Below, in pieces: positions 1-64,000 of a stretch of 64,000 nucleotides of DNA. This stretch comes from Pelagomonas calceolata (Eukaryota; Sar; Pelagophyceae; Pelagomonadales; Pelagomonadaceae). A program made the position numbers and the translations under genes. Under the pieces are notes generated by a model. It did no database searches and was not told the DNA's origin. It saw only the letters and a program-made list of their open reading frames with translations. The stretch is taken from contig CAKKNE010000004.1 in assembly GCA_918797485.1 (NCBI GenBank), positions 3,348,001 through 3,412,000 of the forward strand, given 5' to 3'. Numbering within the stretch: position 1 is the first letter of the stretch; every line of letters begins with the position of its first letter.

Positions 1-54
1 CACGCGGGACCAGTACCGCGCGGCGCCGGCGACGCCCGCGAACTGCACCTTCAT
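1..54 (-). CDS. 5' end of a minus-strand gene leaving the window
   Basis: An ATG on the minus strand at base 54 opens a frame of 18 codons (MKVQFAGVAGAARYWSRV) that runs off the left edge without a stop. Nothing in so short a piece identifies a function. The main support is positional: an oriented promoter-like palindrome at 231-254 points toward this start from 177 bp away, the same arrangement as at about fifteen other genes here. An accidental short open frame is the alternative. Confidence 0.4.
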   Translation of the reverse strand, partial: MKVQFAGVAGAARYWSRV

Positions 55-410
55 GGTCCGGCGCCACCGCGGGCAGGAGCCGTCGCTCCGGCACTTTACG
101 TCGTTTCCGTGATGAGTATCTATCACGTCTCGGCGGCAGCGGCGACTCGTCGTAAGTAGCTTTTATGTCTGTCCGCATATCGACAGCGTTCCACTAGCGG
201 TACATTAGTCGGAGCCGGTTTGGACGCTTGTTAGCGTACATAAAGACACTAGCAAAAATCTGTGAGAGCAAAAACAGGCTCTGTGGTCTGTTTCGCGTGC
301 GCAGGCGCGCTTTGATACTTCAGCCTTACGGAGACTGTTGCTGCCGTATTTGTCTCGCTGCCCACAACTTCCCCGGCTCCAATCGGTGCGGTACTCGCGA
401 CAATAAGCCA
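55..410. other. Intergenic, divergent promoter region
   Basis: Lies between a probable minus-strand start at 54 and the plus-strand PAP/fibrillin start at 411. It holds one degenerate copy of the dispersed palindrome (231-254). The plus reading frame is open upstream of 411 back to 228, but that stretch is Cys/Arg-rich and would bury the hydrophobic leader, so I treat it as leader sequence rather than coding. Confidence 0.6.
231..254 (-). promoter_or_regulatory. Dispersed GCTAG palindrome, copy 1
   Basis: Reads TTAGCGTACATAAAGACACT then AGC, the minus orientation of the family consensus with a decayed distal arm. It is 177 bp upstream of the minus-strand ATG at 54 and points toward it. Function is inferred only from recurrence and placement. 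Confidence 0.55.
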
Positions 411-1577
411 ATGGCACGGCTGCTCCTCACATGGCTCGCCTGTCACGCGACCGCCCTGGTCCCACCGACAAAGCACAAACAGCGCCTGACCGTCGCGCAC
501 AACGTCGCCTCGGCGAAGCCGAACGCCAGGAACGCAAAATATGTGGACCAGCTCTTAGACGTGGCGGCGGGAACCGATCGGGGCGTCAGGGCCAAGGAGG
601 GCACGCGCAACATCATCGACGGGCTGATCGCGCGGCTTGAGCGCTCGTACAAGGGCACGGACGCGTCCGAGACGCCCGAGTGGCTGTATAGGGACAGCGA
701 GGTCGTCTACGTCGGCCAGCGGTCGAGCAAGCGCGCGAATGCCGCGGGCGGAAGATTTCGGGGCCGCGTCGGGCGGCTGCTCTTCCGGACGACGGCATTG
801 TACCAGCACATCCAGCGGGACGGCGAAAGTCTAAGAGCGGTCAACGCGAACCGCTTCCGCTTCCTCGGCTTGCTGCCGGGCTGCGCCGTGCTCCGGGGCT
901 CCGCCGAGAAGGAGAATGACTTGGAAGCGCTCTCGGCGAAGTTCGACCGGAAACTCTCCGAGAACACGCTCCGCGCGTCGTTCGAGCGGCCGAAAATCGC
1001 CTTCGGGCCTCTGGTCTGTGAGGCCGGGCCCGCGTCGGTGGTGCGCCTCGACACGACGTACCTCGACGACCGCGTTTGGCCACCGTGTGGAACACAAGTT
1101 GGTGATCGCGATCGAGGAGGAGCACTCTTTTGTGGGATGTTGACCTCGCAAGGACTGATATGCGACAGGAAGCTCCGTACGGGGCACACCGAGATCGAGA
1201 GACGCGACAGACACGCGCGCGCCTCCCGCCCCCGCTCCTGCCGATCTTGTTACGCGCAGGTCCGCATCTCGCGCGGCGGCTCGTCGGGCACGCCGTTCGT
1301 CTTCCGCGCGTGTTCGGACACGGACACGCGCAAGGACGCCTGGAAGCGCGTCGCCGAGGCAACGCCGGTCTCCGCGAAAACGGCGGGTGTCGGCGTCGGC
1401 GCGCTGGCCGCTGTTGCAGCGGGCACCGCCGCGCGAATCGGGACCAAGAACATCGCATTTGCGCCTGCTGTGGTCCTCGCCCTTGCTTCCGCCAAGCTCT
1501 TGACGAGCACTGGAGGAATAGTAGTCACACGCGACCCCGCGGTGGCGTCGTACAAGAATGCGGGCAAGGGGGGCTGA
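411..1577 (+). CDS. PAP/fibrillin-like plastid lipid-associated protein
   Basis: Two exons, 411-1073 and 1260-1577, give 326 residues. The start at 411 begins with a short hydrophobic leader (MARLLLTWLACHATALVPP) that suits entry to a secondary plastid through the ER. Residues about 190-260 resemble the end of a plastid lipid-associated protein (PAP/fibrillin) domain: FERPKIAFGPL, then VVRLDTTYLDDRVRISRGG and TPFVF, the usual 'DTTYLD-x-RIGRG-FVF' signature, which is restored only when the intron is removed. A hydrophobic stretch near residues 280-310 may anchor the protein. Family members coat plastoglobules or act on thylakoid lipids; the exact role here is unknown. The intron is 186 nt with no stop, so the unspliced frame is open throughout. 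Confidence 0.72.
   Translation: MARLLLTWLACHATALVPPTKHKQRLTVAHNVASAKPNARNAKYVDQLLDVAAGTDRGVRAKEGTRNIIDGLIARLERSYKGTDASETPEWLYRDSEVVYVGQRSSKRANAAGGRFRGRVGRLLFRTTALYQHIQRDGESLRAVNANRFRFLGLLPGCAVLRGSAEKENDLEALSAKFDRKLSENTLRASFERPKIAFGPLVCEAGPASVVRLDTTYLDDRVWPPCGTQVGDRDRGGALFCGMLTSQGLICDRKLRTGHTEIERRDRHARASRPRSCRSCYAQVRISRGGSSGTPFVFRACSDTDTRKDAWKRVAEATPVSAKTAGVGVGALAAVAAGTAARIGTKNIAFAPAVVLALASAKLLTSTGGIVVTRDPAVASYKNAGKGG
1074..1259 (+). mobile_element. Intron of the PAP gene, probable decayed introner
   Basis: GT-AG intron of 186 nt, phase 0, defined because splicing restores the PAP signature. Nine bases in, it reads CCGTGTGGAACACAA, a match to the introner terminus CTGTGTGGAAATCAA. The 3' end (ACGCGCAG) has lost most of the matching inverted arm. 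No clear target duplication remains (left GTTTGGCC, right GTCCGCAT). Confidence 0.5.
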
Positions 1578-1690
1578 GTACTACACATTTGTCTGCTAAC
1601 CATCGAGTGTGCGCGATTCCACGAGCCGACGACGGACTTGACGACGGCGACGTACGTACAAAAAAAGACATGTGCCAGTGGCGGGTACAT

Positions 1691-2659
1691 TCACACATCC
1701 TTACACAGTTCCATCTGCTGCTCGATGGCCGCGGCGAGCGGCGCGACAGCCTCGCCGGGCAGGTCGTGCTTCGAGCAAAACGCCACCGCCACCGCCTCGG
1801 GCACGTCGCCCTCGCAGACGCGGATCGTGCCGACGCCGTCGACCGTCAGCTCGAAGAGCACGCACGAGGTCTCGCCGCGGTCCCCGGTGAGCGCCACGTG
1901 CGTTTCGGGAAAGAGCGGCACCGTCGACCGCGCGTTCTTCTCGTCGCGAAAAGATGGCCGCGCGAACGCGCAAAAAAACACGAGGCGGTCCTCGTCGGAC
2001 GCGTTGGCTAGTCCTCGATGATCAATGCGGTAGTCAAAGAGGAGCGCATCGCCCGCGTCGCACATCACGGCGACGCCGTCCTGCCTCAGGCGCTTCACGT
2101 CATTGGCTCGAGGGCGGTGACTGCCGAGCCGGAACTCCGTCGGGCCGTTCGCGGCGGTGAGTGGCTGCAGCGGCACGAATACCGTCAACGCGTTCGGCGA
2201 TTCGCTGTTCTCATGATCCCCGTCTTTATGCCAACGTTGGTGGTCTCCACCAGCGTTCGCTCTGGCCACCATGACGCCGCTGTACAATATGGCGCTGCCG
2301 CCGAGCGCCTCCGTTGCGACGTCGAGCACAGCAGTTCTCGTTTCGCGCAGGAGCGCGTCGAACGGCGCGGCGTCGCTGTTGAACCGCAGGTCGACGCGGC
2401 CGCCGTCGCGTTTGAGGTATTCGGCGAAATCTCGGCGATGGAGGCGCACCGCTGCGTGATGCGCTCCCGGCGCGGATGCGTCGAGGTCTCGTATGTTGTT
2501 TGTGATCGCTGCGTCTGAGCAAGCGAGTGCTGCTGCAGCCGCAGCTCTGCAGATAGCAATCGTTTCTTCCTTTACGGCTCCGGGCACGACTGCTACGCCT
2601 TGCTCAAGGAAGATGGAGGCTGCAGCCTGCTGGGTGGTGCCAATCAAGCTCGCAGCCAT
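1691..2659 (-). CDS. Phytanoyl-CoA dioxygenase-like 2OG-Fe(II) oxygenase
   Basis: 322 residues, single exon. The iron-binding facial triad of the PhyH family is visible: H144 and D146 in RWHKDGDH, and the distal H214 in YRIDHRGLAN, followed by R225, which would bind 2-oxoglutarate. The double-stranded beta-helix core spans about residues 120-235 (ILYSGVMVARAN, LTVFVPLQPL, GDALLFDYRIDHRG, LVFFCAFARP). The last ~75 residues form an extra region of unknown role. Members hydroxylate small molecules or lipids; the substrate cannot be told from sequence. There is no targeting peptide. Its 3' end lies 110 bp from the stop of the PAP gene, tail to tail. Confidence 0.85.
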   Translation of the reverse strand: MAASLIGTTQQAAASIFLEQGVAVVPGAVKEETIAICRAAAAAALACSDAAITNNIRDLDASAPGAHHAAVRLHRRDFAEYLKRDGGRVDLRFNSDAAPFDALLRETRTAVLDVATEALGGSAILYSGVMVARANAGGDHQRWHKDGDHENSESPNALTVFVPLQPLTAANGPTEFRLGSHRPRANDVKRLRQDGVAVMCDAGDALLFDYRIDHRGLANASDEDRLVFFCAFARPSFRDEKNARSTVPLFPETHVALTGDRGETSCVLFELTVDGVGTIRVCEGDVPEAVAVAFCSKHDLPGEAVAPLAAAIEQQMELCKDV

Positions 2660-3092
2660 ACTGGCGCAGCGATGGTGAACTTGCAGAGCTGTGCACGAGG
2701 GTCAATTTACCGGGCCGCACAGTGCGGGAGCTAAGCCTAGCTGTTTTTGGGCGCTGCAATTCGATGCAAACCCGACCAGTGGCGACGGACTTGCGCCTTT
2801 GCATCGGCGCGCGAGCAGCTACACTGTCGGCTGCGCCTCAGCATCGTGTGGCACAGCATCGCCGCATCGCTGCGCTGCGACTTTCGGCATCGCTGCGGGC
2901 ATCGCTGCGGCCAGTACCGATATTGCACTCGCTGCACACTGCTGCACCGCTGCGCAAACCGCTGCGCGAGCGCCGCGTCGAGGACTAAGCGCCGCACGGC
3001 GTCGCAGCGCTGCCACCTCATCGCTGTCGCATCGCTGGCGGACCGACAACGGCAACACATTGCATCACAGCACACTCACATAGTCTGACGCG
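2660..3092. repeat. Intergenic with degenerate CATCGCTGCG repeats
   Basis: Divergent promoter region between the PhyH-like gene and the Lys-rich gene. From about 2857 to 3045 it carries many variants of CATCGCTGCG/CGCTGCGC in loose tandem. Several short frames here on both strands are artefacts of this repeat. No copy of the dispersed palindrome is present. Confidence 0.6.
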
Positions 3093-3644
3093 ATGGAGGA
3101 CAGCAAGCTCCAGAAGCTGCACGAGACGCTGAAAGCATTGGCGCCGAAGGGTAAAGTGGGAGGCCTCGGCTTCTACGCCAAGGCCGGCCACCGGTCGAGG
3201 CGGTCGGCGGCCGACGGCATGCCCGAGGACAAAAGAGCATTGTACTCTTTTTTTGTGAGGGCGGGCGACGGGCCGTCCGGGCACACGCACTTTGCGGACG
3301 ACGGCGACAAGAAACTCAAAAAGAAAAAGAAGAAGAAGACGAAGACGAAGGCGCCGCCGCCGCCCTCTTCTGATGAATCGTCGTCGTCGTCGTCCGAGGA
3401 CGAGGACGAGGCGCCGCCGCCGCCGCCGCCGAAGAAGACGAAGAAGCGGAAAGAGGCGGCGGCGCGGCTCGCCGACATCGACGCCGCCTACGAGTCGGCT
3501 CAGGCCGCGAAAGCTAGAAGCATCGACGAGGCGTTCGCGGCGAGCCAGGCTTCCGCGGCGGCGCCGAAGAAGAAGCGGAAGAATGGTACTGCACCCGTCA
3601 GAAAGGAGAAGAAGCGCAAGAAGTCTAAGAAGAAAGATAGGTAG
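3093..3644 (+). CDS. Lys-rich, low-complexity protein, probably nuclear/nucleolar
   Basis: 183 residues. The N-terminal ~65 residues are ordered-looking (MEDSKLQKLHETLKALAPKG, then GLGFYAKAGHRS). The rest is charged and low in complexity: KKLKKKKKKKTKTK, a proline run, an acidic/serine block (SSDESSSSSSEDEDE), a second proline run and a KKKRK-type tail. Several runs fit nuclear localisation signals. The GLGFYAKAG segment is faintly like a G-patch but too short to call one. I do not recognise a family. Its stop is 17 bp from the stop of the convergent START-like gene. Confidence 0.6.
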   Translation: MEDSKLQKLHETLKALAPKGKVGGLGFYAKAGHRSRRSAADGMPEDKRALYSFFVRAGDGPSGHTHFADDGDKKLKKKKKKKTKTKAPPPPSSDESSSSSSEDEDEAPPPPPPKKTKKRKEAAARLADIDAAYESAQAAKARSIDEAFAASQASAAAPKKKRKNGTAPVRKEKKRKKSKKKDR

Positions 3645-3660
3645 TCCTATAACCCCGAAG

Positions 3661-4509
3661 CTACCTCTTGAACCGCCGCGGCCGCAAAGGAACCACAGGC
3701 CGGAAGCCCCCGCGCGTGCGGCCCCACGAAGAAGACATAAGCGCCTCGGCCTCCTTCTTGACGAAGGAGAGGGCCTTGGTGCCCGACGTCTTGCAGAGCT
3801 GGACGACGATGGGCCCCGGCAGCCAGGGCGGTAGCGCGACCTCAGCCGAATACCAGACGCGCGACCAGCCCTGTTTTGTGGGGTGTTTTGCCACGTACCA
3901 CTGGCCCTGGACGTCGACGAAGTCCGAAGTTTTCTCGGGGTCGAGCTGCCACGTAACCGTACCTTTTTTCGGGGTCACGGTGTGGTCGTAGTAGCAGTTG
4001 AAAGTCTTGACGCCACCAGCAAGCTTCATGTGCACTTTGATATTTTCCGTGCCCTTCATGCGGTTCTGGGATCGTCCATAGACCGTGGAGTACGAGCACT
4101 GCGCGAGTCGGCCCGCGTATCGGTCGAACGTCGTCACGGCTTTCAGAACAGTAGCAGGCGGCGCGTTCATGTCCTGGACCGCCGTGCCGCGGCCGCCGGA
4201 GTCGCCCCGTAATCGCTTCTGGAGCAGTACCCTTTTACCATTATCTAATTGCTGGAGTTGGTCCTTCGACAGGTTGTTCTCCCAGCCGTCGCCGTTCAGC
4301 GTGATGGGCTTGATCTTGCCTTGTAGAGGCTGGTTTCCTATGGAGTTGGCCTTGATGAGTCCATTCCCAATCTTGGCCGAGGCGAGCACGACGAGCGCGG
4401 CTATCAACGCTTTGATCACGTTGGGCGAGCTCGGGATGTTTGACAGTATGTTTGAGAGTGTTTTGCGCGCGCGCTCGACGGGGCCTTCACTAGGTGGCGC
4501 GTCGGACAT
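3661..4509 (-). CDS. START/SRPBCC-like lipid-binding protein with membrane anchor
   Basis: 282 residues. A hydrophobic segment at about residues 30-48 (VIKALIAALVVLASAKIG) is followed by a region resembling the START/polyketide-cyclase (SRPBCC) fold: MNAPPATVLKAVTTFDRYAG, VHMKLAGG, GTVTWQLDP, DVQGQWYVAKHP, VWYSAEVALPPWLPGPIV. This pattern is shared with COQ10-type and plastid 'cyclase/dehydrase' proteins that hold a lipid or quinone in a groove. The ligand is unknown. The basic tail (RPRRFKR) and the anchor suggest a membrane-bound carrier. No second exon is needed. Confidence 0.65.
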   Translation of the reverse strand: MSDAPPSEGPVERARKTLSNILSNIPSSPNVIKALIAALVVLASAKIGNGLIKANSIGNQPLQGKIKPITLNGDGWENNLSKDQLQQLDNGKRVLLQKRLRGDSGGRGTAVQDMNAPPATVLKAVTTFDRYAGRLAQCSYSTVYGRSQNRMKGTENIKVHMKLAGGVKTFNCYYDHTVTPKKGTVTWQLDPEKTSDFVDVQGQWYVAKHPTKQGWSRVWYSAEVALPPWLPGPIVVQLCKTSGTKALSFVKKEAEALMSSSWGRTRGGFRPVVPLRPRRFKR

Positions 4510-4717
4510 GGTGGCGCGTTGTAGCGCGCGCGTAAGAGCTGTAGCTTTTTGCTTGCAATAGGTGCTGCACTCCTGTGCTAGCTAGAGCTGGGCAAGGATT
4601 GAGCAGCGAACCAACGAATCGATTCGTGGCGCGTTTCGCACGGATTTCTAGCAGATTCGCGAGGAGGCAGGCGTTCACAGTGCCTTAACTCGTATTGCAA
4701 TGGGCTTGGCTTTGCTT

Positions 4718-4739
4718 GCTAGTGTCTCAGGCCGCTAGC
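4718..4739 (+). promoter_or_regulatory. Dispersed GCTAG palindrome, copy 2
   Basis: GCTAGTGTCTCAGG then CCGCTAGC: both arms are intact but two bases of the centre are missing. It lies 261 bp upstream of the GPKOW start and points toward it. Confidence 0.65.
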
Positions 4740-4830
4740 TCGCCCCCACGCCTCAAACTTCGAGTCCAGGGTTCCTTAAAGAACAGAAAGTTGCACAGGG
4801 GCGGGGGCATCGCCCGCTTGCTATATGTGT

Positions 4831-4854
4831 CTAGTGTCTTTACAGGCCGCTAGC
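4831..4854 (+). promoter_or_regulatory. Dispersed GCTAG palindrome, copy 3
   Basis: CTAGTGTCTTTACAGG then CCGCTAGC, with one extra T in the centre. It is 146 bp upstream of the GPKOW start and about 90 bp after copy 2, the only gene here with two good copies. Confidence 0.7.
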
Positions 4855-4999
4855 ATCGATGCCGGCGCGCAGCGGGCGATATAGCGCCGCCGCGACGTAT
4901 AGAGCTAGGCATACATCGCCAGCAGCAGCGCATAGATCATAGCAGTCATCCAACATCGTAAACAGAGGGCTGGGCCGTGACTAGCTGCAGCTAAACAGC

Positions 5000-6328
5000 A
5001 TGGCGTCTGGATTTAGCATGTCCCTGGGCGCCGCGCCGCCAGTGTCAAAACCGAAGATAGGAATAGCAGCCTTCGGCGACGCCGCAATTGACGACGACGC
5101 GCCGCCGCCGCCGCCGCGCGACCTCGTCATCCCGCTGACCAAAAACCCGTGGAAAGCTGATCCGGGCACGCCGCCCCGCGAAACAGATGACTTGGACGAG
5201 GCCGCGGCGGCGGCCGTGATCGCCGAGGGCATCTCCGTGACGCGAGAGAAGAAGGACCTGGTCATTGCGGGACCCGCGCCACAGGAAGAGACGAAGCAAC
5301 CCTTACTCAAGGCGGCGATGCTCCCTGGGTTAAATGAGCTCGAGAATGATGATCAACGATTTAAAAGAGATTTAGAAATGAGGGCGGACGACGTGGACGT
5401 CACGGGTGACGCCTATCGATCTGTGAGGATCGAGGAGTTCGGGAGAGGCATGTTGAGAGGTATGGGCTGGGCGGGGTTCACGGAGGACGACGAGAAGAGA
5501 TTTGCGGACCCCGTGGCGCGGCCGCGCGGGTTGGGGCTGGGTGCGGCCCCGAAGCCCGCGGAAATTTATGATCGGCGAGGGAGACTAAGGGAAGGTAGGA
5601 CGGCGACGAACAAGGACGCGGATAAGCAGTGGCTCGGGGCCCAGAAGAAGCAGGCTACGGAGGAAGTGGTTGCTTTGCGGAGCGGCGACATTGTCCGCAT
5701 AGAACGACCTAGAGGAGACCGGACGCTCGACGAAGACTTGGTTGGTAGGAGGGCTAGAGTGCAAGCTCCCTCGGATGCCGCAAGGCCCAACCATTCGAGA
5801 GTGGTCCTGGAGAGGTCGGGCGAGGTGCTTTGTATACCTCAAAGAGCGTTACGGAAAGATACTTCTACCAAGCCCTTCCGCGAGGCCGAAAAGCGGAAGC
5901 GCGCCTCTCAGAAAGAGTCGACGAAGAAGAAGGCCCGGAAGGACGAGCCGCCCCCGAAGCCGTGGCTTGTTGCCGGTATAAGGGTGAGAGTGGGTAGAGA
6001 CGGCGACCCGTTATTCAGAAAGAAGGGTAGAGTATTAGACGTCTTGTTGAGCGCGGACGGGAAGAGGAGGGCGACCCTGGCGTTGGACGGCGGCGGTAGG
6101 GTGGATGAGCCGGGGTACAAGGAGAGGTATCTCGAGACCGCGCTCCCGAAAGACGGCGGGCCCGTGCGCTGCGTCTTAGGTGATAGAATGGGCGCGCACG
6201 GCGTGCTGGTCGGTAGGGACCGGAAGAAGGAGACCGCCACGATTCGGTTCGACGACGATGATGTTATAGAGACGGTGCCGATGGACTTCGTGGCCGAGTG
6301 GTGCGGCGGCGACGTCGATATGATGTAA
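5000..6328 (+). CDS. GPKOW: GPKOW/Spp2/MOS2-like spliceosomal G-patch and KOW protein
   Basis: 442 residues. The Spp2-type G-patch is clear near residues 148-160 (RIEEFGRGMLRGMGW), preceded by the conserved FKRDLEMRADD segment. A first KOW-like region follows (LRSGDIVRIERP, about residue 225), then a basic linker (EAEKRKRASQKESTKKKARK), and a second KOW-like region at the C terminus (GIRVRVGRDGDP; DRMGAHGVLVGRDRKKETATIRF). In the family this factor activates the DEAH helicase Prp2 at the first catalytic step of splicing in the nucleus. Domain order and length match the human/plant proteins. Two oriented palindromes lie upstream and a 3'-flanking repeat downstream. Confidence 0.85.
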   Translation: MASGFSMSLGAAPPVSKPKIGIAAFGDAAIDDDAPPPPPRDLVIPLTKNPWKADPGTPPRETDDLDEAAAAAVIAEGISVTREKKDLVIAGPAPQEETKQPLLKAAMLPGLNELENDDQRFKRDLEMRADDVDVTGDAYRSVRIEEFGRGMLRGMGWAGFTEDDEKRFADPVARPRGLGLGAAPKPAEIYDRRGRLREGRTATNKDADKQWLGAQKKQATEEVVALRSGDIVRIERPRGDRTLDEDLVGRRARVQAPSDAARPNHSRVVLERSGEVLCIPQRALRKDTSTKPFREAEKRKRASQKESTKKKARKDEPPPKPWLVAGIRVRVGRDGDPLFRKKGRVLDVLLSADGKRRATLALDGGGRVDEPGYKERYLETALPKDGGPVRCVLGDRMGAHGVLVGRDRKKETATIRFDDDDVIETVPMDFVAEWCGGDVDMM

Positions 6329-6421
6329 TTTTGTTGTTGTTTTTTTTCTCTTCTCTCCGCGGCGACGGCGTCGTCGTACGCATTCCCGTTCCCGTGCTAG
6401 GGCTGTAGGCGGGCTTCTGAG

Positions 6422-6487
6422 GCTTTTTTAGGCTGAGGCTGAGGCTAGTTACGTCGCAGGGCTCCCCGTACCCCTCCCGCTCCCCCC
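6422..6487 (+). repeat. 3'-flanking repeat, copy A
   Basis: Begins with a T-run and AGGCTGAGGC, then GGCTAGTTACGTCGCAGGG and a C-rich block (CCCCGTACCCCTCCCGCTCC). It is matched on the minus strand at 59695-59753. It lies 93 bp after the GPKOW stop, in gene orientation. Confidence 0.7.
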
Positions 6488-7575
6488 GGGCCCACCCGTC
6501 CGGCTGGACTAGGACGCAAGGGCTGAGTCACAGGGACTCGCACGCCCCCCCTCTTTTGGGACGACCCCCGTCAGGGTGTGGAAACTGGCCACTGGCTCCT
6601 CTTTTATGACGAGCCGGAAATCAAGTGGTGAGAGAGATGCCCTCGCACACCAGGCCGAGCAATCCTGAAGCGGGGAGCGAGAGCTCCGACCCGCCCAGAC
6701 GGCCCTTGACAATAACTCGTCGGAACGGAACTAATGGGTTCAATGGATGCCCCAGCGATTCGGAGGGCCTGCGAAAGCTCGGCCGGCGCGGCCAAGGTTA
6801 CGGGGGGCGGCATGCCGCCGCCCCCAACGCCTCCCAGGTCGAGACCAGCTCCGCTCCGTAGGGTCGGTCCGGTCGCAGGCAGATGAGGCTCGCCGTCATG
6901 CCGGCGGCAGAACTTCAGGAAACGGGCCGGATACCACCGAACGTGCACCACTCGATGCCCGAGGATGGGCGCCGTCCGTGTTCCGGGCTCGACCCGCCAA
7001 TAAAAGAAAGTGGGCGCGCCATGCCGGCGACGCCCGGAAAGAAAGATCGGTTGACCTGCGCGTGGGGCCTTCAACCCAAAGGGCGGAAAGACGCGACGCG
7101 AGAAGGCCAGGATGGTGGAAGTCGCCGACGCCGCGATCATTTGACGACCGCGAGCGACGGGACCTACCCCGCGAGCGTCGCCGAGAACTCGATGCCCGAG
7201 GGGGCGCGGCCGCGGGGCAGCCCAAAAAAGTAAGCAACAGAGCGTGAACAAGATGAGACATCGCCGGCGAGCCCGGCCGCGCCGGTCCGCCCGCGCGACC
7301 GACCACTCGACCGCCACGATTGACTTGACCGGCGTCGGCGCGAACGCGAGTTACCCCTGCGGGAGGTCCGCCGCAATGGACCCGCGGACTGGTGCGCGAC
7401 AATCGCGCGCAGAAGCGGCGGAATCGAGTCGGCGCTTTGATCATCAAGCCAGGCACCGAGCGGGTTTTTCGTGCGGGTCCCTGGGCCCAAATCGTTTCCC
7501 GCTCGTCTGGGTTTTGGAGCGCGAGACCTCGACATCGTACCCGTCGGCCCCGCCGTAGAATTCTGAGGTTTTATT

Positions 7576-7599
7576 GCTAGTGTCTTACGGGCCGCTAGC
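7576..7599 (+). promoter_or_regulatory. Dispersed GCTAG palindrome, copy 4
   Basis: GCTAGTGTCTTACGGG then CCGCTAGC, a near-consensus 24-mer flanked by TT and AA so that the arms extend to TTGCTAG/CTAGCAA. It is 143 bp upstream of the favoured macrodomain start at 7742. Confidence 0.75.
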
Positions 7600-7741
7600 A
7601 ACTATCTGCGCGCGCGAGGCGCGCTCACAGAGCTGCGATACAGTTTAATTGAGGCCATTAAACGGCGTCTCGCAGCGCTTGCTGCCCGCGCGAAACGACG
7701 TGACAACGCGCACCCACGTCTACTACCCACAACCCAACCCT

Positions 7742-8602
7742 ATGGACAGCAAGGCGGACTCCAAAATGGAGGACGCAGCCAACGTGGACGAGCCCGGTAC
7801 AGACAGCGCCGAGCCGAATAAACAATTCCTCCTCGATCGCATCGCGACGAGCGACGGATTCAAGGACGCCAAGGCGCACAAGGAGGAGGACGCCGCGCCG
7901 GAGGCCGCGCCCGCCGCGGACGCGAAGGCCACAGAGGAAGCGTCGTCCGGCGAGGACGCGTCGCCGCCGAAGCGCCGAAGACCCCTCCTCGTGGACAACC
8001 TGGAACCGCTCGCGCGCCACGCGTTGAAATATGGAGAGTTGGTCGTGTCGAAGGGGAGCGTGCTGGACGCGCACGTCGGCGCGCTGGTGAACGCGGCGAA
8101 CGAGGGCTGCCAGGGCGGCGGCGGCGTCGACGGAGCCATCACGAGCGCGGGCGGCGATTTACTCGCGGAGAAGCGCGAGGCGCTGCCGTGCCTCGCGGGC
8201 AGCGACTGGCGGCGCTGTAATACCGGAGACGCCGTCGTTACCAGCGGCGGGCCCTTCGGGTCCCTGCGATGCGACGCTGTCATCCACGCCGTCGGCCCCA
8301 ATTACCACTCGTTGCCGGACGGCGAGGGCGACGAGCTGGCGCGGGGCGACGCTTTACTTAGGTCCGCCTACGTTTCGAGTATGGCGCGCGCCAAGGAAGA
8401 GAAGTGCAAGACCGTCGCCTTTTTGCTGCTGTCGGCGGGCATCTTTCGCGGGCTGCAGTCGCTCGACACGATCCTCGCCATCAGCGTCGGCGCCGTGGCC
8501 GACGCGGCCTACGAGGGCCTCGAGCGCGTGCACCTCGTGGCGTTTACGCCTGGCGAGCAGAGGAAGCTTAAGGCGGCGGCGGCGGCGCGGTTCGCGGAGT
8601 AG
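7742..8602 (+). CDS. Macrodomain (ADP-ribose-binding/hydrolase) protein
   Basis: 286 residues from ATG 7742; an in-frame ATG at 7649 would add 31 residues and lies only 50 bp after the promoter-like palindrome. A charged, disordered N-terminal third ending in PPKRRRP (possible nuclear signal) precedes a macrodomain at about residues 97-280: LVVSKGSVLDAHVGALVNAAN, QGGGGVDGAITSAGG, CNTGDAVVTSGG, DAVIHAVGPNY, VAFLLLSAGIFRG. The NAAN, GGGGVDGAI and SAGIFRG elements are the ADP-ribose-binding loops of MacroD/OARD-like enzymes, which remove ADP-ribose from proteins or hydrolyse O-acetyl-ADP-ribose. The target is unknown. Confidence 0.85.
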   Translation: MDSKADSKMEDAANVDEPGTDSAEPNKQFLLDRIATSDGFKDAKAHKEEDAAPEAAPAADAKATEEASSGEDASPPKRRRPLLVDNLEPLARHALKYGELVVSKGSVLDAHVGALVNAANEGCQGGGGVDGAITSAGGDLLAEKREALPCLAGSDWRRCNTGDAVVTSGGPFGSLRCDAVIHAVGPNYHSLPDGEGDELARGDALLRSAYVSSMARAKEEKCKTVAFLLLSAGIFRGLQSLDTILAISVGAVADAAYEGLERVHLVAFTPGEQRKLKAAAAARFAE

Positions 8603-9323
8603 GGTGCCCGCGTCGCCTCGACGGCGCGAGGGTGACGCCATCGCCGCGACAGCTCTCTTCGCCTCGACGCTACGGTGTGCCCGGTGATGTGTAATAGTAT
8701 CGTCCGTCGAGTTATCAAGTACGGGTTTGGCTACTAGCTTTTTTACGATCGAAACAAGCTCAAAGCCAGCACCAAAACGCAAATTTCAGGGTCCCCCCCC
8801 TCCGGCGCCGGCATCCTCGCCCGTTCGCGGGGCGGGCGCGCGGCCGTCTTTGGGCCGTGGAGCCGGTCCCCGGCGCCTGTCGGTCGTGCTTTGGGGAATA
8901 ATCTATCGCTTTTCGCAGTGGGGCTTGAGGCGCTTAATGTGGCGGTGGTGGATGGTGGTGTTGCATCGAAGCATTGGAAATCGCTCGTGCGCCGGCGTCT
9001 GCACCCTTATTTATACCCCAAGGGCGTGCGTTACACTTTGCATACCCTCCAGCACTGCGGGCGCGAGCGTTGATGGCGCGCGTCGCCTTGCTGGCGCAAA
9101 AGTGTCACTATGGTTTGGGCAAGCATAAAACGTCCCGCGGCGACGCGGCGCGGCGAACTCGTCGCCCTAGGAGGGCACCCCCGCACGGCCCACGCGGGCG
9201 GGACTCAGAGAGCGAGAACGTTACGGTAGTACACACACTGCAAACACCAAGGGCGCGCCGTGCTCGCGCCGACGGCGCCCGCGCCTGCCTCCGCTCAACG
9301 AGTTTCCGCGCAGGCCTGCCAAC
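8603..9323. other. Intergenic; possible short ORF 8891-9073
   Basis: A 720-bp gap. The plus frame 8891-9073 (60 residues, starting MGNNLSLFAVGLEALN and ending LHTLQHCGRER) has ordinary amino-acid composition and could be a small gene or the end of a frame-broken one. The overlapping frame 8727-9128 looks less natural. I see no family, repeat or palindrome copy here. Confidence 0.35.
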
Positions 9324-9599
9324 ATGAAGACTATCATCTGCGCCGTCGCGCTCCTCTTCTCGTCCGTCGCGCCGGTCGCGCACGCGATGGGGAAAATCGA
9401 CGAGACATGCCCTACAATTCTGGCGTGCAATGACGGCGCCCCGTGCGCGGCTGGCCAGTTCTGCGCCGTATTGGAAGGGCACTCTGAGGGATTTTGTTCG
9501 CCTTGTGTATTGGTTGGGCACTCGGATCCTGACGCGTGTGATGAGAGAGGTCTGTCGAGCGCCGGGCTAGCAGACTGCCAGGCGTGCTGCGGCCTCTAA
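9324..9599 (+). CDS. Small Cys-rich secreted protein
   Basis: 91 residues. A classical signal peptide (MKTIICAVALLFSSVAPVAHA, likely cut after AHA) is followed by ~70 residues with ten cysteines (ETCPTILACNDGAPCAAGQFC, FCSPCVLVG, DPDACDERG, LADCQACCGL). The spacing resembles small disulfide-rich extracellular modules but fits no family I can name. It is a complete gene with its own start and stop; secretion or cell-wall location is inferred from the leader. Confidence 0.7.
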   Translation: MKTIICAVALLFSSVAPVAHAMGKIDETCPTILACNDGAPCAAGQFCAVLEGHSEGFCSPCVLVGHSDPDACDERGLSSAGLADCQACCGL

Positions 9600-9730
9600 G
9601 CTCGTCGTGGTCGCGGCCAACTGCCCCTGAGGCGCTCTCGCCTCGCCGGCCCCCTTCGCGCCGCCAACGGATGTTCCCCCCATCCGGGCGCGTAGTTCTG
9701 CCCCGGCCTAAGCTGTTCAATATATGGTGC

Positions 9731-11389
9731 TTACTCGGCGACCGCCACCTTCGCCTCGGGCGCCCCAGCAGCTTTCGACGCTTGGGCCGCCCGGTCCGCC
9801 TCCTCAGCTAAAGCTTTCTCCCCCTCCTCCCTAGACAAAAGCCCGCAGTCCGCAATCTCCACCGCGTATGAAGACGGCGCGTCCTTGTCGTCGACGTCCA
9901 AGGAAGCCACCCTACCAACGAATTCCAGCCCCGACACGACCTCGCCGAAGACCACGTAGGAATCATTACAATGCGTCGCCTCGGCACAGGTAATAAAAAA
10001 CTGGGAATGGTTGCAGTCCTTGCCGCGGTTCGCCATCGCCAGCCGCCCGGGCTTGTCGAACTTGAGCTTGAAGTGCTCATCGGCGAAAGTTCGCCCATAG
10101 ATCGATTCTCCGGAAGATCCATCTCGTCGGTGCACGTCACCGCCCTGAATCATGAAGTCCTTGGCTATTCTATGGATGGGCGTGCCCTTGTAGTGCAACG
10201 CACTGCCTAAGTCCCTTCCTTTCTTGCCGCCTTTACATAGCGCTAAAAAGTTCTTCGATGTCCGAGGGCACGCGTCGGCGAAGACCCGGAGCACAATGGT
10301 ACCATCGAACGGTTGCTCTTCGCTACTACCGCGGGGCGTCGCCCTGATCCTCAAATAAGCGTAGGGGTTCTCAGTAGTAGAGGGAGGCATGGAACTCGGT
10401 TTATCCTTGAACAATGAGGCCTTGTCAAAAGTGCCTCCGAAGGCTTTCTTCTGTTGCTTCGACTGTTCGGCGAATTTCTTCCGTAAATCGCTCCAGGCGC
10501 TTCGCACGGCCTTGTTTTTGGGGTCCAGCGTGTTCGCTTGTTTTAGATCTTCCCTAGCCTCCTCCAGCAGCCCCATGTGCGTCCGCGCCACGCCTCGCCT
10601 GTATAAACCTTTGACAGAGTCCGGGACACATTTTATAGCTCTTGTAGCATAAGCACAGGCCCCGGGCCAGTCCTTCTCGTTCAACGCGCACTGCGACGCG
10701 TTCAGATGCGCACTGAGGTAGATATTCCCCACATCAGTAGGCATCGCCTTGTTCTCGCGCGAGTAGTAGGCCGCGTCGCAGTAGAAGATGGCCTCGGCGA
10801 ATAGAGAACGCGCTTCCGCCCAGTCCTTCTTGCCATAAGCATCCAAACCTGCTTGCTTCTGCTTGGAAGCTTCCGCGAGTTTTTCTTCCGAAGTCATCAT
10901 ATTTAACTCTTTTTTTTTCTCGCCACAACTGAGTAACTCCACATCAAAATGTAAGGTAGCATCGGGCGGTATGGTGGGCGGGTGGCCCTCCTTGCCGTAG
11001 GCCCACTCCGACTCGATTTCTAACAAAGCTCGCTCCCCAACGGCTATCTTCTCAAAAGCCGCGTCCCAGCCCGTGATCACCGACCCGGCGCCCAGCTCGA
11101 ACGTAAAGGGCTGGCCCCTTTTGCGAGAGCAGTCGAACGGTTCCGTACTGCCAGGTAACGTGCCCGTGTAGTGGACGCAGACCTCCATGCCCGGCGCGGC
11201 GTAGACCTTGGGGTTCGTGCCTTCTTTTGTAATGCATTTCCTTACGCCCTGCTGGAGCTCCTCCCAGTCTGGTGTATTTGTTGGTGGGCCGGCTTCGTCG
11301 GACATGTTTGTAGCGCTCGCGGCGGTGGCGTGAGAGTGGTGTCTGAGGGTCGCGGCTGTCAAACTCCGCGGCGACGGCTCGGTTTGCAC
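9731..11389 (-). CDS. Dual-family immunophilin: FKBP-TPR-cyclophilin
   Basis: 552 residues; an internal Met (MSDEAGPP, codon 29) is an alternative start. Domain order: FKBP peptidyl-prolyl isomerase (about 40-156), TPR helices (about 166-312) and cyclophilin isomerase (about 345-522). The FKBP pocket residues are present (HYTG, PFDCS, VITGW, AYGKEG, LHFDVEL). In the cyclophilin domain the catalytic Arg and FMIQGGD are kept, but the Trp that binds cyclosporin is His (AEATHCNDSYVVFG), as in Cyp40-type proteins. This order is that of the 'FCBP' class reported from Toxoplasma. The TPR block suggests Hsp90/Hsp70 docking. A minus-oriented palindrome lies 111 bp upstream. Confidence 0.9.
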   Translation of the reverse strand: MQTEPSPRSLTAATLRHHSHATAASATNMSDEAGPPTNTPDWEELQQGVRKCITKEGTNPKVYAAPGMEVCVHYTGTLPGSTEPFDCSRKRGQPFTFELGAGSVITGWDAAFEKIAVGERALLEIESEWAYGKEGHPPTIPPDATLHFDVELLSCGEKKKELNMMTSEEKLAEASKQKQAGLDAYGKKDWAEARSLFAEAIFYCDAAYYSRENKAMPTDVGNIYLSAHLNASQCALNEKDWPGACAYATRAIKCVPDSVKGLYRRGVARTHMGLLEEAREDLKQANTLDPKNKAVRSAWSDLRKKFAEQSKQQKKAFGGTFDKASLFKDKPSSMPPSTTENPYAYLRIRATPRGSSEEQPFDGTIVLRVFADACPRTSKNFLALCKGGKKGRDLGSALHYKGTPIHRIAKDFMIQGGDVHRRDGSSGESIYGRTFADEHFKLKFDKPGRLAMANRGKDCNHSQFFITCAEATHCNDSYVVFGEVVSGLEFVGRVASLDVDDKDAPSSYAVEIADCGLLSREEGEKALAEEADRAAQASKAAGAPEAKVAVAE

Positions 11390-11824
11390 TCAAATTTGCA
11401 AGGGACCTAGTTCGCTGGTACGGCTAGCATTCGCGGCGATAGCTTCGTCTGCGATGATAGATGGGCTGTGCGAGCTCGCAAAGTTTGCGATGTCTTCGAG
11501 CCAGCGTCCGTATCACACTAGCAAACCGCCAGGTTTTGAACGACCGGCGCGCCTGCTGAGGATGACTCGTATCCCTCCTTCGCGCGTAACAGGTGGCCCA
11601 GAAGCTTGAGTTAGGAGTGACCGCGGTCAATTTTGTGCCGGTCGCATTGGCGTTTGGGCGTCCGTGAGGACCCTGTGGCGGCCAGATTTGGCTGCGAGGC
11701 CGCAGGACTCATTTTTTTGGTCACAGCACCGCAACGGTTGCCGCGCGTTCGGTTCTACGACGTGTTTGCACGCATTCTGGTGAGGGCACCAAACTAGACA
11801 AAAAGGCGCCGCCGCCGCGCACCG
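11390..11824. other. Divergent promoter region
   Basis: 435 bp between the immunophilin and the NEK-like kinase. One degenerate minus-oriented palindrome copy (11500-11522) serves the immunophilin side. The half nearest the kinase shows no repeat or frame that I can support. Confidence 0.6.
11500..11522 (-). promoter_or_regulatory. Dispersed GCTAG palindrome, copy 5 (degenerate)
   Basis: GCCAGCGTCCGTATCACACT then AGC, a 23-base relative of the minus-oriented consensus, followed by AAA as in other copies. It is 111 bp upstream of the immunophilin start and oriented toward it. Confidence 0.5.
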
Positions 11825-14284
11825 GTGGCACAAAAAATGGAGCGCTACGACTGCAAGAAGGTGGTGGGAAGGGGCACCTACGGAAGCGCGGTAGTAGCGA
11901 CGCGCAAGGCCGATGGACTGCGCTGCGTCATCAAGACCATCGGTCTAAGGTCCTTGTCTCGAGGCGAAGCGAAATTAGTCCGACAAGAAGCGAGACTACT
12001 CGCTACCTTGAGGCACCCGCACATCGTCTCGCACCTCGAGTCGTTTGGAAGGAGGAACTCGCACGGCGGACGAGAAGTGTGTATTGTGATGGAGTACTGC
12101 TCGGGCGGTGATCTAGAACAGTGGGTTTCGAGACGAAGGCAACAACGCAAGAAGCCCTCGGAAGGCACAGCCCTCAGAATCTTCGCGCAAGCCTGCATGG
12201 CTTTAGAACATGTACATGCTCATAGAGTGGTCCATCGGGACGTCAAGACGTCGAACCTATTCATTACGAGGGATGCGGAGGGGCCACCCGTCGTCAAGTT
12301 GGGGGACTTCGGCATTTCGCGCGTGTTGGGCGCGACTGGGGATTTAGCAGCGACCGCGGTCGGAACGCCTTGCTATATGGCTCCGGAATTACTCGACGAA
12401 AGGCCCTACGACTACAAGGCCGACGTCTGGTCCGCGGGATGCGTGTTGTTCGAGTTACTTAATTTGAAGCGGGCGTTCGAGGCTCGGAGCATGCCGGCTC
12501 TCGTTAGACTAGTGATGAGGGGTCGAGGTGCGGGCTTTCCCTGTCTCGATGCTACTTTTACGTCCGAATTGCGACGGTTATTTGCGAAACTACTGTCGCC
12601 GAAGCCTCGCGATAGGCCGGACATTGTCGAGATTCTCAGAGCACCGATCGTCGTCACGGCGTGCGACCGGGTGCGGGACGGGTATTCTGGGGAGAGTTCA
12701 CCTCCATCACAACCGGTGGTTCCTGAGGAGGAGCTGCGCCAGCGGTTGAAAGTGCCCAAGCCGCCTTGTAGGCCGGCGCAGCCCGTCGCGCAAAAGCGCC
12801 GCCTCGACCTGCCTGCCGCGAAGCAACGGTTGGACTCCAAATTCGACGACGCCAAGACACCAGCAAGGCCGCCGCCGCGCTTCGTCGCTCGAGCGAGGGC
12901 CGCCGAGGAGCGCGTCCTCGAACGGGCGAAGCGCGCGCGCGCTATTAGGGGTCATGGTCAGAGGCGCCTCGCGACGCTGGACGAGGATGCCAAGCAAGCG
13001 CCCGTCGAAGACGACGCGTCGTCGTCCTCATCAGAATCAGAGGACGAGGCCTCCTCCTCGGACGAAGTGGAAGAGAAGCCGCAGCCGAAGAAGGAGCAGG
13101 CCGAGTACAAGGCGTTAGGTGGAGGCTGGTGGCTGAAGCGCGACGCGGCCTCGGACCGGTGGTTCTACGTCAACGAGGCCTCGGGCCACTCGCAGTGGGA
13201 CCTGCCCGACGGCGTCTCTACCAATGCGCCGCGCGCCGACGGCGTGGATGCGGCGGCGGCGAAGCGCGTGCGCGACGCCGTGCGGGCGCGCGTCGCCGCG
13301 CGCGCCGGCGCCGCCGCGCGGCGCGCGCGCGGCCCGTCGCCCTCCGCGGCGCCCGCGGCCCCGGCGCCGCGCGCCACGCCACCGGCGCCCGCGCCGGCGC
13401 GCCGGCCTTCTCAACCGGCACCCGCGCCGGCGCCGGCGCGGCGCCCGTCGCCCCCTGCGCAAGCGGCCCCGGCGCGGCGCCCGTCGCCGCCCGCGCCCGC
13501 GCCGGTGCGGCGCTCGTCTTCGGCGCCCGAACCGCGCCAGTCGCCGCCGGAAGGAGCGGCGCGGCGCCCGTCGCCAGCACAAGCGCCGGCGCCGGCGCCA
13601 GCCGCGGCGTCGTGGCTCGGCTCCCTCGAGGCGCGCATGGGCCGGCTCCGCGAGCAGCTCGGCGGCCTGCCCCGGCCGCCGCCGCCGGTGCATCGCGTGG
13701 CCATCCCCTTCGAGTCGCCGGATACATCATCGGGCCCGGCGGCCGACGACGCGAGCGACGACGCGTCGCCCGCGCGCAAGGAGAACACGCCACCGCAACG
13801 GCCCGCGAAGGGCCCCGCGCTCGCCGCGGCGCACGTGCGCGAGCGCGCCAAGCTCAAGGCCGACGCGGCGTCGGCCGCTGCCAAAGCGGAAGCGGCGGCG
13901 GCCGCGCGCGAGGCGGCGCAGCCGTCCGCCGCCGAACGACGCGCCTCTGCCCGAGAAAAGTCGCGAGCCGAGTTCCGGGCCAAAATAGCGGCGGACCGCC
14001 GCGGCCGGTCGCCCTCGAAGCGCGATGATAAAGTGGAGGTCCTCGCCGGCCCGATTCCGCCGCTGTCGCCGGCGCGGCCGCCCGTCGTCGCGCCCGTCTC
14101 GCCGGGCACGACGGACGCCGAGGTCCAGGACCTCGTCGCCAAGCTGCGCGCGACGCTCGCGCGACGGAAGGACAAGGCGCCGTCCGACGACGACGTCGTG
14201 CGCGCGGTCCTCGCGGGGCGCGCGGACGCGTGGCCGCCGCCGCCGCGGCGCACCGGCGAAGAGTTCTTCGACGCCCGCTCGTGA
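11825..14284 (+). CDS. NEK-like protein kinase with a WW domain and Pro-rich tail
   Basis: 819 residues. The kinase domain (about 8-275) has all catalytic parts: GRGTYGS loop, K37, E55, HRD 137-139, DFG 161-163, and GTPCYMAPE 180-188. The motif set (EYCSGGDL, HRDVKTSNLF, KLGDFGISRVL) is that of NIMA-related kinases, which act on cilia, centrosomes and mitosis. A WW domain follows at about 430-462 (GGGWWLKRDAASDRWFYVNE, then SQWDLPDG). Next is a ~130-residue Pro/Ala/Arg-rich repeat block (APARRPSPPAPAP variants) that could be a ligand for its own or other WW domains, then an Ala/Arg-rich coiled-coil-like part. NEKs usually end in coiled coils; a WW is unusual. The internal Met5 is another possible start. 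Confidence 0.82.
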   Translation: MAQKMERYDCKKVVGRGTYGSAVVATRKADGLRCVIKTIGLRSLSRGEAKLVRQEARLLATLRHPHIVSHLESFGRRNSHGGREVCIVMEYCSGGDLEQWVSRRRQQRKKPSEGTALRIFAQACMALEHVHAHRVVHRDVKTSNLFITRDAEGPPVVKLGDFGISRVLGATGDLAATAVGTPCYMAPELLDERPYDYKADVWSAGCVLFELLNLKRAFEARSMPALVRLVMRGRGAGFPCLDATFTSELRRLFAKLLSPKPRDRPDIVEILRAPIVVTACDRVRDGYSGESSPPSQPVVPEEELRQRLKVPKPPCRPAQPVAQKRRLDLPAAKQRLDSKFDDAKTPARPPPRFVARARAAEERVLERAKRARAIRGHGQRRLATLDEDAKQAPVEDDASSSSSESEDEASSSDEVEEKPQPKKEQAEYKALGGGWWLKRDAASDRWFYVNEASGHSQWDLPDGVSTNAPRADGVDAAAAKRVRDAVRARVAARAGAAARRARGPSPSAAPAAPAPRATPPAPAPARRPSQPAPAPAPARRPSPPAQAAPARRPSPPAPAPVRRSSSAPEPRQSPPEGAARRPSPAQAPAPAPAAASWLGSLEARMGRLREQLGGLPRPPPPVHRVAIPFESPDTSSGPAADDASDDASPARKENTPPQRPAKGPALAAAHVRERAKLKADAASAAAKAEAAAAAREAAQPSAAERRASAREKSRAEFRAKIAADRRGRSPSKRDDKVEVLAGPIPPLSPARPPVVAPVSPGTTDAEVQDLVAKLRATLARRKDKAPSDDDVVRAVLAGRADAWPPPPRRTGEEFFDARS

Positions 14285-14331
14285 TCTTTCTTTCGACCTG
14301 TGGTAAAGTTTTCTACAAGACAGTTACTTAT

Positions 14332-15981
14332 CTACTTTCGCGCCCCGAAGACGAAGGGCTCCTCTTGTCCCGAGGCGTTTGCGCCAAAGGCGAAGGGCTT
14401 GTCCGAGTGCGTTTCCGGCGTGACGGCGGGCGGTTCCGCGACGCTTGCGCCGAAGACGAAGGGCTTGGCCGGCGAGACTTCCACGACAGGACTCGGGGCC
14501 CGAAATGCGAGCCGCCCCGCCGCCGCCGCAGCGAGCCCGTCGCGCTCCACCGCGAGCCTGTCACGCTCTGCCGCGACCGCCGCGAAGGCTGCGTTGGCGG
14601 CCGCAAGCGCGTCTGCTTTCATGGCCGCAGGCCCGTAATAGTCGGCCACAGGCCCGCAGTAGTCCTCGTCGTCCGGGTCGGCCTTCCGCTGGTAGTCCTC
14701 CACATCATCAAGATTTTCCACCACCACGGGCGGCGACTGGAGCGGCTTGCCAGCCATAAGTGCCCGGAGATCGACCATGAAGGCCTCCATCGCTGCCTTA
14801 TCGTCGGGAATGTCGGTAACCCGCATCTCGTGCGCGGCGAGCTCGAGATCCTTTACCTGGGAGGGCGACATAGATGGAACGGCGTCGAGTATGTATTCTC
14901 GGAGATATTCGTTATGGTTTCTCCCGAGGATGAAACCAACAAACTCAAGCAGAGAAGGGGCGAGACAGGGATGGGTGGCTAATACGTCGTTGTGCCTGGC
15001 AGATTTGTAAGTCCCATAGTGGAATTTGAGGCGGCGTAGATTTGGCAAATCATTGATGAAGTCCCATGCACCCCAGCCATCTAGAGTTCCTTCAAGCTCC
15101 AGGCGCACGAGAGACGACGCGCAGGCGTACTCCGTAGGCAGCGCGGTTAAGTTATTGTTTCCGTTCAGCGTAAGCACCTCGAGCATGGGCGGCCCACGCG
15201 CGAGCACGGCTGTTTCCTCCAGCTGTGGCATGTAGTCGGCGCGGAGAACGCGCAGCGTGCATAACGGGACGAGGGCCTCCGGCAGCTCGACGAGCGATTG
15301 ACCCGACAAGTCGAGCTCGACGAGAGCCGGTTGATTCCACAGCCGGAGCCACGAGCTGTCGTCGGAGGGCCAAGGATTTGGGGGGACACACGCCAGTTTT
15401 GAGCACAAGAGCCGACCCTCGCGCGCCAGGACGTCAGCATCCACGCCGAGACCAACTACTTTTAGCGGCGTAAGAGTGGATGCGACTTCGAGCCGCATGG
15501 CCGAACGGCGCGCAACCGCTGCGAACACGAGAGACGAGAGTCTCCACGCCTTGCGCATGCGCACCACCGATAGTGCGGGCGCGTTATCAATGAAAAGTGA
15601 GAGTCCCTGCCAGTATCGGGTGATGGTTGTGCGAGAGAAGCCTCGCGTATCAGAATCGAGCAGCACGAGCTCGTTCGTCCAACGCAACGGCGCGTACGCG
15701 CGGGGCGGGACCGTCGAGAGCATGCGCACCGCGTCCGCTTGCGAGAGCAGCGTGACCCGCCACACCGTCGGCGCGTGCTCACCAGTTGTCACGAGTGTTT
15801 CGCGCGCGTACTTCTCGCTCGCCGCCAGCGCGACTCGTTGCGAACCATCGAGGTAGCGCTGCGCCAGCGCGACGAAAACGCAGGGCGGTAGCTTTTTAAA
15901 GGGAGAAAGTTTTTGCTCATCCTGGCAGGTGAGAGAGCCGAGCTCGTTTTGGAGCGCGTCAACTGCTTCGTTCGCAGCCAT
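14332..15981 (-). CDS. LRR-containing protein with C-terminal PF-x-FGA repeats
   Basis: 549 residues. The N-terminal half is helical and of unknown type (PPCVFVALAQRYLDGSQRVAL). Leucine-rich repeats occupy about residues 205-330 (PALVELDLSGQSLVELPEAL, CTLRVLRADYMPQLEE, MLEVLTLNGNNNLTALPTEY, LVRLELEGTLDGWG). After an acidic linker and a short coiled coil (FAAVAAERDRLAVERDGLAA) the tail has three spaced units: KPFVFGA, KPFAFGA and EPFVFGA. These resemble FG motifs of nucleoporins, but three are far fewer than in a true FG protein. No catalytic domain is visible. A minus-oriented palindrome lies 190 bp upstream. Confidence 0.7.
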   Translation of the reverse strand: MAANEAVDALQNELGSLTCQDEQKLSPFKKLPPCVFVALAQRYLDGSQRVALAASEKYARETLVTTGEHAPTVWRVTLLSQADAVRMLSTVPPRAYAPLRWTNELVLLDSDTRGFSRTTITRYWQGLSLFIDNAPALSVVRMRKAWRLSSLVFAAVARRSAMRLEVASTLTPLKVVGLGVDADVLAREGRLLCSKLACVPPNPWPSDDSSWLRLWNQPALVELDLSGQSLVELPEALVPLCTLRVLRADYMPQLEETAVLARGPPMLEVLTLNGNNNLTALPTEYACASSLVRLELEGTLDGWGAWDFINDLPNLRRLKFHYGTYKSARHNDVLATHPCLAPSLLEFVGFILGRNHNEYLREYILDAVPSMSPSQVKDLELAAHEMRVTDIPDDKAAMEAFMVDLRALMAGKPLQSPPVVVENLDDVEDYQRKADPDDEDYCGPVADYYGPAAMKADALAAANAAFAAVAAERDRLAVERDGLAAAAAGRLAFRAPSPVVEVSPAKPFVFGASVAEPPAVTPETHSDKPFAFGANASGQEEPFVFGARK

Positions 15982-16170
15982 GTTGGTGTGCTAAATCAAA
16001 AGTAGCTCTCAGAGTGCTGTCTCAGAGTGCTGAGCCACAGCGGCGACCTATGCGCGAGCTCGCACGCCGCCTCGAAATGGCTGCGCGTTGCTCCTGCGCT
16101 GGTCTACGGTGCCATACGAGAAGTTATGCGCTGGCTACGGTCCCGCAAAAAAAGGCGCCTTCATCCGACA

Positions 16171-16194
16171 GCTAGCGTCCTGTAAGCCACTAGC
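16171..16194 (-). promoter_or_regulatory. Dispersed GCTAG palindrome, copy 6
   Basis: GCTAGCGTCCTGTAAG then CCACTAGC, minus orientation, followed by AAG. It lies 190 bp upstream of the LRR gene start and points toward it; on its other side it is only 5 bp from the stop of the next minus-strand gene. Confidence 0.7.
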
Positions 16195-16198
16195 AAGA

Positions 16199-17095
16199 TC
16201 ACACACACGTATTTAGATAACTAGCGCCGCCGTTCTTCGCGTCGCAGAACGCCGCGGCCGCCTCCCAGTCGACGACGGTTGCCCGGCAGCCCGCGGCGGC
16301 CGCGTCGACGGACGAGCCGGCCGCGACGAACGCCGCGCCGCGCGGGAGTTGGACCGCGTCGCTGTCGACCCAATACACACAGGTCTCGCACTCGTCGAGG
16401 CACCGGTCGAACATGGCGCGGTCGTCGCCGCGCGTCGCCCGCCGGAAGAGGACGTCGTCGTAGCCTTCCTCGCGCCGCGCGACGTCTTCGGGGACAACTG
16501 CCGATTCGACGCGCACGAGGCGCGCGAGTGGCTCCGTCGGGTCGGCCCGCCGCGCCGCCTCGCCGCGGATGCCGCTCGTGAAAATTTCGCACATGTCCTC
16601 GAACACGTCGTCGTCGTCCTCGATCGCGCAGAGCACGTCGACGCAACCGCGCCGCCGCGCCGTCAGGAGGCGCCGTGCCCGCCCAAGTGCCCAATCAAGG
16701 GACGGCTCGCTCGACTCCGGCGCCGTCGCGCGGACGAGGATGTCGTCGTTCAGGCGCGCGACTCTGTGGGCGCGGGCGTTGCTGCGCGCCCACGCATTGC
16801 CCGCGGCCGCTTCCAGCGCCGCTCGGCGCGAGTCTACTTCTCGTCTTGCCGTGTCGTCGGCAACGAAAAGCTCGATGGTCGGATGCGCGAGCGGTGCTGG
16901 CTCGTGGAGCGTCGGGTCGACGACGAATGCAGTGGCGTTAGTGAGCTTCATCAATCTCGTCGCCAACGTGCCATCTGGGTCGACCGCTCTCGGTGGAGCT
17001 GTGAGCAGCACTGCATTGTTGCTGCGCACCATGAGCTCAGGTGGTGTGAGGGCCGCTGCGCTGCAGAGGCATGGAATAAGGAATAGCATCAGCAC
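16199..17095 (-). CDS. Secreted or organellar protein of unknown function
   Basis: 298 residues. A signal peptide is clear (MLMLFLIPCLCSAAALTPPE). The mature part is mixed alpha/beta in look (SNNAVLLTAPP, TAFVVDPTLHEPAP, TIELFVADD) with eight cysteines in the second half (RRGCVDVLCAIEDDDDVFED, MCEIF, RCLDECETCVYWVDSDA, GCRATV, AFCDAK). I recognise no family. The CLDECETCVYW cluster could bind metal or form disulfides. The end (SYLNTCV) lies immediately beside the upstream palindrome of the LRR gene; its own palindrome is 108 bp upstream of its start. Confidence 0.65.
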   Translation of the reverse strand: MLMLFLIPCLCSAAALTPPELMVRSNNAVLLTAPPRAVDPDGTLATRLMKLTNATAFVVDPTLHEPAPLAHPTIELFVADDTARREVDSRRAALEAAAGNAWARSNARAHRVARLNDDILVRATAPESSEPSLDWALGRARRLLTARRRGCVDVLCAIEDDDDVFEDMCEIFTSGIRGEAARRADPTEPLARLVRVESAVVPEDVARREEGYDDVLFRRATRGDDRAMFDRCLDECETCVYWVDSDAVQLPRGAAFVAAGSSVDAAAAGCRATVVDWEAAAAFCDAKNGGASYLNTCV

Positions 17096-17202
17096 GGGGG
17101 TGGTTCAGAAACTGTTGGGAGCATGCGTGAATGCACGTATACCGCGTTGGGCAGCCTGTGCAGACCGCATGCGCGTCGCGCCTAGCCAACCTTGCTCTCG
17201 GA

Positions 17203-17224
17203 GCTAGCGCTGTAAGACACTAGC
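17203..17224 (-). promoter_or_regulatory. Dispersed GCTAG palindrome, copy 7
   Basis: GCTAGCGCTGTAAG then ACACTAGC, minus orientation, two bases short in the centre. It is 108 bp upstream of the secreted-unknown gene (minus) and 131 bp upstream of the TylF-like gene (plus); orientation assigns it to the former. Confidence 0.65.
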
Positions 17225-17354
17225 AAACGTCGAGCGTCGAGCTCGAGCGCGAAAAGGCAGCAGCCCGAGCGCTCGCGCTGCTTGCGCGAGACGCGCACCG
17301 TCGCAGCGCTGTAACACGTGCCCATTATTACTGCTTGGGCAGCCTTATCGAACG

Positions 17355-19007
17355 ATGCGCAGCCTGTCACTACTCATCCTGATCTACGACGCCATCGCAG
17401 ACGAGACCTTCGTGCCAAGAACATTAGTAGAAACGGACGACATCCCTCTCAATGGCGAGGACTCTACTGATGCCGGCGCGGCCTTGGTGAAAAGTGGCGC
17501 CTACGCGGAGCTCCGCCAAGCAGCACAAACGACCAGCGCTACATTAGAACTGCGAGCGAACGCCGCGCTCACTTACCTACTCGAGGGCGATCTGACCACC
17601 GCGGACATCGTGCTCTCGCATTTAGCAAGGTGGTGCCGCACGAAGTGGAACAAGACGCTGCCGGATAATGATGAAATAGCGTGGCTCCACGCGCCGTGCG
17701 GGGCCGTCAAGAAGAACTTATTCTGGACCTTGGAGACGCGCGAGACGCACTTCCAGCTCTGGGACCTGCAGGAGGAGATCATGGACACGTACAAAGCGAG
17801 ATTGCGTGCTGCCCTGCGCGGCGTCGGCACGTCAGAAGGAAAAGCGCTCTCGGTCTACGACGTGGGACTAGGCGACGCCGTCTGCAAGCACCGCACGTTA
17901 CAAGAGCAGATCCAGAACCCCTGTTCCCCAACGATGCACGGGTCCGCGGCCACAACCCTGAAGGTGGAAGACGCCTACCTGGATCTGTTGAGACGGGGCC
18001 TGACGAATTTTTTGCACGCGGACTGGCAGAACATGGACTGGCGGCCCTACCTCGAGGAGGAAGGTTTAACACATGACGCAAAGGCCTGTTCGGTACAGGA
18101 GCTGTCGCACGTGCCACCGGCCCAGGCCTGCGAGCAGCCCTGGGGTCCGGCCTGGCGCGCCGCCGGCGTGTCTGGATTGGCCTCGGGAAAGGAGGGCGAG
18201 GAGGCCGAGCGGCAGAGGAGGCGCTTCCAGACGACGTTGGCTGTTGCCGACTTAGTTCATTTGGAGGTCGTCGTGGACACTATTTTAACAGATAATGTAA
18301 AGGGCGACTTCATGGAGGCCGGCGTCTTTAGGGGAGGCGCCTGCATCATGCTGAGGGGGCTCCTGGCAGCTAAACGGGACGTGCATCGCAGAGTGTACGT
18401 CGCGGACTCGTTCGCGGGCATCCCGCCGCCGCGGCGCGCCATCGAGGACGTGTCGACGGGCAAGGTCCTGGATCCGGAGCTCGACCCGACGTTTGATTGG
18501 GTGGATCGGTTTGTGGCGGGCGAGGATTTGGTGCGGTACAACTTCCGGCGGTACGGGCTGCTGGACGATCGCGTTCGATTTTTGAGGGGCTTCTTCAACG
18601 AGAGCCTGCCGCCGGTTTTCGGGTCCACGTCGACAGAACGACCTGTTACAATCAACAATGCCCCGACTCTAGCGTTATTGCGCATCGACGCCGACGCCTA
18701 CGACGGTGTGCTGGACGCTCTGGAGGGCGCCTACCACCGCCTGTCGCCGGGCGGCTTCGTGATTATCGACGACTGGCACCTCGGCGGCGCGCGCGCGGCG
18801 GTCCACGCGTTCCGGCGGCGGTTTTCCATCAAAGGCCCGATCCGGTCGTCGCCGTCGGATTTGGTTCTCACGTGTTCAACGGATCTGACGGCGGTGGCGT
18901 CCTGCGCCACGGGCCGCGCCTTGCTCGCGCAGAGCAAGGCCTACACGGTGACGGTCCTGCCGCACGTCGCGTACTGGCGGAAGGGCTGGGACGAGCCCGG
19001 GCCCTAG
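17355..19007 (+). CDS. TylF/MycF-like methyltransferase with N-terminal extension
   Basis: 550 residues. A short hydrophobic start (MRSLSLLILIYDAIADETF) suggests a signal peptide. The first ~290 residues are a helical extension, with alternating ALTYLLEGDLTTADIVLSHL and later Cys-containing parts, without a recognised domain. Residues about 300-545 match the macrocin O-methyltransferase (TylF) family: GDFMEAGVFRGGACIMLRGL (SAM site), YVADSFAGIPPP, TLALLRIDADAYDGVLDALE and GGFVIIDDWHLGGARAAV. In bacteria these enzymes methylate sugar hydroxyls; eukaryotic algae have paralogues of unknown substrate. The metal-binding D of 'RIDADAY' and 'IDDW' is kept, so activity is plausible. Confidence 0.8.
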   Translation: MRSLSLLILIYDAIADETFVPRTLVETDDIPLNGEDSTDAGAALVKSGAYAELRQAAQTTSATLELRANAALTYLLEGDLTTADIVLSHLARWCRTKWNKTLPDNDEIAWLHAPCGAVKKNLFWTLETRETHFQLWDLQEEIMDTYKARLRAALRGVGTSEGKALSVYDVGLGDAVCKHRTLQEQIQNPCSPTMHGSAATTLKVEDAYLDLLRRGLTNFLHADWQNMDWRPYLEEEGLTHDAKACSVQELSHVPPAQACEQPWGPAWRAAGVSGLASGKEGEEAERQRRRFQTTLAVADLVHLEVVVDTILTDNVKGDFMEAGVFRGGACIMLRGLLAAKRDVHRRVYVADSFAGIPPPRRAIEDVSTGKVLDPELDPTFDWVDRFVAGEDLVRYNFRRYGLLDDRVRFLRGFFNESLPPVFGSTSTERPVTINNAPTLALLRIDADAYDGVLDALEGAYHRLSPGGFVIIDDWHLGGARAAVHAFRRRFSIKGPIRSSPSDLVLTCSTDLTAVASCATGRALLAQSKAYTVTVLPHVAYWRKGWDEPGP

Positions 19008-19109
19008 TTTTTTTCTTCGCGATGGCGTGCCCCTCTACGCCGTCGAGGCGACGCGCGGTCGCGGCGATGGCGTGCTGGTGCCGTATTTATCTTAGCTTAA
19101 GTATAGTTG

Positions 19110-19245
19110 TGTGTCTTACTCTTACTCCGTTACTCCGCGACGCGAGCCCGCGCTCCGCCGTGCGCGTGTGGCGTAATCGACTCCCAAATCGCCGCAGAAT
19201 TAGGTAGCTCGTCAGCCTGCACGCGAGCCGCGGCTTCGGCGGACC
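19110..19245 (-). pseudogene. Decayed copy of the 3' end of the Ldh2 gene
   Basis: Read on the minus strand, this stretch repeats the last ~37 codons of the intact dehydrogenase at 27.1 kb: EAAARVQADELP and AIWESIT are recovered, followed by a scrambled end and VAE-stop. Base identity is high in blocks (GCCGCGGCTTCGGCGG, TCGACTCCCA, GGTAGCTCGTC), broken by several indels. The two copies lie in the same orientation, about 8 kb apart, on either side of the transposon-like element. This is what remains of a duplicated or displaced gene end; it cannot encode the enzyme. Confidence 0.8.
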
Positions 19246-19286
19246 AGCAAAGCTAAAAGAAAAAAAAACGGGTTTTCTAGCTTTTT

Positions 19287-19318
19287 GCCGCGCCTTGGGG
19301 CGTAAACCCGTTTTGCAG
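19287..19318 (+). repeat. Left terminal inverted repeat of the element
   Basis: Contains GCGCCTTGGGGCGTAAACCC and then GTTTTGCAG. Its AAACCCGTTTT also pairs with AAAACGGGTTT at 19265-19275 just outside, forming a local hairpin. Confidence 0.55.
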
Positions 19319-19403
19319 ACTTAGCTAAACTCCGGAATACCAGAGCTGGGTTAAGTCCGCGCCCCGCGGCCCCCGGGCCACGGGAGGGAGCGCGGCCGCG
19401 TCC

Positions 19404-21556
19404 ATGGCCGCAGCGGTGCCCCAAAGGCAGACTCCGCTAAAAAAATGGATCTCTGATGGCTGTGTGTGCGTGAACACGGCCTCCGGCGGGAACGACGACG
19501 TGAACGCTGTACCGGTCGCATTCGTGGGCCTGGAGCTCCTCGCGCTGTGCCGCCGCGGCGGACAAACCCCCGCGTGGGACGAGCCGTCAGTCGCGCCGGA
19601 GGAAGTCTTCTTTAGCGTGCGACGGAGCGCGTTCGTGGCGGTGACGGCGCCGTCGACGCTGCGAGGTTGGGTCAGACCCGACGGCGAGAACTACGCCGAG
19701 GGCCGCGACTTCTTCGTCGTCTCCGCGCTTGTTGGAAGGCGGAGGCTGACGGCGAGCGAAATTTTGAGGAAGAAGACGACCGGGGCGCTGCGCTACGAAA
19801 GCATGGCGCGGCCGCCGCGTCCGCATCGCACGTCCGTCCGTCGACGTCACCCGCGCAGGTATTCATGTCGCCAGGGCTTCTCGGAGCGGTCGTCTTCGCC
19901 GATCGCCGGCGCCGCAGAAGAGCTGGGGCTGCTGCGACTTCGCCGGCCGAGTGGAAGGAGCTCGACGCGCAGGCCGTGGCCCTGTGCCGGCCTCGCTGGT
20001 CCGGCGAGACCAGGCTCGTCCCCGAGACGTTGATCGCGCTGAGCGCCTACGATGGCCCGCCGCGACCGGCCCGGGGCTCGGCGTTCCGAGCCGCGAGGGA
20101 TCTGCTCGCTCGACGCGTCCCGAAGCGCATCGACACGAAGCTGTCGATCGACCAGACGGACGAGCTCGTCGTGACCGCGGCGATCCTCGAGGCGCTGGCT
20201 GGCCGCGAGGAGCCCGACGCCGACCTGCTCCGCACGCTGAAGCCCGGCTTCGCGGACGTTGGTATCGAGCTCGGCGACGTGAGGCAGTTCGGCGACCTAC
20301 GGCTCACCGCGCGGAACGCGGTCTACGTGCACGTCGTCTCGGCCGTCCGCAACCTCCTGCGCGCTCCGCGTCTCTCGCGACCTATCCGGGCCAGCGAACG
20401 CATCGTGGACTGGATGCGGGCGCTCTCAAAGGCGCCGATCCTCGCGCCGGCCGTGCCGAAGCCCGCCAACAACGCGCGGCCTCTGGAGGCCGCGTTGAAA
20501 ATCGTCGCGGCGATGCTGGCGGCGAAGAACGGGCCGACGGCGGCGGCGGAGACTGCGCAGCGCCAGGAGGCGCATCTGCGGGGCGGCGGGCACGACGCCG
20601 CCGCGGACTTCATCCGGGCGCCGTCGACGAACCAGGCGTCCAAGGAATGCGAGCTCGTCGCGGCGGCGTCGATGGCTGTGTTGAAACGGCTACTCAAAGA
20701 CCGCGACGTGACTATTACGAGCGACGCGGGGTCTCAGACGATCGCGGGCGTCGCCCATCACTTCCACGCGTTCCGTATGCTCGCCGTCGTGCCCACGGAG
20801 GCTGCTCCAGCATGGAGGCTGTCGGCCTGGGCGAAACGAGCTGCGGCCGCGCAGGAGCGGGACTCGAGACGGCTGGCGCCGGGGCTCTTCGTCCCGGGCG
20901 ACGCGCCGCCGGGGGACCTCAGCGGTTACAACGCGTATGTTAGGGCAACGGCGGGCTCAGCGCATCAGGCCGTCGCCGACGGCCCGGACAAGTTCGGCGA
21001 GGCCTCCCGAAGCGTCGGCGAACGGTGGAAGGCGCTCGGGCCGATCGGGCAGCGGCCCTACGACGATGAAGCGCGGGACGAGAACGTGGATCGGCTCAAG
21101 GCCCGGGCTGATTACGCGCACGCTTCGGTCCTGTGGGGCGCGTCCCAGGGAGCGCTCCCGGAAGCGCGGGCGCTGATGGCCCAGCCCTACCGGCCGGGCC
21201 TGCCGCAGACCGTTACGGCTGGTGGGCTCTTCGCGTCCGCTTTTCCGATTGATAAAGGGACTATCGCTGCGCACTTCGCCGCGGCCGGCAAGTCGTGGGA
21301 CGAGCTAGATCCTACGGCGCGCCAGGCTTCAGAGGACGCGGCCTCCGATAGAAATAGGGACCTCGCCGCGGCGACGGCCCGGGCGACGCTCGTGCCGCAG
21401 CGGCTCGCCGACCTGGGCGCCGACCGTGACGCGTGGGCGGCCATCGCCGCGCGTGCAGGGGTCCCGGCCCTGCCCACGGCCGAGGCCGTGCGGGCGGAGC
21501 CGCGGTCTCTTCCCGACGCGCTCAACGAGTCGCTGATGCGACTGAATTCGATGTGA
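19404..21556 (+). CDS. Transposon-encoded protein with HMG-box-like segments
   Basis: Two overlapping frames form one coding unit: the first from 19404 to about 19800 (MAAAVPQRQTPLKKWISDGC, VFFSVRRSAFVAVTAP), the second from about 19860 to 21556. A short intron ending at CCCGCGCAG (19858) or a frameshift would join them; I cannot decide. Near residue 410 of the second frame an HMG-box-like pattern is visible (LSGYNAYVRATAG, EASRSVGERWKALGPIGQRP), and a weaker second one follows (SAFPIDKGTIAAHFAAAGKS). HMG boxes bind DNA and occur as accessory proteins of some DNA transposons. No catalytic motif is visible. Composition is Ala/Arg-rich like the neighbouring element gene. Confidence 0.5.
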
Positions 21557-21989
21557 CTGCATGACCCGCAGACGCCCCCTACGGAGTGCTTCGATCGCTC
21601 TCGTCATCGCGTCGTTCGTGTCGACGTCCGTATATTTTCGCAAGCGCGCACAAGGCGCATCGTAATAACATGACCATCATCCCATTTGACTAGTACCATT
21701 CGGCCGGCGCGGACTCCGCGCTGAGGCACGCCGCTGCTGCGTCCAGCTAGAATCCGTACCGCCAGGCGTGAAGTGGCTCCGCGGCCTTCGGACGCGTCCC
21801 GAGAGACGCGTATTTTCACCTGAAAACCCGTCGCCTCTCACAAACCGATTTGCTCTGCCGCGCCTCCCCGCCGTCCTCCGTCTCACAGCCCTCCTCAGAA
21901 CTGCTTCAGAGCAAAGCCCCGGGCCAGGGCTTAGGCCATCTTGCTCTGGTGAGGCGGAGGCGGCGCCGCCCGGCGCCGTGCGCGCGCAA

Positions 21990-24421
21990 ATGCGGGATGC
22001 TCATCTGATCTGTCTGAAGGTCGCCGACCGGACCGGCACGCGCTTCGTCGCGTGCGCCAGCTCCGAGTGGACGGTGGCGCAGCTCAAGACGGTGCTGTGC
22101 GCGGCGTCGTTCGGACAGAAAGGCGAGCTCCGCCTGCGCCCTAGCGAGATCGCGCTCTCCCTCTGCTCGGTCCAACTCGCCGACCAGCGGAAGCTCTCGG
22201 ACTACACGTTGGTCCGCGACAGCGTGGTGAGCGTGCGCGTGATCGGCGCCGACGACCGCAAGCCGCCCGGCCACCTGCCGAAGTGGCTGAGCGACGTGGA
22301 GCTGTCTATTGTGAGCTGTCCCCTCGCGATGGTGGGCTGCAGCAGGAAGGCGGACGGCGAGCTCGTCGCCGAGGCCTTCCAGGAGGCGCTGGAAGCCTTC
22401 GGCCCCGTCGACCTCCAGCAAGTCGGCGCCTGGACCGTGGACGGCGCCGGCGACGGCAAGGTCGCGCGGCGCGTGCTAGCGGTCTTGCAGCGAGAGCTGT
22501 GTCGGAAGGCGCAGGGCGGCGACGAGGACGACGTGGACGACGAGGCGGAGCTGCTCCCACTACGCGTACGACGCCCCCCCATCGGCGGCGACTGCGTGCC
22601 CCATTCTGTGCACGACGCCATCAAAGGTTTGATGCGTCGCTATTTTGCGGCCTGTAAGCACTCCTCGGGCACGAAGTCGAACGATGTGATGAGCCGGTCG
22701 ATCGAGAGCGCCTGCGCGCTCCTGCGAAAGCTGTTGACGGAGGTCCAGCAGAGTGGCGTCGTCGTGGAGGACTGCGCCGAGACGCGCTGGGGCAGCCACG
22801 CCCGCGGAGCGCTTCAGTTGGCCGTCGCTGCGCCGTTCTTGGCCCGGGTCTTCAAAAGCCACTACGGCATCACGGGCGCCGAGGACCTGAAACAGCTAGA
22901 CTGGAAGGAGCGGCGGACCTACTTGATGCTCACGGAGGCGCCCCTACGCCTGACGCTATTTATTTTGGGCGAGCTCCACTACTACCTCTGCCAACCGCTA
23001 CTCGACTGGGCCAACGCGTGCTCGAGCCTGCGCTTCGACGAGATCGGTGCCAAGGTCCTGGAGCTCGGCGCCGCGTCGCTGATGACGCCGTCGGACCGGC
23101 GGGACTTCTTCCCGAACTCCTACGCGTTCGCCTGCGCGGCGGGCTTCGCCGCCTCCGACGTCGACGCCATCGTGACGAAGCACGTGGCCAACTTCATGAG
23201 GTACATGCTGAATCGACTGGACCTCGTGCGGCGGGCGCCGTACTGCTACACGTTCTTCTTCTCGCCCGAGCACCGCCAGCGCCTCGCCCAGTCCCTCGTC
23301 GCTGCGCTAGAGGCCTACGAGCGGGGCGAGGGCGACCTGGAGGCGTTCGAATTCTGCGACACGCTGGGCTTCCGCGAGTCCGACGAGCTGGCCGCGGCGC
23401 TGCGGGAGGTGGCCGCCGGAGGGCCCCTCCCGCGCGTGCTTCACAAGCGCGACTCTGCGTCCGAGCGGTGCACCCGACTCTCATCGGTCGATTTACACGT
23501 AGGCGCATCGCCGAGACCCACGGCGCGCTCACGTTCGGCCAGGCCGCCGCCGAAAACGACGTCCACATCTGCCAGCAGCTCCTCGAGATGAACTTTCGGA
23601 GGCCCTTCATGCTGTCGGTCATGTTCTTCCTCTTCGGCTCGCAGATGGATCTGACGGACGCCATCCTCGAGTCGTTTCCGGACGACTCGCCGGAGCTCCG
23701 GGGCCTTCGCGGCGAGAATCGCGGGCGCTTGGCCGACGAAAAGGCCGCGCGCGGTGCTGAGGACGCGGCGCGGCCCGACGTCGCCATCACGGAGGCGGAC
23801 GCCGCGGCCGTGTTAGATGCGACGACGTCCGCGAGGGACGACGCGACGAAGTCGAAGGACTGCGCCGCGGCGGCGATTGCGATCGCGGAGCGGCGCGGCA
23901 CCCGGGCCATCGCGGAGCTGCCGCCGCACACGGATGGCGCGTGCGCCAGCTGCGGCGACGCGGCGCCTCTGTTGGCGTCGTTCTGCCACGATACGGACTG
24001 CGACTCATACTGCGCGCTCTGCGCGCTTATCGCCGCGAGCCAGCCCGGCGTGGAGTTCTGCTGCCCGTCGTGCGAGACGGCGACGGACCGCTTGCTCGTC
24101 GATGTGGCCGCGCAAACGTTTGTGACAAAGCTCGAGGCTGCCAAGGCCGCGTCCGCGACGGCTCCGGCGAAAAAGAGGGCCCGAGAGAGGGGCGCGTGCT
24201 CCCACTGCCAGACCAACTACGGCGTTCACGTCACGGGCCACAACAAGAGCAAATGCCCGTTCGTCGCGCGCGACGGCGCGCCCGCGCCTGTGCGCCGCGT
24301 CAAGCGCCACCGCGTCGCCGCCGCGGACGACCAGTCACTCTTCTTCGGCGAGACGGCGTTCGGGGACTCGCGGGACGAGACCAAGGGGCCGGCCTTCACG
24401 TCGTGCCTCTGGGGCATGTGA
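21990..24421 (+). CDS. hAT-like transposase-related protein with Ubl and zinc fingers
   Basis: The frame opens at 21768 but the Met at 21990 begins a natural sequence. Order: ubiquitin-like N terminus (ICLKVADRTGTRFVACASSE), acidic linker, then a region with hAT-like features (VPHSVHDAIKGLMRRYF, VVEDCAETRWGSHARGALQL, the latter like the 'TRWNS' block). From ~23460 the frame changes by one, without an obvious splice pair, into a part with a RING/PHD-like cluster (ACASCGDAAP, CHDTDCDSYCALCALI, CCPSCETAT) and a zinc knuckle (GACSHCQTNYGVHVTGHNK). Catalytic acidic residues could not be assigned. A relation to hAT transposases is an inference from one motif; a host gene derived from one is possible. 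Confidence 0.45.
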
Positions 24422-25110
24422 ATCTGTATCTGGGCCCGCACACGGCGGGTCCTAATTACCATTATTTCTGACTACATTCCTCTCGGGGGGCGGCTCGCGG
24501 CGAGCACTCGGTTCGCGCCGCGCCGCGCGCCGTGCCGACGCGGCCTCGGACACGGTGCGTCGCTGGGGACCGCGCCCCGGCCGGAACCGCGTCGCACGTA
24601 ACTTTCACCGGGCCGACCCGACGGCCTCGACGCGGGGGGCGCGCGGCCGCGCGGACGCGCCGCCGTCGCGACCAGCCGCGAGGCCTTGACGGCCGCGGCG
24701 ACGCCGGGCTGCCGCTGCGCCAACCGCTCGCTTCCGGCTAAACCATTTCTGTGGCCGGCGGGGCGCCCTCGGCCGAAAGCGCGAGAACGTCGCGCGGTCA
24801 GCAAAACGCGTGCGTCGCGCCCCGTGCAGCAGTTACGCTGGCGAAGCACTCCTCCAGGTCCCTTCTTTGTAGTCCGGGAGCCGCGGCTCCGCGCGTTGCG
24901 CTGGCGGCGTAATTTACGGCCGTCGAAGGCGCGTCGGGCCCAGGCCGCGCCAAAGGCCGCCCTAGCGTTCCCCGCCAGCGGCGCCTCGAGCAACGCTTGA
25001 CCCAGCCCAGGCCAGGGGGTGTCTGCGGCTACCGCCGGCGCGCAGCAGCCCTCGTATCGAGCCGTGCACGCGCCGCTGGCCTGAAAAAACGGGTTTCCAA
25101 AAAAACCCGG
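24422..25110. other. Non-coding 3' part of the transposon-like element
   Basis: Very GC-rich. The only long frame (minus 24472-25182) is Arg/Ala/Gly-rich, crosses the right inverted repeat and shows no family signature, so I do not call it a gene. AAAAAACGGGTTT and AAAAAAACCCG at 25084-25110 form a hairpin just inside the right end. Confidence 0.5.
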
Positions 25111-25150
25111 GACGAAATTACGGGTTTGTGTCCCAAGGCCGCGCAGCGGC
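25111..25150 (-). repeat. Right terminal inverted repeat of the element
   Basis: On the minus strand reads GCGGCCTTGGGACACAAACC then CGTAATTTCG, pairing with 19287-19318. The match is imperfect, as expected of an old copy. Confidence 0.55.
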
Positions 25151-25273
25151 CTGGTGGATACACGCCGGGGCCGTAGTGACAAAAATTCGCCGCAGATAGA
25201 GGGTCGTCACGCAACAAATCTTGAGCTCTTGTCGAGCATCTGCAGGCCTGAGAAGCTGAGATCTGAATCCAAA

Positions 25274-26194
25274 ATGTCCAGCGACGATAGCGGCGTCGAC
25301 GAGACCGGCGTGGACCGCATGGACGTCCGCATCGTTCAACACATGACTCTGGGCGCATTGCCGCACAGCGACGCGGTCCAAGCGCTACTCGCGAGCGACG
25401 GCGACGTACTGGAGGCGTGCGCCAGAGTCGTACCACGGGAGGACCCCCATTTCTCGGACCGGCTCACGGCCGCGGCAGAGGCGGCGAGCGCCGAGGCCGA
25501 CGTCGATGACGCGTTGGACGTGGCCAGCCCTTTGGGCGCGGCGGGATCGATGCAAAACAAATTACGAGAAAACAACCTATCTGCCGGCGGCGACATCGAC
25601 GGCGTCGACGCCTTCGACGCCAGAAGAGCGTCGCGCCGGGCGTCGGATCTGCTCCGCAGAGCATCCTTAGCAGACGACGAGGACGAGGAAGAAGCCGCGG
25701 ACGTGCCACAGATTTACGCGCGCTGGGGCGGCAACGGGAAATCCGACCCAAACACAAGAAAGACGTGGACGCAAGAGGCTCTCGAAACGTACTTCGATAA
25801 ATATGATGACGTCCCATCAGGCCCGGATTTTGAAGCGGGCGGCGGCAGTGCCCGGGTCGCTTCAGAACTACGAAAGATCAAGAAACGTCGTGATAGAGCT
25901 CAGAAGCGGCGCGCCGGCGAACAAAGACTCCAAGCGTTAAGACAGGCCGGTGGCATTTATAGTGGCCCGAACGCCCAGTTCCCGACGGACGGAAATGGAG
26001 TGATCACGAAGGTTAAGAGAGAAGACTGGGAGGCGGGTGGTGGAGATCCGAAGGTCTTCAAGAGCGAGTCACAGCGCTGGCGCACGTGGCATCACGCGTC
26101 CGAGCGGACGGTAGATCTGCGCGAGGCGCCGACCGCCACGGGAAGGGTGCCCAACGCATTCGTATCTCCGGGCCGCAATTACTTTTATTTCTAG
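25274..26194 (+). CDS. Protein with N-terminal UBA-like domain
   Basis: 306 residues from ATG 25274 (AAAATGTCC context); the frame is open 120 bp further upstream, into the transposon-like element's edge. Residues about 18-55 (VRIVQHMTLGALPHSDAVQA, LLASDGDVLEACARVV) resemble a UBA/CUE ubiquitin-binding three-helix bundle. The middle is acidic (ADDEDEEEAADVP) and then basic (ELRKIKKRRDRAQKRRAG). The C-terminal third (WRTWHHASERTVDLREAP, ending PGRNYFYF) is unknown to me. A role in ubiquitin binding is inferred from the N terminus only. Confidence 0.6.
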   Translation: MSSDDSGVDETGVDRMDVRIVQHMTLGALPHSDAVQALLASDGDVLEACARVVPREDPHFSDRLTAAAEAASAEADVDDALDVASPLGAAGSMQNKLRENNLSAGGDIDGVDAFDARRASRRASDLLRRASLADDEDEEEAADVPQIYARWGGNGKSDPNTRKTWTQEALETYFDKYDDVPSGPDFEAGGGSARVASELRKIKKRRDRAQKRRAGEQRLQALRQAGGIYSGPNAQFPTDGNGVITKVKREDWEAGGGDPKVFKSESQRWRTWHHASERTVDLREAPTATGRVPNAFVSPGRNYFYF

Positions 26195-26980
26195 AAAATT
26201 GGGCGGTCCGGAACGGCCGAGCGGACTACGGGCGACGCTTGTTGGAGGCGTGCGTGCAGGGCGCGTACGGAACGGCCGGTTTGATTGCGGGCCTCGATCC
26301 GGTGCAGCGCGAGCTGGCTGTTCGAGGCCGCGGCGCAACACGGATGGCGGATCGCCTGGGCGCAAGCAAGGACGAGATCGATGCAGTCAACGCTCAGCTC
26401 GGGGTGCTCGGCCGCGAGTTCTCGGACTTCGTACTGGCGGCGGCGGCGCGCGACGAGTCCCTGCCGTTCTCACTGCAGTTCTGGGACCCCACGGGCGGGC
26501 TGGACGCGCGGATCCACCGCGTCACCGACATAGCAAGCCTCGTCGACGACGACGAGTATAACCACTGGGGCGACTGGACGGACACGGCTCTCAAGTCCCA
26601 GCTCTACGGCGCGCTCCAGTACGGCGCGCGCTTATTGACCGACGATCCAAGTTTAGTTCTGGCCGACGAGGTCGACTCGAGCTGCTTCCGCAATTTTGTG
26701 GACCGCCGGAACAAGTACAATCTCTCCGGCTACGACTGGACGATCTGGTTCGGTTGGATTCCGTGTAGAAGCTTGCACGGGATAGCCTTAGCTTGGTGCC
26801 CCGGTGCCTTCTGGGGATCGACGCGTCTCGAGTCCATCTGTATCTCTTGATGTTCGCGCAGGCCTGGACTACCGTCTGACGTACACGCACCCCATCACGA
26901 AGAGGCGCATCGTGATCTGTCCGCAGGTCGTGCGCGACGAGCTGCGCGCGCGCGCCGCCGCGGCGCGTTCGGACGCGTAG
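26086..26980 (+). CDS. Two-exon protein of unknown function
   Basis: Exons 26086-26752 and 26862-26980. Splicing joins YDWTIWFG to LDYRLTYTHPITKRRIVICP and keeps the frame to TAG at 26980. The first 109 bp overlap the end of the UBA-like gene in another frame, so the true start may be later; Met codon at 26344 (MADRLGASKDEIDAVNAQLG) is the first clear candidate, although sequence from about 26210 (RADYGRRLLEACVQGAYGTA) already looks coding. The core (SLQFWDPTGGLDARIHRVTD; KSQLYGALQYGARLLTDDPS) is soluble alpha/beta in look. No family recognised. Confidence 0.55.
26753..26861 (+). mobile_element. Intron, probable decayed introner
   Basis: GT-AG intron of 109 nt, phase 1. Exactly eight bases in, it reads CCGTGTAGAAGC, a match to the introner terminus (CTGTGTAGAAATC in the Ldh2 copy). 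The 3' arm is lost (TTCGCGCAG). The first eight bases GTTGGATT and the exon bases after the intron GCCTGGAC share only TGGA, so a target duplication is at best decayed. Confidence 0.5.
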
Positions 26981-27115
26981 CGCCCGACTATACGTCCCTC
27001 CCCCACATGGCCCCGGCTCAAACCTGGCGGCCCGTTCCCCCGGCTCTCCCCCCTGGTCTTTACGGACCCTTAATGAGTCACTCCGAATTAGCTAGGCCGC
27101 AGGCAGGCCCGTGTC

Positions 27116-28508
27116 TTACTCCGCGAGCCCTTGCTCCGCGGTGCGCGTGATCGACTCCCATATAGCCTTCGGAATTGGTAGCTCGTCGGCCTGGACCCGA
27201 GCCGCGGCTTCGGCGGCGGACCGGTCGCCCGGAACTCTCGCGCCCGCGTCCTTGACAGCTTTACAGACGGCGGCGGCCTTTGCGTCGAACTCGTCGACGA
27301 GCGCGTCTGGCTTCACACACAGGAACAGGTGGCCCCAATTCTTGGCGTCCTTTTTGACCTCCTGACCGACGACGGCGCCGCCTGACAGCGCCCCTGCCAA
27401 CAGCTCGACGCACAGGGCTAGACCGGCCCCTTTATGTCCGCCTGTGTGGAAATCAAATTTCGGACCACACTAACTCACTGGTTGATTTCCACACAGGTGG
27501 CGTGCCGAACGTCGCGATGGCTCCTCCATCTAACACAGCGCCCGCGTCCGTCGTCACCTTCCCGCTCGCGTCGTAGGCGACGCCTTCCGCGAGCGGCGCG
27601 CCCGTGGCCTTGGCCGTGAGCACGCCGAAGAGCGCCACCGCCGACGTCGCCATATCAAACGAGAATGGAGCCTGGCCCTTGCGCGGGACCGCGACGGCCA
27701 GGGGGTTCGTGCCGAATACTGGGGAAGCGCCGGCGCTTGGCGCGACCTGTGCGACGCGAGGTTCCATACGCCATCATTGGCGCGAGTCGCAGCGTGAAGG
27801 CACCGTCGGACGCCGGTCGCGGACGAACTCCGGCGAATTGGCCAAGGCGAGGCAGACTAGACCTCGTTTCGCCTGTCGCTCGGCGTAGAATGCGAGCTGG
27901 CCCGACGAGGTTGAGGTGTTGTAGGCGCTCACCACCGCCACCTGTGTAGAAATCAAATTTGACGCCGCGTTCAATCGCGTCGACCTCCACGCCATCGACG
28001 CGACGCTTGCTCGATGGCGTGGCGATGCCGATTCCTCACCGCTCGACGGAGCCAGCACGGCCGCGTCACCGCTGAGAAATGACTTAGTGAAGAAGGATCG
28101 GGTGCATCCGACGCACTGGTTGATCACGTTGTTTTCTAGCGCTTTGTCCGCCGCCAGGTCCGAAGCCGTGACGGCCGCGAGCATGCCCGGAGCTTGATTC
28201 GCATTGATCGCAGCGGACGTCGCCGTCTCGCGTTCGACGACGGGCTTGCCCGCGCCCGGTTGTGGTGCCATGAGTGACGGGTTGAACATTTTCACGAGGC
28301 CTTGGTTGTTGCCGCATAATTCGGCCGCGGTCATGATCTCCGCCTGGACGTCGGCGGCCTCGTCGTCCCATCCGATCATGCGCAGCGCTTGCGCCGTCGT
28401 CGACTGAGCCTCGTGCACAGAGACGGTGACGGTGTCCGCAGCGGAGAGGTGGCGCACTGTGCACACCCTCGTGCGCGACACGGCGCGCATGGCATGGCGG
28501 AGGAGCAT
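27116..28508 (-). CDS. Malate/L-lactate dehydrogenase family (Ldh2) oxidoreductase
   Basis: Four exons: 28508-28128, 27941-27825, 27746-27506 and 27441-27116, together 354 residues, the usual family length. The Ldh2 signatures read cleanly across all junctions: MTAAELCGNNQGLVKMFNPS; KALENN/VAVVSAYNTSTSSG; LALANSPEF/VAPSAGASPVFGTNPLAV; FSFDMATSAVALFG; ATFG/GHKGAGLALCVELLAG. The enzyme reduces or oxidises 2-hydroxy acids with NAD(P). The N terminus (MLLRHAMRAVSRTRVCTVRH) is Arg-rich and may target mitochondria. Three introns in one short gene is unusual here, where most genes have none. The last intron must use a GC donor to keep the frame. A palindrome at 28612 points away, to the neighbour. 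Confidence 0.85.
27442..27505 (-). mobile_element. Short introner as Ldh2 intron 3 (GC-AG)
   Basis: 64-nt intron. The element (27496-27442 on minus) starts CTGTGTGGAAATCAACCAGT and ends TTTGATTTCCACACAG, with only ~20 bp between the arms. Frame and homology (FG/GHKG) require the donor GC at 27505, nine bases before the element; the GT inside the element would break the frame. Exon sequence after the intron also begins GC (GCGGACAT), as expected if the donor came from a target duplication, though the left copy (GCACGCCAC) has diverged. Confidence 0.85.
27747..27824 (-). other. Ldh2 intron 2
   Basis: 78-nt GT-AG intron between ANSPEF and VAPSAGASPVFG. The junction is fixed by protein homology. 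Without it the gene would seem frameshifted. First bases GTCCGCGAC and the exon after it GTCGCGCC agree if one base is skipped, so an old target duplication is possible, but no introner terminus is left. Confidence 0.75.
27942..28127 (-). mobile_element. Long introner as Ldh2 intron 1
   Basis: 186-nt GT-AG intron between KALENN and VAVVSAYN. It ends TTTGATTTCTACACAG. The left terminus is damaged: ATCAACCAGTGCGTCGG follows the donor GTG directly, so about ten bases of duplication and terminus are gone. The interior is closely related, in inverse orientation, to the introner at 45931-46138, sharing CTTCACTAAGTCATTTCTC and the hairpin CCACGCCATCGA...TCGATGGCGTGG. It has no in-frame stop. Confidence 0.85.
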
Positions 28509-28611
28509 CGTAGCGGTGCAGAATGAATCGATGCGGGCCAGTCCGTGTGCAAGGTGCGGCCTTAACCGCTAATGCGAGGCAATGCAAGCCAGACTGCTCA
28601 TGACTCGATCT

Positions 28612-28635
28612 TCTAGTGTGTAACAGGACGCTAGC
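28612..28635 (+). promoter_or_regulatory. Dispersed GCTAG palindrome, copy 8
   Basis: TCTAGTGTGTAACAGG then ACGCTAGC, plus orientation. It lies 109 bp upstream of the PhyH-like gene at 28744 and 104 bp upstream of Ldh2; orientation assigns it to the PhyH-like gene. Confidence 0.65.
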
Positions 28636-28743
28636 CTCGCATAATTGGTGTTTTGGCAAGAGAGGCGCCTGTGGGCGCTGCTGCACCTCCGGCGAAGCGA
28701 TGAGCATCAATAACTGACGTACGATCACAAAAAAGGGCAAATA

Positions 28744-29733
28744 ATGATGGCTGCAGCTGACTGCACCTGGCCCCAGCGCACACGGCCGCTGCGGCAGCTT
28801 ACAGACGATCAGTATGCAGCCTGGGAACGTGATGGTTATGTCGTGCTGCCAGGCATTGTGCCGCTCGATTTATGCGAAAACGCCGCGGCAGCCATACGAC
28901 GATTCATCGGCGCCGACGATTCGAGGCCGGTGAGTTGGTACACGAACACTGACGACATTTACGACGCGACGCTGTCGCCGCGGCCGGCGCACGGCCCCTG
29001 CGGCATGGTGCAGCTGTACCACCACGCGACGCTGTGGGCGCTACGCCAGCATCCAGCTATTCATGCGTGTTTCGCGGATGTGTACGGCACGGAGCGCCTG
29101 TACGTGACGTGCGACCGCGCCCATTTCAAGCCCCCGCAAAGCGCGGCGCACCCAGCCTGGTCCGATGCTGGTCCCGTGCACAGCGGCCTGCACTGGGACG
29201 TCGACGTCAAAAACACGCCGGTGCCGTTCTCGGTGCAGGGCGTCGTGTATCTGGAAGAGACGCGTGCCGAGACGGGCGCGCTCCGCGTCGTGCCCTCGTG
29301 CCGCGGGCGGATCGCTACGGTAGACGACTCCGAGGCCGTCGCGGTCGAGGGACCTGCTGGGAGTTTGGTCCTGTGGCATTCGGCGACGAAGCACGGACCG
29401 GGTCGGAACACGTCCGATCGGCCGCGCGTTTCGGCCTATGTCGCCATGCTCCCCGTCGATGCCTCGCCGTTCCTTGGCGATCGGCCTCCGGATACCGCGT
29501 TGTCGTTGAGTGACTCGGGAACTCTCAAATACGACGAGGACCCGCGGCGACCGCGCCTCTCGCGCGACGCACGCATCGACCGCTGGCGGCGCCGGCTGCC
29601 GCTGCTCGACGAAGACCCGCGCGAATCTCAGCTCGACCGCGCGCCGCCGGGCGAGGAGGACGGGGAGCCGTTCGGCGGGCTCACGCCGCTCGGGCGGCGG
29701 CTTGTGGGGTTGGACGAGTGGTCTTCCTCGTAG
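28744..29733 (+). CDS. Phytanoyl-CoA dioxygenase-like 2OG-Fe(II) oxygenase
   Basis: 329 residues, single exon. The fold starts with the usual LTDDQYAAWERDGYVVLPGI. Iron ligands are H150 and D152 in SGLHWDVD and H217 in SATKHGPGRN, followed by Arg at 226/228 for 2-oxoglutarate. Core strands: VPFSVQGVVYLEET, GALRVVPSCRG, GSLVLWHSATKHGP, RVSAYVAMLP. It differs strongly from the PhyH-like enzyme at 1.7-2.7 kb, so they are not recent duplicates. Ectoine- or plant-hydroxylase-like relatives use small molecules; the substrate here is unknown. The acidic/basic C-terminal tail (~70 residues) is extra. No targeting signal. Confidence 0.85.
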   Translation: MMAAADCTWPQRTRPLRQLTDDQYAAWERDGYVVLPGIVPLDLCENAAAAIRRFIGADDSRPVSWYTNTDDIYDATLSPRPAHGPCGMVQLYHHATLWALRQHPAIHACFADVYGTERLYVTCDRAHFKPPQSAAHPAWSDAGPVHSGLHWDVDVKNTPVPFSVQGVVYLEETRAETGALRVVPSCRGRIATVDDSEAVAVEGPAGSLVLWHSATKHGPGRNTSDRPRVSAYVAMLPVDASPFLGDRPPDTALSLSDSGTLKYDEDPRRPRLSRDARIDRWRRRLPLLDEDPRESQLDRAPPGEEDGEPFGGLTPLGRRLVGLDEWSSS

Positions 29734-29831
29734 CTTTTGTTGTTGTACCTAAGTCTTGAGTATACTGTGTTGTGAGGTGCTGGAATAGTAGGCGTCCCCC
29801 GGGAGACAGCGTCTAGAGACAGCGTCTTTTT

Positions 29832-29855
29832 GCTAGTGCCTTACAGGCCGCTAGC
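29832..29855 (+). promoter_or_regulatory. Dispersed GCTAG palindrome, copy 9
   Basis: GCTAGTGCCTTACAGG then CCGCTAGC, one mismatch to the consensus, preceded by TTTT. It lies 171 bp upstream of the phosphatase start at 30026. Confidence 0.75.
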
Positions 29856-30025
29856 CTCGTATGGGATTAATTATTGACGTGTGGCGTTTTGTCCCCGAAC
29901 TCGGTGTAGGCGCAGCACCTGACTCACACAGCTCGCCACATATCTCAATTTACCCGCCCTCAGCGCTACGCCGAACCTCGCCCCGATCTGTTGGGCGCCG
30001 ACGGCGTTTGACGCAGATTTGGTCC

Positions 30026-31150
30026 ATGGCGTTTCTTCGACCAGTTCCTCGCCTCCTCTTCCTTGCAGCGACGGCAGCGACGGCGCTGTCACTCAGTATG
30101 CCTCGCTCCGCCCTCCGCCGTCGCACTGCGCCGCCGCCGCGACCACAACCGCCGACCGCCGCCGCCACGACCGCTGCGGCCGGGCGCACCGCCATGAGCG
30201 CCTCCGCCGTCGCGACCGACGACAAAGATGGCGACCACACGGAGACCGCCGCCACGGCCACGTCCTTCGCCGGCCGGGCAGCGCTCGTCATGCCGTTCGT
30301 GGCCGCGACCGCAGCTTTAGCAAGAGCGGGCTTCCCGTTGTATGGAGCGGCCTCGCCCGTGCTCGTCTTGGTACACCGCTTCCTGAAGCCCGACGGCGAG
30401 CCCTTCGTGGAAAGGACGGTGAAACTGCTCGCCTTGGCGAGCGTCTGGGCGTATTGGAGCGCCGGCGTCGCCGGCTTGCTCCTCTACGTCTTGTTCCAAC
30501 TACCAATCACGGCCTACCACGCCTTGGCGGTCTACGTGCCCCTTCTCATCATAGCCTTCAAGCGGGACCGGAACGCGAGGTATGATCGGTACAAGCGGTT
30601 TATTTTGAGGATATTATTTGATGCACCTCTCATAATAACGGCGATCTCACTGAGATATCTGTGCGGCTGGCACCTGTTCACGCCCTTCGCTTCCATAATA
30701 GATGACGAGGTCGTCCAGGGCACGTTACCTTTCGCCTGCGACGTGGCCGAGCTCGCGGCGGAGCCGTACAACGTGGGAGCTGTGGTGAACATGTGTTCCG
30801 AGTGGGACGGGCCCCTGCAGGCTTATGAGAGGTACGGCATCCAGCAGCTGCGACTCCCCTTCCAGGACACGACGGCGCCGCACGAGACGGCCTTGAGGAG
30901 GGGCGCGGCGTTCATGAAGGAGCGGCTCGAGAACATGGAGAAGGGCAAACGTATCTACGTGCACTGCAAGGGCGGCATCGCGCGCGCGTCGACGATGTCC
31001 CTGGCGCACTACATCATTAACCGCGGCGAGGACCCGTATGAAGCCGTCGACAAGCTCAAATCTAAAAGGTCGGTGGTGCTGCGGAGCGCCGCGGAGTACG
31101 AAGGAGTGAGGGCCATCGCGCGCGACCCCGAGGGTAACCATTGTGAATAG
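30026..31150 (+). CDS. Membrane-anchored dual-specificity phosphatase
   Basis: 374 residues from ATG 30026, chosen because it begins a good signal peptide (MAFLRPVPRLLFLAATAATA); the frame is open upstream to 29861. A Pro/Ala/Thr-rich stretch resembling a transit peptide follows, then two or three hydrophobic segments (RAALVMPFVAATAALARAGF; LLALASVWAYWSAGVAGLLL; YHALAVYVPLLIIAF). The C-terminal ~150 residues are a cysteine-phosphatase domain: VVNMCSEWDGPL, LRLPFQDTTAP and the CX5R loop C314-KGGIA-R320 in HCKGGIARAS. The loop and layout are close to PTPMT1/PTP-like DSPs, which act on phosphoinositide lipids such as phosphatidylglycerol phosphate. A plastid or other inner membrane location is inferred. 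Confidence 0.8.
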   Translation: MAFLRPVPRLLFLAATAATALSLSMPRSALRRRTAPPPRPQPPTAAATTAAAGRTAMSASAVATDDKDGDHTETAATATSFAGRAALVMPFVAATAALARAGFPLYGAASPVLVLVHRFLKPDGEPFVERTVKLLALASVWAYWSAGVAGLLLYVLFQLPITAYHALAVYVPLLIIAFKRDRNARYDRYKRFILRILFDAPLIITAISLRYLCGWHLFTPFASIIDDEVVQGTLPFACDVAELAAEPYNVGAVVNMCSEWDGPLQAYERYGIQQLRLPFQDTTAPHETALRRGAAFMKERLENMEKGKRIYVHCKGGIARASTMSLAHYIINRGEDPYEAVDKLKSKRSVVLRSAAEYEGVRAIARDPEGNHCE

Positions 31151-31211
31151 TAGAACTTACTGCTCGATGGCGTAGGGGAGAGATAGGAGTCGATCTTCGG
31201 GAAAATTATTT

Positions 31212-31234
31212 GCTAGTGTCTTACTACCGCTAGC
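31212..31234 (+). promoter_or_regulatory. Dispersed GCTAG palindrome, copy 10
   Basis: GCTAGTGTCTTACTA then CCGCTAGC, one base short of 24, preceded by TTT. It lies 217 bp upstream of the OSCA/CSC1-like start. Confidence 0.7.
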
Positions 31235-31450
31235 GCGAGATTTTAACTGCGCGTCGGAGCTCAATGCGCATCGAGTAATAGCTATCAAGCGGTCGAAACA
31301 TTTCTTTTGGAGCCAAATTGACACCTGTCTGCCGCCTGCATCGAAAACCGGCGCTACGGCAAGTCAATTATTAGCAGCCACTGAGTGGTCAGCTGTTTTG
31401 GTCCTCAAAGCACGCGCGACGCGACACGACGCGACAAACCAACGTGAGAC

Positions 31451-33856
31451 ATGGCCACCCCGACGCTGGCTCCCACGCTCATGCCCACAAAAAGCAACCC
31501 CTTCAACACGTCGAGCAGCGACTGGGCCGAGATCCGCGTGACCCTGCTCCTGAACGCATTCATGGCCGTCTGTCTAATTGGTGTAGCGGCGTTCTACGGC
31601 AATCTATCAAGCGTCTACGCGCCGAAGCCGCGGCGCCGGACAAGCGCCGTGCGCAGTGGGCTGCGCGGATTTAGAGATGCGTCGAGCCTCGACGACGAAG
31701 CTTTAGGCAAGGCCGTCGGCCCGGACGCGCAATTATTGATTCGCTTCCTTCGTTGTTGGAGAGACATTACGACGGTGGGCGGCCTCGTCGCCGCCGTCAT
31801 CTTGTTACCGTGCTACGCCACGGGCCGCCACCGCGAGTCCGGCTTCTACGCCTGGACCATCGCGAACGTCAAGAAGGGCGCGCCGCGGGGCTGGGCCGCG
31901 GTGGTCTTCATGTACTTCTTCACGTGCTACGCTCTTAGACGGGCTGATAGGGAAGCAAGGCGCTACGCGAAACTCAGGTACGACTACCTGAGCCAGGTTG
32001 AGGATGACGAGGACGGCCCCCAGGCCCGGTGTTCCGTATTTGTCGAACGCGTGCCGCGCGACCTGAGGAGCGACGGCGCACTTTTGAATTATTTCAGACG
32101 CCTCGCGCGATCTGATAACGCCGTGCACTCGGCCGTCGTCTTCCGGGATTGTAGGAAGCTCGAGAAGGTTAGGCGAAGGCGCGACGAGGCTAAAAAAACG
32201 CTCGCTAGCAGTTCCGAGGGCAAGACTCTGTACAGAGCGCGGTCGCACGTCGACGCGATAGCATGTGGAGGCCGGCCGCGGCTCTGGTGGCGCGCCTGCG
32301 ATGCGCGGCGCTTCTGGAGCGCCCGGCTCGAACGATTGGAGAATGAGTTGTCGAACGGACGAGCCCTCGCCGAGAACTATTCGCAGAATGACGAGCCGTC
32401 GTCGCCGCTGTTGAGCGGCTCGTCGCTCGAGGCGCGCGTCCAAGAAGCTGCAGATAGGACGCAGCGCCTGGCGAATACGACGGCGCGCCGCGTCTTCCGC
32501 ACGTTAGCTATCGAGGATACGGCATTAGGGGAAGCGTTCAAACCGTCGGCGACGGGCGTCGTCACGTTTTCCAGCGTCGGTATAGCGTCAACACTGGGCC
32601 AGCTACAGCTCGCCTCCTTCAAAGGCTTGAAAGCGGTCGTCCCGGCGCCCACCAGATCTGATGTTGTGTTTGCGAACGTCGGCGAGAAGGCGTCCGGCGT
32701 CGAGTGGCGCGCGTGGTGCTGCGACGCGTTTTTAGTCTGGTGCGGCGTGCTGCTGACGCCGCTGATTGGCGTGATTCAGGGCCTGTCGAATTTGGAGAGA
32801 ATTGCCGACGTCGTGCCGTTCCTAAGGCCCTTCGCCGAAGACGACGAGTATGCCGCTATAAGGGATGTGGTAACAGGTTATATTCCCGTGTTGCTCGTGC
32901 TGGGTTTGTTGGCTGTAATACCTTATGTGTTGGAGTCCCTGGCCTTGAATTATGTGAGATTGAAATCGCATTCGTTGGTGCAGCGCTACGTCTTGGACCG
33001 CCACTTCTATTTTCAATTATTGGCCATCTTCGTCACGGTGCTCTCCGGATCGCTCGCGGACGTCGTCAAGGCCTTCATCGACAGTCCTTCCTCCATCGAG
33101 ACTTTACTAGGACGGTCCATCCCGGGCGTCGGTGCTTACTTTTTACAGTTATTAACAGTAAAGGCCACGGTGTCGATCGCCGTCGAGGCCGCGCGACCAA
33201 TTCCATTGGCACGGGAGCTGAGTCTGCGGCGCCTCATGGAGCGGCGCGACCCGCCTTCTGAAGAACTGAAACTGGGCCACGCCGTGCCGCAGATGCTCAT
33301 GGTCGTGCTCGTCGCCGTGCTGTACGCGGCGATCGCGCCGTTGATCCTGGTGCCGGCGGCCATCTATTTCTGGCTCGCGGAGCCCGTCTACCGGAAGCAT
33401 CTCCTGTTAGTATATACAAAAACGAGCGAGGGCGGCGGCGCGGCGTTGTTTCCCGCGCTCGCGTACTTCTCGGCGCTGTCGCTCGGGATCGGCCAGCTGG
33501 CGCTATTTTCATACCTGGCGTTATCCGACAAGACGGTCGAGCACGGCGACGCCTGGCGCCAGGCATTGGCGGTGGTGCCCCTGCCCGTCATAACGTACGC
33601 ACACTACCGCCGCGTCGTGCAGCGCTACGTCGCGCCCGCGGTCCACCTGCACCGCGACGCGGCGACGCGGCGCGACCTGTTTCGGGACCTCTCGGAGCGG
33701 CTGACGGAGACGTATTACAGGCAGCCGGCGCTTGTGGACGACGACGACGTGGCGCCCCAGGCGCGCCGCGCGTCGTCGAGGAGCAGTACGGGCGAGTGGG
33801 ACCTCGAGGCCCTGGGCGAGCCGGAACTCGCTCGAACGACAACTCCGCTTGTGTAG
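31451..33856 (+). CDS. OSCA/CSC1/TMEM63-like ion channel
   Basis: 801 residues, about ten hydrophobic segments. Order fits the family: extracellular N terminus and TM (VTLLLNAFMAVCLIGVAAFY), two TMs (TVGGLVAAVILLPCYA; AVVFMYFFTCYALRRADREA), a cytosolic RRM-like loop (about 190-370, CSVFVERVPRDLRSDGALLN, GVVTFSSVGIASTLGQ), then the conserved pore region (WCCDAFLVWCGVLLTPLIGV; IPVLLVLGLLAVIPYVLESL; HFYFQLLAIFVTVLSGS; AYFLQLLTVKATVSIAVEA; QMLMVVLVAVLYAAIAPLIL). These channels open on osmotic or mechanical stress and pass cations including calcium. Its stop is 19 bp from that of the phosphodiesterase, tail to tail. Confidence 0.88.
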   Translation: MATPTLAPTLMPTKSNPFNTSSSDWAEIRVTLLLNAFMAVCLIGVAAFYGNLSSVYAPKPRRRTSAVRSGLRGFRDASSLDDEALGKAVGPDAQLLIRFLRCWRDITTVGGLVAAVILLPCYATGRHRESGFYAWTIANVKKGAPRGWAAVVFMYFFTCYALRRADREARRYAKLRYDYLSQVEDDEDGPQARCSVFVERVPRDLRSDGALLNYFRRLARSDNAVHSAVVFRDCRKLEKVRRRRDEAKKTLASSSEGKTLYRARSHVDAIACGGRPRLWWRACDARRFWSARLERLENELSNGRALAENYSQNDEPSSPLLSGSSLEARVQEAADRTQRLANTTARRVFRTLAIEDTALGEAFKPSATGVVTFSSVGIASTLGQLQLASFKGLKAVVPAPTRSDVVFANVGEKASGVEWRAWCCDAFLVWCGVLLTPLIGVIQGLSNLERIADVVPFLRPFAEDDEYAAIRDVVTGYIPVLLVLGLLAVIPYVLESLALNYVRLKSHSLVQRYVLDRHFYFQLLAIFVTVLSGSLADVVKAFIDSPSSIETLLGRSIPGVGAYFLQLLTVKATVSIAVEAARPIPLARELSLRRLMERRDPPSEELKLGHAVPQMLMVVLVAVLYAAIAPLILVPAAIYFWLAEPVYRKHLLLVYTKTSEGGGAALFPALAYFSALSLGIGQLALFSYLALSDKTVEHGDAWRQALAVVPLPVITYAHYRRVVQRYVAPAVHLHRDAATRRDLFRDLSERLTETYYRQPALVDDDDVAPQARRASSRSSTGEWDLEALGEPELARTTTPLV

Positions 33857-33875
33857 TAAACATTGTGTCACATAA

Positions 33876-35471
33876 TTACTCCCTCACATCGTCGTCGCCG
33901 AGCGCGACCGGCTCCGTCAGCGTCTGGAACGAGACCGGCGGCGGCTCGGTCGCGACCGGCGGGTCGTACGCCTCGGCGCGCGGCGACCCGGATTGCCACC
34001 GTCGGGCCGTGTCGTCGAGGCGCTCCAACGGCAGGCTCATGTCCACGCCGCCGATGCGGTCGGCGGCGGCAAACAACGGCCGGATGAACGCGATGAACCC
34101 TTTCTGGAACTGGGCGAGATCCGTCGCGTCGCGCGCAGGCACCGTCAAGGGCAGCCCGCGCTCCCGCTCCAGCTCGGCTTGCCGCCAGAACTCCTCCATG
34201 ACGAGCGCGGTCCATCGTCTATAGACAGGCCAGGGCTTCGCCGGGTTCGAGATATCGCATGCATGGATGAAGATCTTCAAGCACGGGACGTGGTGTTCTG
34301 GGGTACAAGCTTCATAGGAAGTACCGCGCTCCTTCGCCTTTGATAGCGCCCGTTCGAGCTCGAAGATCTGCTGCGAGTGCTCCTTCATGTCCGTCGCGAG
34401 CAGCAAACCGATCCAGAGCGCGCGGTTCTGCTTCTGGTCTGTTGATGGACGCGTCCTTAAATAAGGTTTGGCTAGATTGAGTGCCACGGCGGCGTGCATG
34501 TTCTCCAGTGGAGACGCGTCGTTGTAGCGGATGGCGAGCTCGTGGCCCGTCTCGACCAGGAAGTTATTGGTCAATCCTGGATGGCCCACGTCGTGCGACA
34601 GGCACGCTAACAACGTCACCAGGACGACGTCGTCGTCTAAGGCGTCGTCGAAGGTCGGCGCGAGATTTAAGAGAGCGTGCATCGCCTGCAGGACGTCGGC
34701 GCCGTGTAAACAGTTGTGGTAGGGCACGTCCTGGTACGACGCCAGCATCTTGGACACGACCTGGCGCAGGATGGGGGACGCCGACGCCGCCCGAAAACCC
34801 CTCGCCTCAAACACGACGGCGTCGACGATTGCTCTACTAGCCAGCAACGTGTCGCCCTGGAATCTGTGTGGAAATCAGCCAGTGAGTCAACATCGCGTCG
34901 ATGGCGTGGGGCGCCCGAAATTTGATTTCCACACAGCCCGGAACGCGTCCACGACGCTCCACACGTCAAAGCCCCAGGCGTTGACCTCCGACAGGGCCGC
35001 CTCGAGCGTCTTCCGGCGCTCCTTTGGGACGCTCGACGCGAGCTGCCGTTCGGAGATCAAGTCGGCCACCGCATTTTTGCACGCCTTGCGCAGCTGCGGC
35101 GTCTCGGGGCTCGGCCTTCGTTTCGCGAGCGGGTTCGGTTTTAGTGGTGAGGCGCCGTAGGCGTCGACCACCGCGTCCGCGGTTGACGGGTCGAGGTCCT
35201 CGGTCAGGTTGCTGTGCATCCTCACAAAGAGCTCGTCGCCGCCGCCGTGCTTTTGACGCGTCGTCGTCGTAGCCTCCTTGAGGATTCGTATTTCGGCTGC
35301 GGTCAATGTGATTTGTGCATCGCGGTCCCCGGGCAGCGCCTCAAGCTTTGTGCGTAGCGTATGGCTCGCGTCCGCGTCGCTTTGCTTGGGCTCTGTGCCG
35401 AACAGCAGCCCGTAGAGGTACTCCATGGCCGGAGCGCTGCAAAATTCGGCTGCCCCCGGGTGACGTACCAA
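33876..35471 (-). CDS. Class I 3',5'-cyclic nucleotide phosphodiesterase
   Basis: Exons 35471-34945 and 34863-33876 give 504 residues; Met16 (MEYLYGLLFG) is an alternative start. The catalytic domain starts at AWGFDVWSVVDA/FQGDTLL, right across the introner. Metal-binding motifs are complete: HNCLHGADVLQ, LACLSHDVGHPGLTNNFLVE, HACDISNPAKPW, and the late Gln region FQKGFIAFIRPLF. Class I PDEs hydrolyse cAMP and/or cGMP; the specificity cannot be read here. The N-terminal ~150 residues carry no GAF or PAS signature. It lies head to head with a PKA regulatory subunit, the next component of the same pathway. Confidence 0.9.
34864..34944 (-). mobile_element. Introner as PDE intron
   Basis: 81-nt GT-AG intron, phase 2. 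The element reads CTGTGTGGAAATCAAATTTC to GCTGATTTCCACACAG and contains the half-hairpin CCACGCCATCGACGCG. The eight bases before it (GTTCCGGG) duplicate those after it (ATTCCAGG), 6 of 8. The donor GT is therefore the first two bases of the duplication, while the exon copy has AT. Confidence 0.9.
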
Positions 35472-35967
35472 TGCCTGGGCAGTCGTGAGGTGTCAAAGCA
35501 CAGGTTGCGTCGATCCCTGCTTGGTTTTTACCGATCAACTGGCGCCGCACTGATTGGCTTCCCCGCACGAATATGCCCCCAACTTCGACAGTACCCGAGG
35601 CTTATTTCGGATGAGAAGCGACTGCTCTGATGTCTTGGCCCGCAAAGGGCAGCCCGACTCTACTAGCTTTTCCGCTCATCATCCATTTGGCAGCGCCTCT
35701 GTAGCTTCGGCGCCCGCAGCCCAAACGCATCGATTTACGCCAGCAGCGGCGTAAACCGATCGACGGGGTCGACCATAGATCCCAGCCGCGCTTTCGCCCC
35801 GTGCCGGACCGTGCCCGCGCGCCGGTGGCCCCGCAAAGCCCCAGCCAACTGGGGCAGCCCCCGGCCGCCGCGACGCCGTCGACGCGCCGCCACGCCGCCT
35901 CGACGTCGTCAACGCTCGACGCCGTCGACGCTCCACGCCTGACGCCCGACCGCGCGCCTGATACAAT
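35472..35967. other. Divergent promoter shared by PDE and PKA-R genes
   Basis: 496 bp between the two head-to-head genes. No palindrome copy and no supported frame; short GC-rich repeats (GACGCCGTCGACGC, GTCGACGCTCC) lie near 35880-35935. Confidence 0.6.
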
Positions 35968-37098
35968 ATGGCCACGGACGGCTACGTCTCGCACCAGCAA
36001 CAAAAATGGGAGACCTATCTGGCGGAGCACCAGATCGAGAAGATCTTCCGGGACATGACCTCGGACATTATCACGAAGCAGCCCCAGGATTCCATACAAC
36101 ACATGATCGAGTGGCTGCACAAGTTTAGGGAGGCGAAGACGAAGCCGAAGAAGAGTGACAAAAAAGGAAAGAAGGGCCGCGGCCGCCAGCGCGTCGTCGA
36201 GTCGTCGGACTCCGACTCCGACGATTCCTCGGAGGACGACCGGCCCTTCGTCGCCGTCAAGCAGTCAAAAACAAGACGGGGCACGATCGCCGCGCCGCGC
36301 CTGAGCCTGACGAAGAACTGGACGCCGCCGTCAGTCCCGAAGGAGGCGCACGAAGAATCGTTCCTAGGACGGCAGCTCATGACCATCTTCTTCATGAAAT
36401 CGTGCACGAGGAAGGAGCTCCACGTGCTGGTCGGAGCCATGTCGACGGAGACTTATGAGGACGGTGCCACGATAATCAAGCAGGGCGAGCGGGGCGACGC
36501 GTTTTATGTGGTCGAGGACGGTGAGGTGGTATGTATGAAGGATGAGGAAACAGTGCTGACCATCCCCTGTCCCTCTACCGAAGATCCTTCCGTGGAGCGG
36601 CGCTACTTTGGGGAGTTAGCGTTGCTGTACGACGCACCTAGAGCAGCTTCTGTGAAAGCAGTTGGTAGAGTTAAATTGTGGGCCTTGGACAGAACTACAT
36701 TCAAGTCCATTTTACAACAGTCAGATGATATCAAGATGATGCTCTACTCGAAGTTCGTCCAGTCGATTCACCTATTCAGAGATCTAAAGCTCTCGCAAGT
36801 GAACGCGTTATGTGCATCATTACAAGCCCAGGATTTTGATGACGGGGACACAATCTTCAAGCAGGGCGACGACGGCGACGCGTTTTATATAGTGGAGTCG
36901 GGTGAGGCCGCCTGTTTGAAAGATGGGGTCGTCGTGTCCATCGTGCACGAGGGCGATTACTTCGGCGAACTGGCGCTCGTGCGGAGGGAGCCGCGGGCGG
37001 CGACGGTGCGCGCGAAAGGGAAGCTGTCCGTGCTCAAGATCGGGGCGCGGGCCTTCAAGCGGTTGATCGGGGTCCTCGAGTTCGACAAAGTTTACTAG
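35968..37098 (+). CDS. cAMP-dependent protein kinase regulatory subunit
   Basis: 376 residues. N-terminal dimerisation/docking-like helices (YLAEHQIEKIFRDMTSDIIT, PQDSIQHMIEWLHKFR, residues 17-54), a Lys-rich then Ser/Asp-rich linker (SSDSDSDDSSEDD), and the inhibitor site RRGTI at 103-107. The Thr in the pseudosubstrate position means it could be phosphorylated by the catalytic subunit, as in type II subunits. Two cyclic-nucleotide-binding domains follow, each with an intact phosphate-binding cassette: FGELALLYDAPRAASV and FGELALVRREPRAATV, Glu and Arg present. The protein would hold PKA inactive until cAMP binds. The neighbouring divergent gene is a cyclic-nucleotide phosphodiesterase. Confidence 0.93.
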   Translation: MATDGYVSHQQQKWETYLAEHQIEKIFRDMTSDIITKQPQDSIQHMIEWLHKFREAKTKPKKSDKKGKKGRGRQRVVESSDSDSDDSSEDDRPFVAVKQSKTRRGTIAAPRLSLTKNWTPPSVPKEAHEESFLGRQLMTIFFMKSCTRKELHVLVGAMSTETYEDGATIIKQGERGDAFYVVEDGEVVCMKDEETVLTIPCPSTEDPSVERRYFGELALLYDAPRAASVKAVGRVKLWALDRTTFKSILQQSDDIKMMLYSKFVQSIHLFRDLKLSQVNALCASLQAQDFDDGDTIFKQGDDGDAFYIVESGEAACLKDGVVVSIVHEGDYFGELALVRREPRAATVRAKGKLSVLKIGARAFKRLIGVLEFDKVY

Positions 37099-37335
37099 TC
37101 CTCCCTTGTGTGTGTAAGGACGGGAATCTATGCTCTGTGTGACCAATGCGAACCCGGCGCGCTGCACGGACTTCCGCCGGGTGAAACAACACCCTATCGC
37201 CAATCCCTACAAGACACAGTGGCGAAGCGCTCGGGGTCCGTACTACCTGGGGGTGGGCACAATAAGTGACTCTCTCTCTCTCTCGGTGCGCACGGCCGAA
37301 CTACTTGCCGAACTTTCGACAAAATAGGTTACACA

Positions 37336-39412
37336 TCATACCGCTCCCTCATCAACAAACCCCTGCCCGTCGCACCACTCGCACTTCGATTCCTTCCCGA
37401 ACATGACGCGCACGCCCTTGCCATTGCAGAGCGGGCACGGCGCGGGCCCATTTTCCCCACCAATCATCACGGCGTCGATCTCTCGCGTGACTTGTAAAGA
37501 TCGGAGGTACGCGGACCACTGCTCGTCAACGTCCGTCCGCGCCTCGGCGGCCTCTCGTTCTGCCAAATCCTGCAGCATGTCGTCCCAGACAGCCTGACGG
37601 TCGTCGTCGCTGCTCACCGGCGCCGAGCCGGGGACCGGTGCGGAGGCCGCGTTTTTTAATACATCGGAATAATCCCCGACCCATTCGTCCGCCGCGTCGG
37701 CCACCGGCGCGCGCGCCGCCGCGTCGAGGAGGCGCACGGAGTCGCTCGTGATTTTGAACGTCGCGATCGCCAGCGACCTGTGTGTAGAATCGAGTTTCGC
37801 GGCGCCCCCACGCCATCGACGCGACATTTGAGTTCCACACGGTCGGCGACGGCATTCTTGCGAGAACGCGTCGTGCGAGCGCGTTCGCCTCCATCAAACT
37901 AGAGCAGCGATGCGTCGTCGTGACGCCAGCCTCCGCTTGGGCCGCCGTCGAGCCGAGACCTTCGTACGTAAAGCTCCGCGGCGGCGAGAACCGCACCTCG
38001 TAGTACTCTTCCGCTTCTGGCGGGTCCCAGGGATTTCTGGCGTAGCGGACGGTCTTGCGCCCGTCCCGCGGAGGAGTCGGCGCCGTCGCTTTTGCCCTCA
38101 TCTGCGCAAAGTCCTCGGCCGAGGGAAACTTGCCAAAGGTAGAGTCGCGCCGTCGGCGAATTTCGGCGAAGGGTTCGAGGCTCGTCGTGAGCAAGGTCTG
38201 GAGCGGAGGCTCGCCGATGCCTAATTTTGAAAGCAGCGACGATGTGACCGCCGAGAGGCCGAATCTCGCGCGGCGCAGCGCGCCCTTGGGGCCCACGCTG
38301 AGATCGAGAAGTGCGTGGCCCTCAGGTAGTCGAGCCGCCGCGTACGTCTCGAGCGCGCCCACGACGTCTCCGCTGGTCTTAATAAGGGCATCAGCAAGCG
38401 CAGCGGCGTCTTGCAAGGCGCTGTTGCAGCCCTGGCCCGAGGCACCGCCGGTCGAATGGGCCGCGTCTCCCAGCAGAGCCACGCGACCGTACGTGTACGC
38501 GTTGCAGCGGATCGTCGCTGCACGCGACGAGTTCTGCCGTACGAACTGCTCGCCGACCGCCGTCGTGTTGAACGCGGCGCCGATGAGCGCGAACGAGTCG
38601 GCGAGCAAAAGGCGCGCCGCGTCGGCGTCCGTGATCGTGCCAGGGTCCTCCTCACTGGGCCGCCAGCTCAGCAGGGCGCACGCGCCGTCCTTCGTCGGTT
38701 CCAGAAATGCGGCGAGCCCGCCTTTCCCCGGCACGAGATGGACCGCGTCCGGCGCGAGCGGCGCCGGCATACTCGAGAGCCGCACGACCTTGAGGGAGCC
38801 CGGCAGCTCGATGCGCTCGACGTCGAAGCCGGGGCACCTCTCGGCGATGGCACCGCGCGTCGCACTGTTCACGCCGTCGCAGCCCGCGACCAAATCGAAG
38901 GTCTCGCCGTCGACGGCGCCGGTCAGCGGGTCGACGTCCTCCACTTTTCGTTCAAAAATCATGCGCAGGCGGTCCGACGCGTGGCGCCGCTCCAGCTCGT
39001 CGAGCAGCGCGCCACACAAAGCCGTCTGGTAGATCAGGACCGACGGCTCTCGCGATGGGTCCGGCTTCCGCAGATCAATAGCGCCGAAGGGCAGGTGGAT
39101 CGTGAACCGGTCGCTGCCGAAGCCCGCGCCCTTCACTTGCTGCCAGAGCTCCTCGTCGCAGGACCGGATGGCCGTGCGGCCGCGCAGACCGAGGCCTAAC
39201 GCGTACGCACGGCCCTCGAGCGCGTCGCTGCTGCGCGGGTCGGCGCGGCCCTCGAAGATTTTTACGGTGCAGCCAGCATCCAGCAATCGATGCGCGAGGA
39301 GTAAGCCACTGGCACCTCCGCCTACGATGGCTGCACGTAAGCCCTGGAGAGGCGCGGTGCCGGGTGACAGGCCGCGGACGACTGCTAGCAAAAGGATGCA
39401 GTGGCAGCGCAT
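37336..39412 (-). CDS. FAD-dependent monooxygenase with C-terminal zinc-binding tail
   Basis: Exons 39412-37851 and 37777-37336, 667 residues. The start at 39412 opens a hydrophobic leader (MRCHCILLLAVVRGLSPG), so plastid or ER entry is likely; the frame is open 40 codons further. A class A flavoprotein monooxygenase fold follows: AAIVGGGASGLLLAHRLLDA (FAD Rossmann), FDLVAGCDGVNSATRGAI (DG motif) and GRVALLGDAAHSTGGASGQG (GD motif). After the intron (ARMP/SLAIATFK) comes an unusual ~220-residue tail ending in two CxxC pairs (CPLCNGKGVRVMFGKESKCE, WCDGQGF), like one DnaJ-type zinc module. The fused tail is supported by an intact frame across the introner. Confidence 0.82.
37778..37850 (-). mobile_element. 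Introner as monooxygenase intron
   Basis: 73-nt GT-AG intron, phase 2. The eight bases before the element (GTCGCCGA) match those after it (GTCGCTGG) at 6 of 8. Element ends are CCGTGTGGAACTCAAATG and CTCGATTCTACACACAG; the centre has CGCGTCGATGGCGTGG, half of the family's inner hairpin. The donor GT is supplied by the duplication. Confidence 0.9.
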
Positions 39413-39537
39413 GTGTGCTCTCAATCTTGCAGCTCTTGCTCGCACGCGTCGACAGCGCGTCCTGGGCAAAGCTTGCGCAGGACAGAATGATCTCTTTGCA
39501 ACTGTTGGCGACAAAACCATGCACGGCCGCACAAGCA

Positions 39538-39559
39538 GCTAGCGTCGCAAGCCTCTAGC
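39538..39559 (-). promoter_or_regulatory. Dispersed GCTAG palindrome, copy 11 (degenerate)
   Basis: GCTAGCGTCGCAAG then CCTCTAGC, followed by AAA; minus orientation with a changed centre. It is 126 bp upstream of the monooxygenase start at 39412. Confidence 0.55.
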
Positions 39560-39857
39560 AAATGTCTTTGGAGGCTTCGTTTTTCGGAACAAAATATCCC
39601 TCGGCGAGCCGTGACAGACCGCTGGAGGCGATACAGCAAGAAGTTGGAGGCGGTGACGGAGGCTGCACCGTGTGGACGCTGCGCCTCTATTCAGGCCGCA
39701 CCGCTCACTTAGAGACACAAATAGGCCTTGCACGAAGCCCGCCACACGACTCGGTTGACAGCCACGCGAATTGACCGCCGCCGCAGAGGCTACAGAGCCA
39801 CTTTGCTGTGGCACTGAGTAGCAACCTATCGACAGCCGCGGCGCGCCGACAGCGACC

Positions 39858-41252
39858 ATGCCTCACAAGCTCCTCGCTACGCTGGCCATCTCGCATGCCT
39901 TCCTCACGACGGGGCCGCACCACCGGCGGAAGCTCGCGCTAAATGTGATAGAGACCGACGAGTGGCTCACGGCGCAGGACGCCGAGGGCCGGACCTACTA
40001 CTACCATGCTGTAACGATGGAGACGAGCTGGACCGATCCCAGGATTGTCGTCGAGGAACCAGCGAAACCGGAAAGGCAGCAGCTCCACGCGCTGCACGTT
40101 TTACCGTCCAATGTAGACAAAGACGCCCTCTCTCAAATATTGCATAGTGGAGACGCCATGGACGAAGCTAAAACAGAACAAGCCTTCTGGGCCGTCGTGA
40201 ACGAAGTTGATAGGGCGGAGGCGCACGACGAGCCGCTGTCGGCGGACGTGCCGCGCATGCTCCACAGGATCTTCGATGCGGACTTGCAGCATTTATTGAC
40301 GAGGGAACAAATACGAACAAATCTGACGTGCATGCAACCGGCTTTAACAGGTGCCGCGAACGCCGGCAACTCCATGGGCTACATCATGGACGACTACGCG
40401 CACAAGGACCTTCCTCTTAAAGAGGGTAGAGCTTGTGAAGGCGGGACGTGTTGCGAGGCCTGCTCGCGGAACATCTTCCCGTCGTTCATGCTACCGGGAG
40501 AGTGCTCTCCGGACATCTTTCCCGGTCTCAATCAGTTCACCTTTAACGAAGTGGAGGGTCTGCCGTCGGCCTCTATTTTACAGTTTATTCGATTGATCGA
40601 AAGAGTACGAAGGACGATGGCCCACGAGTACGGGTTGGACCTCAAGACCATCCTGCCGCTGCAAGCGTATGCGAGGAAATACGTCGCCGGGACGACGCAG
40701 CAAGGCGGCGGCGGGGGCGAAGGCGACTACGTCATACTACATACGGACGAAGCCACGCACTCGGGCTACCACTACTCGTCCGTGTTATATTTGAATGACC
40801 AAGGGGTTGATTTCACGGGCGGCGACTTCATTTTTAACGACAAGGCCAAGGAAGGTACCTATCATATACCTACCTCCGAAGAGCTCGAAATGCTCACGAT
40901 GGAGGAAGAGCTCGAACGAGGGCGGAAGTTCGGGCGGGAATTAACGCCCTTCCACCCCAGTCGTGGCGCGGCGGTCATCTTCAGTAGTGGGTGGGAGAAC
41001 ATGCACGAGGTCTATGCTTTGGAATCAGGTACGAGATATGCCGTGCCGAGCTTCTTCACGACGTGCCCGGTCCCAGAACAAGCGTATCAGCAGATGCACG
41101 TCGGCAAACCTTCGTCAGATGAGCAGATTGCTGATGATTGGTTGCATTTGCTACTTGCCCATCGAGCGGAGTCGCCCGTCGAGAGTGTTGGGAGGGTCAA
41201 GGAGCTCCTCATGAAGTGGCACTACATGTGCACGCCGTTGGATCAACACTAA
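39858..41252 (+). CDS. WW-domain 2OG-Fe(II) oxygenase (OGFOD3/P4H-like)
   Basis: 464 residues. A short hydrophobic start (MPHKLLATLAISHAFLTTGP) may be a signal peptide. A WW domain lies at about 33-62 (DEWLTAQDAEGRTYYYHAVT, then METSWTDPR). A helical middle follows, with a Cys cluster (CEGGTCCEACSRNIFP). The C-terminal oxygenase domain (about 260-430) has YVILHTDEATHSGYHYSSVL, DFTGGDFIFND, RGAAVIFSSGWENMHEVYAL and GTRYAVPSFFTTC, giving the HxD...H iron triad and the Arg for 2-oxoglutarate. It resembles OGFOD3 and prolyl 4-hydroxylases. WW domains bind Pro-rich peptides, so a Pro-rich hydroxylation target is a reasonable guess. Confidence 0.82.
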   Translation: MPHKLLATLAISHAFLTTGPHHRRKLALNVIETDEWLTAQDAEGRTYYYHAVTMETSWTDPRIVVEEPAKPERQQLHALHVLPSNVDKDALSQILHSGDAMDEAKTEQAFWAVVNEVDRAEAHDEPLSADVPRMLHRIFDADLQHLLTREQIRTNLTCMQPALTGAANAGNSMGYIMDDYAHKDLPLKEGRACEGGTCCEACSRNIFPSFMLPGECSPDIFPGLNQFTFNEVEGLPSASILQFIRLIERVRRTMAHEYGLDLKTILPLQAYARKYVAGTTQQGGGGGEGDYVILHTDEATHSGYHYSSVLYLNDQGVDFTGGDFIFNDKAKEGTYHIPTSEELEMLTMEEELERGRKFGRELTPFHPSRGAAVIFSSGWENMHEVYALESGTRYAVPSFFTTCPVPEQAYQQMHVGKPSSDEQIADDWLHLLLAHRAESPVESVGRVKELLMKWHYMCTPLDQH

Positions 41253-41460
41253 ACACTTATACATCATCAATTTTCGGGGGCGCCGCCGTCGCCGCGCTCA
41301 TCGGCGGCGTCGCGGCGGCGCTCGACCGTGCCTCCCGAGAGCGATCCGTGGCGTCGCCGTCACCACGTCGTGGAGGGCGCAAGGAGAAGGCGTCGCGGCG
41401 ATGGCGTCGGGAGCACGCACGCAGACACCGTGGCGTCCTCCACGCTCGTCGGGTGTGAGA

Positions 41461-41838
41461 TCATAGTTCATTTCGCTCCTTCTTGCGCGCGCGCTTCCTC
41501 TCCCGATAGACGCGCGCGCGGTCGGACGGCGAGAGCGACGGCGCCTGGCGCGGCTGCGCCTTGTGCCGCCTTGTTCCCTTCGAAGGCCTTTTGGAGCGCA
41601 ATCCCAACGCGTCGATGGCCGTGTCGACGTGGTTGCCGCCGGGCAGGCCCAGCTCGGCGGCGATGTGGTGCGGCTGCAAACCTTGGGCATGCATCTCCGT
41701 GATCTGCGCCCGGTCGTGGTCCGCGAGCTCGCGCAGCACGCGCGCGTGGCGTTTTTCTCTGTGCCTTAGTGATTCGCGGTGCGGCTGCTGGGCCGCCACG
41801 GCGGCGGCGCAGAGTGCCAGGAGCCAGCGGCGCCGCAT
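41461..41838 (-). CDS. Small protein: signal peptide plus HTH-like segment
   Basis: 125 residues. The start is a clear signal peptide (MRRRWLLALCAAAVAAQQPH). The middle (DRAQITEMHAQGLQPHHIAA, ELGLPGGN) has the spacing of a helix-turn-helix of the Homeodomain-like/'resolvase' type, and the tail is very basic (SDRARVYRERKRARKKERNE). A DNA-binding-like segment behind an ER signal is odd; plastid delivery through the ER would explain it. No family recognised. The convergent oxygenase stops 208 bp away. Confidence 0.6.
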   Translation of the reverse strand: MRRRWLLALCAAAVAAQQPHRESLRHREKRHARVLRELADHDRAQITEMHAQGLQPHHIAAELGLPGGNHVDTAIDALGLRSKRPSKGTRRHKAQPRQAPSLSPSDRARVYRERKRARKKERNEL

Positions 41839-41961
41839 CCTATGTGTGGGGCAGCCGTTGCGGCTACGTATGCGCTCGACAACGACGCATCGTGCTATGT
41901 ACCTCCAGTTTTGGGGCGCTGGTGAGCCATGATTGCCGTCTCTTCGCGCTGCGTCGAGTGC

Positions 41962-41985
41962 GCTAGTGTCTTACTGGACGCTAGC
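41962..41985 (+). promoter_or_regulatory. Dispersed GCTAG palindrome, copy 12
   Basis: GCTAGTGTCTTACTGG then ACGCTAGC, near consensus, plus orientation. It is 136 bp upstream of the gene at 42121. Confidence 0.75.
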
Positions 41986-42120
41986 TCCGCGACTCAAGCC
42001 CACCATTGTTTTTGAGGCCTCTGGAGCGCTTTGCGAAGCGTGCGCATATTATTTGTGCTGTAGGTGTTGCTCTGTAAGCGCAGGCTCCTCAGGCTGCATC
42101 AGTGCGTGGTGTAAAACACA

Positions 42121-43011
42121 ATGCGCTGCGCAGGGCTGCTGGTGCTGGGCCAAGCCATCAATGCTGCGGAGGACATCGCCGCGGACGCCGGCGGCCGAGG
42201 GGTGCTCTTACAGCTCGTCGTGCGCGGTCCCGCGGCGAACGCGACGCGCCAGCGGTGGCACGCGCTGCACGACCACTTCGAGGGCTCGGACGAGGTCTAC
42301 GTCGCGCGCGTCTTTTGCGACGAGAACGACCCGAATAGTGACGACGACACATGCGGCGCGCTGCTGGGCGGCCGGCGCGCGGTCTACCCCATCGTGCTGT
42401 ACGGCGACTGTTACGAGCCGGAGGCCTACTGGGGCCCGCGGACGCTCGACGCGCTGAAGGCGTTGGGCGAAGGCATTCGCGCGCCCTGCTCGGCGTGGCG
42501 GCCCGACCGCTGCGATGGCGCTTCAAAAGCCAAGCTGGAGGGCTTCGAGGCCATGCCGGCGCGGGGCCTCAACGAGCTCGCGCGCACCGAGGCCGTCGCC
42601 CGGCGCGCGAGGGTGGAGGCGCACGAGGCCGCCCTCGAAGAGAAACGCGAGAGCCTGCTCGAGGAGTGGGAGGCGCTGGGGACGGTGCGGCGAACGAAGG
42701 CGCAGCGCGTTTCTGATGAGTTAAGGGCGATGCGCGAGGTCCTCGCGTCTCGCGGCGTCGGCTGGTCCGAGACGCGCGCGGCCGTGACCTTCGAGGAGGA
42801 GTCGTACGCGGCATCGGAGATTGCTGATGATTACGAATATTCGGCTTATAACGACGGATACGACGAATACGACGAGCTGGGACCGTACTACGATTATGAG
42901 GACGAGGACGCGTACTACAGCGAGTACGGCGGCGGCTACGACGAGGACGCCGACGTCGACGAGAGCTTGTATGCGGACTACTACGACGAGTACGAGGATA
43001 GTCGACGATAA
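42121..43011 (+). CDS. Protein with a Tyr/Asp/Glu-rich tail, unknown function
   Basis: 296 residues. The first ~130 residues (MRCAGLLVLGQAINAAEDIA; GVLLQLVVRGPAANATRQRW; YVARVFCDENDPNSDDDTCG; VYPIVLYGDCYEPEAYWGPR) look like a small thioredoxin-like alpha/beta domain with cysteines but without a CxxC. A charged coiled coil follows (EALEEKRESLLEEWEAL-type). The last ~75 residues are almost only Tyr, Asp, Glu, Gly and Ser (DYEYSAYNDGYDEYDELGPY). Such tails can be tyrosine-sulfated, bind calcium or drive condensation; none is shown here. A weak leader may direct it to the secretory pathway. Confidence 0.65.
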   Translation: MRCAGLLVLGQAINAAEDIAADAGGRGVLLQLVVRGPAANATRQRWHALHDHFEGSDEVYVARVFCDENDPNSDDDTCGALLGGRRAVYPIVLYGDCYEPEAYWGPRTLDALKALGEGIRAPCSAWRPDRCDGASKAKLEGFEAMPARGLNELARTEAVARRARVEAHEAALEEKRESLLEEWEALGTVRRTKAQRVSDELRAMREVLASRGVGWSETRAAVTFEEESYAASEIADDYEYSAYNDGYDEYDELGPYYDYEDEDAYYSEYGGGYDEDADVDESLYADYYDEYEDSRR

Positions 43012-43409
43012 GAGACGATATGTTTTCGCTAGTGTGTCGATGTTACGGTGCTAGGACTAGTGGGCGGAGCCCCTGGGGGGGAGACACCGCGCGTCGCCGA
43101 TTCAAGCAGAACGCCTCGGCAAACCCCGCTAGTGTCTTACAGTATGCTAGCTAGTCCAAAACGCCGTGCCATATTTTTCGCGCTGGCAGTCGCTACCTCA
43201 GCACTGCAAGTAAGAGGAATAGGTAATATTAGAGCTAAGGTACCAAGGCACGCAGCCACGCGCTTGGCATTGCTCTGGGTTAGTTGTGCAGCTTGCCAGG
43301 TCATCCTGTTCGTGGGGGCACGGGCAGGTCGGTCGTGAAGCCCGACCGGAGCGGCCGCGCGAAAAAGCTTGTGCTTGTTGCTTTAATAAACTGCTGACAC
43401 ATATTTGCC
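43012..43409. other. Intergenic, promoter region of CtpA
   Basis: 398 bp holding a doubtful palindrome relative at 43028-43054 (GCTAGTGTGT, 10 bases, GGTGCTAG) and a good copy at 43128-43151. No coding frame is convincing. Confidence 0.55.
43128..43151 (+). promoter_or_regulatory. Dispersed GCTAG palindrome, copy 13
   Basis: GCTAGTGTCTTACAGT then ATGCTAGC, plus orientation, then CTAG again. It lies 259 bp upstream of the CtpA start. Confidence 0.7.
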
Positions 43410-45410
43410 ATGAATTCGTACCCCGCGCTACGACGAGGCGGCCGGCTGCGAAACGCGTTCCTGCTACTACACATCGCACAAGCCTTCGACTTCTCGAGCT
43501 TCGGCAAGAAACCAGCACCAAAGAAGAAGACCTTCCAGGAATCCTTCGAGACATACAAAAACAAAATCAATTTACCAGAGGACGCCGGCGCGTTCGCGCG
43601 AGGCACTTTGGCGGGCATCGCCCTTTCAGTATTTGTGGCCGTCGGGCCCGTCGGCGACTCCATCAATACCGAAGGGAGAGAAGCTAGGGAGGCGGCGGCC
43701 CAGTTCGAAATTGTATTAGATGCATTAGATAAGCGCTACGTCGATCGCGTGTCCCCAAAAAAGCTCATGGAGAGTGCGGTGGAGGCCATGTTGGCCACGC
43801 TCGACCCCTACACGGAGTACGCCAAGTCCACCCAAGCGTCGGACATGATCGAGAGCGTCGAGGGGCGGTATGGGGGCGTTGGATTAGTTATATCGGGAAA
43901 ACCCCGAGATTCCAAGGACCCGGTGAAAGCGATGAAGAGCGGCGAGGTGGACGTGGCCGTCGTCGATGCGTATGAGGACTACGCCTGGGAGGCGGGCTTA
44001 CGGCCTCGGGATACGTTACTGTCGATTGGCGGTTCGACGCCATCCGGCAGCTCAGGAGACGCTGTGTTAGATGCAGCTAGGTCATCATTGCGAGGGAAGC
44101 CCGGCACCGACGTAAGCGTGGAGTACAAGCACCCCTGGGAGACGACGCCACGGACCACAGATCTTAAGAGATTTGCGGTGCGAAGGCGAGACGTCGAGTT
44201 AGTTACGTTGTTACCGTCCCCAACAGCGCCTAAAGTCGTGGCCTACGCTAGAGTAGGCGGCTTTTCGCGCGAGACGGCTCCGGAATTGGTCGAAGGTCTG
44301 GCTTCCTTACGCTTCGACAGTCAAAAGTCGAAGCTCGAGGGCGTGATCATCGATCTGAGAGGAAATCCGGGAGGGTTGCTAGATGCGGCGGTGGACGTCG
44401 CGTCGTTGTTCCTGCCGCCCGACGCCGTCATCGCGTCGGCGGGCGGCCGGGGCTTCGTCAGGGACGCGACGCCTTCGGGCGAGACGCCCAAAGAAAAGGA
44501 CGGTGTGGAGCGCGTCGAGTTTAGAAGTAGAGCTAGAGGTGTCACGTTGTTCGGCGTCGCTCCAGTAGTTGTTCTAGTGGACGGGCAGTCCGCTTCTGCC
44601 TCAGAAATCGTCGCCGGAGCCCTACAGGACTATGACGCTGGTGTTGTCGTCGGTTCGAGAACTTTTGGGAAAGGTCTCATTCAGGACGTCTCTCCATTAC
44701 CATTTGACGGCGCGGCACTGAAGGTCACGGTTGGCAGATACTATACCCCGTCCGGCCGGTGCCTGCAAGAGCTCGACTACGAGAAGGAACGGGCATTATC
44801 CTCAAAGAAGGAAGTCTCGCCGAAGGAATCTTTCTACACCGTGAATAGCAAAAGACCCATCGAGTCGGGCGGCGGCGTCGCTCCTGATGTTCTGGTGGAG
44901 CCGGACACGCTCACAAAAGCCGAGACCGCTTTACTGCGCAGTGGTGTCGCGAACAAGTTCGCGGACGACTGGGTCGATAAAAGGCCGGACGTGGCCAAGA
45001 CCCTGTATGCTCGAGGTCTGGAACCGGACGCCGATGCGGCATCCTTGGTTCTACAGAGGAGCGACCTCGACTCACTGAAACAGCGCGCCCTGAAGGCCAT
45101 TGCGGACGATCCCGACTCGAAGGACGGTCGAGAGGCCAAGCGCGAGGTCGAGGACGCCTTCCGGCGGCACCCCGACCGCATCCTCAAGGTCACCGACGCG
45201 TTAGTGAAGGAGCGCTTCTTCCGGAGTTCCGCTCTACTGAAGGCGCAAGTGTCAGATGAAAAAGCAGTCGTCGCGTCGATGAAGCTGCTGTCAGATAAGG
45301 CGCGCTTCGACGCGATCCTCGCGCCTCCGGCGAAGTCTGCTGCGTCTGCGCCGAACGCCGTCGCCGCAGCCGGCCTCGGGAACGCGGCCAGAGATGCTTC
45401 TAGTTCATAA
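43410..45410 (+). CDS. C-terminal processing peptidase (CtpA-like, S41), plastid-targeted
   Basis: 666 residues. The leader (MNSYPALRRGGRLRNAFLLL, HIAQAFDFSSFGKKP) has the signal peptide plus Phe-at-cleavage (AQA/F) pattern of heterokont plastid proteins. Then the S41A order: N-terminal helices (LDALDKRYVDRVSPKKLMES; MLATLDPYTEYA), a PDZ domain (about 150-290, GGVGLVISG, AGLRPRDTLLSIGG), and the protease core GVIIDLRGNPGG, DGQSASASEIVAGALQDYDA (nucleophile Ser near 393) and TFGKGLIQ (Lys near 420). CtpA in thylakoids trims the D1 precursor of photosystem II. The ~180-residue C-terminal extension (DPDSKDGREAKREVEDAF) is extra. Its stop lies 10 bp from the next, convergent gene. Confidence 0.9.
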   Translation: MNSYPALRRGGRLRNAFLLLHIAQAFDFSSFGKKPAPKKKTFQESFETYKNKINLPEDAGAFARGTLAGIALSVFVAVGPVGDSINTEGREAREAAAQFEIVLDALDKRYVDRVSPKKLMESAVEAMLATLDPYTEYAKSTQASDMIESVEGRYGGVGLVISGKPRDSKDPVKAMKSGEVDVAVVDAYEDYAWEAGLRPRDTLLSIGGSTPSGSSGDAVLDAARSSLRGKPGTDVSVEYKHPWETTPRTTDLKRFAVRRRDVELVTLLPSPTAPKVVAYARVGGFSRETAPELVEGLASLRFDSQKSKLEGVIIDLRGNPGGLLDAAVDVASLFLPPDAVIASAGGRGFVRDATPSGETPKEKDGVERVEFRSRARGVTLFGVAPVVVLVDGQSASASEIVAGALQDYDAGVVVGSRTFGKGLIQDVSPLPFDGAALKVTVGRYYTPSGRCLQELDYEKERALSSKKEVSPKESFYTVNSKRPIESGGGVAPDVLVEPDTLTKAETALLRSGVANKFADDWVDKRPDVAKTLYARGLEPDADAASLVLQRSDLDSLKQRALKAIADDPDSKDGREAKREVEDAFRRHPDRILKVTDALVKERFFRSSALLKAQVSDEKAVVASMKLLSDKARFDAILAPPAKSAASAPNAVAAAGLGNAARDASSS

Positions 45411-45420
45411 TGTGTTTAGT

Positions 45421-46234
45421 TCATTTCCCTCCCAGGTGCTTTGCCGCTCGAGCCCTTTGCGTGCTGTGGCCGGTGCGCATCCACGCGCAGCCGCCGTGGA
45501 GGGGCGAGCACCCGCTCCGGGGCTTGTACTCGCCGATGGACCCCCGCTCGAACTGCGCGTCCGGGAGAACGGCGGGACAGGACGGGTCGAACATGCAGGG
45601 CATCGGCCGGCCGTCGAAGGGGTTGATCGCTTTCTTCGTCTGCGGGCACGCGAGGACGTCGCGAATGTCGGCACGACCCGTCGCGCGGACTGCGGCCACA
45701 TTAAAAAAGGTCGAGCCCCGCGTCGGCACGAGGAACGCGCAGCGCGAGAAGAGGTGGTTCTCCACGAGCGCCTCGAGCGCCGGGTCGTCGACGCGGGCCT
45801 CGACGATCGACACGTTGTCCGCCTTCGCGAGGGCGATGAGATCTCGCTTCAACCACGCCGAGTGACCATCGGAACCAATGAGTAGACCGCCGTCGTGCCG
45901 CGCGACCGCTTCTCTCAGGCGGGGCCACACCTGTGTGGAAATCAACCAGTGCGTCGGGTGCCCGACAATTCTTCACTAAGTCATTTCTCGGCGATGACGC
46001 GGCCTCCTGGCTCAATCGAGCGGCGAGGAACCGGCATCGCCACGCCATCGAGCAAGCGTCGCATCGATGGCGTGGAGGACGACGCGACGATTCAACGCGA
46101 ACGCGCCGTAAAAGTTTGATTTCCACACAGGGCCCCACATCGCCGGCGCGCCAGTCCGGGCCCTTCTTGCGCAGGTGCACGCCGACGCCGCAGCCCTCCG
46201 ACCGCGCGAGCGCCGCATCGACCGCCTTCCTCAC
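45421..46234 (-). CDS. Putative glycosyltransferase (fucosyltransferase-like), N-terminally short
   Basis: Exons 46234-46139 and 45930-45421 give 201 residues. Joined sequence: SEGCGVGVHLRKKGPDWRAG-D/VWPRLREAV, then GGLLIGSDGHSAWLKRDLIA, VENHLFSRCAFLVPTRGSTF, FNVAAVRATG. The 'VGVHLR...K' strand, 'IGSD' and 'S-CAFLVPTRGSTF' patterns resemble nucleotide-sugar-binding halves of alpha-1,6/O-fucosyltransferases, though weakly. The C terminus is Cys-rich (MPCMFDPSC; GCSPLHGGCAW). The protein starts abruptly, with no leader or acceptor domain, only 8 bp from a divergent gene that also starts abruptly, so the 5' part may be missing. Confidence 0.5.
45931..46138 (-). mobile_element. Long introner as intron of the putative glycosyltransferase
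   Basis: 208-nt GT-AG intron, phase 0, the most complete copy here. The left duplication GTGGGGCC matches the exon bases after it GTGTGGCC (7 of 8). Ends are CTGTGTGGAAATCAAACTTT and GGTTGATTTCCACACAG. The interior has the full hairpin CCACGCCATCGA, 12 bases, TCGATGGCGTGG. It is the inverse-orientation relative of the 186-nt Ldh2 intron 1, so the same element splices in both directions. Confidence 0.93.
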
Positions 46235-46242
46235 TGGGCGAC

Positions 46243-46800
46243 ATGCACGGGTTCACAACTAGACGAAAATACCCGGACTTCCACCTCATCCACGTGCTGC
46301 ACGGCTTCTGGTGGCACTACGGGTCCTTGGTGCGGCCGGACCTCGAGGCGTACCCGGAGGACATCTTCCGGAGTCTCTGCGAGCCCTGGCTTGACCCCTA
46401 CGAGTACAACGAGCACGTCCACACGTCCATGTTCAAGGAGTGCCGCCACGGGGTGGGTCATGGCGTCTTCTACCCGCTCGCGGCGCGCCAGGACCCCTCT
46501 CTGGTCAGCGTGCGAAGGACGCGCCTCGAGGGCACGTTCCCCGTGAGCGACGCGACCTACTGCGAGGGGCTTAGGATTTGCAACGGCGCGCCCAACGAGG
46601 CGGGGCAGACGGCGGTGTACGGGGCCAATTCCAAGTACGGGCAACGCGTCGCGACGGCCAAGTCCTGCTGCTACGGGGGTCTCCGCCACTCCATCAAGCT
46701 CTACTCGCCGCGCATGCCGACGGACTGGAATTGCCGGGGCCAGACGGACCCCGCGATCCAGGCGGCGGTCAAGGCCAACAGGCCCATTAAGATTGTGTAA
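46243..46800 (+). CDS. Cys-containing protein of unknown function, abrupt start
   Basis: 185 residues: MHGFTTRRKYPDFHLIHVLH, GFWWHYGSLVRP, FRSLCEPWLDPYEYNEHVHT, FKECRHGVGHGVFYPLAARQ, DATYCEGLRICNGAP, AKSCCYGGLRHSIKLYSPRM. The pattern HGVGHGVFY with many Cys, Trp and His suggests an extracytoplasmic domain, yet there is no signal peptide. The first codon lies 8 bp from the start of the divergent gene at 46234. I suspect that the 5' end is missing or lies in an exon I cannot see. No family recognised. It stops 10 bp from the stop of adenylate kinase 6. Confidence 0.5.
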   Translation: MHGFTTRRKYPDFHLIHVLHGFWWHYGSLVRPDLEAYPEDIFRSLCEPWLDPYEYNEHVHTSMFKECRHGVGHGVFYPLAARQDPSLVSVRRTRLEGTFPVSDATYCEGLRICNGAPNEAGQTAVYGANSKYGQRVATAKSCCYGGLRHSIKLYSPRMPTDWNCRGQTDPAIQAAVKANRPIKIV

Positions 46801-46810
46801 ATACTATACC

Positions 46811-47395
46811 TCAAGAATTATTCCACGCGTCGCGCCACGCAGCCACCCGCGCAAGCGTCGCCTCGAGGTCGGCCTCGCTCTCATTCCTCAACTCCACGAC
46901 GACCTCCGCGGCGTAGGCCTCTCTGGCTTCCTCGAGGACGACCTGCATGATCTCGCACTGCAGATTTTCCTGGAGCTTCGGCTCGGGGTAGCCGCGCGCC
47001 GTGAGGCGATCATATAAAGTCTCGGTGCCGACGCGCAGCACGAGCACCAAATCGAACCAGCGCTCGGGGAAGAGCTCGCACGCGTGGTAGTCGACTACAA
47101 ACCCGCCCCGGCCCAGGTCCGGCTCCATCGCGTCCAGCACGCGGTCCTCGTCGAGCACTTGGCACTGCCGCGCCTCGTCGAACTCCTCGAACGCTTTCAA
47201 TGACTTCGCGAGCTCCGAGACGCCGAGCCGCTGCAGGCCGAGGCGCGCCGCGATGGCCTCGGCGGCGCGCGTCTTGCCGACGCCCGGCGTGCCCGTCACG
47301 AGGATGTTCGGTCGTGCGGCTCCTTTCCGGTCGCGCTTCTGGGCCGGTGCCGTTTCCTCGGACTTGCGCTTGCGGGGTTCCGTGAGCTCGGCCAT
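46811..47395 (-). CDS. AK6: Adenylate kinase 6 (AK6/Fap7/hCINAP)
   Basis: 194 residues, a little longer than usual because of a basic N-terminal extension (EPRKRKSEETAPAQKRDRKG) that may act as a nuclear signal. The P-loop NILVTGTPGVGKT lies at about residue 30-42. The AK6-specific sequences are present: GFVVDYHACELFPERWFDLV, YDRLTARGYPEPKLQENLQC and EIMQVVLEEARE. In yeast and man this ATPase/adenylate kinase acts with Rps14 in the last steps of 18S rRNA processing in the nucleus or pre-40S particle. Single exon. The upstream 5' region has a tandem repeat. Confidence 0.92.
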   Translation of the reverse strand: MAELTEPRKRKSEETAPAQKRDRKGAARPNILVTGTPGVGKTRAAEAIAARLGLQRLGVSELAKSLKAFEEFDEARQCQVLDEDRVLDAMEPDLGRGGFVVDYHACELFPERWFDLVLVLRVGTETLYDRLTARGYPEPKLQENLQCEIMQVVLEEAREAYAAEVVVELRNESEADLEATLARVAAWRDAWNNS

Positions 47396-47927
47396 ATTTC
47401 CACGGTGTGCGCGTGATGTGCCGATGAAGCTGTTGTGATGCAGGAGTGTTCTACGGTGTGCCGAGGCGATGGCGTTCGGCGCGCGTGATGCAGCGATGAA
47501 ACTGCTGTGATGAAGCAGTGCTGCTGACAGAGGCTAATGAGACTCACGTCTGAATTCTGCTGCCACGGCCAGCTGTGCACTGTCAACGAGTGCGTACGGC
47601 GGTGGCAATAACCAGAATAAGACGTGTATTACGTCGTTTTTTGCGTGTGCATGCAATGCTCCTACTGTCGAGGTATAAGGTATAAGGTACCATACCGATA
47701 CCTTATACCCGGCGGCCGGGACCAGCGGCCCAGCGACGACTCCCCGGAGACTCCCTGGCAAGGGGACGGAAGCCTACGGAGGCTTGTAGGACGAAACCGC
47801 AAGCTCCTTCCTTGCCACCCACGCCCAACCTGGGCCGGCCGCTGTACCATTTCGCTGAGGTCGAATCACATCGAGCAGCACGCATGGGACGCTGAGCAGC
47901 AGCACATAGACGACACACGCCGGTGTT
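47396..47927. repeat. Intergenic with tandem repeat and palindrome
   Basis: Two imperfect units follow the AK6 start: 47401-47448 and 47451-47518, each running CGGTGTG...CGTGATG...CGATGAA...CTGNTGTGATG. Then 47672-47709 is a strong inverted repeat, GGTATAAGG ... CCTTATACC, with a second TATAAGGTA inside. No palindrome of the GCTAG family and no supported frame. Confidence 0.6.
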
Positions 47928-49433
47928 ATGGGCCGCGGCGGGCAGAAAGCGGCGCCGGGCAACCCCCTCACCAGCAGGCGTTGGTCCAAGGGCGAGGACC
48001 TGCGCCCGCACACGCCGCAGGAGTATGATGATGACCTCAACAACCTCTGGGTCGTGCATGGAAGGCGCTACGACCTGGCGCCCTTCCGGGACGTCCATCC
48101 GGGCGGCGCGACGGCGCTCGATTTGTGCCGGGGCAGCGACGCGACGCGGCTCTTCGAGCAGTTCCACGTCATGAACGACAAGCACCGCAAGGCGCTCAAG
48201 AAGTATGAAGTGCGTGAGTACAAGCGGTCCGAGAGCCCCCCCGGCGTCGAAGACACGCCTCCTAAGGACAGCGAGCGCAGCGCCTTCCACGAGGACCTGA
48301 AGGCGATGCTGCGACGGCACTTTCCGGATTTATATGATGGCCACAAGTGCACCTACCAGCACGCGGCGTGTCTCGGGGCGACCTTCGCGGCGTATGGTGT
48401 TGGATGGGTCGGGTGGTGGCGCGGCGAAGTACTGACAGGAGTGTTTTTGTTAGGACTGTGCGCCTGGCTCATCATGGCCAATTTAGCACATGACGGCTCG
48501 CACCACGCCGTGTCGCGCAAAGCCTGGATCAATGAGATTTCACTACTGACCTCGTCACCGTTACTCTACAGTTACGGAAGCTGGTACCAGCAGCACTGTG
48601 CGTCTCATCACTTAGAAACGAATGATCCGGATCTCGATGTCGACGTGCAGCACCACCCCTTCGCGCGGTGGGAGCGGAGCATGTGGAAGGACCATAACCT
48701 CACGGGTTGGATCAACCTATTGTGGCACTTCACGGCCTTCCTCGTGTCGACGGCGAACATGTCGCTCACGCACCCCTGGAAATTTGTGTTTGTTCCCTGG
48801 GTGAGAAGGCACCTAGGCTTGGAATTGCCACCCTTCTTCGGCGCCGACAACGTCGAATGGGCCGCGAAACAGAAGAAGGCCAACAAACACGCGCCCCACG
48901 AGCTAGCATTTTTCAGAGTGTCAGGAAGGATGCATAGAACAGGATTCTTCGACGGCTGGCGCGGGCTGCTGAGTGTGTTGGGGTTCGTTATGTCCGTGGC
49001 GTTCGTCACGGTGCCCTTCTTCCGCTTCGACACGATAGGAAGAAAACTACTGTTTGCGCTTGGGCCCTACGTCGTCACGTCGGCCTTCTTCTTCACGGTG
49101 ACCCAAATTTCGCATGTGCAGGCCGAGTGCCAGCGGCCCGACCCGACCAAAGACTTCTTCCAGCACCAGGCTCGCACGTCGCTGGACTACGGGTGCACGT
49201 CGGAGTTCTGGCGCTTCGCGACGGGCGGGTTGAATGTGCAAAGCATCCACCACGTCATGCCGGTCGTGAACTCGTGTCATTATGCCAAGTTGTACCCGGA
49301 GTTCTACGCGCTCTGCGAGAAGTACGACTGCGCGCCGGCGACGGAGCCCCACATTTTGAGTGCGGGCTACCGGCACCTGAAGCACGTCTACGACCTCGGC
49401 GAGCTGTACCGCGGGCCGGACTACTCCGACTAG
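47928..49433 (+). CDS. Cytochrome b5-fused front-end fatty acid desaturase
   Basis: 501 residues. An N-terminal cytochrome b5 domain (WVVHGRRYDLAPFRDVHPGG, HPGG near 57) feeds electrons to a membrane desaturase domain. The three His boxes are present: HDGSHH (about 188), HCASHH (about 224) and QSIHH (about 437), the Gln in the third being typical of front-end (delta-4/5/6) desaturases. Hydrophobic pairs: YGVGWVGWWRGEVLTGVFLL/GLCAWLIMA and LLSVLGFVMSVAFVTVPFF/LFALGPYVVTSAFFFT. The enzyme would insert a double bond between an existing one and the carboxyl end in long-chain polyunsaturated fatty acid synthesis, at the ER. Regioselectivity cannot be read. Confidence 0.88.
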   Translation: MGRGGQKAAPGNPLTSRRWSKGEDLRPHTPQEYDDDLNNLWVVHGRRYDLAPFRDVHPGGATALDLCRGSDATRLFEQFHVMNDKHRKALKKYEVREYKRSESPPGVEDTPPKDSERSAFHEDLKAMLRRHFPDLYDGHKCTYQHAACLGATFAAYGVGWVGWWRGEVLTGVFLLGLCAWLIMANLAHDGSHHAVSRKAWINEISLLTSSPLLYSYGSWYQQHCASHHLETNDPDLDVDVQHHPFARWERSMWKDHNLTGWINLLWHFTAFLVSTANMSLTHPWKFVFVPWVRRHLGLELPPFFGADNVEWAAKQKKANKHAPHELAFFRVSGRMHRTGFFDGWRGLLSVLGFVMSVAFVTVPFFRFDTIGRKLLFALGPYVVTSAFFFTVTQISHVQAECQRPDPTKDFFQHQARTSLDYGCTSEFWRFATGGLNVQSIHHVMPVVNSCHYAKLYPEFYALCEKYDCAPATEPHILSAGYRHLKHVYDLGELYRGPDYSD

Positions 49434-49693
49434 ATCGACTCTGTTATTATGCATAGTAATTATCGCATTGAATATACCTTCCTTTTCTACCTTCCCTTGG
49501 GGGCTCGGCGACGCCTCCGCCGCAGGAGGCGGGTTTTTCATGCCGATTTTGCTCAGCGAGCCCCTCACGCACTCACGTGGCGTCAGTACCGTCAGTGATC
49601 ACCTTTAATCGTGTTAACACGTCGCGGAGTCCACTCTTGGAGGGACTCTTCGCCGTCACACTCACACAGCACTAAAAAAAATTTGGCCTATTA

Positions 49694-50509
49694 GATCTGC
49701 CCGGGAGCACAACCGGCTCCTACTCGCGCAACCTCAACCACTTGTGGCTCATGGGCGCCATCGTCGGCATCTGGCACGGGCCGATGACGGAGCCACACGG
49801 AGCCGCGCGCCAGTGGCTCACGGCGGGCCTCGAGGAGAACGCGACCCACCTGCTGGTGGACGTCGACAACGCCGAGCGGCTCGTCGCGGCCGTCAAGGCC
49901 GACAAGAAGTGGCGGACGGCCCTCGTGCAGAACGCGCGAGGCGTGGCGGAACTGTTCGTGTGTCCGCGTTGCCTGCGGCAGCACTACGTGTCCGTGATCG
50001 TCGCGCTGCGCGAGCGCTTCTACGAGTTGGACAGGACGATGAACTCCCACCTGCGGGACGCCGGGACGCCCGCCCAGCGCGCGGCGGAGGCGGCGTTACA
50101 AGCATTTACGAAGGAACGGGAGGCGGAGAACGCCTATCGCCATTTCCAAAATAAGTACAAAAAACGGAAGGACAAAGGTTGGCGGAACATGGGAAAAATG
50201 CGGGAGGAGAAGCACGACCTCAAGGAGGCGCTCTCGGCCGAGCAGACGCGCGACGCCGAGCGCAAGGCCGAATTGCTCAAGGTCCTCGAGGCCGAGAAGG
50301 CACAAGCACCGCCGTCCTTCGCGGAGCTCCTGCGCCTCGAAAACTGCGAGGCGCGCATGACCTCGCTCGTCGAGATCACGAAGCCACGGACGCGCGGCGG
50401 CGGGCGCCACTGCATCCACGGCGGGAGAAAAGAATGCCCCGACGTCGGCTTCCAGCGGCGCGGCGCGGGCAAGGAGGCGTGCGCGCTGCTCGCGAAGCTC
50501 GTCACGTAG
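49694..50509 (+). pseudogene. GT90/CAP10-like glycosyltransferase, 5' part absent
   Basis: Open frame after a possible 3' splice site (CTATTAG at 49694). It begins mid-domain: LPGSTTGSYSRNLNHLWLMG, WLTAGLEENATHLLVDVDNA, WRTALVQNARGVAELFVCPR, YVSVIVALRERFYELD. This is the last part of a CAP10/KDEL (GT90) domain, whose catalytic first half is not found in the 260 bp up to the desaturase stop. A charged coiled coil and a Cys/His tail (GGGRHCIHGGRKECPD) follow. With the first Met at 49751 a 252-residue protein is possible, but it would lack the catalytic region. It is either a broken gene or an exon displaced from its gene. Confidence 0.6.
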
Positions 50510-50582
50510 TTGTTTTCCCCGGCAAGCGAGGCGACCCATTTACTCTACCACCGGCACGTCTCCATAATATTTTAACATTAGC

Positions 50583-51182
50583 CTAGGGGTTCGGCAGGCG
50601 CGGGCCGTCCCAGCCGCGCCTCGCCTCTGCTAGCCGCGACCGGCGCGCCATGTTTCTGGTATGGGCTGCCATTCTCTCTTTCTTGCGCTGGTAGTGCTGG
50701 CGCCGGATGTTCTTGAAGCGCCGGCGCTCGCGCGCCAGGTACTTGGACCGCCTCGGGCCCGCGCGCTCGGGGTAAGACGCCTCTGCCTCGGCCAGCAACT
50801 CTTCCCAGTTGCCGGGCCGCTCGCCGGCATATTGTAAATCGCCGGCGGGCGTCGCGCGCTGGTTCCCTCGGTCCTCCAGGCGCGAGCGCTCGAAGAAGTC
50901 GTCCCCGAGCGCGTCGAGGCTCCGGTTCTGGTCGTCGTCATCTCCTGATGTGGTGGCGAACGTTGCGCACAGCTGCGGGCGTGCCAGAGGCGGCCGCGCG
51001 GCGACCAATCTGAGCGATGCTGCGCGGCGCGCGATGGGTGCGGCTGCACCCTGAGGCCCTGCGGCGGCCAGATAGCCCCGCGCCGCCGCGCGGCGAGTCA
51101 GCAGTGCTGCACCATTTGGGCTAGCGGTGCCAAAACAGAGCGGGCGCGCGCGCAGCGCTCTCCGCGCGACTGCTGCGATCAT
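50583..51182 (-). CDS. Basic protein with mitochondrial-type leader, unknown
   Basis: 199 residues. The first ~75 are Ala/Arg-rich without acids (MIAAVARRALRARPLCFGTA; YLAAAGPQGAAAPIARRAAS), a typical matrix-targeting sequence. An acidic middle (TSGDDDDQNRSLDALGDDFF) precedes a very basic, helical C terminus (SKYLARERRRFKNIRRQHYQ, RKKERMAAHTRNMARRSRLA). This layout fits a small mitoribosomal or RNA-binding protein, but I see no family signature. A minus-oriented palindrome lies only 69 bp upstream, the shortest spacing in the window. Confidence 0.65.
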   Translation of the reverse strand: MIAAVARRALRARPLCFGTASPNGAALLTRRAAARGYLAAAGPQGAAAPIARRAASLRLVAARPPLARPQLCATFATTSGDDDDQNRSLDALGDDFFERSRLEDRGNQRATPAGDLQYAGERPGNWEELLAEAEASYPERAGPRRSKYLARERRRFKNIRRQHYQRKKERMAAHTRNMARRSRLAEARRGWDGPRLPNP

Positions 51183-51250
51183 ATTGGTGGACTGTGATTA
51201 CTCTGAGTTGTATGCGATGGCACAACGCGCCGTACATGCCCTCGATACCC

Positions 51251-51274
51251 GCTAGCGTACAGTAAGACACTAGG
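51251..51274 (-). promoter_or_regulatory. Dispersed GCTAG palindrome, copy 14
   Basis: GCTAGCGTACAGTAAG then ACACTAGG, minus orientation, last base changed. It is 69 bp from the minus-strand start at 51182 and 187 bp from the UNC-45-like start at 51461; orientation favours the former. Confidence 0.7.
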
Positions 51275-51460
51275 AAGCAGCTGGCCGAGGGCTGGCCGCT
51301 TGGATTTCGCTGCCTTACGCTGCTCAATATACCCCTAAAGCAGTGCTCAGGCACTCGTTTGCCATCCGCCTCTCGCTGACAACACCTCGCTCGCACTCTG
51401 GCACGAATCAGCCGCGGGCCAGGATAGCCAGACCGGAGAGCTCGCAGCCTGAGCGGCGAA

Positions 51461-54400
51461 ATGGAGCAATCCACCAAAAGCGAGCAGCAAAAAAAGCGCA
51501 TGGAGCAAGCCTTCGCGAGCGCGAAATGTGCGCCGCCGCCCATCGCCGCCGCGTTCGCCGCAGCAGAGCGAGGAAAAACGGCGGACGATCCCGACCCGCT
51601 CCTGACGACGCCGGCGCGCCGCGCGCAGCTCGCCGAGGGGCTAAAAACGAGAGGCAACGCGCACTATTCACATGGAGACGACGCCGCGGCCGTCGATGAT
51701 TATACGGCTGGCTTGAGGGCATGCCCGGAGGACAACAAGACGTTGCGCGGCGCGTTGTTATCAAATCGCGCCGCCGTCCATTTACGGAGAAAGGAGCACG
51801 ACTTGTGCATCAAAGACTGTAATGAAGCTCTGAAGCTCGACGCTAGTAGAGCCAAGTGCTACTACCGAAGAGCGGCCGCGAGGGAACAACAAGACGCGTT
51901 AGAAGACGCCTTCAAGGATTTGAAGATCTGCGTCCAGCTCGAGCCGACGAATAAGACGGCGGTCAACGCCGCGAGGCGCGTCAAGGAGAAGCTGACCGAG
52001 AAACTTAAAAAAGATAAAGCGTTTGCGACGCCGGCGGAAAGGCTCGCCCTCCAGATCTGCCAGTGCGTCGAGACCGAAGAGCTTGACGAGAGGAAGCTCG
52101 CGAACCTGTTCAAGGCCGGCGCGTCCCTAGCTATCGAAGATGAGTGTGCCGCCAAGGCGCTGTGGCGCGCCGGCGCCGGCGACCACGCCTGCCGCAAGGC
52201 CAAGGCAAAAGGTACTACTGCTGATTTACGAAAGGCTGCTGTGTGTATGCTCGGCGCCATGGCCCACAAGGCGGCCATCGCCGAGCCCTCGATGGTCTGG
52301 CAGGTCGCTGGCGTGCTGCGGAGGGAGGGCGAAGGGTTCTTTTCGACGGATGCCGCGGATTCTAGTATAGCGCTCTGCGCGGCCGTGGTGGATGCGGCGC
52401 CGGCGGAGGACGAAGAAGATGTGCAGGGAGATGCCGACGGGGACTTTGAGAGAGAAGTTGAGTTGGATCTAGACGAGGACGCGATCTCCGAGAGCGACGA
52501 CGACGAGCTGGCTCCCTCTAGACTACGAGCCGCGGCGGACGGCGCCGCGGCCGTGGTGGTATCTAGTGCTTTAAAGCACGGTTCACGGCCGACGCGCATG
52601 CGCGGGATGGACCTCCTCGTGAGGTGGCTCGCTTCAGGATCAGTGAAGGGCGCGCGCGCGAGATTGCGCAAGTTTTTGGGATTGGGTGAAGACAATCCGT
52701 TACGAAAGGGCGTGCTCGCGGGTCTGTACGAGCTGCTCGATTCCATCACTGACGACGAGCGCGTGAAGGCGCAAGCTTGTGTCGCGAGGATCCTGCGAGC
52801 CGTCGGCGACAAGGTTACCGGTGATTATATATGGGCTACGCTCCATCAAGATTTTATCGATGCGTTAATTGAGGCATCGTGTCGGACGTTTCCATTACGA
52901 GCTCCGGACGCCATTGCTGTGAACGAGGGCGCCTGGTCCTCTGATTTGTCTCAGCAGAAGCGGAAGGCTTCGTTATTAGCAGCGTGCCATTTAGCATCGA
53001 CGAACTTCGTGGTGGAGTGCCTCAAGTTTATTGATATATCAGCAATCGCGAGGTTGTGCGCGACGGACGAGCAAGGCGAAATCCTAGGCTGCGAGGCCCT
53101 CGCGGCGTGTGCTTCCTCAGAGTCAGGACGGTCTGCATTAGCTCCCTTAGTACAAGCAGGGGAATTAGAGAGGCTGATGCGGGAAGGTCGGACTACTTCA
53201 TCAAGGTCGGCCGCGGCGAGCGCCGTCGCCAAGTTAGGCTTGGCGGCCAAGGCGCTCAAAGCTGGAAGTCATGAAACGGGCAAGTTGTTGGACGCCGCGG
53301 CCCAACTACTCAAGGACGAGGACCCTGCGGCGAAGGACCGGGCGGTCGAAGTCCTCGCGGGCCTTTCGGGTTCCTCGCGCGCCAAGGAAGAGATCGCTCA
53401 TGGAAGCGGTCGTAGTGCTGCGTCTCTAGGTTCCATCTGTGACGTAGCCAAGCAGACGAAGGGCTCGGACCCGCGAGCGTATGGGCTTGCTTTGATACTG
53501 GCCAATTTGACAGTGACGAATGATGAACTACGGAGGAGGCATTTCCGAGAAAAGGAGATGGACATTAGTCCCGATCAGTACGACGAGTTCATGCGCATCA
53601 CGAAACAAAAGGATCCCGAAGACGCCGATAATGATACACCGGATCTAGCGAAAGCTCGCGCTAGGAAGTTATGTATTAATGATGGCGTCGTGGCGATAGC
53701 AACTCTAGCATCCTCGAATCCTTCCTCAGAAACAGCGTCGAAATTGGCGGATGCGCTCTGTGCTTTAGCTACTGATGTTGATATGAGAGGTACTCTCATC
53801 CAGCAGGGCGGGTTCCGGTCGGCCGTCAACTTAGCAAATAACGACAAGAATGATGATAGGTGCCGGTTATCGGCAGCCCACGCCGCGGGCAAAGTACTGA
53901 TAACGACGGACCCGCGAAAATTAACGGACGACCAGCAACTTTGTGCTATCAGACCTCTACTGTGGGCGTGCCGCCACGTCAAGGCGACCGATTTAGCTGT
54001 TTTTGAGCAACTACTCGCTCTGACGAATCTGTTGAGCCTGGGCGCGACGGCTCGAAGACGGGTGGCGGTAGAGAAAGGTATTCATGCTTTGGAATATTTA
54101 CAATTTAGTGACCATCCCGAGGTCAAGCGCGCGGCCACCGAAGCGTTATGTAACATGGTGCCTGATAGATCGATGATCAAGCACTTATCTCGTTCCGATA
54201 AAATGAAGCTGTGGCTGGCGCTGTGCCACGACGGCGTCGAGAATGATGCTCGGTTGGCGTCCGCGGCGGTCGGGTGCCTGGCCATGGCTTGTTCTGATGT
54301 AGATGTCGCTAGAGCCGTCGCCTCCAATAACGGCGCGGCGGCGTTAATAGCCGTCCTCGGGTCCGCGGACCCGTCGCTCGTGCACCGCGCGGCGTACTGT

Positions 54401-54631
54401 CTCACGGCTTGTTTGGAGGATAGTAAGGCGCGCGCGCTTCTGGCTTCTTCCGACATGAAAAGTGCAGTGGAGAAGGCCTCATCAAAATTCGCGGAGGGGC
54501 CGGCCGCTGGTGCTTTAAAGGACGCGGCCGCGGCGCTCGCGCGCGATTGGCCAGACGAGGAGGAGGAGGACCCCGTTGAAGATGATGATGCGGACATGAA
54601 GGAGCTCAATGAGTTCCTGGACGAGGAGTAA
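51461..54631 (+). CDS. UNC-45/Cro1/She4-like myosin co-chaperone
   Basis: 1056 residues, near the usual ~930-950 plus an extension. TPR helices at about 48-185 (LKTRGNAHYSHGDDAAAVDD, LLSNRAAVHLRRKEHDLCIK, YYRRAAAREQQDALEDAFKD) form the Hsp90-binding clamp. A Lys-rich linker leads to a long armadillo-type superhelix (AAAVVVSSALKHGSRPTRMR; AKDRAVEVLAGLSGSSRAKE; YGLALILANLTVTNDELRRR; ALAACASSESGRSALAPLVQ; VAKAVASNNGAAALIAVLGS-like repeats). In animals and fungi UNC-45 proteins fold and assemble myosin heads. The C terminus is acidic (EEEEDPVEDDDADMKELNEF). Single exon despite its length. Confidence 0.85.
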   Translation: MEQSTKSEQQKKRMEQAFASAKCAPPPIAAAFAAAERGKTADDPDPLLTTPARRAQLAEGLKTRGNAHYSHGDDAAAVDDYTAGLRACPEDNKTLRGALLSNRAAVHLRRKEHDLCIKDCNEALKLDASRAKCYYRRAAAREQQDALEDAFKDLKICVQLEPTNKTAVNAARRVKEKLTEKLKKDKAFATPAERLALQICQCVETEELDERKLANLFKAGASLAIEDECAAKALWRAGAGDHACRKAKAKGTTADLRKAAVCMLGAMAHKAAIAEPSMVWQVAGVLRREGEGFFSTDAADSSIALCAAVVDAAPAEDEEDVQGDADGDFEREVELDLDEDAISESDDDELAPSRLRAAADGAAAVVVSSALKHGSRPTRMRGMDLLVRWLASGSVKGARARLRKFLGLGEDNPLRKGVLAGLYELLDSITDDERVKAQACVARILRAVGDKVTGDYIWATLHQDFIDALIEASCRTFPLRAPDAIAVNEGAWSSDLSQQKRKASLLAACHLASTNFVVECLKFIDISAIARLCATDEQGEILGCEALAACASSESGRSALAPLVQAGELERLMREGRTTSSRSAAASAVAKLGLAAKALKAGSHETGKLLDAAAQLLKDEDPAAKDRAVEVLAGLSGSSRAKEEIAHGSGRSAASLGSICDVAKQTKGSDPRAYGLALILANLTVTNDELRRRHFREKEMDISPDQYDEFMRITKQKDPEDADNDTPDLAKARARKLCINDGVVAIATLASSNPSSETASKLADALCALATDVDMRGTLIQQGGFRSAVNLANNDKNDDRCRLSAAHAAGKVLITTDPRKLTDDQQLCAIRPLLWACRHVKATDLAVFEQLLALTNLLSLGATARRRVAVEKGIHALEYLQFSDHPEVKRAATEALCNMVPDRSMIKHLSRSDKMKLWLALCHDGVENDARLASAAVGCLAMACSDVDVARAVASNNGAAALIAVLGSADPSLVHRAAYCLTACLEDSKARALLASSDMKSAVEKASSKFAEGPAAGALKDAAAALARDWPDEEEEDPVEDDDADMKELNEFLDEE

Positions 54632-54651
54632 GCCTAGTGTTGTTGATATAC

Positions 54652-55986
54652 TTACTCCGCCTCCGCCACAAGCAGGTCCAGCCCCCGGTCCGTCCGCCGC
54701 AGCGCCTCGACGGCCTCCGCGCTCTGGTCGCGGCGCAGGACGAACTGCTCGTCGAGCGCGAAGAAGGCCGCGAGCGCGTCGCGCTCCGCCGCCGTCAGCG
54801 CCGGGTGCCAGACGTCGACGGCGACGAAGCGCGCGCCGCCCGCGCCGGCGAACGTCGCGTGACGGAACGTCGTGTCCAGGAGCAGCGCCTCGCCCGGCGC
54901 GAGCGCCGTCTCGACGCCGTCGACCACAACGCCGCCGCTCCCCGCGACCAACACGTAGAGCGTCGCCGTGTAGGCCTGGAGGTCCGAGTGCGGCGCGGTG
55001 CGCGTGTCGGGCGCCTGCTCCAATAACGCGACGTGGCGCGGGCCGAGGTCCGGGACGCCCTCGAGCGCGTCGAGCAGCTGCGGGAAATGGGACCGCCCCA
55101 GCGCCGTGGCCCGGCCGTAGGCGTGCGCCGTCGCCGCCTTGCGCTCCGCGACCGGCTCCACAGCGTCCTCCTCCGCACCACCGTCGTCCAGCAACTCCGC
55201 GAGCTCGTCGCTGAAGTCGAGGGCCTCCTCCTCGCCGTCGCGGTACGCCGCGTCGAGCGCCTCGAGCGACGCCGCGAGGTCCTCGGGCGCGCCCGCGTCC
55301 TGCGTGGACATCTTGAGCGGCTCCGACTCGAGCTCGCCGAACTCCTCCATGATGCCCTCGCCGAACTCGTCCTCGGCCTTGCTGTCGAGGTCGAGAAACT
55401 TGTTCTCGTCGCTCGTTGCCTCGCTCGTTTCTACTTCGGGCACCGCGGCGAGCTCGCTCCCGGCCAGACCCGCCACCGTCTGGCCGAACGATGCGGCCCA
55501 CGCCGGCAGCTCGAGCTTAGGTTGGGTCTCGAGCCCGGGGTACGCGTGGAGCGCGGAGACGACGCGGCGCCCGTCGCCGTCCTCGGCGAGCGCCGAGGCC
55601 GCGTACCGCGATACGAACTCCGTCCGGTTCCGCTGGTTCGCGCTCAGCGACAGCACGCGGTGCAGCGTCAGAAAGTGCCGCAGGCGCGCGCCCGCCGCCG
55701 CGTCGGCGCTCTCGACGGCCCGGCACTGCGCCTCGCCGTCGAACTCGCGCCAGAAGGCCGCGTCCCAGGCCGGTGATTTCGTTCGGCTGTCGCCGCGGTA
55801 GAGCGCGGCTTTGGCCTCGAGCGCCTCCTCGAGGGCCTCGAGCGTCTCGAGCTCGTCGCTCGCCGGCGCGTCGAAGAGCGACGGCGCGGCGCCGGCGCGC
55901 GTGGCCGCCGTGCGCGGGCGGGGCGCCGCCTGCAGCGCGGCGCTCCTCGCGAGGGCAAGCGCGATGCATGCTGTCCGGAGCGCCAT
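54652..55986 (-). CDS. Aspartyl/asparaginyl beta-hydroxylase-like protein
   Basis: 444 residues. The start gives a signal peptide (MALRTACIALALARSAALQA). The middle is acidic and disordered (DLDSKAEDEFGEGIMEEFGE; LELDDGG-like). The C-terminal ~170 residues match the AspH catalytic domain: FPQLLDALEGVPDLGPRHVA, DTRTAPHSDLQAYTATLYVL, ALAPGEALLLDTTFRHATFA, ARFVAVDVWHPALTAAERDA. The two iron ligands (H in APHSD and H in TTFRHATF) and the 'FVAVDVWHP-LT--ER' signature are present. In animals AspH hydroxylates EGF-like domains in the ER lumen; algal targets are unknown. TPR helices of animal AspH are absent. Confidence 0.8.
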   Translation of the reverse strand: MALRTACIALALARSAALQAAPRPRTAATRAGAAPSLFDAPASDELETLEALEEALEAKAALYRGDSRTKSPAWDAAFWREFDGEAQCRAVESADAAAGARLRHFLTLHRVLSLSANQRNRTEFVSRYAASALAEDGDGRRVVSALHAYPGLETQPKLELPAWAASFGQTVAGLAGSELAAVPEVETSEATSDENKFLDLDSKAEDEFGEGIMEEFGELESEPLKMSTQDAGAPEDLAASLEALDAAYRDGEEEALDFSDELAELLDDGGAEEDAVEPVAERKAATAHAYGRATALGRSHFPQLLDALEGVPDLGPRHVALLEQAPDTRTAPHSDLQAYTATLYVLVAGSGGVVVDGVETALAPGEALLLDTTFRHATFAGAGGARFVAVDVWHPALTAAERDALAAFFALDEQFVLRRDQSAEAVEALRRTDRGLDLLVAEAE

Positions 55987-56476
55987 CGCTTTTTGGTTGC
56001 AGCAATGTGCTGCTCGGCGCTATGCAACAAAAGCTAGTCAGCGAAGCAATGCAGCGCGTTTCAGAGCGAATAATGCAAACTGTCTCGCAGTGTCGTTTGC
56101 AATGCCGCGTGTGTGGAGCACACCAGCCGCAAGTATTCCTAGTGCCTTACAGGCCGCTAGCTAATTCCACGCAACCCAGTCGCAATCCTATTGTGTGGTT
56201 GCTACGGCCGTAGGTCCAACGCAGGACGTCAACAGAGCGCATCCGCGCAGCCCTCTCTTGCTCTTTTCAGTGCGCGCACGTTGCTGCAGCAAGCGCGGCC
56301 GAGCAATCAAGTTCCCAGCCATCCGAGGAAACCGCTGCGCACGCGCGGAGCGATCATCAACCACGCGCCTACGCCAGTCGTAGTCGTAGCGTAGCATCCG
56401 CGCCACACCAACGCGCCGCAGCGATCATCAACACGCCAGGATCACCGCGTAGCGTAGACGCGCCCCACCACCAACC
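55987..56476. other. Divergent promoter region
   Basis: 490 bp between AspH-like and MARVEL-like genes. It holds the palindrome copy at 56138-56161 and a direct repeat GCGATCATCAAC followed by ACGC at 56348 and 56420 close to the MARVEL-like start. No supported frame. Confidence 0.55.
56138..56161 (+). promoter_or_regulatory. Dispersed GCTAG palindrome, copy 15
   Basis: CCTAGTGCCTTACAGG then CCGCTAGC, plus orientation, identical to copy 9 in all but one base. It lies 316 bp upstream of the MARVEL-like start at 56477 (longest spacing) and 152 bp from the AspH-like start. Confidence 0.7.
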
Positions 56477-57115
56477 ATGGTCCAGATCGAGATCCCCACC
56501 GAGTTCGAGCCCCACATGGTCGAGAAGATTAGAAGTGGAGCGCTCGTGCTCTTCTCGCTCCTAAGCTTCTGGCTCATGTCGTCGGCGAACACGAGCCACC
56601 ACGCGCAGTTCCATTATGAATGGTATCCGTCGTTGACGTTTTTTGTGTGGGTCGGCGTGCTGAGCTTCTTGTATTCGGGAGGGTTGCTGGTCGCGCAGCA
56701 TCTCAACATGCTCGACGGCGAGCTTGGTTTAAGCTTACAACAAAAGGGGCCCTACGTCCTGCTCTTCCTGACGTACACGGCGGCCGTCGCGGCCTCGGCC
56801 ACTTCCTCTGATCTGCACCAGGTCTTCGACGTCAACGACGGGCCGGTCTGCCGCTCGCGCATCTCCAACTCGCGGGCCGAGGCGGGCGCGCACTTCTGCG
56901 GCGACTTGGTGGCGGCCTGCGTCTTCATGTACTTCCTGAGCGCGACGTACGCGCTCACGATCGCCCTGCGTTCAGGAATGGGCGGAGGCTTCGCGACGGA
57001 AATGACGGGCGGCGGCGTGACGGACGGCTTCGCGGGGAGCACGGGGTACAACGACCTCGACGCGGCGGCCAAGGCGGACATGCGTCCGCCCGGCCCGCCG
57101 CAGATGAATATCTAA
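56477..57115 (+). CDS. Four-span MARVEL/synaptogyrin-like membrane protein
   Basis: 212 residues. Four hydrophobic segments: RSGALVLFSLLSFWLMSSA (about 20-38), WYPSLTFFVWVGVLSFLYSG (about 49-68), KGPYVLLFLTYTAAVAASAT (about 93-112) and HFCGDLVAACVFMYFLSATY (about 140-160). N and C termini are cytosolic-looking; the loop between TM3 and TM4 has two cysteines (VCRSRISN, FCGDL). Length and layout fit the MARVEL fold of vesicle-traffic proteins such as physins and gyrins. The Gly/Pro tail ends PPGPPQMNI. The family call is based on topology rather than signature residues. Confidence 0.6.
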   Translation: MVQIEIPTEFEPHMVEKIRSGALVLFSLLSFWLMSSANTSHHAQFHYEWYPSLTFFVWVGVLSFLYSGGLLVAQHLNMLDGELGLSLQQKGPYVLLFLTYTAAVAASATSSDLHQVFDVNDGPVCRSRISNSRAEAGAHFCGDLVAACVFMYFLSATYALTIALRSGMGGGFATEMTGGGVTDGFAGSTGYNDLDAAAKADMRPPGPPQMNI

Positions 57116-57276
57116 GCAGCTTCTTAACTAGTATGAACAGACAGAGAGCGAGGGCAGCAGGGCCTCTGGCGGAAGGAGCGGGTGCGGGTTTCCTCGGCCC
57201 GGCGTGACCTCCCCGGGAGGTCACAACGGGCGTCATAGCGCGGCTTCCGAGGCGGCATACGGGAATTTGAGTGCCG

Positions 57277-57993
57277 TCAAGACACGGCCACGTCGTCGAG
57301 ATAAATCGTGTCGTCCTCAGGCGCGGCGCACTCGACGGGCCGTCGTATGGACGGTAGTTTCGGCGGCGGCGGTGCGTGCCGTACGAAGCACCGGTGCGCG
57401 AGCGCGAGCCCCACACCGGCGACCGCCAGCCCCACGAGACATAACGCGACGATGCCCAGCACGAGGGGCCACGACGTCCCGTCCGACGACTTCTTATCAG
57501 CAACAGAGCAGCCCCCGTCCCAGTAGGCCTGGGGGCACATGACGACGATGTCGAGGTCAGAAACGCACGCGGACCCCTCCTCGCCTAAGATAGATACGGT
57601 CCGCCGATCCAAGACCGTCTCCCCGTCACATGCATAGACCATGGACCCATCACCTTTCTCCGTGCCGCTCTCGTCGTGAATTGACAGCGTCGCCGAAGTA
57701 CAAGAGCAACTTTCCACAGTCAGCGTGCGCGTCGGGACCTCGTCGGGGTCGGGGCTCGCGACGCCCCCGAGCACCGCTAAGGCAGGCGTGCAGTTGCCCA
57801 CGCGCCCGCTGCAGCCCGTGACGCCGGCTGCCGACGACGCCGCGCAGCCCAAATACGCGAGGTCGTTGCAGGCGGAACCGCTTTCGTAGAACTTGACCTT
57901 CCACTCGGGCCGCGTGTTCGCGTTGCCGTCGTTCGTGGCCGCGGCGATCGTTGCTATCGTAAGCAGTCCTGCCGCCGTTCCGAGCGGGTACAT
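57277..57993 (-). CDS. Type I membrane protein with Cys-rich ectodomain
   Basis: 238 residues. Signal peptide MYPLGTAAGLLTIATIAAAT; ectodomain of ~135 residues with about a dozen cysteines (GSACNDLAYLGCAASSAAGV, TGCSGRVGNCTPAL, VESCSCTSATL, YACDGETVL, SACVSDLDIVVMCPQAYWDG, GCSV); one TM helix (SWPLVLGIVALCLVGLAVAG, about residues 165-190); and a short cytosolic tail (HAPPPPKLPSIRRPVECAAP). It could be a surface receptor or cell-covering protein. No family recognised. Confidence 0.7.
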   Translation of the reverse strand: MYPLGTAAGLLTIATIAAATNDGNANTRPEWKVKFYESGSACNDLAYLGCAASSAAGVTGCSGRVGNCTPALAVLGGVASPDPDEVPTRTLTVESCSCTSATLSIHDESGTEKGDGSMVYACDGETVLDRRTVSILGEEGSACVSDLDIVVMCPQAYWDGGCSVADKKSSDGTSWPLVLGIVALCLVGLAVAGVGLALAHRCFVRHAPPPPKLPSIRRPVECAAPEDDTIYLDDVAVS

Positions 57994-58585
57994 TCTTGTG
58001 TGTGTAGACCCCGGTCGCGCGCGCGCCGCGCGCGACCGCCTGTTTTTAGATTACGGTCGAGCAGGAAGGACGCTCGACCCGACGCGCTACGAGCGCACGT
58101 CGCCTGTTTTTAGATTAAGGTCGAGCAGGAAGGTCGCTCGACCGCGCTATTTTTCGCCTGCTTTGGCTAATATGCTGCGGACCCCCACCGCTCAAAGGGG
58201 GCAGCCGCGTCGCCGCACCCACAGCAGCGATGGACAGGGGCTCGTGACGCGCGGCCCGCACGCTGCAGCGCGTCTCGCGCGTCGCGGCCACGGCGTCACA
58301 ATCACAAGACGGCCGGCTCCCAAAATGTTGAAGGCAACAAAGGGGGACAAAGGGGGGTGATCTGCGCGCGCGGGGGCGGACCGCTCGCGCCGGTCATCGG
58401 TGTGGGCTGCGTTGTTGGAAGGCTCTACGCGGAACTCGGGGTGGTGTTAGGAAAGGCGCGGCTCTAGAGCGCGGCCCGCGCCCGTCACGCGACCACCAGG
58501 CCTACCACCTACCACCATTCGACCACCCGCCGATGACCCGGCGTAACTGTGCCATCATAGTAGGTACGTTACAAACTGGCGTTAG
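57994..58585. other. Intergenic with a 43-bp direct repeat
   Basis: 592 bp between a minus-strand start and the stop of the next minus-strand gene. It carries the hairpin-containing direct repeat at 58037-58143. The plus frame through 58360 (RGQPRRRTHSSDGQG) is Arg-rich and unlikely to be coding. GGGGGCA/AAAGGGGG runs lie near 58190 and 58340. Confidence 0.55.
58037..58143. repeat. Two 43-bp direct repeats with internal hairpin
   Basis: Copies at 58037-58079 and 58101-58143, period 64 bp, differ at two positions. Each runs CGCCTGTTTTTAGATTA then a hairpin GGTCGAGC ... GCTCGACC around AGGAAGGN. The pair lies 45-150 bp upstream of the type I membrane protein start. Confidence 0.8.
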
Positions 58586-59277
58586 TTAGCCCGACCGCCG
58601 CGGGTCGGGCCGCCCGCGGACCGCGAACGAGACGTTGTTCTCGCGGTAGTCGTGGCCCGGCGGCGCCGACGCGACGACGCGCCGCGCGCCGGCGCGTTCG
58701 TTTTCCTCCGGGCCCCAGAGGAAGTCCAGCGTCGCCGCCGCCGCGTCGGCAGCATCGTCATCAGCGCCGGCCTCGAGCGTCGCCGCGCCGAGCGCCCGCA
58801 CGTCGAGGCGCGCCTCCTCCATCGTGTAGCTCGTAACAATAATTGGAATGGAGGTCCGCAGCAGCCCCATCAACGTCGGCCGCCACGAGTCGTAGCCCCA
58901 GAAGCCTGGGTGGAAGGCTATGACCACATCCGGCGCGGCCCGCCACACGCGCCTGTTGTCGACGTCGTACGCGCCCGCGTCGTGCGTCACGCGCACGCGG
59001 CCCCGGTACGCCCGCGCGGGGCGGTCGCGCACGTCGGGCCCCACGACCAAAACGTCGAGCGTCTGGACCTTGAGCGCGTCCGCGAGCAGGATCCACAGAT
59101 CATCATTTCCCTCAACGTGGGGCTGGCCGCCGATGGCATGCACCGTCAAGACCTTCTTTTTGAATCCGAGCTTCCTGATCGACGCCGCGGCCGTCGCGAC
59201 GAAGGACGGGTCCACCTTCTGCTTTGCGACGGCGCGCATGACGAGCTGCGCGAAGGACGGTTCGTCGTTGCTCGCCA
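58586..59277 (-). CDS. Mss51/MYND-type C-terminal domain protein
   Basis: 230 residues from ATG 59277; the frame is open further upstream, but that part is Arg-rich and out of character. The sequence KKVLTVHAIGGQPHVEGNDD, LWILLADALKVQTLDVLVVG, PDVRDRP, APDVVIAFHPGFWGYDSWRP and IPIIVTSYTMEEARLD matches the C-terminal domain of Mss51 and related MYND zinc-finger proteins ('HVVGA...L..LP...L.v..iGP', 'FNPGF' and 'P.i.TsY'). The MYND zinc finger itself is absent. In yeast Mss51 controls COX1 translation; in algae the domain's role is unknown. A small open frame ends 3 bp before this start. Confidence 0.7.
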
Positions 59278-59280
59278 TGG

Positions 59281-59448
59281 CTACGTCTGCCGGAACGCCG
59301 CGCCAACACCAATAACGCACGCCAAAAAGAGCGCCGCCGGGCCCGCGTGCCGCCCGCGCATCTGTAGCGCGGCCGCCGCGCCGCCGACCATGAAACCCGT
59401 CACTCCTCCGATGGCGCCCGCCTTCGCTTTGCGCTCCCACACGCCCAT
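59281..59448 (-). CDS. Small glycine-rich two-span membrane protein (ROMO1/Mgr2-like?)
   Basis: 55 residues from Met 59448: MGVWERKAKAGAIGGVTGFM, VGGAAAALQMRGRHAGPAAL, FLACVIGVGAAFRQT. Two hydrophobic, Gly-spaced segments are joined by an MRGR turn. This is similar in layout to ROMO1/Mgr2, small inner-membrane proteins of the mitochondrial TIM23 complex, which also have an MRGR loop, but it is shorter. Its stop is 3 bp before the Mss51-like ATG on the same strand. It may be a separate gene, an upstream frame, or one half of a two-cistron message. Confidence 0.45.
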   Translation of the reverse strand: MGVWERKAKAGAIGGVTGFMVGGAAAALQMRGRHAGPAALFLACVIGVGAAFRQT

Positions 59449-59661
59449 TTGCTTTTGCTTTTGCTTGTGTCTGCCGCTGCAGCCAGCTCCTCGACACTGC
59501 ACAGAGTGGGTGTCTGCGGGCAAGTGGGCAGCAATGCTCGCGCGCTTCAGGCGTCAACAGCTGTGTGTTCGCACGGATCTCAGCGTGGATTATCTGCTTG
59601 AGATCACGCTTGATGAGATCACGCTTGATTACGCAAAAACGCCTGCAACGCAAATCGAGGG

Positions 59662-59685
59662 GCTAGCGTCCAGTAAGACACTAGC
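59662..59685 (-). promoter_or_regulatory. Dispersed GCTAG palindrome, copy 16
   Basis: GCTAGCGTCCAGTAAG then ACACTAGC, the reverse complement of copy 12 exactly. It lies 214 bp upstream of the small ORF at 59448 and 385 bp upstream of the Mss51-like start, which supports transcription starting before the small ORF. Confidence 0.75.
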
Positions 59686-59694
59686 AAGTAAACT

Positions 59695-59753
59695 GGGGGA
59701 GCGGGAGGGGTACGGGGGACCCTGCGACGTAACTAGCCTGAGCCTGTAAAAAG
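59695..59753 (-). repeat. 3'-flanking repeat, copy B
   Basis: On the minus strand: CCTTTTTACAGGCTCA, GGCTAGTTACGTCGCAGGG, then TCCCCCGTACCCCTCCCGC. It is the partner of 6422-6487. It begins 23 bp after the stop of the FAM69-like gene in gene orientation and ends 10 bp before the promoter palindrome of the next gene. Confidence 0.7.
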
Positions 59754-59776
59754 GAGACAAAACAACACTAAACAGT

Positions 59777-61726
59777 CTAGGAAGAAAACGCGACGAATGC
59801 CGGCAGCTGCCGCGCCGCGGCGTATATCTCGGAATGGCACCAGCTTTCCTCGAGGACGCGCGCCTTGGCCGCCGGCGACGCGGCCAGGTCGCCGACGGGC
59901 TTCGGAGAGGCGACTTCGGGGGCGTCGACGTCGTAGAGGCCGTATAAAAGCGCCGCGAGGTCGCGCAGGCCGCCGCCCGCCAATGACGCCGCGTCGACGA
60001 TTAAATCGAACGCGTCGAGGTTGCGGAGCGCGCGGTCGCACTGGCTCCGCGTGACGGCCACGAGGCGGCTGTATTGCATACCGGCCAGCCGCTGCGCGTG
60101 GCGCTGGACGCCGTGCGGGAACGACGCGTTGACGAACGCGTCGAGGTCGTCGAGGTCCTCGTGACGGTCGTAGTACGAGGACCGGACGACGCGCCACGCG
60201 TCCGAGACGACCGTGAAGGCGAAGACCTCGGGCGGGAGCGTCGTCGTCCACATCAGGGTCGGATTCTCGTCGTAGAACTGGCCGTACAGGACGTCCAGTG
60301 CGCCCGCCTTGCCCCTGAACTTCTTCGGCATCGAGCCCCGATTGCGCACGCGCACTTCGCGGAACCTCTTCGGGGCGTAATGCTTGGGGATCTCCTTGCC
60401 GTGACCTTCCACCTGCGACTCCCAGCATGTCAAGCCCCGGTCCTCACAAAGGCCCTGGATCAGGTCTCTCACACGCACGCCGCCGGCCTTGCCGAGGTCC
60501 GTGAACGACACCGACGCGTAGTCCCAGAACGACTTGCGTCGGTGCGCGCTGTCTTGGATCACGCTCGACTTGTATAAACGCTCCTTCGGGCCCGGTGTTT
60601 GGGGGAGGGGCTTCGCTATGAACCGGTCGACGCGATCCAACAGCTCCTGGAACGACGGCCGCTCTTCCGGCTGGCCGCGGCCCGCGAGGCGGATCAGGCC
60701 GCGCAGGAACGCCTTCGACGCCGCGTCCTCGGCCGCGTCCGCGATCGCTGGCAGTAACCACGGCCGATTCGCCACGTCGTAGATGTGGGTTTTGTCGGAT
60801 AGCCGCATACATTTATTGTTGACACATTTCCCGCGGGCCTCGGGCGCGCCGCGCGCCCCGGGCTCGCAGGTCCCCGCGCCGCGGCACGAGTGGTTCTCCT
60901 TCGTGAAGGGGCAGTCCGCGTCCTGCGCACATGTCCTAACGTCGCGGTTCAGCATATTCGCGGCGCCGCGGTGCGGCCAGGTCCTCGCCACGGCCTCGCC
61001 AAGTAAAGAGTCGCCGCGGAGGTGCGGACCGTCGACGAGATAGATCTGGCCGTTTCCATCCAGAGTGAACTGCTCAGCTTTAAAATCGTCCTCGAGAAAG
61101 CCGGCCGCCGTCCACGATTGGAAGCACGCTAACAGTGACCGCGCTAATTGGAGCGGCTGCTTTGCGGCGCGCGTGCGGAACGCGTCCGAGAGCACGGTCG
61201 GCGCCGTGCCAACGCCCTTCGACACGCCCCGGCCGATGCGCTCGCCGCCGTCGCTCAAAACGTAGTAGACGTGCGGCCCGTCGAACCAGCCGCCCAACAA
61301 TTCCGGGACGCCCGGCGCGCCCCTTAACGCCTCGAGGTAGACCAGCTCGAGGTAGATCACGCTGCCGCCCAGGTCCGCGCCCTTCGGCTCTCCTCTGTGC
61401 GGCCCGGACCGGACGCCGATCGCCCGCTTCACAACGACGCTACGACTACCGACGCGTGCACGGAAGACGCGCTTGGCGATACTCTGGTTGCCGATCTCGT
61501 GCCACGGCTGCGGCACGTCCCCGGCCTTGCGGACGGTCCAGTTCGGCGGCGTGAAGGCTTTGCCGCCCTTGTGCGCCGCGCGGTACTCGCGGCTGTGCTG
61601 CTGGAACCACACGTCAATCGCCGCCGCGCGCTCGACGAGCCGCCGGTCTGCCGGTCCTTTTGTGGGCTTCACGTTGGCGCCGGATGCGACGAGCAGCAGG
61701 GCGACCATTATCAGTCGTCGGGCCAT
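59777..61726 (-). CDS. Secretory-pathway FAM69/DIPK-like kinase with sulfotransferase-like end
   Basis: 649 residues. Signal peptide MARRLIMVALLLVASGANVK. A kinase-like fold follows: RVGSRSVVVKRAIGVRSGPH (Lys), VIYLELVYLEALRGAPGVPE, GFLEDDFKAEQFTLDGNGQI/YLVDGPHL (catalytic and DFG-like parts), with a Cys-rich insert (CAQDADCPFTKENHSCRGAG) as in FAM69/PIP49 proteins, which phosphorylate or bind in the ER lumen. From about residue 430, GLTCWESQVEGHGKEIPKHY, FAFTVVSDAWRVVRSSYYDR, HEDLDDLDAFVNASFP and HAQRLAGMQYSR recall the 'RDPVERVLSHYY' and 'NxQTRxLAG' blocks of carbohydrate sulfotransferases, although Asp replaces Pro. The second assignment is tentative. Confidence 0.65.
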   Translation of the reverse strand: MARRLIMVALLLVASGANVKPTKGPADRRLVERAAAIDVWFQQHSREYRAAHKGGKAFTPPNWTVRKAGDVPQPWHEIGNQSIAKRVFRARVGSRSVVVKRAIGVRSGPHRGEPKGADLGGSVIYLELVYLEALRGAPGVPELLGGWFDGPHVYYVLSDGGERIGRGVSKGVGTAPTVLSDAFRTRAAKQPLQLARSLLACFQSWTAAGFLEDDFKAEQFTLDGNGQIYLVDGPHLRGDSLLGEAVARTWPHRGAANMLNRDVRTCAQDADCPFTKENHSCRGAGTCEPGARGAPEARGKCVNNKCMRLSDKTHIYDVANRPWLLPAIADAAEDAASKAFLRGLIRLAGRGQPEERPSFQELLDRVDRFIAKPLPQTPGPKERLYKSSVIQDSAHRRKSFWDYASVSFTDLGKAGGVRVRDLIQGLCEDRGLTCWESQVEGHGKEIPKHYAPKRFREVRVRNRGSMPKKFRGKAGALDVLYGQFYDENPTLMWTTTLPPEVFAFTVVSDAWRVVRSSYYDRHEDLDDLDAFVNASFPHGVQRHAQRLAGMQYSRLVAVTRSQCDRALRNLDAFDLIVDAASLAGGGLRDLAALLYGLYDVDAPEVASPKPVGDLAASPAAKARVLEESWCHSEIYAAARQLPAFVAFSS

Positions 61727-62098
61727 CCTCTCGCATGCAGCCCCTCTTGCTCAAATCGTGCGGCACGGCTGCCCTCGTGCTGCAGCCGTGTAAATCGTGT
61801 GATTTGCCATTGTGCCGACCGCACTATGAGTACGAATTGCGCACGTAAAAGCTATGACGTCGACAATGAATTTTGGTGATACCTAGAGTGTTGCAACTAG
61901 ATCGAAAACGTTGCCGCGTCGTTTGCGTGTTTGTGCGGCGGTCACCACGCGCTGCGCACGCAAAATTACACGCACGAACGCTCACGGCGGCGTGCGCGAG
62001 GCTCGGGCGATGCGGGCTGCGCCGTGACCTCACACAGTGGTACCGTAGCCTAGCCATCAAGCAAAGCAGCCCATACTCACAACGCAGCCATACAACTA
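61727..62098. other. Divergent promoter region
   Basis: 372 bp between the FAM69-like gene and ARL16-like gene. I see no palindrome copy, repeat or supported frame. Confidence 0.55.
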
Positions 62099-62632
62099 AT
62101 GGGCTGCTGCACCTCAAAAGTCAATGCGGATCCCGTGTCGACGATTCTCGTCATCGGCCCGGAAAGCGCCGGCAAGACCACGTTGCTCCGGTCCGTCGGC
62201 CGGCGCTGCGCCGGCGCCGACGAGAGCCAGCCGGTCCGGACGATGCCGACGATAGGCCAGGAGGTCGAGTACCTCGAGGCGCCTGGCGCGCGCGTCATGC
62301 TTCAAGAAATCGGGGGCTGCATGGCGCCGACGTGGCCGCGCTACTACGACCGGGCGGCGGCTGTCCTGTTCGTCGTCGACGCGGCGGCGCCGGAGACCTG
62401 GGCCGAGGCGCTCGTTTTGTTAGAGGAGCTGGTCGGGGCCGTGCAGAAGCCCATTGGAGTCGTGCTGAACAAGCTCGACGCGGCCGCGGCGGACGGCGTC
62501 GCCGCGCGCGGGCTCCTCGGCCTCGAGGAGCTGGCCGTGGACGTATTCGAGGGCTCGCTGACGGGGAAAGGCGCCCTCGTCGACGACCTGAAGGGGTTCG
62601 CCCTGGCCGCGCGGCCGCTAAGTATCAAGTAG
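62099..62632 (+). CDS. ARL16: ARL16-like small GTPase
   Basis: 177 residues. It starts MGCCTSK, suited to N-myristoylation at Gly2 and palmitoylation of the following cysteines. Nucleotide motifs: GPESAGKT (P-loop, about 20-27), PTIGQEVEYLEA (switch I), LQEIGGCMAPTWPRYYDRAA (switch II) and NKLD. The variant 'EIGGCM-P-W--YY' in place of the ARF 'DVGGQDKIR' is the hallmark of ARL16, as is the GPE-AGKT loop. ARL16 in animals works at cilia and Golgi with IFT140/INPP5E; the catalytic Gln of ARFs is missing, so GTP hydrolysis may be slow. Single exon. Confidence 0.82.
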   Translation: MGCCTSKVNADPVSTILVIGPESAGKTTLLRSVGRRCAGADESQPVRTMPTIGQEVEYLEAPGARVMLQEIGGCMAPTWPRYYDRAAAVLFVVDAAAPETWAEALVLLEELVGAVQKPIGVVLNKLDAAAADGVAARGLLGLEELAVDVFEGSLTGKGALVDDLKGFALAARPLSIK

Positions 62633-62649
62633 TAGTAGCACAGTCTTTC

Positions 62650-64000
62650 TTACATGCCAGTGGCCGCGGCGGCGAGGAAACGCTCCGTCATCTCCCCAAA
62701 GGCCGGCCAACCAGCGAGCCCCTCGGGCGTCGCGGGATATTCGCCGTGCGCGAGGCCGGACGCCGCGTACCAGGCGCCGAGGGGGCCGTGGAGCTCCTGC
62801 AACTCGGCGAGCTCCGGCGCTCCCTCCGGTGCCGCCGCGGGTTCGAGCTCCATCGGCGCGGTCACTTCCTCGGCAGCAGTGGCGATAGGTGGCTGCGCCG
62901 GCGCCGCTTCGGCGACGGGGGTTGATGGCGCCGCGGCGGCCGGCGCCGGGGTGGCCAGCGCCGCGTCCTCACGCTGCAGCGCGAGCGCGATGGCCTCGTC
63001 GCTACTGACCGAGGAGTGCGGGAGCGCCGCCGCCGCGTCCGCGGGAGGCGGGGACGTCGCCGCCGCGGGCGCAGGCGGCGGGGGCGTCGGCGGCGCTGCT
63101 GCGGGCGCCGCGGCGGGCTCGGCGGCCGACGGCTCCTCGAGCGGCTCGAGTTGTTCCGCGCGCCGCGACGCCGTCTTGCCGTCGCCGAAGGTGATCGTGT
63201 ACCAGCTGCCACCGCCCAGCGTCGACTTGCATCGCTGCCCCGTTTCGAGGTCGCGGCACGGGCAGCCCGGAACGCGCAGTTTCGCGGCCTTCGCGTCCCT
63301 CAGCGACTCCCTGACGGCAATCTGCAGGTGGCGGTCCTCGACGCCCGTCGAACGGTCGACGGCGCCCGCGCGCCGCGGCGCCGTGGCCACGAGGTAGCCG
63401 CAGCCCTGCAAATTCCGCGGCACGCCGCCGATCGAAGCCAAAGCGTCGGCCGTGCCCGAGCGCTCGTCGGGCCGGGTCTCGGGCATGCCGGACGCGTCCT
63501 CCTCGTAGGTCGTCAGGACCTCGTCGCCGGGCTTGACGTCCCGCACGAGCTCCCAGCCCCACAACACGGCTTGTCCGCACGTGGCCTCGCGGCCCCGTAA
63601 GGCGCGCCAGGCGACCGTGGGCTGCTTGGCACCTCTAGCTTCGTTGACGAAGAAGGTGCGCGTCGCCACTCTATTTTCTTCGTCTCGAAGCACCATGTAG
63701 CCGTCACCTCCGATGTAGACGTAGTCGAAGGCGCCCAAGCGCTTGTAGCCGTCTCCGACCTTGTGAGCGACGCCCGGGTCCTTGAGCACCGTGCCCTTCT
63801 TTAATCGCTTGGTGAAGAGCACGCCGCGGCCCGCGGCGTCGCTCTGGCGCGCGTCGCCGACGTCGCGCGTCACCTCCGTGCACGCGCCGAGGCGCTCGAA
63901 GAGGCGTTTGGCTTCGGCCGTGGCCGCCTGGTCCTCAACTTCGGGCAGGCCGAGGCGCGCGCGGACCTCGGCCGGCTCCGGCGGCGCCCAAGGGTCCGGC
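62650..64000 (-). CDS. SET-like domain protein, 5' end outside window
   Basis: The minus frame is open from the right edge to 62650, at least 449 residues; there is no Met in a sensible place, so the start lies beyond the window. Visible: EDQAATAEAKRLFERLGACT, then a SET-like region (GRGVLFTKRLKKGTVLKDPG; RTFFVNEARGAKQPTVAWRA; WELVRDVKPGDEVLTTYEED). The 'GRG', 'N-A' and 'KPGDEVLTTY' elements correspond to the SET start and C-terminal 'I-GEEL--DY' parts. A Cys pair region (VPGCPCRDLETGQRC) and a Pro/Ala-rich tail with a short UIM-like SSDEAIALALQREDAAL follow. Lysine methyltransferase activity is possible but not shown; its stop is 17 bp from that of ARL16. Confidence 0.6.
   Translation of the reverse strand, partial: PDPWAPPEPAEVRARLGLPEVEDQAATAEAKRLFERLGACTEVTRDVGDARQSDAAGRGVLFTKRLKKGTVLKDPGVAHKVGDGYKRLGAFDYVYIGGDGYMVLRDEENRVATRTFFVNEARGAKQPTVAWRALRGREATCGQAVLWGWELVRDVKPGDEVLTTYEEDASGMPETRPDERSGTADALASIGGVPRNLQGCGYLVATAPRRAGAVDRSTGVEDRHLQIAVRESLRDAKAAKLRVPGCPCRDLETGQRCKSTLGGGSWYTITFGDGKTASRRAEQLEPLEEPSAAEPAAAPAAAPPTPPPPAPAAATSPPPADAAAALPHSSVSSDEAIALALQREDAALATPAPAAAAPSTPVAEAAPAQPPIATAAEEVTAPMELEPAAAPEGAPELAELQELHGPLGAWYAASGLAHGEYPATPEGLAGWPAFGEMTERFLAAAATGM

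Follow-up and report, generated by a model that had tools for sequence, protein, structure and literature searches.

A 64-kb window of the Pelagomonas calceolata genome (64,000 nucleotides, the whole stretch analyzed here) carries a short interrupted palindrome that recurs between its genes, raising the question of what such a sequence does there. The promoter architecture of ocean picoalgae is uncharted, as far as the literature searched shows. If one signal marks most of the gaps that contain a gene start, it would provide a handle on promoter definition in a compact stramenopile genome.

The element has the form (TT)GCTAGTGTCTTAC-N(2-5)-CGCTAGC with an outer length of 22 to 25 bp; the 24 bp given in a preliminary description of this DNA is seen in many copies, but the length is not fixed. 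All 16 intergenic copies named in that description are present in the window, two of them beginning 1 base earlier (at 230 and 4830), and each matches GCTAGTGTCTTAC-N(2-5)-CGCTAGC at 17 to 20 of 20 positions. They are confirmed by first-order Markov sequence (5 x 64 kb, both strands), which yielded one match at 16/20 and none at 17/20 or above. Similarly, a fixed 24-mer pattern allowing up to 3 mismatches found 10 matches in the window versus 0.02 expected. Matrix scores in the window are nearly all-or-none, with the 16 copies at 21.7 bits or more, one site at 13.1, and the remainder at 7.2 or less. The 13.1-bit site, a 17/20 match at 27107, was left out of the copy set because of this score and because it directly adjoins a repeated block. 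The window also contains introner-like repeats and further short, dispersed repeats. Across 30 copies (the 16 in the window and 14 in related contigs, described below), the information content of the two boxes is about 31 bits, a figure inflated by the 17/20 entry threshold. The edges are sharp, conservation being near background 2 bases upstream and 1 base downstream of the element. The palindrome is also asymmetric, since T occupies arm position 6 in 28 of the 30 copies and TCTTAC is found on one side only. All 13 occurrences of the word GCTAGTG in the window fall in upstream gaps (17% of the sequence), and 11 of them are part of copies.

We assessed placement against a gene list made by hand from open reading frames, coding potential, and Pfam domains rather than from RNA. 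Fifteen window copies can be classed by gap: nine are in divergent gaps, six in tandem (head-to-tail) gaps, and none in convergent gaps. The divergent gap at 4510-4999 holds two copies, 4718..4739 (plus strand, 22 bp) and 4830..4854 (plus, 25 bp), before a gene at 5000+ (G-patch/GPKOW). The other divergent copies are 11500..11522 (minus, 23 bp) before 9731-11305 minus (FKBP/cyclophilin); 17203..17224 (minus, 22 bp) between 16199-17089 minus and 17355+ (TylF); 28612..28635 (plus) before 28744+ (PhyH); 39538..39559 (minus, 22 bp) before 37526-39520 minus (FAD-binding); 41962..41985 (plus) before 42121+ (no Pfam domain); 51251..51274 (minus) between 50583-51182 minus (no Pfam domain) and 51461+ (TPR/Arm); and 56138..56161 (plus) before 56477+ (CASP/MARVEL). 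The tandem copies are 7576..7599 (plus) in the gap 6329-7741, before 7742+ (macro domain); 16171..16194 (minus) before 14332-15981 minus (no Pfam domain), with the preceding gene ending 4 nt away; 29832..29855 (plus) before 29861-31150+ (dual-specificity phosphatase); 31212..31234 (plus, 23 bp) before 31451+ (RSN1 7TM channel); 43128..43151 (plus) before 43410+ (peptidase S41); and 59662..59685 (minus) before 58586-59460 minus (MSS51_C). The remaining copy, 230..253 (minus; GCTAGTGTCTTTATGTACGCTAAC), would serve a minus-strand gene outside the window.

As first reported, no copy in the window lies in called coding sequence (P about 4e-11 for coding avoidance) or in any of the 14 tail-to-tail gaps. 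Fourteen of the 25 gaps with a gene start carry the element compared to 0 of the 14 convergent gaps; by length alone, convergent avoidance is weak (P = 0.055 in the window, 0.023 when 10 classed copies from related contigs are added). The estimate that about half of the promoters are marked is therefore right for gaps (14/25) but not for promoters, as a same-strand copy accompanies only 14 of 39 gene starts. Most copies stand about 70-320 nt from the start codon, as had been stated; the exceptions are 29832 and 39538, whose first in-frame ATG is just 5 and 17 nt away, respectively, and in both cases the coding signal begins further in than that ATG. In 12 cases from divergent gaps, the site lies closer to the middle than uniform placement predicts (P = 0.0012), an effect that is lost once 60 nt beside each ATG is excluded (P = 0.14). 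The Pfam domains of the genes served are unrelated and indicate no common function, which, together with the gap counts, upholds the view of a general promoter-proximal element and not a regulon. Neither visual inspection nor base composition revealed a fixed downstream partner (TATA or Inr). When the copies were masked and the upstream gaps searched for a second common word, nothing stood clearly above shuffles, and we thus claim no further promoter element.

Prokaryote genome contigs were scanned for the element, and the three marine metagenome-assembled genomes that matched were searched further; together this recovered 14 further copies in 10 contigs. Three of these copies have 3 mismatches. 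A reversed control pattern gave 6 matches versus these 14 over the four related-contig searches. One site (L024 7954) fell below the cut, with 16/20 matches and a spacer of 1, inside a called gene. At least 5 of the 10 contigs are eukaryotic, and two have intron-end repeats in common with the window. Three (L001, L025, and L027) carry bacterial genes and look chimeric. The element recurs in contigs of the lineage to which the window belongs. Among 79 genomes of the order of G002, 78 lack the 23-mer form at up to 1 mismatch, and the 79th is G002 itself. Viral contigs yielded no exact copy with the three patterns tried, and querying them with a single window protein, the desaturase, confirmed no relative; plasmids yielded no near match to window bases 1-25000 of 64000.

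The related contigs bear directly on the proposal that each copy points toward its gene. Only tandem gaps test orientation, because a start on the same strand is automatic for the nine copies in divergent gaps, where either direction fits; the gene of copy 230 is outside the window. The claim that each copy precedes a same-strand start thus holds for the window's tandem gaps, where 6 of 6 copies point with the downstream gene. Among the relatives only 2 of 7 do so, giving 8 of 13 in total (P = 0.58), and the two sets differ (Fisher P = 0.02). Five relatives' copies point away from the downstream gene (L020 2198, 4290, and 5352; L021 5363; L024 2685), and without two 3-mismatch copies the relatives' count is 1 of 5. 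These counts omit L001 2146, L022 7906, L026 98, and L027 3761, where one of the neighboring genes is absent, uncertain, or beyond the contig end. Restricting the comparison to tandem gaps with Pfam-supported genes on both sides leaves three copies with (7576, 29832, and 31212) and two against (L020 2198 and L021 5363). The direction of the element relative to the gene is therefore not fixed, and the earlier claim of orientation is not supported. An oriented core-promoter or boundary element whose direction sets which gene is transcribed would account for the window's tandem gaps and for the asymmetry of the sequence itself. With 5 of 7 relatives' and 5 of 13 total tandem copies reversed, we consider it unlikely.

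Slightly less likely again is a short mobile or copied palindrome, a REP- or MITE-like mini-element that invades open promoter regions and has perhaps been co-opted. Its very high information, near-discrete presence or absence, and occurrence in both orientations fit such a history, as do the other repeats of the window. The top strand of one consensus folds into a single-stranded DNA hairpin of -7.5 kcal/mol with a z of -5.5, the bottom strand reaching only -2.1, and 2-nt matching flanks slightly exceed expectation (5/30 versus 2.0). However, the 30 copies have no clear target-site duplication of 3-8 nt under seven symmetric edge choices and no common flank, which disfavors an insertion footprint. 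Copies are also absent from convergent gaps, and we know of no eukaryotic mobile element of this size. The arms can pair as a stem of 7 bp around a loop of variable length, the sixth pair being G.T in 28 of 30 copies, and this could instead be read as a stem-loop formed by the RNA of the 5' untranslated region. This reading is disfavored because the seven stem pairs show 0 compensatory changes over the 30 copies, while pairs 1, 2, 6, and 7 are broken 8, 1, 2, and 3 times, respectively. No Rfam model matches the window at its gathering score, and the unfixed orientation adds to making an RNA element highly improbable. Just as improbable is that the copies act as terminators or other 3'-end signals for the upstream gene, even with five of the six window tandem copies (31212, 29832, 43128, 59662, and 16171) within about 120 nt of an upstream gene end. 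Placement already contradicts it: divergent gaps lack 3' ends but hold 9 of the 15 classed copies, and convergent gaps offer only 3' ends but hold none (0 of 14).

We favor the interpretation that the element is probably a double-stranded DNA binding site that one abundant DNA-binding protein recognizes in proximal promoters, whichever way the site faces. It would act much as the yeast general regulatory factor sites or the vertebrate CGCG element do. Two recognition modules of this nuclear protein would contact the two CTAG-centered arms, one module also reading TCTTAC, and a flexible link between them would tolerate the range of outer lengths. The bound protein may keep the intergenic region open, so that transcription could start on one or both sides of the site at genes of unrelated function. 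A binding site leaves unexplained the difference in orientation between the window (6/6) and its relatives (2/7), its threshold-inflated 31 bits exceed what a factor site usually needs, and a rigid dimer would not usually let the spacing vary by 3 bp. The loss of centrality once the DNA beside each ATG is excluded, the 3-mismatch copies, the matches of the reversed control pattern, and the bacterial genes on three contigs also count against it. More tentatively, and with less confidence than in the binding site itself, the element could be a pelagophyte-private general promoter element: a nearly all-or-none palindrome of two boxes (about 31 bits, as inflated above) with flexible spacing in more than half of the promoter-bearing gaps. 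Its reader would be one factor that joins two DNA-binding modules and may be a domesticated transposase, and so the compact genome of this lineage would be organized around one signal. If one signal does mark most start-bearing gaps, it could also serve as bait to isolate the factor and as a ready-made promoter part in the transformation of these algae.

In line with the preliminary description, no account of the element was found in the literature searched; the full 13-mer was met once, in a yeast tagging primer. Bacterial REP palindromes are likewise short, intergenic, imperfect hairpins with asymmetric edges, but the algal element belongs to a eukaryotic genome and lies on the promoter side rather than the 3' side. 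We take the oomycete elements INR+FPR and DPEP to be directional and unrelated to it in sequence. These stramenopile promoter elements serve a minority of genes and sit at or near the transcription start (PMC3599244), whereas most copies of the algal element keep about 70-320 nt away from the ATG. The human M4/THAP11 motif is reported to be conserved in hundreds of promoters (PMC5006282), and its consensus ACTAYRNNNCCCR is unrelated. The vertebrate CGCG element TCTCGCGAGA is described as palindromic, promoter associated, and able to activate transcription in both directions (PMC6192621). It is symmetric and 10 bp long, in contrast to the 22-25 bp, quasi-symmetric algal element with its asymmetric center. 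Yeast general regulatory factor sites (Abf1, Reb1, Rap1, and Cbf1) likewise occupy the proximal promoters of genes of mixed function; these yeast sites are orientation independent. The algal element is presumably unrelated to their motifs and differs from them in its high information (about 31 bits, inflated as noted) and variable spacing. Fungal general factors contribute to nucleosome-free regions and have been swapped between fungal clades (PMC2897762), so a clade-private site is to be expected. Should it mark most start-bearing gaps, the algal element would add a case to this observation of general promoter factors replaced between clades.

The preliminary description claimed 16 copies of the palindrome in the window, and all 16 exist, each reaching 17 to 20 of the 20 scored positions on the two-box pattern (GCTAGTGTCTTAC and CGCTAGC with 1 to 7 bases between them). 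The same scoring of simulated sequence (5 × 64 kb) yielded one match at 16/20 and none above. When all copies are combined into a weight matrix, the 16 window sites score 21.7 to 36.8 bits, one further site scores 13.1 bits, and the rest score 7.2 bits or less; because the matrix was trained on the same copies, this near-empty score interval is the informative part. Ten simulated sequences scanned with the matrix contained no sites of at least 12 bits. Among the matches listed in our literature search, with most subscription journals outside its scope, there was no description of the palindrome or of a pelagophyte promoter motif, and the whole 13-mer occurred once, in a yeast tagging primer.

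We assessed placement against 40 genes, a list made by hand from open reading frames (ORFs) and coding potential. The window is 64% GC, and its genes are mostly single ORFs, many with eukaryotic domains. Its GC content, few introns, and introner-like repeats appear to agree with the figures for Pelagomonas calceolata: 63.6% GC, 0.45 introns per gene, and intron lengths that peak near 210 bp (PMC9481584). One introner-like pair (27941-28124 and 45941-46131) is 85% identical and mutually inverted, the former copy sitting where an Ldh_2 gene has a break in its Pfam alignment; ends related to these are found at 34864-34936 and 37774-37825 and in contigs L021 and L024 of the marine MAGs discussed below. 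No gap can be given for the copy at 230. The 15 placeable copies divide between divergent gaps (9 copies, in 8 of 13 such gaps) and tandem gaps (6 copies, in 6 of 12, one of which has zero length). As first described, none lies in a tail-to-tail gap (0 in 14) or within the 51 kb of called genes. Counted per gap, start-bearing and convergent gaps differ (Fisher P = 0.0004), although convergent gaps are short; by length, their avoidance gives P = 0.055 in the window and P = 0.023 with the relatives added. The proposed distance of about 70 to 320 bp to the start codon holds for most copies (assumed ATG about 70 to 315 nt away) and fails for 29832 (5 nt) and 39538 (17 nt), where the first ATG is unlikely to be the real start codon.

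Scanning prokaryote genome contigs with CTAGTGYCTTACNNNNCGCTAGC identified four contigs, in MAGs labeled Spirochaeta or proteobacterium, which from their run and bin names we take to come from Tara Oceans samples. Three marine MAGs carry element-bearing contigs: MED672, ERR599032_bin.133, and ERR599052_bin.23 (L001-L004 and L019-L027). Searching them for the pattern at four spacer lengths, with at most three mismatches, produced 14 matches, versus 6 for a control, the same pattern read backwards; three of the 14 have three mismatches (L021 2003, L021 5363, and L023 2947). The two-box scoring used in the window recovers the same 14 copies, spread over 10 contigs. MED672 includes several contigs of plainly eukaryotic origin. 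Of the 10 contigs with copies, five encode clearly eukaryotic domains: L019 (EDR2_C), L021 (CNNM, DHHC, and PTPA), L022 (importin-type repeats), L023 (CLU), and L024 (PAP_fibrillin). L026 (Sir2) was assigned to neither group. L001 (MgtE), L025 (radical SAM), and L027 (MgsA) contain bacterial genes, so either these contigs are chimeric assemblies or their copies have no explanation. A 62-bp repeat on L020 recurs in the window at 93.5% identity, and intron-end sequences of the window recur in L021 and in L024 (27/27 and 50/53 bases in L024). Judging from these shared sequences, the eukaryote behind the contigs belongs to the window's lineage, as the same or a different species. Since it could be the window's own species, we do not claim cross-species conservation.

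The palindrome was also proposed to point toward the gene that it serves. Only tandem gaps test this, because in a divergent gap either orientation faces a same-strand gene. All six tandem-gap copies in the window (7576, 16171, 29832, 31212, 43128, and 59662) match the downstream gene in direction, as proposed (two-sided P = 0.03). The proposal does not extend to the relatives, where only two of seven do so (L023 2947 and L025 10510, neither with a Pfam match in either flanking gene) and five oppose it (L020 2198, 4290, and 5352; L021 5363; L024 2685). The L020 gene at 4474-5055 is weak, having no Pfam match and falling below the score cut; dropping it leaves both adjoining copies in a tandem gap. 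A convergent gap at L024 2685 is ruled out by the adjacent ORF, which encodes a plus-strand PAP_fibrillin domain. Pooled, 8 of 13 copies agree (P = 0.58); the count is 7/11 without the three-mismatch copies and 3/5 with Pfam genes on both sides. Window and relatives differ at P = 0.02, for which we offer no explanation beyond chance.

All 30 copies carry CTAG in the left arm; in five, the right arm differs from CGCTAGC. Arm position 6 is T in 28/30, so that the arm pair is T.G instead of C.G; this T, together with TCTTAC on one side only, makes the site asymmetric. The spacer is 4 nt in 18 copies, 2 nt in six, 3 nt in four, and 5 nt in two. Two Ts usually precede the left box (22/30 and 23/30), where conservation stops. 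No flank was common to all 30 copies, although some pairs have a few additional bases or a repeat close by in common. Nor was there any clear target-site duplication around the copies or compensatory change in the stem pairs (0 among 30). Apart from the 16 copies, GCTAGTG occurs alone as a half-site at 192 and 43028, both in upstream gaps and each near a full copy.

Other repeats occur in the window and the relatives. One family (43041-43102, L020 299-360, L020 2050-2096, and L021 5285-5348; 75 to 94% identical) lies about 30 to 57 nt past the points where called genes end, has the sense of the gene in 4/4 cases, is possibly a 3'-end element, and twice ends 14 to 25 nt before a palindrome. A second (6436-6486, 59695-59745 on the minus strand, and L023 2976-2998) lies downstream of gene ends in the window, where its copies are 94% identical; in L023 and at 59662 it sits upstream of the palindrome, no more than 10 nt away. 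Mutually inverted copies at 8609-8644 and 19019-19055 each begin about 6 to 11 nt past a plus-strand stop. A dispersed 103-bp repeat (19141-19242 and 27122-27216; 82% identical) is preceded by GTGTCTTAC at 2 and 21 bases, and a noncoding gap at 58020-58143 holds two tandem copies of an approximately 60-bp unit (87% identical).

An element with this sequence, these edges, this placement, and this mixed orientation fits a duplex DNA site for a putative two-module protein in the proximal promoter, in either orientation. Such a protein would read the duplex through two modules joined by a flexible link, and the site would act at genes of unrelated function; chromatin opening and a transcriptional effect may be the outcome of binding. 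Claiming membership in neither class, we see functional analogues in two known systems. One is the general regulatory factor sites of yeasts, which help form nucleosome-free regions and are swapped from one clade to another (PMC2897762). The other is the CGCG element of vertebrates, which drives divergent transcription (PMC6192621).
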